Positions 1 through 64,000 of a DNA stretch of 64,000 nucleotides are shown piece after piece. The notes beneath the pieces are model-generated. The model had not been told where the DNA came from and did not search any database. It was given only the letters and a program-made list of their open reading frames with translations. The DNA comes from Tribonema minus (Eukaryota > Sar > Xanthophyceae > Tribonematales > Tribonemataceae). The stretch's first letter is position 1. Every line of letters begins with the position of its first letter. The position numbers were made by a program, and so were the translations under genes. The DNA is taken from assembly GCA_017506865.1 (NCBI GenBank), contig JAFCMP010000544.1, positions 124,001-188,000 on the forward strand, given 5' to 3'.

Positions 1-2430
1 GATTATAACGGCCTTGAACTTGTCGTATGGACAGCTCGCGACTGTCATGACGATGGGCGAATAACATTGACGCGGGGTGGTGGCAGTACTGCCCAGAGAC
101 GCCTACGGCCAGACCGTCAGCTGGAGGCTGTTGAGGTGGATATGAGCTTTCATCAGGGGCTCCTTGCGCCATTCTCCCCACAGCTTGGCGAGCTCACGCT
201 TATGTACTCGCGCAGCTCTGACGGCGAGAAACCAAAGCCGCGCATTGTACAAGTCATTGCCTACGGAGAGTCGGCGTCTCCACCGCTTCTGCACGCCGAC
301 GACCACGTTTCTGTGTGGAATCCTCTTGGTCACAATGGCCGTGGTAGTGAGTATGGGGTGAGTGCATGGCGTTTAGCACCGCTTCGACTGCCTGCAAGGA
401 CCCGTGTCATTGCGCTTGTCCCCGCAAATGGGCCTGATAGCGGTGGCCCACTAATGGCCGTAGTGGCCATGTTGGCAACGTGGTGTGATGCGCAGCTGCA
501 CTTGCCAGAGTCGCGCACAGGTGCCGTCAGAATTCAGGTTCGCCCCATCTTCAACGGGCAGCCCTCGGCTCACGTGGTGTCGGTGAAGTGGACACACGTG
601 CGTCTGATCGACATGGCGGTCACCACCTACTACTCCCTGCCACCAATGGAGACAAGCAGGCCCGCCTACGCCGTCAACCCTCGCGACCTGCGATCATGGG
701 CACAGCCGCTAGTGTACTTCTGCACAGACGACAGCATGCACTCATACCCGCAGGCTGTGCGACTACTGCGTAGCTGCTCCTCCAAGCTTGCCTTTAGTAA
801 GCGTTCATCGAACGCGTCAAAGCTTGCCTGCGGCGATGGGGGCTCTGCAGACCTGTGCAGCGATGGAACCGATCTCGTATCGGGATCACCGGCCAGCCGC
901 CATGGTGTTCGTGTCACAACGGTCAGGGACAGCTCTTCTACTTCTAGCGCGGTGACGCACGCGCGAGCGCAGGGCAGCAATGGGGTCTTGACAGCATTTG
1001 ACGGCACAAGTGTCTCCACAGATCCGCGCACCGCATCATGCAGCCCCAGCAGCAGCAGCTGCCACAGCACGACGCGGCTCAGCGGCGACGGCAGCACCTT
1101 TGTGCCACACGACTCAGCTGGCACTAGCACTGGCGATGGCGATTCAACAGTGCTCAACGGCGGTGATGACGTTGATGAGCAGTGCAGCACATCGTGCAAC
1201 AACATCTGCAAAGCATCAGTGCTCAGCAGCAACGGCAGCGCCTGCGTGCGGCACGAGTCAGCTGGCACTGGTGATGGCGATCCAACGGTGCTCAACTGCG
1301 TGCGGCACGAGTCAGCTGGCACTGATGATGGCGATCCAACGGTGCTCAACGGCGGTGATGGCATAGCTGAGCAGTGCAGCGCATCGTGCAACAACAGCTG
1401 TGAAGCAGCAGTGTTCAGCAGTGATGGCAGCACATCTGTGCCGCGCAGCTTGGAAGGCAGCGATGTTGACCTCGCACCAGCGCCCTGCGACGTGAGGCCT
1501 GTGGCCGGCGTGCCGCACTCGGTCTGCCGTGAGGATATTTGTGCTGCCTTGGCAGCCAGCGTGGACATTTGCTCTGTGCTCACAGATCCAACAGGCGACA
1601 GTGGCGCAGATAAGGTGGCACGACCTGGTGTCGACTGTGGCTGCATCAGTGGCGGTGTTGCAGAGGTCAGCATCAGCATGGCGAGCCCAGTCGCAACAAC
1701 GGCGTCAGATGCCAACAGCAGCAGACCTGATGAGGACAGCCCTGCAGTGCTCAACAGCATTAGCGAAACCCATACTGCGCCTACGGCACGGAGCATGGTC
1801 AACCCCACATGCCTCAGCAACAATGGTGATGCTGGGACGCAGTAGGCTGCGGCTGGAAGCGGCCATGACATGGCAACTGGCGACCACGGCTCTGGCACTG
1901 CACTCACTGCTGCAACGGAGCCATTGGCAGCTGGTGCGCCTCCAAGTACTTCCGTCGCAAATGCGCCCTCTACTCTCAGCAGTGGTGCCAGACACCCCAG
2001 CAGGCAATGTACTCATTGTGGGATGCTCGGACATTTGGTGGCCCGCTGCTGGAAGCTGCATCCCCAGTTGAGACGCAATTCGTCACCTATACAGGCGGCT
2101 TCAACAGTAATAGCGTCCCGAGAGCAGTCTTCAGCGGCTCAGACTCCCATGGAGCGTCGCGGTGGTGACAACACACACCGTCATGCTGGTGCGCGTCTAC
2201 GTGCTGCAGCTGGCTCGAAGCGTTCAGCAGGTGCCAGCAATACAGCCAGCAACGAAGAGCGTGCTTTGCGCAAGCAGGTGACACGACTTGAACAGGATGT
2301 TGCTGCCTTGCGCACACGCTTGGCAAAATTGGAGAGCTGGGGGAAGGAGTCCGCGTTCCCGCAGATGCGCATGCGGCGTCCTGCTGCAGTGGGCAGCAGT
2401 CAACAGCCTTCTGCGCTGCGCTTCAAGTGA
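1..2430 (+). pseudogene. gag-like ORF (zinc knuckle + coiled coil), broken
   Basis: The frame is open from base 1, so the 5' end lies outside the window. It runs to a TAG at 1843-1845 and continues in the same frame with the same Ala/Gly/Ser-rich composition to a TGA at 2428-2430. The first ~240 residues look like a folded domain. Residues ~340-500 are low complexity with tandem repeats (1081-1430) built on a VRHESAGT/DGDPTVLN unit. After the stop, near 2005-2045, there is a C-x2-C-x4-H-x4-C zinc knuckle (CTHCGMLGHLVARC). A heptad-rich coiled coil follows at ~2245-2340 (RALRKQVTRLEQDVAALRTR). Zinc knuckle plus coiled coil is the layout of retroelement gag or LINE ORF1 proteins, which bind element RNA. 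Past 2430, similar Ala/Ser-rich text continues in other frames, so frameshifts have also accumulated. The retroelement class is not determined. Confidence 0.6.
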
Positions 2431-3332
2431 TCGTGGAGGTCAGCAGCTCTGGCAGGTGCCGCAGTTGACTTTTCCCGACAGTGCGCTCGCGGACGGGTGG
2501 GGTCGCGTGACGGCACCAGCATGCAGCAGCAGTGGCAGCAACAGCGCAGTGTGTGGTGAAGCAAAATGCACCATCAACTCTGAGCCCTGCAACACGCCTG
2601 TGTTGGGGACAGCGGCCATGCCATACGCGGAAGCTGCACTGGAGGCAAGTCGTCGATCAAGGCAAGCGTCGCGGCGTCTGCGCGAAGAAAAGCGGCTGCA
2701 CCTTCAAGTTGTCGCCGCGCTGCAGATGGTGCTGGCGTCAACATGGCTCAGCAAACGGTAGCTGGGCAGGCGTCTTCGAGGAAACCCGCAGCTGCTGCTG
2801 GCTCCATGAATGCAGATGACATGCTTCCTGCAGCTGTCGCACCATCTTTGACAGCAAAGCACACCGGCGCCATGGCTGCAGACAACAGTAATGGCTCGTC
2901 GTGACACTTCACATGGCACTGCAGTAAGGCAGCCTCAGTCACAGCTAAGGGCCTTGCGGATGACTCAGCAGGTGGCTCGGTCTCAGCCTAAACATGGAGT
3001 TGTCAGTGCACCGCTTGCAAAACGCAGAGCGCCCGTGGGTGCTGCATTGGCGCCAGCGGCAGCGGAGCTTGGCGCGCAACGGGATACCGGTGTATGCAAG
3101 CATCCCATTATGGGCAGAGCGGTACGCAGCGATGATGGAGGCGTGGCTGTGCTCCGCAGCACCAGCGATGCTGCTTTGAACTGCACGGCGCAGAGCCGCA
3201 AATCAAGCAGGCCTGGTGTACGTTGTGACTCCGGAGGCACAGCAGTGGTGAATGCTTCCGCCGTGGCATTGTGGCCTTGCGGCCGTGATGTGTCTAAAAA
3301 CTACACAGTTCCAGGGCGAGGGCCATATGTAC
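2431..3332 (+). pseudogene. frameshifted continuation of the gag-like ORF
   Basis: The coding-like text after 2430 is split among frames. Frame 2 carries an Arg-rich helical stretch (EASRRSRQASRRLREEKR, ~2640-2695). Another frame carries an Ala-rich stretch near 2740-2895. Frame 2 is open again at 2891-3352. That last ORF reads directly into the 3' end of the minus-strand LINE at 3333, so its final residues are LINE sequence. No catalytic domain is visible. I read this as the decayed 3' part of the same element, cut by the LINE insertion. Confidence 0.4.
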
Positions 3333-3410
3333 GTATGGACTTGTATTTATAAAGGCCCAAGGGAGGCCGGGTTGCCTATGCAATTGAAAAGCTTGCGTCA
3401 ACGCAGCAGC

Positions 3411-6284
3411 CTAGTCTGCGCTGTGTCCTAGGAGCTTGGATACCGGCGCTGCAACACAGCCCAGCATTCGCGCTCCGCGTGTGTACGCCATGACGCGCTC
3501 CGCCAACTCCCGCGCCAGCGACATGCTCAGCTCAATGAGGATCTGACGCTTAGCTAACCCGGCCTTGCGTAACACATCTGCCTTCCCCCCCCCTGAGCAC
3601 AGTGCTGAATGCATTGCCAACTCCTTGACAAAAAGTCTTGTCTGCTTGCCCAGCCGTCCGTACGACTCCTGCACAAATGGCACAAAAGCCCAAGATGACG
3701 TCAAGGTGCCGGTGTGGTGCTTGACCTTCGCGTCCTCCCCCACCCCAGCAGCATAGCCGTCCGTGTTCGAGGCATTTGTTTTGCCTGTCAGGTACGAGCT
3801 CGCTGCGGGCGCGCGCACACTTGTGTCTAGCACTATTCCCTTGTTACGGTATGCACTGCTAAAGTGCAGACACCCTGGGTCAATGACTGTGTCCGCCCGA
3901 TACCCCGGTACCTTGAAGACGCTAGCACCCTCATTGCGGACAATAGAGACATGGTGCTGTCTCAAGATGCGCTGCAGGCACCGTTTTTGAGCAGTGTGTG
4001 TCGCGTTGTGCCCCCGTATGTGCTGGCTGGGGCAGCTGATCGCATGCGTGGAGGTGGGGCTCACGTCACTGCACTGCCATGGGCACACCTCGCCCTGTAT
4101 GCCCCACCCGTCTATGAAGATCGCAACCAAAATCATCGTGGCTGCTGCCATACTGGACATGGGCGCCGCACCCGGGCGGTCATTGGCAGCGGGTGGCACG
4201 CTCATCCACGCCATTGCCCCGGACGCACGCTGGCTGCGCAGCTGCGCCAGGACCCGCGCGCTAGCCTGTTGGCGGCGGCGGCTGGTGTCGCGCGAGTCAC
4301 CAATAGGTGCAGCCTGTGTCAGCTTGCCCTCGGCACCAGCCGAGGCAGCCTCTAGGTCCTTCACCAGGCAATCCTCGTATTGGCGTCGAAGAACATTTGA
4401 AAGGCCGGCCTGTAGTCCGTGTGTGAAGTGACCGCGCCGGCGGCGAGGCACTACCTTCCTGCAGATCTCGTCAGCATAGGCCTCCCAGTCGTCGTCATCG
4501 TCCTCCTGCCCGCCGCTGCAGTTGCTTTCTTCCGCGCTAGTTTGTGTTTTAGCAGGCGTGGAAGAGGCAGCCGCGGCAGCGGCTTGAGGGCCAGGTACCG
4601 TCGCCGCCGCAGCGGCCGCCTCGGCGCCAGGCGCAATGCCGTGGGTGTGTGGGGCTGGCTCAGTGGTCACCGTCTCCGTGACGGCAGTTGCGGCGTAGAT
4701 CGCTTGCACCACAGTGGGGAGCGTCGACGCTGCGGCCGTCGTATCTGCTGCCCACCGTAGCAACGATGCTAGGAGCTGCTCGGCCACAGCTGTGCGTGAT
4801 TTTTCGCCGCCATCAGCTGTCAGCGCTCGCGTAGAGCGTCGCACGGCCTCGATGATTGGCGGCAGCCCCTGGTCCTCGCGAATTGCGCATGAGTGCTGCG
4901 CAAACCAGGTGACTGCGCCTTGTTCGTCAGTACCGAGCCTCAGGGCCCCTGCTGCCACAGTTGCATGAATTATTGCTGGCCGCAGTGTTGTGCATGCCTG
5001 GGCCGTGTATGCGGCTGGTGCCAGTAGCCCCAAAAGCGGCATGCCCAGACCGCCTCGTCGCTCCGGCAACCGTGATGCCCGCAGCGGCACTGCGATGTCC
5101 GTGAGTTCTGGCGGGCCCAAGCGCGGCAATACCAGCACGCTGCCACTGCTGGCTTCCTCATTGTCACCAGCAGTGCAGGCGGCCAGCAGGTGTGACTTCA
5201 TGGCTGCCGCGGTAGCGCAGCCGTGCAGGTGCAGCATGCGTTCGAGCGTCCATGCACAGAACCCGTCAAACGCGTGCAACCATGTCTCACTCAAATCCGT
5301 GTCAACAACCCGAGCTAAGAAGCCCATGCGCTTCGTCAGTGACCTGCGCAGAATGAACTGTGCTGCCTGTAGGTGATGCCGCGCCATTCCAGCCAGCTGC
5401 CACGACAATCGCCACGTCCATGCGTCAACAAGATGCTTGCTCATGGCAGCATGCACATAGGCTGGGTGCCCTACCGGTACCCCGACCGATGTAAAGCCCT
5501 GACTGGACTCTGGCATGGTGGCGTCCACAAACGGTATGTCAAGGGCGCGCAGGCGTGCTCTGGCTGCTTCATCAAACACTGTGCCGCGCATGGCGATGGC
5601 CAGCGACTTGTCTGGTCGAACGTGTAAGCCCCCTGCCGCCAGCCGGCGGATCACCTCTGCCACCCCAGCGGCCGCTGCATTGTCGAAATAGGCAGCTTGC
5701 AGCACGTTGAGGTCATCCAGGAAAGCGCAGTGCGGGGCTGGCGGTTCCGCTGTGCTGTGGCCGTAGGTCGGCATACTGCCGGGCGTCGCATTCACTCCAT
5801 CAGGGTAGAAGAGTAGGAAGGCCGCTGCCACTGCAAAGTATAGCGGCCCTAGAGGGTCCCCTTGCTGGCACCCTAGGTGGGAGCAGATAATGCGAGCTTC
5901 GCCGTTCACCTCCACTTGCATCTCTGGGGCAGTGTCGCCACAGTATACGGACTCAAAGTGCAGGAGCAGCTCCGGACAGAAGAGCATAAGCCCCCACACA
6001 ATGGCGGCGCGATCCACACTGTTAAACGCGTTCTCACAGTCCAGCTGGATTGTGGTGCCATACAGCTCGTGCCACACGCGCGCGCGTGCTGCCACATGCT
6101 CGACGCCAGACCGGTATCCTACGCCAAACTGCGACATGGAGGCCAGCAGCCCCGATATCTTGCCCTTGACGCTCCGTGCCGCTGTGGACCCGAGGAGTCT
6201 GCGCCAGACACTGGAGCAGGCGATTGGACGCCGCTTCTGTCCTATGCCTGAGAGAGCCGCGGCGCGGAGAAGCCGTTGCGATTG
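3411..6284 (-). pseudogene. LINE reverse transcriptase and restriction-like endonuclease region
   Basis: 908 codons are open from the ATG at 6137, and the same frame is open up to the TAG at 6285. RT motif A is LDCENAFNS (~6040). Motif B is GCQQGDPLGP (~5865). Motif C is AFLDDLNV (~5720), with Leu in place of the usual Ala/Val before DD. An acidic run (EDDDDDWE) follows at ~4490. A C-x3-C-x8-H-x3-C cluster (CPWQC to HAISC, ~4050-4115) precedes a PD-(D/E)XK-like block (YRADTVIDPG, ~3890; IVLDTSV, ~3830; a Lys near 3725). The order RT, CCHC, nuclease is that of R2/NeSL-type LINEs, which nick DNA and prime reverse transcription at chosen sites. The ORF stops at TAG 3411-3413. Confidence 0.88.
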
Positions 6285-8606
6285 CTACGGCATCAGTTCA
6301 GGCTCAACAAGCAGCGTCGTGAACACCTTGGCCAGGTGATGGGCGAATGACGGTTCCATCACATCTGATTCTGAATCACCAGCTAGTCCTGGCGAGGCAC
6401 TGTCCACGGGGCGGGTAGCTGCTTTTACTGGTGCACCAGGCCCAGCGGCCATCAAGAGGTGTTCATAGCGTAGGCCGTCCAGCCCTCCTGCCTTCCCCGC
6501 CCCTGCTGCGGACAAGGTCGACAGTATGTCTGTTGCCTCCACCTCGAGGCGCCGTCCGGCTGCGCTGGCAGCATCCTCAGGCCTATTGCTGTGATCATGC
6601 GCCTGGCCCGATTCGAAGACAGGACTGCCGCTGCCAGCGGGCCCGGCGGTCGCTGCCACCCCTGCGCTGTGCAAGCAGTGCCGCCGGGCGTCGCGTACCA
6701 GGCCGCGCACTTGCTCCATTGGCGTATCGACTACCCCCGGCCGGGTGCCAGTTTCAGGGTGCTTTGCTGCCAGCACCTGTGCAGTGACCTCGTCTGCTGG
6801 GGCGCATGCTTCACGCGCCTCTAGTCGTGCGGCAGCCAGGCCTACCCCCCGTCGCTTGCCTGAGAGGGCAGCGCACGCTGTTTGCTGCCTGGAGTCAGCC
6901 TCCGTCCAGTCGGCATCAAAGTTCGTTTGTGCCGACGCCGTAGCTGCGTTGTTTGTTTTGGGGGCCCGCAGCGCCGCTGCTGCTGACAGCGTCTTTCTCA
7001 GTAGCTCCACGAAATCGCCAGACAGCAACGCTGCCGACCGGGCCGCAGGCGGCATACCGGTTCCCTCCGGTTGCCTACCAAAGGCCATTGCTGCTAGCAG
7101 GTGCAGCAGCCTGTAGCCGCGCTGCACTAGAGTCTGAGAAACCTGATGAGCAAACGCCCCGGCACCATGATGGAGGCGCACCCGTGCCGCTTCACGTGCA
7201 CTGTCTGTGGTGTCTGCCAGTAGTCGTGTAGCGTGCTCCACTAACCGTGCCCACTGGGTGCATTGCAGCTGAGTGCGGAAGGGGTTGGCAGTCGTGGTGA
7301 ACCGCAGCAGCAGTAGATCCGCCTCATTGGTCTGGTCAAGTGCGTGGACGACCGAGGGTGTCGAGAGGTCCCAAGCCAGGGATGCCCGCTTTGAGGGCAT
7401 GCCACTGGTGGTGGTGGTCAGGGGGGGCGGCGACGCGGCATCGTCCGGCGGGTCCACGTCCATGTCCGCCCATCCCACGGCCGTCCCGTGGGGGGGGCTG
7501 CTGTCCTGCAGCCTCAGGCTGTCAGACTGAGTGCGGCTGCCGGCACTGCCAGGCGGCGCAGCAGCTGCCGTTCGGCGCCGGCGTTGCGCGCCGGTTGCCG
7601 TGGCCGCCGGGCGTTTCTTGCTGGACTTAGAGTTGGCAGCGCCACTAGCCGGCACCGCCGGTGGCTTTGGAGCTGCCGCTGCAGCAGCCCCCGCCGCCGC
7701 GGCCGCGCCATCGCTACCCGCACCGTGACCCCCGCCCTCGGACTGGCTTGGGGGTACTGCCGGGCGTGCGCGCGTGGGGGCGCTTCCATTCCATCGACAC
7801 GTGTGGCATGGCGAGGTCAGCGCGCATTGCCTCTGCCCCGCGCTGGCTGACATATGGACCAGACAGCAGGCACCTGTGCATGCACTCAGCTTTCTTACCG
7901 CCCGTAGAAAGTCTTCTGCCATGCAACCATACATGGTGCTCATCTCCTGCACACGCTTGGCATGGTGTGCCCCAGTGCTGCAGGTACTACTGCCTGACGG
8001 GACACGGTCACCGGATGGGTCGTGGTCAACCTGCTGCCGGATGCCCTTGGCGTATGCTGCCGCCGGATTTCGCTGACAGTGTGATGTGCTCGCCTCAGGG
8101 TTCAGCATCGACCTCGTGCAGCTACCCCCGTTGAAGTGGGCCACTACCGGTGCCATGCGGCTCGCAGCTGACAGTTTGCCTCGCTGTTTGCTGTCCTCTT
8201 TCTGACCAAGCTGCCAAAATGCCAGTGTGCATAGTTAACACCTCAGTGGCTCAGGCTGCTGTGGCAACTGCAGCGCCGTACGGGGCTGTGTCCGACTCGG
8301 AGCCGTGATGTGGGTGCTGTCAGCTTCAGTGGTCGCCGACGCTGTCACAGTGGTTGGCAAGGGCGGAGCTGCCGCAGGGGCGACAAGCAGTTCAAAGTGT
8401 CCCACATTTGTGTATAGCCCAGGCGGCGACCACAGCACATCCAGATGGCAGTCAGGCTGAGCTGGAGTCGCTGGTGCGAATACCGCTGGCAGCCCCATCA
8501 GTTGTGCCAGCACCAGCCCTGTTGATTTTTGCGTGCTGCCAGTGGCCTGAGGCTTGGCCTGCCACACCGTCACCGAGACCGCGTAGACCGCTGCAACAAT
8601 ATGCAA
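6285..8606 (-). pseudogene. LINE polyprotein, N-terminal half
   Basis: The segment upstream of the TAG at 6285-6287. The part 8606-8238 ends at a TAA and contains a Trp/His motif (LYTNVGHFELLVAP, ~8385-8430). This resembles the catalytic-His strand of cysteine proteases carried by some LINEs, but is too short to call. The part 8156-6288 has a long Ala/Pro/Lys-rich linker (~7780-7480), then a helical region and the start of the RT domain (KAGGLDGLRYEHLL, ~6445-6500, the usual AAGPDG-type motif). Reading through the TAG leads without a frame change into RPIA, another conserved RT motif (~6200), and QFGVG (~6120). The ORF is therefore one unit with two nonsense mutations. Confidence 0.85.
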
Positions 8607-8614
8607 TGACCAGA

Positions 8615-8875
8615 TCCATGAGAGGTAAGTTTCCAGCTTGATTCAAGGTGTCCAGTGATTTTATTAGCAGTTGCAAGCAGCGCAGCATTGCTCAGCGTAT
8701 GACGCTAACCCTAAACCAACATGCAGAGCAACCCTACTTCAACTTCAAGTTGAACATCAACCTCAACTTGAAGTTGAGCTTACAACTTCAACAAATGCAT
8801 GCAGAGTTGTGCGTCTCATCAACCGCTACACATGTGCCGTCGCACTTGCACCTCTGCATGCACCGCTGCCACATA
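8615..8875 (-). repeat. interspersed repeat A (family with B and C)
   Basis: About 260 bp, an inverted copy of 10506-10764 and related to 46795-47034. The core is a run of GTTGAA/CAACTT-type words with short CCCTAA-like stretches. The outer end reads gagaggtaagtttccagc and the inner end reads gctgccacata. No ORF is shared between copies. Confidence 0.8.
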
Positions 8876-8892
8876 CTGGAGCTCACATCCGG

Positions 8893-8960
8893 AATGTATC
8901 CCTTAATGCGTGCGGCTCGTAACGCAGTAGCGAGCCACATGGACGGGGTGCAGGCCACAG
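8893..8960. repeat. hairpin mini-element D, copy 1
   Basis: One of four copies of a ~75-bp sequence around ccttaatgcgtgcggctcg and cgagccacatgg. It sits directly beside repeat A. Its ends are diverged compared with copy 2. Confidence 0.6.
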
Positions 8961-9405
8961 CATCTGGTGCTGGGCGCGGCAGGGGTACACATGCCACAAC
9001 GCTCAGCAGCACGGGAGACACCGCAACTTCGCGTTCTGCGGAGAACGGCGGCATGGCGCTGGCAGCTGGCACGACGGCGCTCTTCAACATCGGCCATGCC
9101 ACTACGCTGCCGAGCGCAGTCAGTGCCTGTACTGCAGTGTGCTGCGACGATGTCACTACAACTTGCAGCCCCTGGATGTTGTCGTGCTGGCGCAGCTACA
9201 TGAGCACAGAACGGCGGTGCCTTCCAAAGCCTCCGTGGACGCAGGTGGACGTTTAAAGAGCTGGGGGGGGATCAGCTTGGCCACAGCGGAGCAGCATGGC
9301 GCCAGGATGTCGTGTACTGTCCACACCAGGCCCCAGCACTCTGCCCCATGTTTGAACAGGGGGGGTACATGTTGGCAGCATCCAGCATCTGGATCCTGGG
9401 GGGGG

Positions 9406-9481
9406 TATGTGGCATGTACCCCTTAATGCGTGCGGCTCGTAACGCAGTAACGAGCCACATGGACGCGGTACAGGCCACATA
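9406..9481. repeat. hairpin mini-element D, copy 2
   Basis: The best-preserved copy. It begins atgtggcatgtacc and ends with the inverted form ggtacaggccacat (one mismatch over 14 bp), with a second inner inverted match. It follows a G run (gggggg) at about 9399-9405. Confidence 0.65.
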
Positions 9482-10505
9482 TCCCGTCCACCCACCCTTT
9501 TAGCCGGCTGGCCGTGTGCATGTACGGCCCGGTCGGTACATGGGGGGGGGGGCGGTCAGCGGCGCGCAGGCATATGCGAGCGTTGCAACCCTAGGGACAG
9601 ATGGTGGCCATGGCGCAGTGGACATGCGGCGGCGGTATCAGTGCAGGCTTAGGCGCTGAGCTGTTGGTGATCCAAGTGCTCAGGCGGTCATGGCGGATGG
9701 TGGAGGTGCATCAGGGACAGTGCACACGGGGCGCTCGAGGTCGCCACGCAGCAGAGCAGGACCTGCTCAGCGTGGAGCACGGCGACAGTGCTCAGGAACT
9801 GGAGAGGCGTGCTGCTTCCGCTGCGGCGAAAGGCCGTGTTCGGGTTAGCTAGTAGCAGCTACAGGCGGCGCAGGGGCGTGCGCGGAGGAGCTCTGGCGAT
9901 TACGAAATTAAGGGCCCCGGGTTAAGTCAATACCAAGTGTGTCTGATGGAGGACTCGTATATGTAGCCATAGTGGTGGCGGCCTTATGCTAATCTTTCAG
10001 AGCGCTGAGGTGCTAGAGCTGGAGAGCGGAGCCCATCTGATGCTGCAGCACTGCTGGCATGCCCTCTGTTGTCACCCTCGAGCAGGTCATTTGACTTGCC
10101 TATGCCCATAAGCCTGAGGCCGCAATCAATTTCGTGTTGTATGCAGCAAGGGTACTTCAGACTAGGCACTTCAGGCCGAGCAAGCAGATGATAGCAGCAT
10201 TAGGTGTGGCCTCAAGAGGAGGAGACGCGCACCGCGATAGTTCTTGCACCGGCTCAGCGATGGGGGGGGGGGTATGTTTTGCCGTCGCTGGGCAGTCTAT
10301 CACTGGCTTAGTGTAGTGCTGTGTGTGTGCGACCTTGCACAATTGCTGCTGCATTTGGTGCCTGCTCTCGCGCAGTGATATTTGTCAGTGAGCCACAGAG
10401 CGTTTTGCACATGTTTCATGCAGTTATTCTGCATGGCATTCACAAGAAAAAGGATAGTAGCCATTGGACCGCTGCATGGATGCAGAGAGCACCATGCAGG
10501 GGGGG
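9482..10505. other. space between the inverted repeats, no gene seen
   Basis: Holds G-rich tracts (about 9541-9552 and 10261-10272) and short ORFs in several frames. None has recognisable motifs or splice-flanked exons. It may be the interior of a non-autonomous element bracketed by repeats A and B. Confidence 0.5.
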
Positions 10506-10764
10506 TATGTGGCAGCGGTGCATGCAGAGGTGCAAGTGCGACAGCACATGTGTAGCGGTCGCTGAGAAGCGCACAACTCTGCATGCTTTGTTGAAGTTGC
10601 ATGTTCAAATTCAAGTTGAGGTTGACGTTCAGCTTGAAGTTGAAGTAGGTTGCTCCACATGTAGGACTAGGGTTAGCGTCATGCGCTGAGCAATGCTGCG
10701 CTGTTTGCAACTCCTCATAAAATCACTGGACACCTTGAACAAGCTGGAAGCTTACCCCTCATGG
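10506..10764 (+). repeat. interspersed repeat B, inverted partner of repeat A
   Basis: Starts at tatgtggcagcgg directly after a G run and ends at cttacccctcatgga. It matches repeat A in opposite orientation over its whole length. A and B bracket about 1.6 kb, like long terminal inverted repeats of a composite or DNA element. The flanks share only a weak CCAG, so a target duplication is not established. Confidence 0.75.
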
Positions 10765-10840
10765 ACCAGCACTGTATATATGGCCCCCGCGCATTGGAAA
10801 TGCGTAGTTATTAGACACATCACGGCCGCTAGGCCACATC

Positions 10841-10915
10841 TATGTGGCATGTACCCCTTAATGCGTGCGGCTCGTAATGCAGTAGCGAGCCACATGGACG
10901 AGGTGCAGGTCACAC
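10841..10915. repeat. hairpin mini-element D, copy 3
   Basis: Same orientation as copy 2. It starts tatgtggcatgtacc and lies about 75 bp after repeat B. Confidence 0.6.
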
Positions 10916-12190
10916 ACGCACTGCTGTTGTGGCCCTCACCACCACCAATCAACCAGTGTCGGCGTTTCTGCTGCTGCGCTGTTCGCTTGCGGGCGCCCAA
11001 CCACGTTCAGGGGAAAATTGACGCTATCAATTTCAGTTACATAGGCGGCTGCTGTCCATGGCGCGCTGACAAAGCATTGTGGGGAAAATAATCAGAGCAG
11101 AATCAATTGCATGCTGCTGTTTGCTGCTTGCTCGTGCCATCGAGCTGCCGGTGAGCGATGATGGGTTGGGTTTCTCACAAGAGTTGCTTCTGTGCCATAC
11201 GCAGTTGCACAGCAAGTCAGCTGCTGTGCTGTGTTTGCGGCTCCACTGTGTCTGCGCGCCAGCACACTGGGGGGAAGCCCCCTAGTGTTGGCTCCCTCCA
11301 CCAGTTCTTGTTCTTGTGTTGCACCTTGTGAAAACCAGGGCCCAAACAATTAGAATTGGTGGGTAAGCCCTACCACCAACCCCCCACCTACAGCCCCTCT
11401 TGTGTGCAATCCGACTACTTCGTCAATTTACAAATGCATCGACGTCAATTAACGCCTTCTGGGCACGTCATCAACGTGAAGGCAGACAGTATCGTCAAAT
11501 TGTCAATACATTCATTCACTGCAAGGTTTGCTGCTTTTATGATAGCCTGGGAAAATCTAGCTCACTTCTCACATGTCATGCGTAAGAAGCTTCCATATAG
11601 GGGCCGGACAAGATCCAGTCAAGTGGGGTCTTGGCAGATAGATCTGATGCACCTGTGCACACATACACATGACGTGAAGTGCGCAGGGCAGCATTGGCCA
11701 AGCATACTTCACCGCAAGCACATGTTGTTGGGTTACAACTCAATCAGAGGCTCATGCAACACTTCACTTACACTACGTGACTTTGTATGGTGTGAAGAAG
11801 GGGCACGCGCCATCCTCCCATGTCCCACCCTTCCTCCCCATTTCGTATTTTTTATTTAGTTTTAGGAGCAAAATTCGGCTCGCTGTGTCCTTTCGCAAAC
11901 GAGAGTTTAGCCGGGCAAGCCGCAGTGCCTACACGCTTGCTGGCAGCCTGGCAGAGCCTCGTACTACACTCGTATGCAGTGCACTGCTCTAAACCTCAAC
12001 TCGGCTGCAGAGGTGGTCAGCATGCACACCTCTGCTGCCAACACGCAATTGTCGTCGAGTAAACGCAGATTGCATGACAGCTTTGAAGACCGGTGATACA
12101 AGCTCTATAGGGGCAAGGCGGACTAAACTGGTGCATAGAAATCACTCTCCTGCCAATCCTAGATAGAGTCCTCACGCACCACCTCTAAAA
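10916..12190. other. no supported gene
   Basis: Contains a 167-codon + frame (11356-11859) without recognisable motifs and several shorter overlapping frames. I see no repeat shared with the rest of the window. Nothing here is strong enough to call a gene. Confidence 0.5.
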
Positions 12191-12201
12191 GTACAAGAGA
12201 G

Positions 12202-12241
12202 TTCTGGGCTTTTTCGCGCCCTGAGCGAGAATCAATAAAAA
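12202..12241 (+). mobile_element. 40-bp LINE tail of a second family (F2)
   Basis: The sequence gggctttttcgcgccctgag, then gcgagaatcaataaaaa. It is flanked by gtacaagagag at 12191-12201 and 12242-12252. Related 3' ends occur at 17365-17402, 56442-56480 and 63373-63394, all abutting GTAC. The body of this family is not in the window. Confidence 0.75.
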
Positions 12242-12252
12242 GTACAAGAGAG

Positions 12253-12389
12253 TAATGCTGGGCTGTGTTGCGGCGCCGGTATCCAAGCTCCTAGGGCACA
12301 GCGCAGACTAGGCTGCTGCGTTGACGCAAGCTTTTCGATTGCATAGGCAACCCGGCCTCCCTTGGGCCTTTATAAATACAAGTCCATAC
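12253..12389 (+). mobile_element. 137-bp 5'-truncated LINE copy with 11-bp target duplication
   Basis: Matches the last ~137 bp of the minus-strand LINE: the end of its ORF plus the tail ending aagtccatac. It is flanked by gtacaagagag at 12242-12252 and 12390-12400. The left duplication is also the right duplication of the F2 insertion beside it. Confidence 0.9.
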
Positions 12390-12517
12390 GTACAAGAGAG
12401 AGATGATCAATTTATTTGTTCACATTGCATTCAATTCCATTCAATTTCATTAAGTTGCATTCAATCCATTTACTGCCATCAGTCCCATATCATCCAATCT
12501 GAATGCCATCACCAATG

Positions 12518-12640
12518 TCCAAGCTCTCCGGTGTCCAAGCTCTCAGGCACGGCGCAGACTCGGCTGCTGCGTTGACGCAAGCTTTTCGATTGCATAGGCA
12601 ACCCGGCCTCCCTTGGGCCTTTATAAATACAAGTCCATAC
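12518..12640 (+). mobile_element. second truncated LINE 3' end
   Basis: Carries the same 3' segment (gctgcgttgacgcaagc ... aagtccatac) as the copy about 250 bp upstream. It is preceded by a partly duplicated tccaagctct. The base after the tail is gtgcc, the only copy not abutting GTAC. No clear target duplication is visible. Confidence 0.75.
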
Positions 12641-12644
12641 GTGC

Positions 12645-13660
12645 CGACTAGGTGCCAGTGGCAGCAGAAGTCACCTTGAGGCTAGAAACACATGGGCTCC
12701 CATGGGCCTTTTCAATGTGTAATTTAAGCTCATGATACAATTTTCTTCTATTCCATTCCATTCCATACAATTCAAGTTGCATACAATTGCATTCAATTCT
12801 AAACAATCGTGCATTTCATCATTTACCATCACATCCATACAGCTCGTTCACCGTCATCTTGCGCAATGAGCTGCCCTACGCTGGGGGAGTGGTACTGGCA
12901 CCAGGAGTATACAGCAGCGATGGCAGCGATGGCCTCATTTTCTTGTGCGCAAAGCTCTCACCAGCGCTCAGAGTTTGCTGCCTTGCCTCCGAATGCAACA
13001 ATTGCGCAAAATGTATCAGGGCATGCTGCAGCACAGCTGCAGCACCTCTGATGAAACTACGAGACCCGTTGTGCTGAAGGCCACGCAAGCGGCCAGTGCA
13101 TTGGCCACACCAACGCAAACACCAAGCACTGTGATGAGTTGCGCCAATTTGGTGGTGACATGCTTTTTTGGCCCAATTTTGGATGGGGAGGAAGAGAAGC
13201 CGGTGGGGAGGAGGGATCCGCCGTGAAGGAAGGGGGGGGGGGGGCAGGGTTGTGTTTTTGTACGTAGTGCGCCCATGTACCTAGCCAGCGTGCTGGAGTC
13301 TGACAGGGTTTTTTTAGTGCGCAGTGCACCGATGTACCTAGCCAGCTCTGGCGTATGATGCTGCCAGATTACCTGCCTGTGTCTATCTATGAGAGCTTCT
13401 TGCAGGAGTGTGTGTGTCCCTGGTAGTGGCACGCCGGGATACGCATTAAAAATAATCGCGGATCGTCACATCACACAATTTCTTCATACATGCATTGAAT
13501 TGTGCCCATGTGCCATGATCTTGGGATGCCATCAGCAAAAATGCATTGCAGAAGGTTTGTAGTGTTGTATGAATGCCACCAGGACTGTATCACCTCTCAC
13601 GCAGACAAATCACACAGCACTTTTGAACAAAAATGGCATTTTTCTGCTTGATACCACTTG
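12645..13660. other. 3' flank of gene A, low-complexity and short repeats
   Basis: Includes CATTCAATTC-rich AT tracts (12.75-12.85 kb), a G run at about 13231-13243 and a short direct repeat (tgtacctagccagc at about 13275 and 13335). No exon with splice sites was found. Confidence 0.45.
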
Positions 13661-16600
13661 CTACAGCTCAGCGTTCGCTGCGGAAGCCTTCTTCTTCTTC
13701 TTGTTCTTCTTCTTCAGCTTTTTCTTTGAGTCCTGCAGTGATGCAACAAGCAGTGGACAGTGCAGGCAACATGAGGGGCTTGTGACAGAAGATTGACGAG
13801 GTATGTAGCCAACCTGGGACGTATGCACATTTCTACATCAAAACGCATCATCTCAGCAAGCACAACAATACATGCAACCTACACTCTGTTGCATGCATTG
13901 CGTGGAGTATGATATACCCTGTGTATGAAATGCACATCCAGTCATGTATGGTATTTGTCACTCACTTCGTTTGCCTTCGCAAACAACTGAAATCGTGGTA
14001 TTTTGAATCGCGGATTTCAAAATTGTTTCACGCTCTTGAGCGCCGTCCATGGATGAATTTCCGGACTTTTGCATGAGGTTGCAGTCCATGAACAGATGGT
14101 GTGTTCGAGCAGAACAAACAACACATCAGAAAGTAATGTGTCGGGGGCATCACGTGATGCCGCAACGCTGCAAGCAATGGGATTGGTGACGCTGTGTAGA
14201 GCGGGGTCATGATATAAGAGCGGGTCCATCCTGTCTGCCACCTGCATGTACTCCTTTATTGTCCTGAGGCTTAAGTAGAGTTAGGTCAAACCCTCGGCTG
14301 ACACTAGCCCTAGGAGTAGGGTTTGAGTAGTTGACTAGGGTTTGTGTACCAAACCAACTCAGGCTAGTTCAGTTGAACTTGGCTGCGAAAAGCCTGACAT
14401 GACAGCAACCGCACATGCAGCACCATCCACACGCGGCACCATGTGCTACATCGCTGTGATACGCTTGAGCGTCGTTGAATACTTCGAAGTATCGAACACA
14501 AGGAGCTGCCGTTCAAGCATCAGCGGCAAGTGGTAGGTGGGCACGACAAGAGAGCGGTCAGCTCCAATCAGCAGCAACCCGCTCTTCTTTCGACCAGATC
14601 CATGTCCGGCCATCAGACGGCTCTTGTACTGTGATTGCTCAGATATCACTGTGACCCCCCTGTACATGATCAAACTGCGGGCGAACATATTGTAGGACCT
14701 GACGTACCCACCACTAGTATTGTGTACAAGCTGCCAATGTGCTTTACAGAAATATCAAATGAATACACTGAAACCATCTGCCTTTTCTTGCTGTCTGAAC
14801 AAACTTTTTCTGCATTTCTTAAAAAAACCAACACACTGTGGTCTCCTGCAGTCACCTCTGCCGTTGCTGCTGCTCGAGTGGGTTTAGCAACCTCTTCATT
14901 CCTCATGCTAGCTTGGGTGATTAAAGTGAGGGGTAAGATCTGTCGCTATTACACACGAACCTGGTTCAACACTGCAGCTGCAGCTTGCCGCTCTCGTTCT
15001 AGGTCCTCTTCCAGCTGCTTCCTCCTAGCTTCTTCTTCTTTCAGTATTTCTGCCATCATGTCTGCCATGTCGCCCTGTGAAGCAATGACAAAATCATCCA
15101 GCAAATGTGAGTGCCACACTCGTCAAAGCTTGTGGTGCGCTGACATGGATGTCAAGTGTAGCTAAACAACACATCAAGTGATGAGTTGTGCAAGTACATC
15201 AAGTGATTATCTGTGCAAGAGCACAAAATCTGTGTTGTGCATCATGGTACTTTTAACACAGCTCAGATCGCCACAGCATTCCGCTAAACCAAAGTGGTGA
15301 GCTCCCATACGCCTCACTGGTGCTACCAACTTGATCTGCGCTCTCAGAAGCTTACCGTTGTTGGTCAGGCCATGTGCAACAGCAAGTGCTGAGCTGAGCG
15401 CCAAAGGAAAGCAATTGGACAAGGCACATTGAGCATAAAAACATTGTACTCCAGAAGTACTTGAAATTGCAGCAATTTGCAACAGAAATTGCAGCAACAG
15501 TGGGTGGCTGCACACTGTACAGTAGAGGCTACCAGCCCCGCAGCCCCTGTGGTAGCGTCCGTCACCCTGCCCCCCCTGTGCTTTTCATTCCAAGCCACAG
15601 AAGTCACCAAGTGATCGACTCGCATCACGGTCGTGAAGTCTGAGGCTGCCTCTGAGAGGGCAACCATCATTCATACGTTCAGCAGCTGCCAGCCGCAAGG
15701 ATTGGTGCGTTCAAATATGTTCATGCACACCACCAGCATTCCTCCACCAATGCCGATTGCCGACCACCTACATCGCTGGAGCATGAGATGCGCAGGCACC
15801 TAGTCATGTAATAATTTGCACATAGTACCCAAAGTGCAGTGTGGCCCAAACTGCAAGTGTACGGCGAACTGACATCATACCACAAACACAAGAAAGAGCT
15901 TCTTCAGCAACTTAACGGAGGTATAACATAACTTTGCTGAGGCTTGCCAAGGGCCTACTCACCTCGTCTTCTTCTCCAGCAGTGATTCGCATCTCGAGCA
16001 TAAAATCCGTGCAGTTGCGTTTCACAGGTGCAGGTATTTGATGTAGGACAGAACTCGAAGCCTTGGAAGAAAAAACGTCCGACAAGAAAGACCTGCAAGG
16101 CGCAAAGAAAGAATGTTCTCACAACGTTGGGTACTGTAGCAGTACTAGCAACTTGAAGAGAGGTATTTTGGGGCAAAAGAGCGTTACAATTGTAATCGGC
16201 AGATACCTGGATCATTCAGCGTCAGCACCGCTCGCAAATGGGTGTTCATATGCTCACAGTCATTAACATCGTATACGTTTAAAGCACGCGCACACCGTGA
16301 GTGGATCCTGCTGAGCACTGACATACCTGTTCATGCAGGTTTTGCTTACTGCATCTAAAGTTTGTTCTTCAGCAACATGAATCATACACTAGCTGCGAGA
16401 CTTTCGTTTGGGTCTCTTGTATTTCCATCTCTGGCACCAAGTTGGGCAGTTACGCTCGCAGCCCATATACTTGGACTGCGCGTGCGCAGAGGGAGCTGCG
16501 TCCTCAGGCAGAGGGAGAGCATGCTCTGAAGTACCAAGGGCAAGGTCCACAGCTGTGCCGCTCTGGATGATCAATACGGGCAAGCGTGGACAAGACTGAT

Positions 16601-19600
16601 GTGCTGGTCGCTGGTCCCATCCCATTTCTACACGATCAGCATGTGCAGGAGTCCACGTGTTGACTGCGCTATTGTCGGCTATGCGCACAAGAGGACTGGA
16701 CAGGGGGGTAGGGGGATAGCTGGATCGCCAGGGGACGCACGTCCAAAAAGCGCTGCCATGATTCTGTTACCGTCATTTGATGACAATGTCTGTTGACACT
16801 ACATACAGACTAGACGGTGTGCCGCCAGCTACCATGATGGTTGAGCTATTGCGGCGTCATGGCACGCACCGCCTTGCGTGCGGCAACGTGCGTGATCGTT
16901 GCAGTTGTCATGATCGACCATAAAGTGTTACATACGTTGGTATACCATGGTGTGTGAGAAACTTGTTTGATGAGTGGGTGTCGTGCAGTACAGCCCATTC
17001 CTTTCATGTCTTCAACTTGCACTATGAAGTATTTCATTGGTGCACATTCCATGGTAACAGTGATTCTAGCCACTTTCAATCAGCTGCGGGCATACAGATC
17101 TGCAGCACGCACAATCACCTCTTGATGAAGGTTTCTGGGCACGAAAATGGCAATGTTTGCATCAAAGGGGCCGTTACATGAGATCACAGGCAGTGGCGGA
17201 GGAGGGCCGGTCTCAGTCTTGTCCTGAGTGTGCTCGAGATATACCAGTGGGGAAAGCGCTGGCCATGTCGTTTCGAAGTGATCGGCAACGCGCATTGAGA
17301 CACTGTCAAGGTGCTCACAAGGACACATGTAGATTTTGATTGCAAGTCCATGGACATCCACCATCTGGGCTTGTTCGCGCCCTGAGCGAGAATTCATAAA
17401 AAGTACATTAGGGTCAAAGTCAGGGTTACCACATTGCGGTAGTCCTTTTTGTGATACGCGGAATTAGGCTTCTTGAAGATGTTTAGCGTAAGGTCTTAGG
17501 GTTATGATTGAGGTAGACTCATGTGTAATCCGTCAGCACTTGTGACCCTCACAGAACAGTCTGGCCCCTGCAATAAGCACATTCTCATCTAGGAGAGCAA
17601 CATAGGAATACTTCTATATCAGTGAATCACAACAGATGATGCAAGCACCCAAGATGGTGCCAATGCTCAAATGAGGCTGCGCAGTACAACTGCTCCCTCT
17701 TGAAGACTCAAATGTATGCTGAATGGTATGATGTATTCACTCACCTGACAGCTTCCTTCTCAAAGTGACCGACCAGATGGCTGACCCTGTATTGCACATC
17801 GAGCAAGCCAAGCACAATCCAAAGTGTTTTATTACAGTGGCCATTGCAGTGTGAGATCCGCACATGCACATGTCAAGTTACATTACTGGCATTGAGAACA
17901 TACTGTTGCCCTCAACTACACGACACCATCTGGCCGTCGTGAATTGGGCCTGATAACATCTGGCTTGAAGCTGCACAACACACCTAAGGGCTGACTGTCA
18001 TGTTATTCGATCCAATGCGTACTGCACTATGCGGCTGCACAAGATGGCCTTGCACATCTACTGCCGTACAAATACTTGCTAGAGCAAGTGTGACATATAT
18101 GCAAAATCATAGAAGTATCATGTTTGTTTCATGCTGGCATGAATTGCGCTTTGTAACCGACCTTGCTCTTTCAATGCTGTCCTTCTGCTCTAAGCAATCT
18201 CTTCAAATGTAATGAATGAATTTAAATCTGCTCGGGGGCATATAACAACTCTCAGAAGACGGCATGTATGCTGTAGTGTGATCTTGCATTACGCAGCAAC
18301 AGAATGAAGTTGGCAGGTATTTGAACTACCTGCAGTTCATTCACAAAGTAAAAGGTGTTTGAAACACTCAGATCGGGCGCATGTCAGGAGCCATACACGG
18401 TGGCTGTGTGAATCCTGTCGTTCAAAAGCAGTGCCACAACCTTCAAATGCGAGTAACCTGAAGAACAAGGCTGCTATCTGCATCAGCACAAATATCCAAT
18501 GCATCCAAACAGTAGTTGTGACGTGCTTGTGATGCAAGCATACCTTGATCGCTTCGGAATGTACACCAGCATGGACGGCAACGTCCCGCTGGAGAACAAG
18601 TCGGCCTGGAATCCCAGCCCTGCCACAAACTCAGGCTGACAATCAGCTCTCACAAAAGCCACCTGCCAAGGATTTGAGCCATCTACGCCAGCAGCAACAC
18701 AACAGGTGCGCATGAGGCTCAGTTCCTGGTACTAGCAATCTGCTTAAGGCCGTTAGAAGTCATAGTGTATGCATCGCTGTTGAACAATGGAGGTGGCCGA
18801 CTGCAAGTGCATAGTTACATGATAGCTGTGTAGGATAACCACTGAGCAGTCCTCGTGGCATTGCTTGAAGGCAGGTGCTGACGGCTCAATGTGTCATCAG
18901 TACCGCCGCAATATCAAGTGGTCAATGATGTGACGGATGAACGTAACTCTATCAACTCACCATCATTCGAGTGAACACGGTAGCAGTGCATTGCTGTCCA
19001 ACTTGAGTCCACATACGCACAGTTCAATGCTTGCAGACAGCAAATTTAGAATCAATCTTGTTTGTGACAAGCACAGCTTAGACGCAGGGCGCTTAAATAT
19101 ACTGCTGCATGTGCTGTCGCCATCAGAGCATTGCCTTGCTGATACAGACGCTCATATAGCACACACGTTCACGCCTTACCTGGTCGGAGCGGAATTGTAT
19201 TCTGCAGTACCTCTGTGACGGCCATCAGGGGGTCTGCAGCCTTTGCCTGGGTATCAGCGCTGCAGAGCACATGGTGCGGCAAAGCAATGCTTGTGGCATG
19301 AGCGTAGTGTGCTATTGGTGACCAGAACAAACAATACAGGCTTGAAGGGAGGCACGATCATCTATGTACATGTTAAACAGAACTGCATGCGTTGTGGCTG
19401 CCTGCCAACCACATAAGTAGTGCAGATGCCTTGATGCTGTCGGCGCTGCTTACAAGCCACACAATGTAGGCAATCAAAGCAATTGATCTCGTTGCAGTGA
19501 CCATGGATCACATACCTGGCTGTTGGCACTAGTGCTATGATACACAGGGAGGTCTGGTTTGGCAGGCACACATCTTTCTCCCAGCTGTCAGCCGTAATCT

Positions 19601-22600
19601 CAACAAGGTCCACCTGCAAAAGTCAAATGATTCAGTGTACGCGTCGGTATCAGATCGTGAATGCCTTGGAGTTTGCACGCAGGTGAGACTGGCGTGTACT
19701 TGTCATTTGCTGCTGGTAGCTCTGTGCAGCTTCCCGACTGAGGTATGATATCGAAACAGCAGGAGTTTCCTCGAGTGTAATATGTTGAACATACAGCAAC
19801 CACTCTCAGGGATGCAGAACTTTGCAGCTGCACGTTCATTGCAGCAACTCGCTGTAGCCAAGACATCGATGTCCGACTTGTGTGTGTGGTGTCAGAATCG
19901 CTGCCAAACATGCAGGCATCCATGATTTGGTCAGGCTAGGACTGCATCAGATTATCATGATTTCACATGTGACTGCATGCATACAAATAAATCAAGCACT
20001 TCATGCTGCTTCTCAAGTAGTGCAAGACCATCCTTAGCGACGGGAGCTCTTAATGCTTTGGCAGAGTCATTTAGAGACAGAAGAGCACGTCCCTTTTATG
20101 CCGAGATCAAACGCATTGCAACGTTAATGCCATTATGATATAGAAGTACAACCAGACTGGAACTTAGATCTCAATTGATGAGGCTGTTTGCTGTCAGCAG
20201 CACAAGCAGGCAGCAGCAAGCCGAATATCTGTCATTTTATGGAGCGTCATGTGAGGGCACAAAAATGCCCACAGGTGGAGGTCAAATACAAATTATACAT
20301 TCAGGGTACATTCAGTAAGTAAGTCATCACAGCCTCAGAACAGCTGAGACCCTTCCAAGTTTTTGTCAAACAGGCGGTGGTTCAGCAAATGCAACTGCTG
20401 ACTGACTTGACTGCATGAGCCAGATCGAGCAACACCGCCACTTTGGCCATTGCCCACACAGCATTGAGCCAGTTCAACGAAGACGTTACAATAACGTACA
20501 CGTTGGCTTCACTGAGGCTCGCATGAAGAAGACAGGTGGCAGCAGTTTTTTGGCCATAGCCCACACAGCATTGAGCCAGTTCAACGAAGACCTTGCGATA
20601 ACGTACACGTTGGCTTCACTGAGGCTCAAATGAAGAAGACAGGCGGCAGCAAATCGGCCGAAGACCTTGTTGTCAGTCAAGCTGCAGCGCAAACTAAACT
20701 GGCAAGTGTAGAGGTGTTCAAGTGCGTGTTTGTGGTCAATACGATTGTGTGTGAGCTTACATTGCTGAGTGTTGCCGCCACAGGTTGTTGGCCCCCAGCG
20801 CCAGCGTCTGCACCACCAACATGGACAGTGAATTAGACAATCACAGCAAGGCAATCACAGCACGATATGTCATGATGCCAGCAACACAGCAGTGCAGAGC
20901 AGCACAGCCCTTCCGACAGCCCTCAAAGGACATGGACACTGTATGCAGTATATACATTGTTGATGCGCTGCGCGTGTGAGCAAGCACACTGGCTATCATC
21001 ATAGAGTTGCAACGCATGGCCCAGCTCAAACAAGCTACATATCATATGTAACATATGCCTTCATGGATGCACCAGCCTGACACCTTTCAAAACCAATTAC
21101 CAATCACTGTTACACACACACACACACCTGAATACACACAGCTCTGCTACGGTATCGCAGGATTCGGCACATCATGCCGCGGATGCACCATTGGGGCCTT
21201 CCTTTTGACAGAGTTGTGATCCTGATTTAACTGGTGATACAAGGCTGCATGCATGAACCAAGGCTGTTCATACGCTCGCTTGAATCTATGATAATAGACG
21301 GAACTTCATGCATGTGGCGGGACGATGATGGCGGTGTCACAGGGGGTGCTGGGAAAAACCGCTCAGCTTGTAAAACCCATCAACGTTGCAGCAGTGGTAC
21401 CTTGCTTGCACTGACTTGCCTGCATGAGCTTTTAAGGCTTCCCTCCTGCTGGCTATCATGTTAATCCAGTTGACGAGGTTGCTGCAAAAAAAACACACAC
21501 ACAAAATACAGCACATCAAGTTAGACGGAAAGAAAATTGAACGGAATGAACAACACAAAGCGTACAAAATACAGCACATCAAGTCAGACCGGAGTGCACT
21601 GGTGAACTTAAGTGTGACAAAAGTCAAATACTGGAGGATTATCATTTACTGGTAGCTGGCCGCTACTTACCTGAAGGTAGGAGGGCCCATCATCCTGCTA
21701 TCATAGCCTGTCCCTGTCAGGCTACGCTCTGAACTCTGCCTCCCTGCACAAAATCAACATGGAGTGAAGCGGCATTGAGTTATTAGCTGCAATGAAAGCT
21801 TGCAAGCATCATGTGCTTTGCTGCGGTGCTCTAAACGTTGAAGAGGGCACATGATTATAAACTGCTACAATTGTTGACGGCCACTGCACATGGCGTCACG
21901 TACAATGGAGGCACTGACAGTAGAGGTTAGCAACGGAATGTTCAGGGGTCTGCGTTTCGTGTTCCGTGTTTCGCCCTCACGGGCCTTCCGTTTCCGTTTC
22001 GTTTTCCGTGTTAAACGGAACACGGAACACAGAAACCGTGTTTCATTCCGTTTTGGTGGTGTTTTGAGCCTGTGCAGCCGTGCCATTGCCCACCACCACA
22101 TGCACAAGTGCTGCTATTACTATGGTCCTGCTTAACCCCATTGGCCGGGCAAGCAAGGAGGAATAGGTTGAAACTACATGGCATACACGATGTCGTCTTA
22201 TCCGATACAATGTCGTCTTATCCGATACAATGTCGTCTTATCCGATACAATGGACTCTGTCCAGCATTTGCGGCACGGCAGTAAATGGGGCATGTGACCG
22301 CGCATTTGAGACAGCTAGTTGCAGGGCGACCGACAAATTACGGAACGCCCTGACAAGCAGTCTCAGGGCATAGGCGTTAGTTGCAGGACTGTGGTCCAAA
22401 CTCCGGTCTCTGCCGTGTAAAGAAAACATTGAACTTCAACTTTTACTTGAACTTGGCTATCTGTAGTTAGTCGCAAATGCCTTTTTTAGAGATTAAAATC
22501 ATCGCCATGCTGCACAATGTGCAGTGCACCCACCAGGACAGATGTCTGGCACCACATAAGCACGCAAACGCTGCTAAACCCGCATAAAACGCAACCGTTT

Positions 22601-25600
22601 TTCCGTGTTCCGTTTTCTTTTTTCGGTCCGTTTAACCACGGTTCAAACACGGTTTGCCTGGAAAATTTCCGTTTCGTTTTTCACTTTTTAAAATTCAGTT
22701 TCAGAACATGATATTTTGAACATGTCATGTGAGCATGCTAATTGACCTTTAGAGGTATCCGTGTCCTATGTTAAACGGAAATTTTACTCCGTTTTCCGTT
22801 TCGGTTCCGTTCCGTTTGCAACCTCTAACTGACAGGCCAATCACTGGGGGGATGAGCATGCCACCCCCGCTTAAATAGTCCCTCGTTGTGTTCAGCGGCT
22901 TAGCCTGTCGAGCTTGCGGAGCTCTGTCCCAGGCACGTAGGTTGCTAGGGTGTGAGATAGGTGTTGGCACCTCTCGTTCAATAAATAAGAGTCCCAATTC
23001 ACGGAACCCGCGCATCAACGCCTGACGCGAAATGTTAATTAGCCGAGAACCAGTTTGCACTGAGAGTTGGGCGGTCAGAAGTGAAATTTCCAAAGGCCTG
23101 AATTTGCCCACAAGTGTATGTTTCGCACTGCCAGCAAAGCAGCAGCAGCAGTACGCTGTTAGGGACCTGCTCACCAAGTATGAACACGTGACCAGCATCA
23201 AGGGAGTGCCAGCTGCCCCGTGAAGGAGGGGCTGCGTGGAGTTCCTGTGATCGCCTTCAATGTCAACAGGATGTTCCAGGGCGAGCTTTGTACGTTGAGG
23301 AAGCTTTCTACAGCCGTTGCGAGCTTTCTACGTTGCGAACGATGATTATCAATTTCAGCCAATCATTGTCACTTTGCATGGGCAAATTGTGGGATCAAAG
23401 CCGGATCAAATCCAGTAAACTAGCAATGTCCCGCTCCGTAACTTGCGGCGCCTGGTCATGTCGTTTTACATCAACTCCCTCAGCATCCGCACCTATCCCC
23501 TTCTCACTCCATGTACTGGAGCAACAACTGGCGTTACTGGTTCTGTCAAGGAGGGACCTCCATAAGCACGTCAGCTGCTCTCAGGACGCTGGCCAGCAAC
23601 ACCGGACATGGCAGTCTGAAGGCCGCCCAAGCCAGTCCAAAAGCCGGTCAATCTCCTGCAATGCCTTATGTGGACATGGCAGCGTGGAATGTTATGCGCG
23701 GTCTACGCATGACTCTGCACAAGATAGATATGCGATGACACCATGGCACGATCCGATAAAATGTCAGCAGCAGGCAGGGCAAGCTTACCTTGGTGAGCTT
23801 CACTGTCGACGGACGCCGGATCCTCTGGCGCAGTGAAGAGCAGCCCTACGCCCGGCACTCTTTCCACTCCAAACATCTGCGCAACCTCAACTGCCGGCTC
23901 CACTATATGCACAACCTAAGGCACAGACAGCACAGGCAGAATGCTCATTACCCTGACCAGCCGTGCAAGCCAGTCAGAATGACTGGTCTCAAAGACCATT
24001 CATGATACAAGCATGCTGCACTGCGACTTCTATTGAGTTGCCATGCCATTGCCACACCTCATTGCCTTGCAAACGGCTGGATTCTTGCCAGCAGCAGTAG
24101 AGAGACGGTGCAGCAGAGAGTGGCTGCGGCAACGATTGTCACCTGGAGGCCACCAACATTTGCTCAAGCGGTACGCATCTAGCTAGTACCGGCACTTCCA
24201 GCAGCATTGCGTAGTGACGATGTCAAATGTAGACTGAACCGACATCTATATACTTGTGCTAAGGGGGGACTCACCTTGAGCATGTTCGGGAACTCAGCAG
24301 CCAAACTTTGCACCAAGATGGAGGGCTTGGTGGGGTCGTTGCCCTGCTTCTCTTTAGTAGCTGCAATCAGTACCATGGATGTCTCGAGGAAACCTGGGTC
24401 GGCCAGGACAGTTTCTGTCATGAACTTGCTGAGCAGCTGATTTGCCTGCTGCAAAGGCACGCCCTTCAGATAAAGACTGGTCACAAGGTGTCGGGGCAAG
24501 GTTCCCTCTGCTGCGTCCACCGCATCTCGCACATCCTCACAGGTGTGCGCAGAAAGCTCCCTTTCCTGCCATACAAAGTGCACATGAAAACATTGCAGGA
24601 AGCAGTCAAAGTCGCATTCAGTGCACTGGAAGCGAGCCCTGCAAGGAAGCATCGATATGTCTGAGCTGAACTTGCTACGCTCAAACTAACTCTACCATCA
24701 ACCCCGTGGTGCCTGAAGCCATGCATTAGTGTCGTGTCCAATGTTGACGTCAGCCATGCGTACATTTAGTTCCAATCTGCGCTGTCGGCACTCTGGCGTC
24801 ACATGGCCATTGGAGTGGAAGCGCGGAGGTCAGAATGCCAAAATAGAAGCCGACAGCACCTCTGCACTAAATACTTCATTCTACGCAAGGGCGTCTGGCG
24901 TTATTCACAATGCAGTGTGAGCACTGAGTGCACGGGTAACTGTGGTCTTGCTTTTCTGCACAGGTAGGTACAGCCTGACAGCGCAAAGAAAATGCGGTGT
25001 AGCCACCACTGCTGATTTAGTGAGCCAACACTGCTAGTGAGCGACAAACCACTCTTTTGGCAAGTACATACCTCAACTGACTGGTGCGGGTACACCAATA
25101 TGGCAGGCAGGGTCCCGTCAAGCGCTTTGGCCTGCTTGCATGGAGGTGATGACGTCATGTCGCCCTTGTCACAAAGCAGGACCCCAGCCTGAACAAAACA
25201 CAGAGTATATGATGGCGAGGTCAGTCATGTACCACATATACAACGTCTCAATTAACATACAATAGATGAGGCAAAACACACGTGTGACGCACTGCTCATA
25301 CCCAGCAAACAGGCTTCTGCTGCAGCAGCTATTGCAGTGGAGAAGGCATGAGTTGCATGGGGTTAGCAGGACTTTAGAGGGGGCGTGGAGGAGAGGGATT
25401 GTCAGGAGGTGCTTGCAGGTATGCGTGAGTGAGGTAGGCAGTGGCAAAGCTGCAGCGGCAACAGCAGAAGAGGCACGGAGACCACTTGTCTCCTAAAACA
25501 CTTTGGCACGAGCGGAAGGAGCAACAAGGGTCGCATGGCATTGCGTTGACATCCCACCAGAGACAACAGGCAACCCGCCAGAGTGCACGCACATGTGCTT

Positions 25601-28600
25601 GCATATCACATGCGCGGCAATATCTCACCCGCCTGTTGGCATGGTTCATGATGTTACTGCAAAATTGCCGTGGCCGACAGAAGGGATGTCTTTGAATGCC
25701 TTCAAAAGCAGGCATCTGGATGTTGATCGATTGAGTTGGCCTGAACAAGCGTAGTGTTGATTGGTCAAGTTGGGATGTACTTCTATGCGCATACCACACC
25801 TTCTGCTTCATTGCATCGATGATACAAGTGCTTGCAGCAGCAGACATACTTCCGAAGTATGCTAGACTCACCCTGAGGTAATAAGCAAAAGCAATAAGCT
25901 AACATGGAAAAATTTCTCGCTCACCCTGAGGTGTCCAGCGCCAAGGGACTTGGTTGCACCCGACCACCCAGTCAAGGTCTCGTCCTGTCAGGCGCAGCAT
26001 GAGAGGAAGGTGGTCTTGTACAGGATGGGATGCACATTACAATTTGAGGTAGACAAGCTTGCCGAATTTCGGGGCACTACAACTCGGTGACTTAGTACGT
26101 GGACAACAGGTTGTAGCATATACTTTGAGGTCTGCTCAATGGACATGTCGGAACAGACGAAATTGATTATGCTTCCAACCGTAACCTCAGTACGAGTGGC
26201 AGGTATGCCTCTTCGTCACAGACATAACTTGCAGCAACGCTCACAGACGTGATGAACATGCTGCAAGCGGTGATGACTGCCTCCTATCAGACTTGTGTGT
26301 CCTGACATCATGGTAGTGCGCAAGCGCATCACTGGAATGGATCAAGTAACACAATCCCCTCTTGCATCTGCGCCAGTTTCCACCCAACTCTGGTGGCGTT
26401 CTTCATGATTGGATTTATTCATTGCTTCGAAACAGAGAAAGGTTATAGTAACTTCTTTTACGCCTGCTGTGGCCTCTGCTGCTGTATTTGAATTTGCCTC
26501 ATCAAGCGAAGCTCACACAAAAGCACACCATGATGTGTCGCCCAGCAACTTACCAGTGCGTCCACAGTCAGTGGTGATTCTGCCGCTTTTTCCAGCACTG
26601 CAATCACCCAGGCCGCATTCCCACCGAGCACCGTGTCTCTGAAGGCATCAGTGCCTTCCAGCACCAGCGTGCTCCCCAGCATAGTCGGTGCGTCTTGGTC
26701 CGCTTCCTCATGTGCACCTGCAGTTGTTCCTGAGTCAATGGTAGCATCGTCTCTGGTGTATGGTCGTGAAGCTTCTGGTGAGGGTTCCTCGGCTGCATCA
26801 AGCAGCAGACACGCAACAGAATGCAGGACCAACGCACTGAGTGAAGTTGCAAAAGCAGTAGAGTAGCAGTATCGTTCTGCTCCTGGCCGTCATGGTCAAA
26901 ACAACGTGTAAACAAGACATGACGCCGCTGCAATGATTTACACTCACCTACGTGGACGTGCTCCTTTGCAAAGGCGACCACGCTATCGATATCCTGCAAG
27001 AAGCAACAAGAGCACCAGGGAAAACGTACAAGTGCGAGTCTATTACATGCCATCAGAGGAAGCTGCACAGGTACATCAATCACTGTTTGTGTTACACGAT
27101 CACCGTGCTGCTGCTGCAGCAATTGAAAGCAACAAGCAACATGGCAAATAATCTGATGAGGCAGTAAATAACGTGAAGTGTGCAGTGACAACACCTGCAC
27201 ATTGCCCATACATTGCCTGGATATGTATTGCAAGATGGCTGCGGACGCCATTTTACCAAGCTTTGCAACCTCTTAAAAGCCACAATCCAGCAACGACGTG
27301 TGATTTAATCTGTGAATGACATGTACAGCAATATCAAGAATGTTGCGCTTGCTTGACAGTAGTGCTGATGACAGCACTTGCGTACCTTCAGGTTTCCCTC
27401 AAACACCAGCCGGCGAAGATTGCCCGATGTCTTGTCCCGGGCGATGAGCACCAGGCCAGGGGCGGCTTCTACCCCAAACCTGGCAGGGCACAAAGTGCAT
27501 GACAACGACAGGCATACAACCATGTATTACTGAAGTCAGCAGTATCTCAGCGCATCTTCACCAAGTTGTACGGAGGACATCTCAGAAACATTGTGTGGTA
27601 CCGTGAAAGAAAATCATGACAATGAGTTCATGAACGAGCCAACAAGGACACTTCAATCGCACAGGACCATATATAAAGAATACTTGGTAGCAGTAGTAGT
27701 TGTAGTTTGAAAACTTCAAAGCACAGAATCGCGCAGTTTTTGTGCTGTCAAACAAGGAACATGGCATTGCGTGTCACAATGCTCGCATTGTAGTTTGCAA
27801 CAGAAGCAATGCTTCAAGTCAGCGCACTTACTTTGCAGCAGAATCCTTGGTAGTGGCAGCAACAGCCTGCGTATGCAGCCGCAGCAGCATGATATGTTAG
27901 TACAATTTGTATTGTGAGGAACCAGATGCTGTCGGGTGCAATAGGTACAGGACCTCACCTGGCGGTACCACATCAAGCTTCAAGGGATGCTGGAGCAAAG
28001 CACAACATGCTCCAGCCCAGTGCATGCATTCTTCAGCTGCCTCACGTGCAGCAACAAACGCCAACCCTGAGCATGGCAGTATGATGCGGATCTGAATACA
28101 TTGCTGCAAATGCTCTATCACCATTGGTCAGTGATTAACATAGACACAGCACCACACACCATGGCATTGGTCAGATGAGGTGTGCATCTTACCTCAATCA
28201 GCTGTGCTGTGTCCCTGAGTGCATACCCCATTGCCGTCACCAGCGGTCTTGTAGATGAGGCCTCGGTGAACAACACAAGTATGGCAGTGTCCTCATCGTC
28301 AGCCGCAGCCAGTGCAGCTTCCAATTCCGAGTCTGTGGCAACCCTTCATGTGCAAGGAGCACAACAGACAACCAGCAAGACAGACACTTAGAAAAAAAGG
28401 CACAGATGAGCCAAGCACGGTGAGCCGCACACATCTCACAAAGTGGGCATAGATCACACCGACATCCGAGTGAAAATGATACAACGCATACATCTCTGAG
28501 TGCACGTCATTTACGCAGTGTTGCATCCTTTGCACATTTTCCAATTCCATGACATGAAGCAGCTGAGCCAGCCTTTCACGTCCAGGTCTAGGTGGCATGA

Positions 28601-31600
28601 TGCAAGATATTTGAGAGACGAGTTGATCTCACCTCTTGGTAAGAGCCGGTATCACCAGAGTGGCTTCATGCTTGATGCTTTTGGCATCCCCCGCTTGCAG
28701 CTGTGAGCATGACACATAAAAGCAGCACTTCCTGTAAATGGCGGCCCGGTTCTGTACTGCAGAAGCAGTGTCAATGCAGCTACATGAAGGGCAAGAACAG
28801 TGTATGAATTCTTGAAGACACGATGCAGATGCTATGTGCACCTGCGCCTTGGTTTGGGGTGGGTTTACATTTGGGCGCAGACGTGCATGTATAGCACCAC
28901 ACATGCACAATACACATACGCACCAGTTTGGATTCCCTCACGGAAGGACCACCATATGGGTTCGGCTGAGGAATGCCTGAGACAGCAAGGGCAACAACAC
29001 CACAGCGACTTGTGAGTAGAGTCATTCACACAACAGGTGACACAATGCACATGATTGCACATTGTGCAATGTACATACTTTCTAAAACCAAGCACTTTGG
29101 ACATGCGCTGATGTGGTTGGCTAGACAACCACCAATTGCTTGTACGACCACTACATCCTCTTGTTTGCCAGCACCAATTGTTTGGCGCTGTCTTTGCGCT
29201 GTCTTGGGATGCGGGGGGTCTCATCGGCTAGGATCCCAATCATCACACTTGGTCATACACTTTCCGAGAATTTCCGATAATTTTCAAACACTAAAGGAAT
29301 TTTTGGCCAAGTTTTTCTTACTATTCGACTCCCTGCAGTACAATCTTGGTGTATGAACAAACAATTTTACACTTGGATCTGTGAGCAATTGCATAGAAAT
29401 GTGCAGCAAACTAGAGTGTTCACACATCATCACAGTATGCTCACTGAACAAAAATTGCCAGCCAGCAGCACACAGAAGTGGTAGTCGTGTGTAGGTTCTT
29501 GCAACGTAGAGAGCTTTGGCTCACTACCATGTTGCTCCACAACGGCAGAGATAGACATCAGGATGATTGATGCAACAGAAGACGCCAGTCGTGTTCTGCT
29601 AAAAGTGAATTGAATGTATTGTAGTTGGTCCACCGGCAGGTGTAACTGCCGTAACCGTCAAGCGTGCAAAACGATAATGAGCATGTAACTGCCATATGCT
29701 CCAACAAAAGTCATTAATGAATATTCTCAAGCGCGTCTGAAACACAGTAAGGTATGTGCTGGGGCACAGCCAGGCCAGCACTTTGTGTGAGGTTCTACGA
29801 TGGTGTTATAGTTTCATCAATTTATCAGGATCTGTGGTTTTGTTTGCATCCATCTGATACGTCATGTAGGATGCCGCAAGGTCACGCCTAAACAGGGGAA
29901 GGGACCACTTGCGTTGCAGTGACAACAAAATCCACTTACGTGGACCTTACAGATACAGTTGTTGAAATCTGTAAAAGCTGAAGTCATGTACACTAGCAAC
30001 GGCTATCACAATGCACATAATTGCACCAGACATTGCAGCATCCTGAAGAGGGTACAAGACGCAAAGGGCAATGCACCGTATTGCTGTTGGTCTCAAAGTC
30101 AATGCGCGAGATGCACGACGCAACTGGTATGCCTCACCAGAAAACACTTTGAAGGAACCAGGTAGAAGTCCCAGCTTGGCCGCTTTCTTTTCTGCCAAGA
30201 TGTCAACTGCAGCATTGCACACAAGGCATTGCATTGCGCAAGCAAGTGGCATGGGGTCAGTCACTTGCATCTCTGAACGGTACATGAATGAGCAGTGTGC
30301 ACCCACACGAGCATCGCGCATGATCTTTTTTCTTAAGCGCATGGATACACAATGCTCCATGGTTTGTGTAAGGTTGTTTAATCCGCGTTACCAACATAGT
30401 TGAGGACAGACACTGGCCAGTAACAACCACAGTTGCAGTGCGACCGCCACACCCGGCACTGGAACCACCGGTGTTGGGACCACACTGCAGCAAACATGGC
30501 AGTACAGCAGAGTTAACATGTATGCCAGGTGATATACCATACCTGCACTTGCTTGGAACCCCAGCTTCTTGAGAAAAGGTGCTGCTTGAGCAAACTCGAG
30601 TGCTCGGTGCTGACACGGTGGGCATTGCTTGGATGCATATGCATACACAATGCTGAGCTGTGTTGCCTCAAGCACATCCCTGAGCAGCAAGCAATAGCAA
30701 TGTCATCGTCAGCATCACAAAAAACATGCACGAATGAGTTGTGACAGGTTGCTTGAGTGCTGTTTCGGTGAGAGAGGCTGTGTTTGCACGCTAGTCACAT
30801 ACCCTTTACAAAGGTCGAGGTGCAGGCACCCATGTTGACACTATCAGTAAAAAGTTATGCAGTGCTATTTGCATAACTATCAAAAGGGTTTGCACCACAA
30901 CGAAAACGCTGTTGTAACCCTACGCTCCCATGTGGCCGCAAAACAAGAGACATGCAACTCTTTGGAAAAGATGGCAGCACATTTAACGAGAGTACGAAAG
31001 CCTGCCAGCTCAGAATTTGTCACAATCAGTGTTGAGCAAGGACTTCACTCAGCTTGCATGAAAAAGCAACCAGCAAACACTGTTGAATTGGTCAAAACAT
31101 TGAATTTGCAGTGCTGCGCGCATCACATTCGCTGAAGTGCTACAGCCACAAGCCTTTGCTGATTGCAAACAAAAATTTGAATTCCACTTGTCTATTTCTT
31201 GAATCTGTCGACATTACACCAAATGCAAAAATTTGCTCTTTTGATACCTGGCTGCTGATTGTCGTTTTTTACTGAAATCTGCCGTGTTATGAACAATGAG
31301 CTAAGCCAAATCATAAGCTGAATACATGTCATGGTGATGTGTGTGTGTTGAGCACCTTGAAGCAATTTGCATGCAATATATCAAGCTAGTAGAAAAAGTA
31401 GGTGAGGGCGTCACAATAGCATTAGACGCACAACGCCCATGGCATTGGAACTAGAGTGTGATAATGAATTATAAAACAACGCGTTGTTTCCGTTAGTTTC
31501 AGTTGTTCATTATATGACGAACAGTTGTATAACGAACACTTGTATAACGAACAGTTGTTCGTTATATAACGAACAACTAACGAGGGCGCTCGACGCGAAT

Positions 31601-33397
31601 TCGTTGTTTCGCATTGTGTAAATGCTCTGCAGCTCGTTTGCACGAGCTCTGCTGCACCGTGTGACAACTATGGCGGCACGTATGAGATGCGCTCGTGTGC
31701 CAAGCAGCGTACCGCCACCGCTGCCTGACCCTTTCACAAGTTCTGCTATGCTTGCACAAGGCATGGCCAAAGAGCAGCATGAAGACAAATCTTGCACGGG
31801 TGGCATGAAAGCCGAGTGTTTGCATGGGGGCACTCGGGGGCACAGATCGAGTGGTGGCTTGCACATTCAAGTGCTTGCTTTCATACTAGTCGGCCGCCCA
31901 CTCTGAGCTCCTCATCTTGACAACGCACACGCACTGTTTCCATAGTTCAAGTTCCAGTTGAAGTTCAACATGGAGTTATTGTGAACTGTTCTAACAAGAG
32001 AACCTCCTGTATGATTTATGCAAAGCTTAGCATTGTAGCAACTGCTTTAAGGCTAGTGGAACTCGTAACAGGGCGACTGAGATGCTTGCAAGTCCGAGAG
32101 GGGAAAGTAGCTCTTCTCTAACGCTAACGCTATCTTATCCCAGAATGGTGGGCATGATTTACTGTTAGTATACAGCAGCAACGATATAATCACAAATATA
32201 TTATTAAATAAAGAATAACTAACGGATGGTTGAGCAACAATACCGAATAACTAACTGTAGCAATAGTTGTCACTCTAATTGAAACCATACAAACAGGCTT
32301 CAGGCATATCACAGCAGCGAATCGGCAATATTACCAGTATGCCTCAGATGCACATTTGATATCCAGAGCAAAAGTCTTAGCTTGCTTCTCCACCGCCCAC
32401 AAGGCACTAACATGACAGGGCACCAATGCTTTCCATACACCTCAGGTGCTGCAGCAGCATGCACCTGCTAAGTTGTTGCCCTTTGACATTTGGGTGTATG
32501 GAAGCCAGCAGGTGGCTGTTGAGCGCATCACAACTACCCAAGTGCTGTCCTTCAGTGCCAACAGTGGCTTTTGACACCAAACAGTGGATGCACAGTGTTG
32601 CAACTGCCGAAAGCGCTCCACTTCAGTGCCAGCAGCGTCCTGCTAGCTTGTGCGTGCACCGTTTGCGGACTAGTACGAGCCCCTGCCGCCAAGCAATACA
32701 ATGACTGCGACGCATGTGCAAGCAAAAGATAGGCCACAATGGGTGGCCTAGCATCAGCGGGCAGCCACCCTCCCGTCGCATATTGTGCTGGTCAGCAGAT
32801 TCCGCTTGACATGTAAGTGAGATTGAAGTGACAAGGGACCTGTGAGGGAGAGTACAGCAACACGAGTCCATCTCGTACCTGATTTGTGCATAACAATTAA
32901 AGCCGGTGTTGTCATATTATGGCCTTGTCGGTGCCTGTATCTTACAGTGCAGTCACTAAGTGCGTCCATTGATTGGCTGACCTCAACCATGCTAGTAGCA
33001 TGCGATTGTGCTCACTTTACAAAGCCTGAATAGGTGAGCTGCGCCACGCCTGCTGCTCCAAATATCGCCCCGTAATCAAACGCTGCGTCCTCGCTTGCCC
33101 CTGAAGCAACAGAACGAGTTGACAAGGGTTTTGTGAATTGAGTGTTCACGTGCACTGAAGCATCTAGCATCTACCAGAGTGTTGTTCAAGCCGTGTTGTT
33201 CAAGAGCCGTACGCTCATCCCGAGTAATCATGCAGCCGCAAAAGGGATAGATTTATCTGCTGGCCGTCCACCACACATCCGGACATGGTGACACCCGATC
33301 TTGCACTACGCAATCAGCTCAGGTTCTTGCCTGCAGTTGCAGTTGTCAACCCAAGCGCGCCTACTGCCAGAGCTAGTAGTAAACATCCTGCCCGCAT
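13661..33397 (-). CDS. gene A: secretory-pathway protein with several thioredoxin-like folds and a CPPC motif
   Basis: About 28 exons, ~911 codons, modelled by frame continuity: 33397-33331, 33100-33021, 32878-32840, 30840-30803, 30679-30543, 30206-30148, 29977-29940, 29595-29528, 28976-28924, 28700-28633, 28587-28460, 28332-28193, 28091-27959, 27866-27832, 27479-27386, 26993-26948, 26792-26554, 25984-25925, 25188-25072, 24565-24275, 23915-23789, 20807-20761, 19613-19516, 19259-19180, 18682-18544, 16092-15963, 15074-14961, 13732-13661 (TAG). The N-terminus MRAGCLLLALAVGALG is a signal peptide. CPPC lies at residues ~94-97 in IVYAYASKQCPPCQHRAL. Later domains show thioredoxin-like cores (AAPGLVLIARDKT, VERVPGVGLLFT, LPSMLVYIPKR) without cysteine pairs. 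The tail is acidic coiled coil, then DSKKKLKKK, ending NAEL. This suggests a PDI-like lumenal protein; DNAJC16-type is an alternative, but no J domain was found. One junction (27959/27866) is off by one base. Exons 4, 6 and 7 are least certain. Confidence 0.72.
14199..14662. mobile_element. TA-flanked MITE (family E), copy 1
   Basis: 464 bp between TA dinucleotides (14197-14198 and 14663-14664). The left end is gagcggggtcatgatataag and the right end is the inverted form cactgtgacccccctg. It shares its interior with the copy at 47061-47502, including TTAAGTAG/AGGGTTTG words and a ttgagcgt(c/t)gttgaata block. It lies in the last intron of gene A. TA duplication and short inverted ends suggest a Tc1/mariner-type non-autonomous element. 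Confidence 0.65.
17365..17402 (+). mobile_element. F2 LINE tail in a gene A intron
   Basis: Reads ctgggcttgttcgcgccctg then agcgagaattcataaaaa and abuts gtacattaggg at 17403. It aligns with 12202-12241. No left target copy could be recognised. Confidence 0.65.
20446..20659. repeat. 107-bp tandem duplication in a gene A intron
   Basis: Two copies (20446-20552 and 20553-20659) of a unit beginning gccat(t/a)gcccacacagc, ~90% alike. Both strands stay open across it, and a minus-strand reading (EANVYVI, SSLNWLNAVWAMAK) looks protein-like. The neighbouring gene A exons join in phase without it, so I leave it intronic. Confidence 0.7.
21921..22827. mobile_element. 907-bp hAT-type MITE with 8-bp target duplication
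   Basis: Flanked by actgacag at 21913-21920 and 22828-22835. The ends are tagaggttagcaacggaa and, inverted, tagaggttgcaaacggaa. hAT elements make 8-bp duplications and have YAGRGNTTGCAAA-like ends. The interior is rich in cgtttccgtttcg/aaacggaa arms that can fold back, plus three exact 20-bp units (tgtcgtcttatccgatacaa) at about 22191-22250. No transposase ORF is present, so it is non-autonomous. It lies in a long intron of gene A. Confidence 0.88.
31553..31578. repeat. 26-bp perfect palindrome
   Basis: The half-site agttgttcgttat is followed by its exact inverse. It ends a short array of (t)tgtataacgaaca repeats starting near 31510. It lies in a gene A intron. It could form a hairpin or a cruciform; no function is inferred. 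Confidence 0.8.
33331..33397 (-). other. gene A first exon: signal peptide, GC donor
   Basis: ATG at 33397, 22 codons plus one base. The sequence is Met-Arg, a Leu/Ala/Val core, then Thr-Ala-Thr-Ala, a good cleavage region. The donor reads CAG|GCAAGA, a GC-AG intron consensus. The phase left by this cut fits exon 2 at 33100 exactly, whereas any GT donor lies beyond an in-frame TGA. Confidence 0.65.
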
Positions 33398-34049
33398 AGT
33401 GCCACCTGCTGACGCAGCAGCACACTGCCCGAGAGCTCGATGCACTGCCGTCCGGCTGCTGCTTGAATGTTGAGGACGTGGGAAGTGGATCAAGTTCAAC
33501 TGTTTCCTTTCAAGATCGATCGCCACGTGGAGCGGCCACGTGGAGCAAACTGCTGCTGTGGCTTGTATCTTCTGATGCGTGTGCAGGATCATGGAGGACA
33601 TCGGCCTTACAAAGTGCAGAAGGGGGAGTTGCAGGAGCTCGCGGCAACTTTCCGCATGACAGCAGCAGTCTCCTGCATCTCGAAACCTGGCTCCTAGTTT
33701 CTGTGCTCTTGCTATGTAGGCTCCTCAGAAGGCTCACTTTCTGTGCAGGCACCCTTAAGTAGTGGCCAGGCCGATGACCTGTCCGCCCAATCCCAGGCAC
33801 CTCAAGTTGAAGACGCCGGCGGCGTCCTCGGTGCAGACGACGTACATTATGGTGCTGCCGCAAGATGCGCTGAAGGCACAGCTTCTGCACGGTGTGCATT
33901 GCATTGTGCCTCCGTATGTGGTAGTTGGGGCGGATCGCGTGCATGGACGTGAGGCATGTGTAGGCACGGTGTCACCAGGTCGCAGATACCGCCATGGACA
34001 CACCCAAAGCTTTCCTTGCCTGACAAACTATGAACACATTCATTATCAG
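33398..34049. promoter_or_regulatory. region between the 5' ends of genes A and B
   Basis: Gene A starts at 33397 (-) and the first exon I can support for gene B begins at 34050 (+). The stretch has + frames open from 33463 and 33467 that might be the start of gene B. They do not join the 34050 exon by a convincing splice. A shared or closely spaced promoter pair is inferred from orientation only; no core promoter motif is claimed. Confidence 0.35.
33755..33990 (-). mobile_element. diverged LINE fragment (endonuclease region)
   Basis: The minus strand retains, in shifting frames, pieces of the LINE C-terminal region: ATHTAQKRCLQRILRQHH-like and VPGYRADTVIDPG-like blocks seen at 4030-3890 of the main LINE. 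It is more diverged than the other copies and has no 3' tail, so it is an older remnant. It lies upstream of, or within, the 5' part of gene B. Confidence 0.65.
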
Positions 34050-37000
34050 ATCCACAATTTGCAAATCCTTAAGGAGCAGAACATGCGCATCACTGGTGAA
34101 GCAGCAGACGGGGTGGTGAACGGCCACATCAGCAAGACACGAACGTACATGTATAACAAGCAAGGGTGTACGCTTGGCTATGCGCCCATGAATGTGTCGA
34201 GGCCAACAAGCATGCATGCACTCAGTCTGACGGCGCTTTTCACGCAGCAGAAAATGTATTTGCTGCAGCTACCTGTAAGCTTGACTGGTTGTACTGCCTG
34301 CACCGACCGTGAGCACACACTGCAGCATGGAACAACTGACAGTTGGTGCAAGAACAGAGCTCCATGTGCACGTGCATGCCCCCATCCTAGACACCGCTTG
34401 CCACCCCCCGGGGGCCCGCAGGGTTGCCTCTGATGAGTTTACTTTCTGCTCAAATTCTGCCCAAGTACCGAGACTGCACTTCATCGGTGCCCATCGCAAG
34501 AAAAGAGTAGTGCTGCAGCGCTGACGCCATGTCTAAGTCCTACCTGCGGATGGCATTAAGAGAGCAGCAGGTGATGATGTGTGCTCCCAGAAGCTCAGAG
34601 CAAAGGCCTGCTTAAGGTCAACATGAGTTTATGTGTTGCATACAACGTGGTGCGTAGTAGGATTTCCTCCCCTCAAGCGGAAGTGATCAACTTGATTACT
34701 TAGAAGTATTGTGCACGCACCTGTTGTCGATGCAATGCATCTTGGCACCCTGTATGTGCAGCATTTGTACACACCCAGTTCTGTCCTGGTGCTGGACTGT
34801 TTTGGACGATGCAGGGCCGCAGGAAGCAGAAGGAAATTGTGCTAAACTTAACACCTTGCACATGCGGGTGCCTGGCGTTTTTGCCATCGAGGCCCAGCGA
34901 GGTTCGTGGGTTCATTTGGTCAAGATGTCAACCGATCAGAAGCAGGAAGCACCCCTCCATTTGCGAGGCCCCCACGAGGGGCTCTGTTGTCATAAAAAGA
35001 AAGCTTGCACATGCACCCTCCCGTGGGGGGATTCAAGGTGGCAGCGATGAGCGTGGATGGTGGATACATGTTACTACAAATACGTAGTGTTTGAGATGGT
35101 TTGAAATGGTATGATTAGGGCCGTTCTGTACAGCCGCTTTTTACGTGATGAACATGGATGGAAAAACGCGAATGTTGTGGCATATTGCAGATGGGTTCAC
35201 AGCGCCCTTTGCAAATGGAAGGCCGTGATCACTTCGAAGCTCTACCAACACCCCACAACCAAACCCTACTTAGGGTTGCCTAGCCATGAGGCACACTTGT
35301 CCTGTCTTGGAAAAAACTTATGCAGGCCTGGGTCGCCTTTGACAGCGCCCAGAACTGAGGACCATGCTGACACGTCTGTAATACGCCTCTAGGCGCGCAA
35401 AGCGATGTTTTCGAGGGCATCATTCTGCAAGCTGGCCGAACTCCCAGGGTCCTCAAAACGGTTTTTTTGTACAACGGTTTTTTTTTCAAAAGTGGTGTGT
35501 GACTTACTATATACACGACCAGGACGATGCTGATCGACGTTATACGCAGCATGAGGCGCAAGGCCTCAAGGGCGCACCCCAAGTCCGCATACACAGTCCC
35601 CCCTACCCGCATAAATGGCGGGTGTGCCAGGGAAACATATATTATGTAACATGGTGAGTCAACAAGTTGCCTGCTTCCTGCATCCTGCGATGCGCTAGGG
35701 CGCAAAGATCATTGCTGCACCCATCTCAATCTTTGTGTCGTGTTGCCGCCCGCGTCCGCCTCTGCTTCGTGCAGTGTCAAGGATGAGCGCTCGGAGATGA
35801 CATTGCTCGCCAAGGAAGACGGCGACCTGCACACCGTTGCAGAGGTAACAGTCAGGTCAATAAAGGTTCTGTACACATCTTTCCAGTCGGCCCTGATTCC
35901 CAGGAGTCACTACGCAGAGTTCGCTCAATCGGCGATTGAATCTGTGCGTTTGAAGCCAGGTTGCACAGGTGTTCGACAGGGATGCACCTCGGGAAGTATG
36001 ATATAACATGCTTTGGTACTTGCTGCATGACGACACACTCAGCAGTGATCACCATCTGCCACTGGAAGGCATCTCAATGCTGCAATGCTAAGTATAAGAG
36101 CACCATCTGCTTCTTAGCAGCTGGCGTGTATGACATGCTTGGAGCACACACCTGAACCATTCACAAGCTTGGTTGTGACTGGACCGAACAACACAGACAA
36201 GTTAAAGAACCTCAGTAAACATCCGTATTCACGTGCCACATCGTATCTTTTGGGGCGCTTGTTTGTGGGAACTTAGAGGATGCTTAAAGTAAGCTGCTCA
36301 GCTGTAACATCATATGCAATTACTGAAGTGACTGATGTCCTTGCGTGCTGATATCATTGACATTATGGTGCTTTGTGCTGAGCCTGTGTAGCATGCTCAA
36401 ACGGGTTCTGTAGTGACCCTCAATTGCCCGTGCCGTTGTTTATGTTCTGCTCAATTGGATGCAGATGGGTGTCCAGGCGGCTGATGCTGCGGAGGAAGGA
36501 CTGCAGACAGGGGGAGTGGAATTCGCGATCAGCGGTGGCAGTCGCAGGCAAGAGAACGCTGCAACTGCATTTGTGTATTACCGGTATTGTGCTTAACATG
36601 AAACATTGAAGTACTAGCTATGATGTGGTTGTAGCGGGCGCCATGACCTCGGTAGTGATTATCACCAGAAATGCACACACTACGAGGGTCCTCTGGCAGT
36701 CTATGGCGAAACTGTCAATGGACCTGCTGAAGTCCGGCCTTGTGCCATGCCAATAGCTTTGCTCGTGCTCACCTGTGTACGCTGCCAACGCACACAACTT
36801 TGCAGCGTTCACAACACTCGAGTCAGTTACAATTTGGTGAACGCAGTGAGCATAATCTGGTGGCCCTGCAGAATGGTCGTATTGATCGTTCCAGTTGCCC
36901 TGCTCTCAAAGAGCACCTGTGAAAGTTGAATTTACGGCAAATCCGCAGTCAGCCCTCATTCACGCCTTGCCATAACATAACACGCTGAAGCAGTGTCATT

Positions 37001-40000
37001 CTTTAAGGGACCTGAGCTCGCTCAAAGCTAGCCAATGCTGCTTGTACATCGATCACTGTCAGAGGCTCATTATATGTGTACATGGACTACTGTCAGAGCC
37101 TCATTATACAACAAGCAATGTTACACTTGGCGTGGAATCAAAGATGGTGCGGATTTGATGCCTGGTGTCACGGTACCAATAGCGCTTGCAATGCACCTCA
37201 CTGGTCCAATAAATTTTCCTCTTTCCGTAATGCCTCCAGAAAATGTACTCTTTTTAGACCTTGCGTGGACCGCTTTCTTTGTATTTGCACTTCCGAGATG
37301 CGCACAGCGCACGTTCTGCATCTGCCACCTGCAACGCATCTGGAGGAAGTGGTTTCAAATGGAAGGAATGTTTTGACTGATTGAGGCATTGAGTAGCGTC
37401 CAATGAGACAAATGTTAAGGTCTTGCTCCATGCATACCACCATGCGTTTTGTTTTGTAGCGCAACAACACCACAGTGCCGTTGTCAGCTAGATCTAGACT
37501 GCAGGTATGTACATGTTTCACAGGAGCGTCTCAAGCAGGTAAAACTTCCAAGATCTATTCGCAAATGTACATCTCTGTGACAGACCGACCTTGTTGAGCC
37601 GAAGGCTGTCTCATCACAGCTAAATACATTTAAGTATCTACTGTTTCATCTTTGTTATTTCAACCTCATGATGCACTTGTATTGGTGGCCAGCTCTCTGC
37701 TGAAGAACTCAACCTAGTTTGCTGCTTGTACACTTCAAGAACTAGCCTACAGGCTGGTCGACAGCATGCGATGCCTGACGCACAGGGATTGTGCTAGACA
37801 TGCCATGATGAACATGCAATGCCATATGGGCAAGCAGTGCACAGCAGAGTTGAGAACACACTGTCATGGCAGGCGCAGTGGGGGGAAAACACCATACTCA
37901 CGGGGGAACGCATGGCAGCAACTGCAATGGGTTGCCACACACAACGCCCCGGGTGGGTGGGAGGATATTTGATGTGGCAGCAGCCTTGCAGAGCGCAGGT
38001 TCGCCTGTCGACTCGAGCTGCCCGTGCCAACGAAGTCTGATTGACTGATTGCCACAAGGGTGTTCGAACACGTGGCACTTGACACGTGGCACACGCTTCC
38101 TCTCTCTCTGTGTGCCTTTGGCTAGTTCCTGGTTTTTGGCTCCCTTTGTGCCAAAATTGCCGAAAACTTTGAGGTTTACAGCGCTGCCTGCATGCAGCTT
38201 GCAATCATCCTTTTGACACTTGGCGTTGCGTGCACCTGTATGTTTTCCATTACAGTGGCGCCGCTTCGGACATCATGCTGCCACAAGCGGTGAATACCGC
38301 TATGGTACTGCATGGACCTTCAAGGTTTCTGACCGCAATGCACGTGGCGCTTGTCCATGCGCCAGATGAGTTCACCCAGAAAGTGAGTACGTGTTAGGTC
38401 ATGAGCAGTTGAATGCAGAGCATCGATGCACAATGTTTTCTATCACTTACCGGCATTGCGGTGCCCTTACCTAGCGTTGGCCACAGCGCATGCGTTGGGC
38501 AAGCACATGCATTGGGCAACCATACAAATGTCATATGCTTGAACTCTGTAGATCTGTAGTTCACTCTAAATGCAAAGTTTCCTCGCACAGAAATCTTTTT
38601 AAAATGATCTGAGATCATTTCATAACTACTCTTCATAATTGAAGCGGGTGGTGTTGGGGTGGACATGCGGCTGTGCTGTGCATGAAAGTATTGATGTATC
38701 ATCGAACTGAGACTACTCTTCAAAATGAGTGAAATTCTTGACTTGTCTGGCCTTCCCAACACCTGTTACGGTACTGGCAAGCTCAGGTAACACTGCCGCT
38801 TAAGGGCAACCACACAGGTTTTCCTTAAGACTGCACCAAAGCAGGTATGGCAAAGAGAAGACTCAATGCTGTACGTATGGACTTGTATTTATAAAGGCTC
38901 AATGCTGTACTGGTGTAAGAAAAGTGTGTGCTGCTCAAGTTACAGGTTGCAAGTGCTGTTCGTGGGCTTGAAGTAATCTCGTAGGGGCCTCACTGGGAGT
39001 GCCATACAGTGTGAACACGGCAACTCAGCCCCATTTGAGACGGGGCTCAATACATGCATGGGTTGAATTGATGATACGCGTGGGCCAATTTCCACCGATA
39101 CCTACTGGCGGCGTTGGGCACGGATATTATCAGAGTTTGCCTGCATTATGGTGGCACAACTGGCAGCATACAGCGCCCGAATTGGCGGCTCAGCTAGTGA
39201 AACTAGGTTGCGAGAAAACGGTCTGCTGGCGCTTGACTACATGGCAGTACAACCAGGACAAGCCGCGGTACATGTGTCAAACTCATTTTGTAGCCCTGGC
39301 CTATTCAGCATTCCTAGGTGAAGACGCTGGGCTTCTGTGCCATCATCAGAAGCCATGGTCTAACATATTTTTTGTCCCGTATACAAGGCATCTAGTACTC
39401 CTCTACAGCGGTGAAGCACGTTTGCTACGTCACCTTTCTGCCTTCGGAGGATCATGACATCAGTTTCCTGGTTAGGTCACTGTGTGTGTGTGTGTAGAAG
39501 AAGCATATGCTGATATCCTCTTTGCTTCGTTTCAATACGCAGGCCCTTGTCCCATATGGGCTCAACCATTCCTTCGGCTGTGGAGACGAGGCATTCAGGC
39601 AGTTCATGGAGTCGCCACGCTTTGGGTGAGCATTTTTTGCATGCTGCTAATGCTGCTGGCAGTGAAGGCTATCAGATTTTGGACAGAGTTTTGCACGTCT
39701 CTCATACCTTTGCATTTCAGTGTACATTGCTCTGATGCACAGAGAGTTGTATTGTGACTAAAGGAAGGTACGAAATACTATTATATTCACTGCAGCAAGC
39801 GCTGGCAACCGCTCTGCCATGTTATATGCACGCAGCGCTGGCTAATAAGCCTTGGTGCTCTCATTAGTCTAGGCACCAGTTGTCTGTATGCAAGGCAAAC
39901 AATAGGCACAACACCTGACGGCGCAACGTTCGATGACACTAGATCAGACGCTTCACAAGGGGCTCGCTGTAATTGGTGCTTCAATTTTGACATCTGCTCC

Positions 40001-40389
40001 CTCGCTTACTTCACAACCAAACATGAAGTGTGACTAGCCATGATATATTGCCATGGATGCCCGCATTGCCTGCTGACGTCTGATCTCTCGGGCAACGTGT
40101 GTCATGTTGTGTTGTGTCATCTCTCACGTGGTTGTAGATACCGTGAAATGACGGGCAATCAGCCCTGTGCGGTCCACACAACAGCTCAAGTGGTGAGAAC
40201 CTGGAAGGGTCTTAGTGATTACACAAAAGGGTGGTGCCTGCCTTCAGCCTCACTGAAAGTGAGAAACCAAGAGTGGATAAACTTCTACCCCTGTCTTCAC
40301 AGACTACTCATTGACACACAGCGAGCCTCTCCAACACTTGTGTCATGCTCGCGTGCCTGGCCATCACATCTCCCACTGCTCTGCTGCTG

Positions 40390-40436
<47 letters not shown>

Positions 40437-43400
40437 TATTAGCCCGCCAATCAGGCTGCTGCCTTATTTTACTGTTGTCATCAAGGCTGCCCCGCATGGA
40501 CTTCAGGCGCGTGTGCATATACTTCAATAGTGCCGCCCGCAGTACTACCATTGTTTGAACTTGCATGTTCTGTTTAAACATAACTGTTTTTAGTGTTTTT
40601 GTTGAGTTTGTTGCATCCAAAAGTGATGAGGTCACTCTTGAACAAGACTGTCGTGTTTGGTTGCCCATCGGTGAATCGACCATTGAGTGTGGCAGCAGAC
40701 TTGCAATGCCCAAGTGTTGCCTAACAATTACCACTGCTGCCCCCCCCGTGTCAGCGAAAGACTGATTTGTGGTCATGCTACCTTAATGGTGGGCTGCCAC
40801 GTGGCACTCGCTTCCCTTCTCAGTGGCTCTTGGCTGATTCCTGGTTTTTGGCTCTTTATGTCCCAAATTGCTGAAATCTTTGAGTTTGATGCTGCAAATC
40901 TACTGCTACAAGTTTGCTCATTATTGCAGGCCGTATGAACCTGTAGGGTCTAGACTGCACTGTTACTTGATTTTTGATGCACAACTGAAGCTACAGCATC
41001 AGGTCTAAGCTGTAGCTGCTATGCACTCATGTAGGAAGCACGGTACTGCAGGTGCCATATTGTAGGTGCCAGCACACCATCCTGCACGCCATAATCAATG
41101 TTGGCAACCTGAGATTTGTGACTTTGGCCTGACCCACTGCTGTCGCTGCTTCACATGTTGTAGCAGGCGGACTCTGTGGGAAGCAGCCCTGTCATTGCGG
41201 CCGACGCTATGCAGCTTGTTCCATGGGGAACTCCACGCATCACCAGGTGAGGGTGTGGTGTTTACGTGTAGTGCAATTAGCAGCAGCGGCACACTCAGCT
41301 GCAAGCCTCATCGGTGACTGCGCGTGCCAGTGTTATAGCAGCTGCCCGATCAGTTGCCGAAGCAGTGCAGGTCTTGTGACGCAGCAAGAGATTACTGTGC
41401 GTGATTTCTGCACTATCACCTGCCGGAGTCAGTGCTGTGCAAGCACCGATTTGGGCTATTGCACACAACCCTCCGGGCCCTAAACAGCAATGATTTGCTT
41501 GCATGCTGCATGCTGCTGCTGTAAAACCTAGGTAAACACCGAAGTAGATCGATCGCTGTTGCTTGGCGGTTCAAGGGATCACTCTTTGTCCGTGCACACT
41601 TTCATACACACAGTATATAATGCTGATGAACGCATGTAAGCTTCATGCAAACTCCAATGAAGGTTGCACAAGCCAAGAGTACAGCAAGAGGTTGGCTGCG
41701 TGGCCATGATACCAAGACGCTCTGTGAAGGACCATTGTGTCGTGCTCCACATTCAAATCAGATACAAGCGGTCCAATCGCAAACCGGTCCATGACCAGAA
41801 TCATGGTGCTACTTCTGCAGCCACGCACAGGGAATTAGATGAGCTCGTTGAGCTGCAGAAGCTCCGCGAGCAGAACAGCGACAACTGGCCAGAAGCTCCT
41901 CACCAGGCTACGGATGGGCAGCTGCAGGACAGTGCACTGCAACATGCAGGCACTGAGGAGGAGAGGGGCGACCAACAGGTATGAAGTTGGCGTATGACAT
42001 GTGATCCTAACACTGGTCAAGTATTAGAAGAGATCCGTATGTTCGACTCTTGTGCATTAACCAGGCTGCGCTGTCGTATCGCCTTGTAATCATTGCACAA
42101 CACGTGTATGTGCTTGAAACTGTGCTGACAGAATGGCCCTTCTTCCGCTCGTAACATCTCTTTGCCATCAGCGGCAACAAGGTACCAACAAATTAGATTG
42201 CATGTGGTATGACTACTGTACAACTTGAAAGCCTTTGCCCTATATGCTTACCACGTTTGCATTCAAAGTGCCTACTCGCGAGTGTGCATGACACCATCAG
42301 AGCACCTCTTTTGTGATACTGATGTCACAAATGTGCAAAGCCTTGGCTTGCGACACGTCTGGACATCTACAAGTGTCGACACCCGCAAGTGTGTTGTTAT
42401 GTTTACTCAAGATGCTCCCAATGCTTGGAGCTCTACCTCTTTTGTGGCGTGTACATTGTGACAGCCTGACACCCGAGAAGGGAGCGGCTAACCTGCTAAG
42501 CGTGCACAAGCTATTTAGCTCAGTCGTAGAGCCAGGTCACTGTGATCACCCCAAAAGGGCTGGCCACCCTGCTAAGTTCAAACTTAAGTTTGCACGAGCT
42601 TTTTTATACAAGGCACAATGGTGCATATAGAGCATCACAACATGCACACATACATACTCAAGAAACAGTGTCATTTGTGGTGAAGATGGATTGGCATTGT
42701 TTGTGTGGAGAACGAAGGAGGGAATGGTGTTCCCCTCGCCGCCCCTGAGAGCAGACTACAGGGCCTGTAGCCTTAGCCCGTTGCATAATTTCACAAAGAC
42801 CCCCCCCCCCCCTTCTCTCCACCCCACTTCCCTCACCTACTCTTGACCAATATAGGCGTGGGCGGGCGGGCGATTTTGGTTTTATTTATGTCAATATTGT
42901 ATGCCTAACGTTGCCGTGCTTGACCGCAGAGAGTATGAGGATGCGTCTAGCACCACATTCCTGCGGGAGACCCTTCCAAAACCGGTTGCCCTATTCCTGG
43001 GTCCCAAAAACTGCATTTACCTCTCGCTGCGCTGCCGAAAACGCATCTCTTTAGCTCAGTGGTAACGTCACGGTTACCACAACATGTTGATCAACATAGC
43101 ATGCTTGCTTTACTTGGTGTGCTAATCAAATGGTGCGCTGTGCTGGTGCCTGTGTTTCCTACAGGCGACGGTCACACCTCGTGGCCAGCCTGACGCGTTT
43201 GCAGGGCCGTGAAGGTGCAGGTGAGCCAGTTTATGCTAGCTGCAGATGATACAAGCTGGCATCTGTGCCTCAACATACACTGGACACCCAGCATCTCTGG
43301 GGGGCTCTCAAGCGCACACGGCGCTTGCAACCCTGCACCGCCACCGTTGCTCTCCTTGTGCCTGTGTTATACCATCACCATCAACAGCTTTCCTGCAGTC

Positions 43401-46236
43401 GCTGGTCACTTTCAGCCACAAATCCTCAAGAACGCCGTGTTGAAGATGTGAGATGGAACAAACATGTCCATGATGCATACATACTTTGAAGTATACGTGT
43501 ATGGCATCAACAATTAAGTCATGGTCTTGACGCCCCACAACCTCACAGACTGAATCTTGACACCTGACAGGTGTTGACATCTAGCAATTCTGGTGTCACA
43601 GTGTGCAGAAGTAGTGGCTGGTGCTTGGAGCTCTGCCTGCTTCCATCAATGCATCGAGATCAGCATCAGAGACTGGCCTCGCTTGGCATGTACTTAAGTG
43701 GAAATGTTGTGCACATGTTTGGGTACAGGAGAATCAACCTGGGTGGCCAGCCAAGCATGCAATCAGAAGGCTATGAGACGCAGGTGAGACAGCTCATATT
43801 GACTGCAGATGGTACGAGCTGGCAGCAGCAGGTTTGAGTCAGCGGCGGCCTTTGGCAGTCCAGCCTGAATTTCAGCCATCTACCTTGAAGATAATATTAT
43901 GCATGCTTGCTGCAAGACTCAGTTCCAGCTCTCCAGCAGGCCTGCAGTGACTCCCAACAATAACCCACTCCGAAGATTTGTTTGCGCCCTTCTGTGATTG
44001 GTTGTGATTGTTGAATTCAACGACTGGATCAGCCATGGCCTGCAGAATGGCGCTCACAGCATGAAAGCATGTCAACTTTTGCTCTGCAACTGCTTCATAC
44101 TGTGTGGCGCGTGGATCAATTCTCGTTGATGTTTGCTTGCAATGAAGCAGAACTTTATTTTCATCGTTCCAATCCTCTATGCATCTTCTTCTGATTCTTA
44201 TAGCTCTGATTGCCTTCGTGCCATTTGCTTCAGCACTGCATGGGGAAGCATCCTTGATGATGTGACGCTTATACTGAGTTATTGCACACGGCCGCTGTTT
44301 GCAGGTCTTTCTGGTTGCATCACGCACATAAAAGCGCTTTATGGACAACAAATGCATGCTCCTGCCATACAGGCAGGCTATCAATCTGTCCTGGAGCATG
44401 CTATGCCAATGGCAGCAATCGACGACCAAGCGGCCCTGTGACAGTGGAGGATGACCAATTAGACGCAGGTCTATGCTGATGCAAGAGAGTTTGAGACGCA
44501 AAAGTTTGTGTGGATTACATGTCCGTGGTAGTGAGTGCAGCTGCACAGCTCTGCCTGCATATTCAACAAGGTGCTGGGCCACATGGCAAGCAACCGCGGC
44601 ACCATGCTTAGTTGAATCATGCACCAGAGGCCGACAACGACACTAATATTTATGTGGTTTTTCATTGCTGCTGGCGCTGGCTGTGGGCTGAATGATTATG
44701 ATCTGTTTGACACCTTGCACATGCGCAGCAGTAATTCCAGTGCATGTTAACAGAGAAGGCGCACATTTTACAATATTTTTGGCACTACATTACTTGATGT
44801 AGTTGTCAACATGAAGTATTAGTTCCGCAAGGAGTTTCTGGGTACGACATAGAATGTGTTTCAGGTTCAGGCCTGTTTTTTCTGTCTAAACATTTTTGCT
44901 GACCAACTTCAGGCGCTGATGTTACCTGAAGAGCTGCGGTAAAAGGTAATTACGAGTTTATAAGTAAAAATGTAGAGCTACTCCTCAGCTTCAATCTATT
45001 GTTCGGCTCCACCATGTGTCAGACACACCACAACGCGCCAATTAACGCGAATTGAAACCATAAACGTCTCACCAACAGTGCTCGGCGGTACCATGACTGC
45101 AGCGCGGCAGCTGCAGGGCTGTAGTCAGAATTCGGCATCTTTTTTGTGCAAGCTCTGACGCTACATAGTCAAAGAGCAGCAATGGGACTTCAATGTTATT
45201 GAGCAGTACTGTGGCTGCAGCGCAGCAACAGCATGAACTGCGGACAGCACTGGGTCCAGAGTCGATTTTAACCAAAAACGCCTCAAACGTCTGAAGTGTT
45301 TGTTTGGTCCATCTGTATTGAATTGAAGATTTGGTGTGCGAGCAGGACGAGCAGGAAATGTTGAACACAATTCACGTTTGAACATGTTCAGCAATCTGCG
45401 ATCCCTTTCTTGAAACATGTTCGGACATCGTCTAGATTCTCCAACCGCTGTTTGAGCTCCCAAGGTGTGGTTTATCCTGCAGGTGGGCTGCACTTTTCGT
45501 GGCTGCAGGCACGTATTGCATTATTCTGATAGTCTAAACCATTTGCTTTCAGAGGGCTGGTGTCGCAATGTTGGGTCATGTGTGGGTGTTCTGGCCGTAC
45601 AAACATGTTCTGAGGTGTTCTGTTGGTCGAAAAGTGTCCAAACAGTTCTGATCAGGGTCTCCAAGCGGGTTATAATTCAAGACGCGTGTAGTCTGCTAGT
45701 ATCAAGTCTTTGAGTCCTGTTGTGGTGCAGCTTATAGATGCCTGGCACTGTTGTAGTTGTGTCAACAGATTTGAGCACAGCTACAAGCTGTCCCCTACAA
45801 GTACTTGGAGCTCAAAACTAGAGCTCAATCGCAGCCAGCGCGTTGAATGAGCAATTTGCGTGAACCGCATCCATCTCTTTAGCCACTGCGCAGGGAATGG
45901 CGTTAAGCCTGCAGAGCTTACGTCACATGTGAAGATAGTCGACTGTCAGCACACGAAACTGAACAGGAGCATACAGCCTGACCAGCAGCATGTGACATGT
46001 GTACAGTGCTTATAAATACAAGTCCATACGTACAGTGCTTATGTTGCAGGGTGTGGATGGCAGAATTATCGCAGTCAGAGTCGCTGATCATCAGTTTCTG
46101 TTGGCAGGGCTCAGCGCTCAATTCTGCCAGCGGACTTGAGTCTAATTCACGTGCTTTGTGCAATTGGCCGGCCTGCAGACTCACCATAGTGGCCACAGGC
46201 AGACAAAAATGCAGCAGAACTCAGGGCAGCTGTTAG
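34050..46236 (+). CDS. gene B: large multi-exon gene, family not recognised
   Basis: Supported exons: 34050-34274, 34324-~34465, 34815-34901, 35775-35844, 35887-35959, 36465-36547, 36635-36731, 36806-36918, 37097-37164, 38256-38382, 39543-39625, 40138-40192, 41167-41246, 41762-41978, 43165-43208, 43399-43447, 43571-43783, 44469-44527, 46050-46236 (TAG). From 38256 to the end every junction keeps phase. Characteristic stretches are HALSLTALFTQQKMYLLQLP (perhaps a beta-propeller blade), HYEGPLAVYGETVNGPAE, LVPYGLNHSFGCGDEAF and LASLGMYLSGNVVHMFGY. Exon 41762 is charged and helical (ELDELVELQKLREQ). The C-terminal exon has Trp/Cys-rich text. The start codon and some exons between 34.3 and 38.2 kb are missing from my model, and the 34274/34324 junction is off by one base. 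No function is proposed. The gene pairs head to head with gene A. Confidence 0.6.
38875..38897 (-). mobile_element. 23-bp LINE tail with 13-bp target duplication
   Basis: Reads gtatggacttgtatttataa plus agg, the complement of the LINE 3' terminus. It is flanked by exact copies of ctcaatgctgtac at 38862-38874 and 38898-38910. It lies in an intron of gene B. Confidence 0.88.
40381..40436. repeat. CTG microsatellite
   Basis: About 18 CTG units with single TCC and TGT interruptions, in an intron of gene B. Confidence 0.9.
46014..46029 (+). mobile_element. 16-bp LINE tail with 13-bp target duplication
   Basis: aaatacaagtccatac is flanked by gtacagtgcttat at 46001-46013 and 46030-46042. The exact left border is ambiguous by 3 bp because the target and the tail share tat. 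It sits in the last intron of gene B, ending 20 bases before the acceptor AG at 46048-46049. Confidence 0.85.
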
Positions 46237-46794
46237 ATGGCAGCAGCCTGAGAGTTCAAAGCTGCATTCTTGGGTACTGCTGATGCCAGCCTGGTGGCCA
46301 TGGCGACAACACTCTCAGCATGGCACCACAAGTTGCTGGTGCGCATGGATGCCATCCTCTGCAGAGCTCAGGGTCAGTTGCTCTTTCTGGCGGCAACTCA
46401 TTTCAAATGACGTCGACAAGCAGGACGTTCAATGGCAGCGCTTGCATTTGCACTATCTGCCAGCGCTGTTGGAGGTGGGAGCGTCTGTGACATCACTCAC
46501 TGACGCGGACTGGTAAGGTTAACAGCAACAGCGAGGGCGCTGTGCAGGTTGATAGAGCCGATGGCAATCACGATGGCGAAGTATGTGAATCAACAGCACC
46601 TGCTGCCGCTAGGTCAATGGCGGCCGACAGCAACACGGATGACATAAGTCTGCTTGCAGGCAAAGTGGCAGTTGCGGCAAAAGACGCATTCAGCTTTGTT
46701 CCAAAAACTTAGTAACAAGGTGTCAAGCACTGGTTGCAAGAGCATGGCAGCACTGCATGCAGCAGCACAGCACTGTCGGCTACTGGTCTGTTCT
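46237..46794. other. 3' flank of gene B, nothing recognised
   Basis: Short ORFs only. A window around 46740-46790 (catgcagcagcacag) resembles the sequence just upstream of repeat B, so repeat C may extend a little further left than drawn. Confidence 0.4.
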
Positions 46795-47034
46795 TGTGGC
46801 AGCGTGCAGCGGCGCAAGTGCGACAGCATATGTGCGGTGAGTGATGAGCAGCGGACAACTCTGCATCAGGTTGTTGAAGTTGCAAGTTCAACTCCAAGAC
46901 GAGAACTCCAAGATGAGGTTCAACATGAAGTGAGGGGTTGCTTTAGTTCCATGCGCTGAGTAACGCTGCACTGTGTGCAACCGCTCATGAGTTACCGGAC
47001 GCCTTGAAACAAGCTGGAAGCTTACCTCTTGTGG
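46795..47034 (+). repeat. interspersed repeat C (family with A and B)
   Basis: Diverged copy of repeat B in the same orientation: tgtggcagcg start, GTTGAAGTTG core, caagctggaagcttacctct end. It is followed 26 bp later by MITE E copy 2. Confidence 0.7.
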
Positions 47035-47060
47035 GCAAATGCTAAATGTGGACACGCGTA

Positions 47061-47502
47061 CAGGGGGGGTCACAATATGAGAGCAAGTCCGTCCTGCCAG
47101 CCTCACCGCTCGTATACCGTGACCGCTCCTATATCGTCCTTGTGCTTAAGTAGGGTTAGCCCTAACCCTAGGCTAACCCTAATCCTACACCTAGGGTTTG
47201 AAGTATTCAAGTAGGGTTAGTGTGCCAGTAGTTGAAGTTGGCTATGAATTAAGACGGAAAGCAATGCACCCTGTGCTATACGCTGTGACTGATTGATACG
47301 CGCTTGAGCGTTGTTGAATATCACGCAACAGTCGCTGTTCAGGCATCGATCGTGAAGCTGCTGCTGGTAAGTGGACACGATATAAGAGCGGTCTGCCCCA
47401 CCAGACCGCTCTTATATCGACCAGATCCGTGTTGAGCCGCCAGGCCGCTCTTATACCGTGACCGCTCTTATATCGAGCGCTCTTGTATCGTGACCCCCCC
47501 TG
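47061..47502. mobile_element. TA-flanked MITE (family E), copy 2
   Basis: 442 bp between TA at 47059-47060 and 47503-47504. The inverted ends are cagggggggtcacaatatga and, reversed, cagggggggtcacgataca. The interior has degenerate telomere-like CCCTAA/TTAGGG words at 47150-47220 and a run of accgctcttata(t/c)cg units at 47400-47480 that repeat part of the terminal sequence. Confidence 0.75.
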
Positions 47503-47552
47503 TACAGTAGGTTGTAGACATCCCGTAGCCGCATCTGGTGAATGGAGTTTGC

Positions 47553-47615
47553 AGCGTCAATGCGAAAGGCTCGCAACGCAGTAGTGTGCCTCATGTACGG
47601 GGCGCAGGCCACAGC
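47553..47615. repeat. hairpin mini-element D, copy 4 (diverged)
   Basis: Retains aatgcgaaaggctcgcaacg and ggcgcaggccacag but has lost the clean inverted ends. It again lies beside A/B/C- and E-type repeats. Confidence 0.45.
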
Positions 47616-48890
47616 AGTTTGTGGCTAAAGCGGTTTTGGAGGTCACTTGGACCAGCCACAGTGTTTTGCAATACATACAACGCTCTCTCAAACATGGACT
47701 CATAGAGGTGCAATCACTGCCAATCAGCGGCCACCATGGTAGCAGTGAAGGATGCTATTTCCTCGCTCTCAGACCTCCAACCCACCGGAATTTTGCGCAT
47801 CCTAAGATGCTTCCAAGTGAATGTAAAATCAAAGTTTTCGGCAATTTTGGCACAAAATGAAGCCAAAAACAAGGAACCAGCAGGGGGCATGAGGAAGGAG
47901 GGGGTGATTGTCTTGGTGTGCAGTCACACGCGCGGCGCAGTCTCTGGCTGACATGCAGCAGTCATACCAACGTGGCCCAAGGTGGCACGTGGAGCTTGCA
48001 GCCCAGGCGGAGACTGTTGCGCGGTTGCGGCCATGCGTTCCCCGTGAGGATGGTTTTCCCCCCACCACACAGTTGTCAGCTGTCTGTTGCACTTGTGCTG
48101 CTATCCTACAGTGCTCGCGCAAAATCGATTCTGTGCGCAGATCGTATCCCGTCGTCCAGCCCACAGCTAGTTTTGGCAGCAAAAGCAACTTGCAGGACTT
48201 GCTCAATCAACAATTCTGCACCCGTTAAACGACGCTGCAAATAAATGGCCATGCATCGGTGATGAGTCTTGCAGATCAGCTGCAATGCTCACGCCCAAGT
48301 TGAGAGTGATGTGTCGCCTTACAGATCTAAGCAGACACGCACGATACGCACAGGAAACGCAAAGCAGATTACACATTGTGCACATGTCAGAATCTTCACG
48401 CAACGTAGACATGGTTGTTGACAGTGAACAGCCATGCTCTGATTCATGCAATATTCATGAAGTGGCAAGCGATGCACTTGGTGAATACGGCAAATGTTAT
48501 GTCAAATAGTGCAGCACACCAGAAGCGTGAAACATGTTGCATCTCATGACGAAAGTGTGACAATCACGGACTCATACAGCACCACCGGTATGTGGATGCT
48601 GGCCCTCTGCAACCCAATACCTGGGGAGGGACTTGGCCTACAAATCCTATGTGATGCCACTGGTCAAAGGTACCCGTACAACCGCAGCTTGCAGCTCCAA
48701 TAAATGGAGGCTGGCCCTAGCGACCCACTTGCTTGAGAAGGGACTTGACGGACTTGTGGTTCACCTACATCGCTAATGCAGCCTTCAGCTGATTGTAGGC
48801 CTGCTGTGTACATGCTGTCCTTGGCACATTCTACGTGAATACGCAGCGAACCACGGCTGACTGTAACTACATATACACAACCGTGAACAA
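47616..48890. other. region between repeat cluster and gene C, no supported gene
   Basis: Several 70-125 codon frames overlap on both strands at 47.8-48.5 kb. None has motifs or paired splice sites I would trust. The 3' UTR of gene C should lie at the right edge. Confidence 0.45.
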
Positions 48891-51800
48891 TCACCCCGCT
48901 CTGCCAGCAATGGTTGCTGAGCGATATCTACGAGTGATGTTGTCAACAGGCTCTGGTGGCACCCCGTCTGCGCGCATCAGTTGCAACCGTTCCAGAGTTG
49001 AAACAAGATTTTCGTATGCCGCAGTGTATGTGCTGTCCGGTACCACTTTCATCAAGTAAATGTTGCGTACACCAGTATAGCATCTTGGCAGCCGATCCTC
49101 GAGCTGACGCAGCTCCTCCCAATGGTCAAGCACATGCCGATGTTGCAGTCGTGAGCGCGCCCTGGGCAAGTCAACAGCAATTCAACAGCAAATAGCTCAA
49201 TGAGTTGTACAGGACGTACAATGTTGTCCAAGCAGCACTCTTGTGTGTTGAGTGTGTTGTGCGCGGCACAGCAAGTTGTCATCTGCCGAGTGCATCCATA
49301 TACATATGGGGGCAACGCAGCATGTCCTAGCCTCAAAGTGGAAACATGATGTATAGCAAAACAAACAAATCAGGCTGTTACGGATGTGTGCAGCAGCAGG
49401 TAGATGTTGTCAGATGTAAATGAGGCAGGCGTCAGATATGCAATGTATTGCACTGATCCCACAGCACGCTGCACTGTATGAAGGCGGTGCAGCATTCTGT
49501 ATCGACAAAGTACACCAGCTGCAGGTAGAAGTATACTTTTCACCATCCCAGTCACAACTCTTGGGATAGTGTACTTCCAGTTGGTGATTTACATGCTAAC
49601 CTCACACGTACAGTCCACATCTCAGACAATGCTGCTATAAGCAATGGCAACGGAAGTAGAGATGGCAGCGGCATGAACGTGGCAGGAATAACCACCCAAT
49701 GGCATGCAGTACCTCAACGCAATTGTCAAGTGTGATGTCCTAAGCAGCAGACTCACTCACCGGTGTACTAGGAGCAGCAGGTACAGGAGGTACACCTTGC
49801 GCTGAAGCATCTTCAGTTCCTCGCAGAACCATGGATCCAGGTACGCTTTGTCGCGGTACACAAGCGGACCTTCCATCTGCACAATGCACACAACGACACA
49901 TCCACATCCAGTGAGTACTGGAAATCAGATACGGTTGTGAAAGGAAGCGTAATACGTAAGGGAATATGGTTCATCTGATAGTATTTTGAGAGTCAACAGG
50001 CACTGCGAGCTGATGTTGGTGCTCTCACAGCTCAATGGCAAGTTGGCACACACTTCTTGTAAACAGTATTGCTGTAAATTTGCTGAAGACGATAACCTCG
50101 AACAGTAGCCAATACACAGCACGCTTCTCTGCTGGCACCAAACTCATGCCAACTATGAGAGCTGAGGTCCTGGCCAATTCTCAGTCTGCGACACAAGTCT
50201 TGCAAGCTCAATACGTTGCAAAGTTGGTGTACGCGCAAAATTGCAGCAGCACCACCACCTGCAGCAGTCTTGCAGGGAGGACGTATATGTAAGCTTGTGA
50301 CCCATGCTGAGATATCTGGCAGCGCGACGGTTTGTGGCTGATAATCGGGGACACGTCATTTCTCGGGCGTTCAAGGTGTCGTCACAGACAGGCGCTAAAT
50401 TAGCTGCCTATAGACATGCTTTGACACTACATAATTCGACAAAGCCAGGCAGCACCTACTTACAACATGCACAGTGCAGCACTGAGACTGTAAGTATGGA
50501 TCTGCCAGGCAAGAGTTGTTGTGCATCAACGCAGTGACCGCGCTTGCTCCTCAGTGTTCTACCTTCACAAAAGATGTCAAAGTACATCATCCTGGTCTGG
50601 TGCATTAAATAAAACACACAATAGCATTGCAAGATGTGCGACAAAATGTAGCTGTGGCGGTGCCCTCGCAAACATTATTTGTCCACAGAGCACGCAAAAG
50701 CTGGCATTCCCATGCGAAGGCTGCACTGTACGATGCAACAATATTGGAGTGCAGTTTACTGAACTAGATTCGCATAAAGTCAACACATGCCTGTACCTCG
50801 ATGACAGATGAGCACCCACCTCCATTTGCGCCTGCTCCACCAGAATGATCACTTGATGCAGGAGGGGATCGCTCAGCTGCCGAAACTCAGTCGGCGGCAG
50901 CCGATCGAGCTCCGTAAACGCAACCGACAGTGTCCTCCACATGCGGCCCGTTAACAAGATCCATCTCGATGACACTGCCGCACGCCGGGCACTGTCGTCA
51001 AAGGGTTCAAACAGCACTTGGACACCCTGGTCAACGGGAGCAGCGTGCGCTGGAGGCTGTTCCAACGGTGCTTGTTGACCAACAGCAGGCGGAGCTGGTC
51101 TGTGCTGCCACGATGCCATGTTAGCAGGTCCAGCAATGCCGCGACGCCTCAGGTGGTAGATGAAAATGGTCGCTGAGGTGACGAGTGTGCCCAAGAGAGC
51201 GCCCGTAGCCAATAATGCAGCCTGTAAGAAGATGCGAAAAGACAAACCAGGGCGTGAGGCACAGTGGTAATTTGCACTGTACGGATACACCACTTCACAA
51301 GTGGTTTTCACGACAACTGCAACTGAAAACATCACTTGCTCGTGGCATGTCGTACACAATGTTGTATTTGACAGAAGGTTAAGACAGAATGACACCACTA
51401 ACCACCATCCATCATGCATGCACATAAGACAAGTTTGGCACTTGAGCAGCTGCAGGGCAACGTGTTGTGCGCATTGGAAGCTTTGCACTGCTCAAAATGG
51501 AGAGTACATGACTACTGTATCATCTGCATAACTGACTTCAAATAGGAGTGTTTTGCAATAATCATCTACTCCTGGTCCAAGCTGCCCATACACTAATAAC
51601 ATCAATGACCGTGCATTGAGAATGTGCACGACTTCATGAAAGAGCAGCCTTCTCTGTAGCCAAACATTTCGCCAAGGAGATGGCAGACCACGTTTATTTA
51701 AAACAGAATTTCAACAACCGCAAGCTTGACTTCATGGTCATTTGCGGTCCAGGCGCTACTTACCACTGACAAACCGCCACTGGTGGAGCTAGCGATGGAG

Positions 51801-54800
51801 GCCACGGCACCCTCAGGTGGTCCTGTCGCATCAACCCTGCTGAAGAGGGACACAGAACAGCAACAGCAGTTGATGTTACTGTACATCCTTGGCGCATAGC
51901 ATGAAACCTAAGAAGCGAGTCAAGGACTTTCGAGTAGAGGCATCAAGAATGTGCGCGCTGACAAAAGTGAGCACAAACCTACCTGTCGATGCTCGGTTCC
52001 GGTACGTCGACTAGCTGCTGCGCTGACAGCTGGTGCCGTAGAAGCTGTACTTCAGCCAGCTTGTTCACTGACAGCTTGTGCCGCCGAAGCTGTACTTGAG
52101 CCAACTTGGTCACCTGCAGGCATGAAGGACAAGGCAGCACCGTGCAGAAATCAGGAGGGCGTTGCAGTGAATCATGCACACGACTTTCAGAAATCAAAGC
52201 ATCGCTGTCACAGCAGTGCCATGTTATGTCAGCGCAGGCGCTTACCAGCATTATCCATGTGGCGTTGTCAATCTTGACACCACGGGTTGCATGTACGCCT
52301 GACGACCCGGCATGGCCACTGACATGCATCTCGGGTTCCTGTATGACGGCGATCGCGCTGACCGCGGTGGTTGCAGCAGGTGTGCCCAAGTCGGTGGAAG
52401 GCATGGCAATGCCTTGTGCGCTGGTGATCTCATGCGGAGTGGGGATATCGCCTCCGTACGCAGTCCAAGCGGGAGGGCATGTATTGGTGCCAGCAGCGTC
52501 GCCTGTAGCATCACTACCAGGTGCCCCTGAAGTTTGTGCGTGTGCTGCTAGAGGGTAACTGGCGGGCAGCACACGGCCAGACTCTGCCACAGTGGCAGAT
52601 GGTCCCTCATCTTGTTCAGCGGTGGCGGTCTCCACCGCCGCTGTGTCATTTCCAGCTGCATCTTCTTTGCGCGCCAGCGAGCTGTGTACCGTACTGCGAC
52701 AGCACCAGGGAGTATGTTTGTACAGCACTCAATGTGTGAGGGGTTTGATTGATACTCTGCACGCAGTACAGCGCAGGAGCAAGTCGTGTGTGCAGCTGTT
52801 GTTAAGAAGTCAAGCTGTTGTTGAGCCAATGTGCTGCCAATCTGACAGTGGACAGGAGAGAGGGATGGATTCAGCAGAATTGTAGTTGCAAGGATGTGAA
52901 CAAGGTTGTGCAGAGTGGTGATGACGTCACAGCACCCCGTATGAGAGGAACGTAGTTGATGATTGTCCAATGCAAACAAGACTTGTCGTAATGGTGCCCT
53001 ACACTTGAAGTGACGTGCCGGGATCTAATTCATGAGGTAGACAACCTGCACCAGCAATAAGTGGATCCAGCAAGGCGCAGCGGTCAATATCAATGATGGT
53101 ACTGAGCCCCTCACTGCAAGGCAGATGTGAGGCTTAGGCCCCCGCTGAAATGAAGTGCCCAAAGCGCAATCTTTGGGGCCAGCAGTGCACTGGTGCCAGC
53201 AAACCAGCATGCAATGGCAGCAATCCATCAACCAAAGCCAATAGTACCAATGTGGCCGTGTGCGTTAGGTTACGTATGCTCCACTCCTGTCTCGTCCACC
53301 ACCTTAGTGACCCACCTCGGCTCACTCGTGATGGCGAGCTGACTGATGGCCAGGTGCTCCGCATTCCCCTGCCATACCCTGCACTGCTCCTCCTCCTCCA
53401 GCAGTGGCTATGAAGCAACATACAAGGAGGGGATCTTGCATGAGAATTTTAGAGCAGGCAAGCCGCAGTGTGCATGTCCACATCTGTTGTTAATACGGTG
53501 ATGACCGACGGTGCTTTTCGCAGCAATTTTACGTGCAGTGACACGAATTTTGTTGCGCCCTTTCAGCATCTTCGTCTGCCTCATGGAAAAAGTATATTAT
53601 GGCAGCAAACAGACTCCTATGCATAAGTCGTGTATACGACTCACTCACCTGCAACAAGCTGCAGACTGTCTCAAACGCCCTGGTTTGGCTCTCCTTGTCA
53701 TCGCCAGGCCTACCCCCGGTGTCCCTGCACACGACAGACTCTGCCACAATGGCAGATGGTCCCTCATCTTGTCCAGCGGTGACACTCTTCACCGCCGCTG
53801 TGTCATTTACAGCTGCATCTTCTTCGCGTGCCAGCGAGCTGTGTACCGTACTGCGACAGCACCAGGGAGTATGTATATGTACAGCACTCAATGTGTGAGG
53901 GGTTTGATTGATGCATCTGCACGTGAACAACGCAGGAGCAAGTCATGTGTGCAGCTGTTGTAAAGAAGTCAAAGCTGTCGCTGAGCCAATGTGCTGCCAA
54001 CTCATCAGCATAATCCACAACGCTACCATGCAGGCGAGGCGAGATATATAGACCAGTGACAGGATCCTGATGGGCATAACAGCAGACTCAGGCTACAACT
54101 GCTGTACAAGCAATTGCCTGCATAGTGAGCAGGTATATGGTGGCTGCGACAGTGGCGGCATGTATCCATCGAAAGCCTGGCTGAACCAGCAGCAGGGAGT
54201 GATGACATGCCATCTGTGGCCAGCAGCAAACCAGCATGCATTGGCAGGAATCCACCACCCAGAGCCAAAAGTGTCAATGTGGCTGTGTGCGTGAGTTTAT
54301 GTATGCTCCACTCCTGTCTCGTCCACCACCCTAGTGACTCGCCTCGGCTCACTCGTGATGGCAGGCTGACTGATGGCCAGGTGCTCCGCATTCCCCTGCC
54401 ATACCCTGCACTGCTCCTCCTCCTCCAGCAGTGGCTATGAAGCAACATACAAAGAGGAGATCTTGCATGAGAATTTGAAAACAGGCAAGTGGCAGTGTGC
54501 ATGCCCACATCTGTTATTAATGTGGCCATGACCGAAGGTGCTTTCAGAAGGTGAGCCTCTCCGCAGCAATTTTACGTGCAGTGACAAGAATATTGTTGCG
54601 CCCTTCCAGCATGTTCTTCTGCCTCATGGACAGTATGTAATGACAGCAAACATACTCCTATGCATAAGTCGTATACACGACTCACTCACCTGCAACAAGC
54701 TGCAGACCGTATCAAACGCCCTGGTTTGGCTCGCCTTGTCATCGCCAGGCCTACCCCCGGTGTCCCTGCACACACATTGGTCGAGATCGCACCACTCAAT

Positions 54801-56329
54801 TAGCAAGCACCGAGGTGACTGCAGTGAAGATATAATCAGGCTTGCGGGCACATCACCGCATGGTGTGGCTGTACAAGAACCTCAGCACACACAAGCAGCA
54901 CCATGTGAAATGTTGGCACGTGCCTCTCTTTTGCATAATCAGATCACCTGTCTTTAAGCTTCCGTTTGTTTGAGCCAAACCGACCAAGTGCTTTCGTCGC
55001 GCCGCGCCACCAGCGCTTGCGAAGAATGCGCCATCCCCCGTGAACTTGTGTGCGAGGCTCCCGCTTGCATCCCCAGGCACCTTGAAGCACATTCGTAGAC
55101 GCGCGATCCAGGCAGGAGCTGCAGCACCAGAGAGCAGATTCAACATCAGAGCTGTGTCCAGATGGCTTGAGGACCATAGCAGCGTGCATGAGCATCACAG
55201 ATGTGTTGGCGGCATCAGGTTGCCGTCAACGCACGGTGTTTGGTGGCGAGCGAAACCGCTCATGTGAAGTGGGGCGACACCCGAATAGGTACTGGTACTG
55301 CACCGTCATGGAGAGCCACATACGGCATAGTGAACACTGCAACAACGCAGAGGAGTGTCTGGACTGCTGATTCCAGTGCCAAGCATTCTGAATTCCAAGA
55401 AGAAATGCGGCCTGCCAATAAAGCCTCATGTCAACAGTGCTCGCGTTGATTTGTTACTAAGTCACTGTGTGACACAGCAGGGTGCCGACTAGAGCCTTTG
55501 CCAGCAAGCACTCAGTCACAAGACTCTCTCAGTCAAGCAGCAGGCGGTACGTACCTGGCGGTAGGATAAGCTTGCAAATACCTGTCCATGGTGCAATAGT
55601 CGAACGAAGGTGGAAGTAAATGTGCGATTGCCGCTGGCAGTAGTATCAACGTGTACACCACCCGAACGATCATGGCCATTCAGCGTGAGTGCACGGCGTG
55701 TCGTGTCGTCGTGTTGTGTTGTTGTTTTTGTGTTGTGTTGTGTTGTGTTGTGTGTGTGTGTTGTGTGTGTGTTTGTGTGTGTTTTTTTAGTTTTGTTTTC
55801 GGTTGCATGACCCCCGTGTGAACGTTCAACAGTCGTACGTACGCACGGGTGAATTCGGCAGTTACCCAGAGCGCTGGTCACGACTTGGTATGTAGGTTTT
55901 CACTGACAGGTTATGATCAATTCACCTAGGAACTCATGCATTACAATAAAGCACCCTTGCTCGGGCATATGCGGCTGGACACATGCACACTGTCAGGAAC
56001 GGCAGGCAATACGATAACCGCAGGATGGCCAGCAGCGCTGTGCCGCACGCTCCGCTGCTGTCATGCTGCCGCCGTTGCTGCAGCCGTGCTCTGCGCCCGC
56101 TTTGAATGTGTCCACTGTGATGGCGGCGTACACGCCCGCAAGCCGTAAGCGGCGCGCACGCGGCGGCAACCAGCACCAGCGCCTGGACAAGCGCCGCAGG
56201 CGGCAGTGCAGCGGTCGGCGGCACCAATGCCACCGCGACGCGGCCTTCACGCCGCCGCGCCACCTCCTCACGCAGGCGTGCGCCACTGAGGACAGTGTTT
56301 AAGCAAGCAATGAAATCACGCATGTGCAA
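48891..56329 (-). CDS. gene C: single-pass membrane protein, family not recognised
   Basis: Exons: 56329-56134 (possible start), 55118-54948, 54818-54690, 54395-54301, 53838-53649, 53368-53274, 52681-52246, 52113-51983, 51839-51764, 51221-50820, 49876-49761, 49161-48891 (TGA). From 53838 on, all phases agree. Exon 52681 is Thr/Ser/Ala-rich with N-x-T sites. Exon 52113 has two 15-residue units (KLAQVQLRRHKLSVN, KLAEVQLLRHQLSAQ). Exon 51221 opens with a transmembrane helix (TGALLGTLVTSATIFIYH) followed by LRRRG, placing the C-terminus in the cytosol. The C-terminal ~240 residues look like a globular, partly helical domain (YRDKAYLDPWFCEELKML). A hydrophobic segment in exon 1 could be a signal anchor. 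The 54948/54818 junction is out of phase, and exons 54818-53649 contain a tandem duplication. Function unknown. Confidence 0.6.
52575..54775 (-). repeat. intragenic tandem duplication of two to three exons in gene C
   Basis: The block 53741-54775 repeats 52575-53740 (unit ~1.03-1.17 kb, about 90% alike). Paired exons are 54818-54690 with the end of 53838-53649 (RDTGGRPGDDK); 54395-54301 with 53368-53274 (GNAEHLAISQ); and the start of 53838-53649 with the start of 52681-52246 (DEGPSA). The breakpoint fuses two exons in frame at about 53740 (VAESVVCRDTGG). Confidence 0.85.
55728..55800. repeat. TG/TTGTG simple repeat
   Basis: gttgtgttgtgttgtgtg-type and gtgtgtgttt-type units in the first long intron of gene C. 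Confidence 0.85.
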
Positions 56330-56441
56330 ATGTTAACATTTGCGGAATCACAGCAGCTCACCAGAGAGATCTCGAGGCAAGAACCTGAAGATAATGCTCA
56401 AGCACAGAGAACAGGCCACACAATGTATGTGCATTTGTACT

Positions 56442-56480
56442 TTTCATTAATTCTCGCTCAGGGCGCAAAAAAGCCCAGAT
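56442..56480 (-). mobile_element. F2 LINE tail between genes C and D
   Basis: Abuts gtac at 56438-56441 and reads, on the minus strand, gggcttttttgcgccctgag then cgagaattaatgaaaa. It aligns with 12202-12241. No second target copy was recognised. Confidence 0.65.
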
Positions 56481-56933
56481 GATTGGCATCTAGCTGTAAG
56501 GAATCTGCATGTCGTATGACAGTCTGAAAGTGTCGCAACGACAACCACTCAAACGCCGCCGCCGCCATTTGTACTACTGCAGAGCTTCTGACACATATCC
56601 GAGAACTGTGCATGGCACTCATGGGTGCACACAGCCATCAATATGTATGCTGTCCAGCAAGCGACCCACATGCCCCCCTTCTCCCCTTCCGCCCCTTCCA
56701 AGGAATGCAACAGTAGTGGCTGACATGGTGCGCCTAACAGTACTGCTGCTGATGCTGCCTCCTAAATAGCATCAGTTCCTCGCCTTGCCGCTTCTTGGAT
56801 CATTGTGCTATTCTTCAACATCCCCCCCTGCAAGTTGCCCTGCACCCTCAGGTATGCTACCTTCTAAGACACACGATCCCCTCAATGACCCACTGTAGCA
56901 GTAGTGTAGATGGCAATGGTCTGCCAGACGCTG

Positions 56934-59900
56934 CTACTGCTGGTCCTTCCTCTTGAGCAGCAGCAGCTCCTTCTCCTGCACCTGCTTGTGCAGCTGCTTC
57001 GTCTCGTCCTGCAGCACTTTCCTGGCCTCTCTCAGTGCTGCCACCTCGGCAGCGGCCGCGGCATCATGAGATTGAAAGACTCCCTTCTCTTGGTCGTCAT
57101 GATGCCGAACATGGTTGAGTGGATTTCATTGTATAAGCAACATTTTTTCAGTGCCACATGTGCCACTGGTGGCCCCACCGCCACCGCCCCTGCCTGCTGC
57201 TAGTGTGCTGCTTGCTGCTGTGCCACATGCATATGCATCGATATCAGGCACCACAAGGTTGTTATAAAGCCCCACAGACACTAGGAAAAAAGTGGCCCAA
57301 ATGCCACCGCCGGGCGAGGGTCCTTAAGGAGAGCGGAAAACGTCACCCACTTTCATCTCTCTCTCCCCCCCCCCCCGCGCTATTCAACGCCCCCCCGGGC
57401 CGCCCCCCTGGGCTATTGCATGCAAGCCACCTGCGCATCAAATAATCGATATCTTGGGGGGGCTATTCAGCCAACTAGCCCCCCCCCAAGCTATTCAAGG
57501 TGGGGGAAGGCTATCCACGGGCGAATACGGTATTGCCACTGTATGCATAATAAATCAAGCAAAAACGATGATAGCTGGTTCTACAAGTCAAAATCTGGGG
57601 TAGGCCTGTGCCAGAACGTCGAACGATAATCTTCTCTGCGAACATAGCTTGCTGATGAGCTACCTGACTGAGCGCCTGCCCCTCCTGCAACTTAAGCTCC
57701 AGCTGTGGGCGGATCACGCGCATCCAGTGCAGGTCGATAGGCGAAGGTGCCGTCACCACTCTGGTGTCATCGGACGCCCCCCACGCCCTCTTGTCAACGT
57801 CCCGTGCCCATGTGCTGTACGGCCGCAGGCTGAGCATATATGCCTTAACGAGTGCGGCCAGCGCAGGCTTGCCAGCTGCCAACTGCTTGGCTGGGTCAGC
57901 AGTGAGCTGACGCCCAAGCAGCACCTCCATTTCACGCTGTGGCACTGCGTGGTATGGGTTGCTCAGTAACTCCAGTGAGGCAGCTGCAAATTGGGCAGCG
58001 GTCCAGCCTGGCGCGCCGTCCATTGCATCCCCTATTTCGCTCGCTGTGGTCAGCGTAGCCGTTGCCAGGGCTGACATGGAGAGCAGAGAGATCATGACAT
58101 GTCTTTGATGAATACAAGCACATGTAGCGGCAGCTGTAACGTCAAGACACTGTTCTGTAACTTGCAGTGCAAATATGCAGTCAAGCTGAGCAATGGGAAC
58201 CAGTGAAGCCAAAACAAAATGCATGAACTGTCACATGGCTCTCTTTCCAGCATGAGCCCTAACATGTCTGAAAGCCTCAAGGCACACGATGACCATAAGT
58301 CAAGAGCGTCACGGAGTTTGTTGTACGTTTCCAACAAGGCCCTGCTCAGAGGTTGCTCAACTAACTCAATCTGAGGTCAAGCCCAGCAAGATACCGGCGA
58401 AGTGCAAGGTGTGAAGGCAGATGCAATTGCTCTCTATGCTGCCTTAGGTCAAGGCCGACAGGTACCATCGATGTCATGTGTTCTTACTGAAGGAATTTTC
58501 CCATGGCTAATGAACATGGCTTTCCCGACCACTACCTAGAACATGTTCAGGCGACCCTACACCGGACATCGCCAATGTTGCCACAGCCGCAAGTAGGTCA
58601 TGAGGCTCCACATTTGCTACGAATTTGTGACGCATTCCTTGACAGCAATAAATAATGCCTTGCCGAAATTCTGCAAAATTAGCGAGCGCACACACTGATT
58701 TTAACGCAATGCCTGTGGCAAGGTGGAATGAGGTGACACAGCAGCAAATATCGATTCTGAGCTGTCTTCATCTCATATCACCTAAGTGTGACAAGCCCAC
58801 TACACAACCAGAGGGTCTGCTAGATCCCATGCGGTATGGTACAACCGCACTACATGACCGCACCTGATGACCAATTGCGTTCCTCGGCTAACTGAGATTT
58901 GTAATCCAGAGCCGTGAGGCAGAGGGCTCCAGCGTTGCCGCCGCAAACCTGCAAACGCCCGTAGATGTATGGTGCATCAGCCTCTGCTGCTACAAAGAAA
59001 AGTAGCGAGTATTGCATGCATCAAACAACACGAGGCTGATCAGACTCTGTCCTGCAACCTTGCACACTATAAATAGGGTTGGCAAAAAAAAGCGTATTCT
59101 GAGTTTCAGACACTAGCATTATACTCCCAAGTACCCGTACTTCAGCATATACGTACGTGAAACGTACGTGAAATGCGTAACTGGTGAGGCTGTTCGGCAG
59201 GTCAGATGCTAGTATTTGACCCGTATATACCCGCATGCAGTATGATATAGAAGTACCACATACTGATTTGCCAACCCTGACTGTGAAGACAGGTGCCAAG
59301 CACATGGCTCACAGCTGCCACAATCATAGCTCAATGTGCGGGTGTCGCTTGACTTTATGAACCAAAGCGGCATAGGACTTGCGTATCCTGTACCAGAAGA
59401 GCTTATAAAATCTCTCAGACCACAAAAGAAACTGGCAAGAGAAAGTCAGATTCGTGTGGTGCCAAATCACATACTTCAGAAGTAACTAGAAGCGCGTCAG
59501 CCACGCGATTGCGCATGATGCATCGCATGATGCAGATATCATGAATTGCAATGGCTTTAGGTGTGGGGCACAAACATAAGGCCTATGCCAGGTACCTGGG
59601 TCTCAAGAAACTCCCTGGCCTCCGCCTGGTCAGGGAAATCACCAATGACCAGTGGCACCAAGAACTTTGCACCAATCTCTGTGACAACAAGATGAAGTAG
59701 CGGGAGACACAATATGAGTTGGTACGCTGAGTGGGTCATCGCGAATACAAATGTTTGATTGCGGCTGCAGACAGCGTCGCCCAATAAAGTGCAGTATACA
59801 GCCACCCAAGTCCTCACATAGACGGGACCGATAGACATTGTACGATTGTGAAATGAGTTGTGTGTTGTCTGACACTCACCTCTGGACAGCCAGCTCTGGA

Positions 59901-60975
59901 AGCCATAAGCGGAGGTGATCAGCAGCACATGGCATAAGCTCTCCTGCTTTGTGATTCTGACGAAGAATTGAAGCAGCGTTTTTGCCGATCAGCCTCATGC
60001 TCGTCCCCCCATTTGGTGATTTCGTGAATCTCATCGATGACCAGCACGGGCCACCGCCGCTGGTTGTCTGAAAGCTCCTTCGCGTCGCGCGCCAGCTTCC
60101 ACTCCTCGAGTACCTTCGCGTAGATGTCGATGACTCGCGATATGCTGTCTGGTGGTGGCTCTTGCGACATCTCCGATCGCTGTTGCGGCTGCTGCAGCAG
60201 CAGCTTGTCTGATGCCTGCTGCGCTTTGATGCCATCCCCGAACGAAAACGTAATCTTCCCCTCAGGCGTCACATCCACCTCAAACTTGATCGTTGAAGCC
60301 CAAGCAGCAAATGCGGCCGTGAGTGAGCGCTGGCGGTCGTCAGGCAGGCCATTGACGAGTGGAGACATGCCCTTCCTGGCTAATGCAGAGGCAAACAGCG
60401 CCGGAGTTTTAACTGATTGTCCGCGGAGGTCCATGAAGAGCACGCCGCTGCCTTGCCGCTCTTCGTCGCCTAGCAGCAGACTCTCGACGACATTCTTTAC
60501 TAAACAAGACTTGCCGCAGTTGACTGGCCCCAGCATCAAATAAAGTGCTTTCGGCTCTTGGCTGAGCGTGTTCGACAGTTTCTCGCGCTCTTCGTCGCGG
60601 TCATATATCCATTTCTGCGTCTTCCCTGTGCTGTTGTTGCCACCATTGGAGGCTGCAGCGTCGGGATTTGCGGCTCGCAGGCAACTGCACAACGAGGCAT
60701 CAATTTTTGACAGAAGACGTAAGTGCCGGCAGAGTCTATGTGACGCAGCAGTTGCTGGCCGATGCAGTAAGCACAGGCCGCAATCACTTAGGCTTGCACC
60801 CTTCATGGTAGATTGTTGTTGAACTGCTATTTCTCAAAGTAGTAGTATGTAGTCACCTGTAGGTGGAGCTGCTGATGCGATGCGGGTACCATCGCAACGA
60901 AACGGGAGGGGTAGAGAGAAGAGCGGCAGTCAAGCAGCAGCAGCCAACGAGGACGGTGGCGATCGGTTTCACCAT
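56934..60975 (-). CDS. gene D: P-loop ATPase with N-terminal targeting segment and C-terminal coiled coil
   Basis: Exons: 60975-60857, 60684-59880, 59678-59596, 58986-58864, 58616-58536, 58070-57664, 57086-56934 (TAG). Exon 1 (MVKPIATVLVGCCCLTAALL) is hydrophobic then Arg-rich, so a signal or organelle-targeting peptide. Walker A is GPVNCGKSCLVK (~60515-60550). Walker B is VLVIDEIHEITKW (~60010-60050). A sensor-like strand is VLLITSAYGF (~59905-59930). A CGGNAGAL motif (~58940), as in archaeal-type/STAND ATPases, and a helical lid (RPYSTWARDVDK) follow. The last exon is coiled coil (EVAALREARKVLQDETKQ). These proteins bind and hydrolyse ATP; the process served is unknown. An A5 run at 59979-59983 shifts the frame by one; adding one base restores both the frame and the phase at the next splice. 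One exon between 59596 and 58986 is probably missing. A 58070 exon without splicing would end at TAG 57511. Confidence 0.72.
57290..57535. repeat. C-rich block with repeated GGCTATTCA words
   Basis: Long C and G tracts alternate with (g)gctattca at about 57378, 57411, 57468 and 57490, and a degenerate copy at 57509. The inverted tracts (cttgggggggctattcagcc / ctagccccccccccaagc) can fold. It lies in the last intron of gene D. It looks like a MITE-like or low-complexity element; no target duplication seen. Confidence 0.5.
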
Positions 60976-61764
60976 GCCCTAAGTCGAGGCGTTGCTGCTG
61001 CTGCGCTGTGCGCTGCTGCTGCTGCCGCTGCGAGGAAAATGCTGAGCAGCTGCCGGTGTTGCTGAGCACCCTGCCCCTGTCTATTCTCCCTCCCCCCTTC
61101 CAGGGCCCTCCCCACCGTGGTCTGTGTAGCGCCCTGCCTGCCACGTTGCCATGTGATCAATCATACATGCAGAAAGCTCATCCGCAGAGACAACGTATAT
61201 ACGTTGGTGTGCTTCGAGCCTACGACCTGCCCTTTCCGGTGTTTCGGCCATGCGATACGGCTATCACTGCGTGGCGCTGCATATCTTGACGACAACAGGG
61301 TGTTTATTCCTAGATCCAGGCGTTGTTCATGAATTCAAGGTGGTACAAGCAGGGAAAGGCCGCCGCAGGCCAGACGCTACGAAGTGCATACGATCATCTT
61401 GAAGGCACAGTAATAAGGGAAGGCTGGCATGTGCACAAGAGGAGCGCTGGAGATCATCGTGTGTGTGTCAGGACATGCACACGTCATAAGCTATACAGGT
61501 ATACAGACTACATGGAGCCCACAGAAGCGACCAGCAGCGCCGCAGCGAGAAGTGAGCGCTGGCAGATGCATAGTGCAACGTGCATGAGACAACAGCTGAT
61601 TGCAATATGGCACTGACGCACTTGCGTGAGGGTGTGAAGCACATGGAACGCTAAGATGAAAGTGCAGGTTCGGGTCCTTCAAGATCGCCTCTCCGACTTA
61701 TGAGACAAGAGCAGCCCAACATCAAGAATGGATCAGCGGAAGACGGTGCACGTCAAGGAGGCAA
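60976..61764. other. upstream region of gene D, no gene seen
   Basis: Starts with CTG/GCTGC-rich sequence just 5' of the gene D start (60985-61060), which should hold its promoter and 5' UTR. Two ~95-codon + frames (61008 and 61323) have no motifs or splice support. Confidence 0.45.
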
Positions 61765-62811
61765 TAGGAGGATTGCCTCAGCGTGAAGGACCTAGAGGCT
61801 GCCTCGGCTGGTGCCGTGCCGACTCAGGCTGCACTTATCGGTGGCTCGCGCGGGCGACACCAGCCGCCACCGCCAACAGGCTAACGCGCGGGTCATGGCG
61901 CAGCTGCGTAGTCAACGTGCGTCGGGGCCATGGCATGGATGAGCGTGCCGCCCACTGCCGAATGATTGCCCGGGTGCGGCGCCCATGTCCAGCATGACAG
62001 CAGCCATGATAATTGGTTGCGATCTTCATAGACGGGTGGGGCATTCAGGGCGACGTGTGCCCATGGCAGTGCAGTGACGTGAGCCGCACCTCCATGCATG
62101 CGGTCAGCTGCCCCAGCCAGCACATACGGGGGCACAGCGCGACGCACACAGTGACTGCCCAAAAGCAGTGCCTCCAGCGCATCTTGAGACAGCACCATGT
62201 CTCTATTGTCCGCAATGCGCCTAGGACGCCAGCGACTTCAAGGTGCCGGGGTATCGGCGGACACAGTCATCGACCCAGGGTGTCTGCACTTCAGCAGTGC
62301 ATACCGCAACAAGGGAATAGTGCGAGACACAAGTGTGTGCGCACCCACGGCGAGCTCGTACCTGGCAGGCACAACAAATGCCTTAAGTGCGGTGGGGGAG
62401 GACGCAAAGGTCAAGCACCACACCGGCACCTTGACGTCATCTTGGGCCTTAGTGCAATTCGTGCAGGAGTCGTACGGACGGCTGGGCAAGCAGACAAAAC
62501 TTTTTCTCAAGGAGTTGGCAATGCACACAGCTCTCTGCTCAGGGGGGGGGAAGGCAGATGTGTTGCGCAAGGCCGGGCTAGCTAAGCTTCAGATCCTCAT
62601 TGCGCTGATCATGTCACTGGCGCGGAAGCTGGCGGAGCGCATCATGGCGTACTCACGCGGAGCATGAATTCTGGACTGTGTTGCAGTGCCGGTATCCAAG
62701 TAAGGGCGCAGAGCAGACTAGACTGCTGCGTTGACGCAAACGTTTTTAATTGCACAGGCAACCCGGCCTCCCTGGGGCCTTCAAAAATACTATAGTACTA
62801 CAAGTCCGCAA
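61765..62811 (+). mobile_element. 5'-truncated LINE copy (3' third)
   Basis: Matches the main LINE from the VKDLEAASAG region to the 3' tail. It keeps IFIDGWGIQGDVCPWQC, the CCHC cluster, ADTVIDPG, VGEDAKVKHH, FVQESYGRLGKQTK and AERIMAYSRGA. The frame shifts at least twice (near 62000 and 62210), and the region before 62000 has small indels. The 3' tail (aaaatactatagtactacaa then gtccgcaa) is altered but still abuts GTAC at 62812. No left target duplication was found. Confidence 0.88.
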
Positions 62812-62815
62812 GTAC

Positions 62816-63708
62816 TGAGAGGGCGCGCCTGCGACAACATTGAGTTGGTGGTGCTGCGACAACATTGAGTTGGTCCTTCTTTTATGAAGATGTTTATGTG
62901 ATGCCGCCACTGCAAACGAGCATTCAGGTTCAAATCTATGCAGCACAGTTTTTACAAACAACAAGCAGGGACAGCAAAACAGAGTAAAGAAAGCTTGATT
63001 TACTGAAAGAAAAACACAACGATGCACTCCCATGTGGACTTCCTGCAATTGCTTCCCAGCGGCCAGCAAGAATTGTTGTTGCTGGCCGGCAAAGCACATA
63101 CAGCTGGCAGCCCCAACTGCTGCCGCTGACACCAATGCAGACTTGTGGCTTCAGTAAAAGAGTGCACAGGTGCTTAGCACTAATTCTCGCCTATGGCACG
63201 ACATGCACCTCTGCAACAACAAAGGGTTGAAAAGACTAACAAAGAAGCGAACAAGTATGGCCGCACTGCTCAACTCCCATGCTTTTTGTCGACCAGCTGC
63301 CCCCTCCCATTTGGTCCATTCTGGCACAACGGTACTTGAACGAAACTGCATTGCGGTTTGAGCACGTTGTACTTTTTATTAATTCTTGCTCAGGGTTGTA
63401 CTCTTTTTTCCGGTATTCATGACGAGTGTGCCAACGCTGCCTTGAAATCAACACTCGCAAGGTTCCAGCTACTGAGGTTTTGAAAGAATTTTCAGGGCTG
63501 CTTGCCTCATGATAGCCAGCCAAGGCTATTGAAATATGTGCACGGCACTGCTGATCTCATGATAGGTTGCAAGCTACCTCACAGGTAGTTTCCACTGAAG
63601 TGACATACGTTGCGCAGACGACGTGCCAAATGCCGCTGGCTGCCAGTGACATCGCTCCTTGACACTTTTCTCTTCCGCTTGCGCACGTCATTTGCGTCTG
63701 TGCGACCA
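62816..63708. other. intergenic, contains a short direct repeat and one F2 tail
   Basis: gcgacaacattgagttggt occurs twice near 62831-62873. The rest has short frames only. It includes the 22-bp F2 insertion at 63373-63394. Confidence 0.45.
63373..63394 (-). mobile_element. 22-bp F2 LINE tail with 7-bp target duplication
   Basis: tttttattaattcttgctca plus gg, flanked by gttgtac at 63366-63372 and 63395-63401. It aligns with the 3' end of the copies at 12202, 17365 and 56442. Confidence 0.75.
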
Positions 63709-63885
63709 TCATCCATGCTTGGGGGCCACTTTCTCAGCGGCGCCCAGCGCCTCTCCAGCTGGTGTGGCCGTCGCCGCGGCACCCGCGGTCTGGATGTGTG
63801 AAGGGTACACAGACTGCAGGTCTGCCAGCGTCTTGAGGTTGTTTGACACGGCGTCAGCCTGCTTGCCCGCCGCTTGCACCGCCAG
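63709..63885 (-). CDS. gene E: last coding exon of a gene running off the right end
   Basis: 58 codons plus TGA after a good acceptor (ctgtcatcag). It is Ala-rich and helical, with KQADAVSNNLKTLADLQSVY followed by an Ala/Thr-rich tail ending KVAPKHG. The frame starts in phase 0. The upstream part is outside the window, so the product cannot be named. Confidence 0.5.
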   Translation of the reverse strand: MAVQAAGKQADAVSNNLKTLADLQSVYPSHIQTAGAAATATPAGEALGAAEKVAPKHG

Positions 63886-64000
63886 CTGATGACAGCAGCA
63901 GAGGGTAGATGATGTTCATTGTGTCGCAATTGAGTGAGACTTCGATCATGGAGGCGGTGATGCAATTCCAGTTTGCAAGAAGCATGGCAAACATAGGCTT

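Follow-up and report, generated by a model that had tools for sequence, protein, structure and literature searches.

Two distantly related LINE families of the yellow-green alga Tribonema minus insert mostly at GTAC

Introduction

Among LINEs with a restriction-like endonuclease (RLE), R4 and R8 are known for defined gene targets rather than for a 4-bp word, and the NeSL clade is marked by an extra protease-type domain or a spliced-leader target. Ectocarpus, a brown alga, is another ochrophyte besides Tribonema minus. R2 is the 28S rDNA-specific RLE LINE (PDB 8gh6, 8ibw, 9nl2, 9nl3, 9dou). The accessible sections of PMC4640811 portray RLE LINEs as mainly target-specific, with repeats such as rDNA, snRNA genes and microsatellites as targets, and HERO as containing many non-specific families; those of PMC6895275 describe LINE cleavage sites as generally not palindromic and give target duplications of 13 bp for R4 and 9 bp for R8. 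For EhLINE1, the available part of PMC3118788 gives a nicking preference of 5'-GTATT-3'. The available part of PMC12477816 (2025) counts 4821 LINE/CRE copies in 2 families of Ectocarpus, names no target site of these and refers to T. minus in connection with a different element. In open-licence full text we found no report of a GTAC target for RLE LINEs, which may be reported elsewhere.

Here we describe two LINE families, termed main and F2, starting from a window of 64,000 nucleotides (C541:124001-188000) of one T. minus genome (158 Mb, 554 contigs). Both insert mostly at GTAC.

Results

According to a first-pass annotation of the window, the LINE 3' ends abut GTAC. This was borne out copy by copy: GTAC directly follows the 3' end of main copies at 3329-3332 (-), 12390, 38871-38874 (-), 46030 and 62812-62815, and that of F2 copies at 12242, 17403 and 56437-56440 (-), the latter coordinates replacing 56438-56441. 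The one exception noted, a GTGC, is real and starts at 12641 instead of 12640. The last F2 copy does carry GTAC at its 3' end, but at 63369-63372, the earlier 63398-63401 belonging to the 5'-side copy of the duplication. The features are:

3329..3332 (-): GTAC at the 3' end of a main copy that starts at 3333 and extends to at least 8156
3411..6137 (-): open frame of this main copy with most of the RT, the CCHC and the PD-(D/E)XK region (D749, D771, K804)
6285..8156 (-): second open frame of this copy, lying upstream and coding for the N-terminal part as far as the RT start
12191..12202 (+): 5' target duplication GTACAAGAGAG(T) of the F2 copy 12203-12241
12203..12241 (+): F2 insertion, 39 bp, 5'-truncated
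12242..12252 (+): shared duplication, 3' of this F2 copy and 5' of the main copy that follows; one GTAC target used twice
12253..12389 (+): main insertion, 137 bp, 5'-truncated
12390..12400 (+): 3' target duplication GTACAAGAGAG of the main copy 12253..12389
12641..12644 (+): GTGC after the 3' tail of a further main copy, a second-choice site
17403..17406 (+): GTAC directly after the 3' tail of an F2 copy, duplication not found
38862..38874 (-): 3' target duplication, GTACAGCATTGAG read on the minus strand
38875..38897 (-): main insertion of 19-23 bp, tail only
38898..38910 (-): 5' target duplication of the main insertion 38875..38897
46001..46013 (+): 5' target duplication GTACAGTGCTTAT of the main insertion 46014..46029
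46014..46029 (+): main insertion of 16-20 bp, tail only
46030..46042 (+): 3' target duplication of the main insertion 46014..46029
56432..56440 (-): 3' target duplication of an F2 copy, GTACAAATG on the minus strand
56566..56574 (-): 5' target duplication of this F2 copy (56441-56565)
62812..62815 (+): GTAC directly after the 3' tail, ending AAGTCCGCAA, of a diverged main-like copy, duplication not found
63366..63372 (-): 3' duplication GTACAAC (on the minus strand) of a 22-bp F2 insertion (63373-63394)
63395..63401 (-): 5' duplication of the 22-bp F2 insertion, only 7 bp, formerly taken for the 3' junction

Target duplications were seen for six of the ten window copies; none was found for those at 3329, 12641, 17403 and 62812, the 5' end of the first not being located. 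This main copy, which starts at 3333, looks broken, as its two open frames stand apart. At 12191, 12242 and 12390, GTACAAGAGAG is present three times and serves two copies, F2 and main having inserted successively at one target. Bare 3' tails of about 16-23 bp flanked by target duplications (46014-46029, 38875-38897, 63373-63394) imply that a reverse transcript of no more than about 20 bases can still be integrated.

Repeats of other kinds were seen as well. The window holds direct repeats of 140-300 bp at 52578-54773 (spacing about 1.0-1.2 kb, 91-94% identical), and five main 3' ends in one orientation recur with a spacing of 2791-2792 bp at G000:C524:11010-22547 (L005, L013, L014, L015, L027), evidently a tandem array containing the LINE end.

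Genome-wide, there are 1104 exact matches to the 20-base main tail, followed by GTAC in 887 cases, by GTGC in 105, by GCAC in 10 and by other words in 102; the exact F2 tail occurs 1802 times, with GTAC 0-2 bases after it in 1684. The resulting shares of 80% (main) and 93% (F2) refer to a single genome and to copies located via their 3' tail, such that other 3' ends would escape and the exact match favours young copies. The 217 of 1104 main tails at other words count against our best explanation. Two samples of 30 loci picked without regard to GTAC gave GTAC 26, GTGC 2, GTTC 1 and GTAA 1 (first 30 main loci in contig order) and GTAC 25, GGAC 3 and GTGC 2 (first 30 F2 loci). In a wider junction set, GTAC was found at 42/50 F2 and 63/71 main junctions; this set is biased by inclusion of the main loci L001-L030, for which the query contained GTAC, and was hence excluded from the rate. 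At a window background of 0.37% of positions, GTAC at the 3' junctions is far above expectation in both families, which rules out chance as its source and provides the enrichment that the first-pass annotation had anticipated. Flanks past the motif differ among most copies, indicating separate insertions apart from duplicated loci such as L011, L019 and L028. Together with GTAC on the 5' side of the elements (see below), the junction counts also uphold the earlier proposal of a 4-bp site used at dispersed loci.

The same annotation had named, as one of two refuting outcomes, that GTAC belongs to the element end and not to the target duplication. When the 3' flank was compared with its longest upstream copy, 10/30 main loci had an exact copy 11-14 bases long, and GTAC opened each of these; upstream matches of at least 11 bases arise at 31/1200 random positions from chance and repeats alone, which has to be set against this result. 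A search blind to GTAC, using bases +5 to +13 only, retrieved an upstream copy at 8/71 main junctions, preceded by GTAC in 8/8, and at 6/50 F2 junctions, preceded by GTAC in only 3/6, the latter counting against our best explanation; a swapped-flank control gave 1/71 and 1/50, none with GTAC. With the 5' boundary defined by BLAST, above-threshold duplications were obtained in 22/44 main and 24/46 F2 copies, and none past threshold in 22/44 and 22/46. By construction, the start of each such duplication coincides with that of the 3' flank; all but one, a 10-bp F2 case beginning GTAG, begin with GTAC. Without recourse to the 3' flank, 31/41 main and 32/46 F2 copies with distinct flanks have GTAC no more than about 20 bases from the 5' boundary, versus 7-8% expected at the window's GTAC rate; stacked rows are not all independent, some F2 copies having inserted into older tails in which GTAC was already present. 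Inclusion of L001-L030 (GTAC-containing query) among the main copies of the blind and BLAST tests has no bearing on the 5' side. GTAC stands immediately in front of the element in several copies for which no duplication was called, a hint that some duplications may comprise 4-6 bp. At L095, with rows read by eye, the 5' copy is GTACAAAT and the 3' copy ATACAAAT; this difference implies that some non-GTAC junctions are later mutations. With GTAC also present 5' of the element and the two L095 copies at hand, the question was decided in favour of GTAC as target.

No clean empty allele was seen when 46 joined flank pairs were compared with all sampled loci; the matches were mostly to the own locus across the insertion, and a few to F2-derived or overlapping loci. 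For a 77-base joined flank of an insertion-bearing repeat, the 41 matches covered only its two halves, with no continuous empty copy. As a separate observation, the flanks of one main insertion are common to L011, L019 and L028, and their 44-base 3' flank, with its first base exactly at GTAC, recurs at further places; it may be a repeat carrying the insertion, or another element's boundary at GTAC.

The site extends somewhat beyond the four bases. In 20 main duplications of at least 9 bp, GTAC is preceded by A (13), T (6) or G (1) and followed by A (14), T (3), C (2) or G (1), and A or T follows GTAC in 702/887 main junctions genome-wide. The upstream side of F2 is A-rich (A at -4 in 13/14, at -2 in 12/14), in part because some F2 copies sit in the tails of older copies. 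As GTAC is palindromic, neutral decay should yield GTGC and GCAC equally. The 105 GTGC versus 10 GCAC after main tails (p ~4e-21) rule out post-insertion decay as the main source of GTGC and mark it as a true second choice, with recognition being not fully symmetric.

Two tails point at one shared GTAC at 5 main/main and 16 main/F2 places, against expectations of about 0.7 and 2.5 under equal use of every GTAC word; L091 and L092 are examples read individually. The 5 main/main places are not independent, since two of the three contigs hold paired, rearranged arrays (L100, L101). From these arrangements, both strands of one GTAC can evidently be used. At L100 (C59:301950-302350) and L101 (C257:79100-79450), short main tails of alternating orientation around GTAC form palindromes.

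The protein layout initially read from the main copy, RT followed by CCHC and PD-(D/E)XK, stands: the D-D-K residues and the CCHC are conserved, and the predicted fold matches R2. Pfam PF00078 was detected in 9/11 members of alignment A1; the window main copy itself scores below the cut-off (25.2 vs 29.6). Profile A1 matches an R2 chain (1.9e-10). A CCHC pattern between RT and endonuclease is present in 7/11 A1 rows, two of the other four lacking coverage of the region and two not fitting the pattern, and in 9/9 A2 rows. The elements show what defines RLE LINEs, namely a non-LTR RT, CCHC, and PD-(D/E)XK catalytic residues and predicted fold, along with a fixed 3' end, 5' truncation and target duplication. 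Parts of the main protein match T. minus records with up to 95% identity, and the main family has metagenomic relatives. F2 has an open frame of its own, at least 1351 aa long, in which RT and endonuclease regions are present; this rules out that it is a SINE or non-autonomous partner. Its metagenomic relatives share 47-57% identity (P0059-P0063). The predicted structure of F2 was unusable (pLDDT 34), and the F2 profile gave no meaningful match to PDB. The 3' tails of the two families look unrelated. A pattern search for relatives among viral contigs hit 33 stretches, of which none could be confirmed. Three T. minus proteins, P0064 (annotated as Lon protease C-terminal), P0058 and P0065, contain stretches 98-99% identical to the F2 RT, which would represent either fused gene models or exonised LINE sequence.

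Discussion

We consider main and F2 to be two autonomous RT-CCHC-PD-(D/E)XK LINE lineages in which a nick 3' of GTAC primes reverse transcription and gives rise to GTAC-led duplications, a reading to which we assign a probability of roughly 0.8. The sequences show GTAC as the target, standing at the start of the duplication with A/T flanks and GTGC as second choice, the use of both strands of one GTAC, and separate, homologous protein regions in each family; that the restriction-like domain itself reads GTAC, as well as the strand order, the RNA ends and a common inheritance of the specificity, is what we infer. Because the duplication starts with GTAC right after the element, the bottom-strand primer should end in GTAC-3'OH, placing the first nick directly 3' of GTAC on that strand (5'-GTAC^W-3'). 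The element RNA, with CAUAC (main) or AAAAA (F2) as its last bases, would then be reverse transcribed from the exposed primer. The top strand would be cut mostly about 9-14 bp downstream, roughly one helix turn away and not at the mirror position, which would give duplications of 4 bp; the products would be duplications beginning with GTAC, often with heavy 5' truncation of the element. That both families insert mostly at GTAC suggests that their nucleases act in the manner of a bacterial restriction enzyme whose recognition site is very short. Our belief is evenly divided on a broader idea, according to which an RLE LINE lineage, here of stramenopiles, kept recognition of GTAC (WGTACW) through protein divergence down to 20-28% identity, the nuclease reading the word alone in the manner of a type II enzyme; insertions would renew the sites, two GTAC per insertion, and elements would stack at one site in both orientations.

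The site might instead be picked by pairing, if the RNAs of both families end in GUAC and a 4-base match to the nicked primer selects GTAC among loosely specific nicks. A GTAC-ending primer would indeed pair with such an RNA, the product would look identical and the same four bases are found in both families. Judged from sequence alone, the RNA may also end in GUAC and pair with the primer. Selection of the site by pairing is nevertheless rather unlikely. With a GCAC target the G-U pair formed would be tolerable, whereas GTGC would leave an A-C mismatch; even so, GTGC outnumbers GCAC about tenfold (105 vs 10), an argument weakened by the differing position of the mismatch. The A/T preference on both sides of GTAC, moreover, lies outside a 4-base RNA end.

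That one family alone supplies the nuclease and mobilises the other in trans would account for the common site and for the stacking of main and F2 at the same GTAC (window 12191-12400 plus the 16 further tail-to-tail places). We regard this as improbable, given the F2 frame of at least 1351 aa and its relatives (P0059-P0063, 47-57%), the likewise existing metagenomic relatives of main and the unrelated look of the two tails. The first-pass annotation had offered a shared nuclease or mobilisation in trans to explain F2; the former survives if taken to mean that each family has its own, homologous nuclease, and the latter is not needed for an element with its own RT and nuclease region. Least probable by far is that GTAC represents the last four bases of the element: its near constancy at the 3' end would fit, but GTAC occurs on the 5' side as well, and the differing 5' and 3' copies at L095 speak against it.

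Two deeply diverged lineages share a 4-bp palindromic target, used at over two thousand dispersed junctions, and this opens first-strand site recognition by RLE nucleases to direct tests, for which the many natural insertions offer a comparison set. With a palindrome, site recognition and strand order can also be told apart: one and the same GTAC is usable in both orientations, but the second cut mostly does not mirror the first.

R2 has the same order of RT, CCHC and restriction-like endonuclease, and the predicted fold of the main protein matches it. In the sections of PMC6895275 available, however, R2 uses one 28S site with small staggers, whereas the target of main and F2 is a 4-bp word found at dispersed loci, and their duplications measure about 9-14 bp; their varied flanks set them apart from the R2 clade with its single 28S rDNA insertion site. 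As to NeSL, the N-terminal piece of the broken window main copy matched 0 Pfam families and the targets are dispersed. The 13-bp and 9-bp duplications given for R4 and R8 in the same sections resemble those seen here. The Ectocarpus LINE/CRE elements are ochrophyte LINEs too. The nearest short-site precedent that we found, judged from the accessible part of PMC3118788, is EhLINE1/EhSINE1 of Entamoeba, likewise an RLE LINE with CCHC, a short nicking preference and dispersed copies. Its partner is a SINE, whereas main and F2 are both protein-coding, and its site is a preference without a palindrome, as opposed to the palindromic GTAC at which 80% of main and 93% of F2 exact-tail copies reside.
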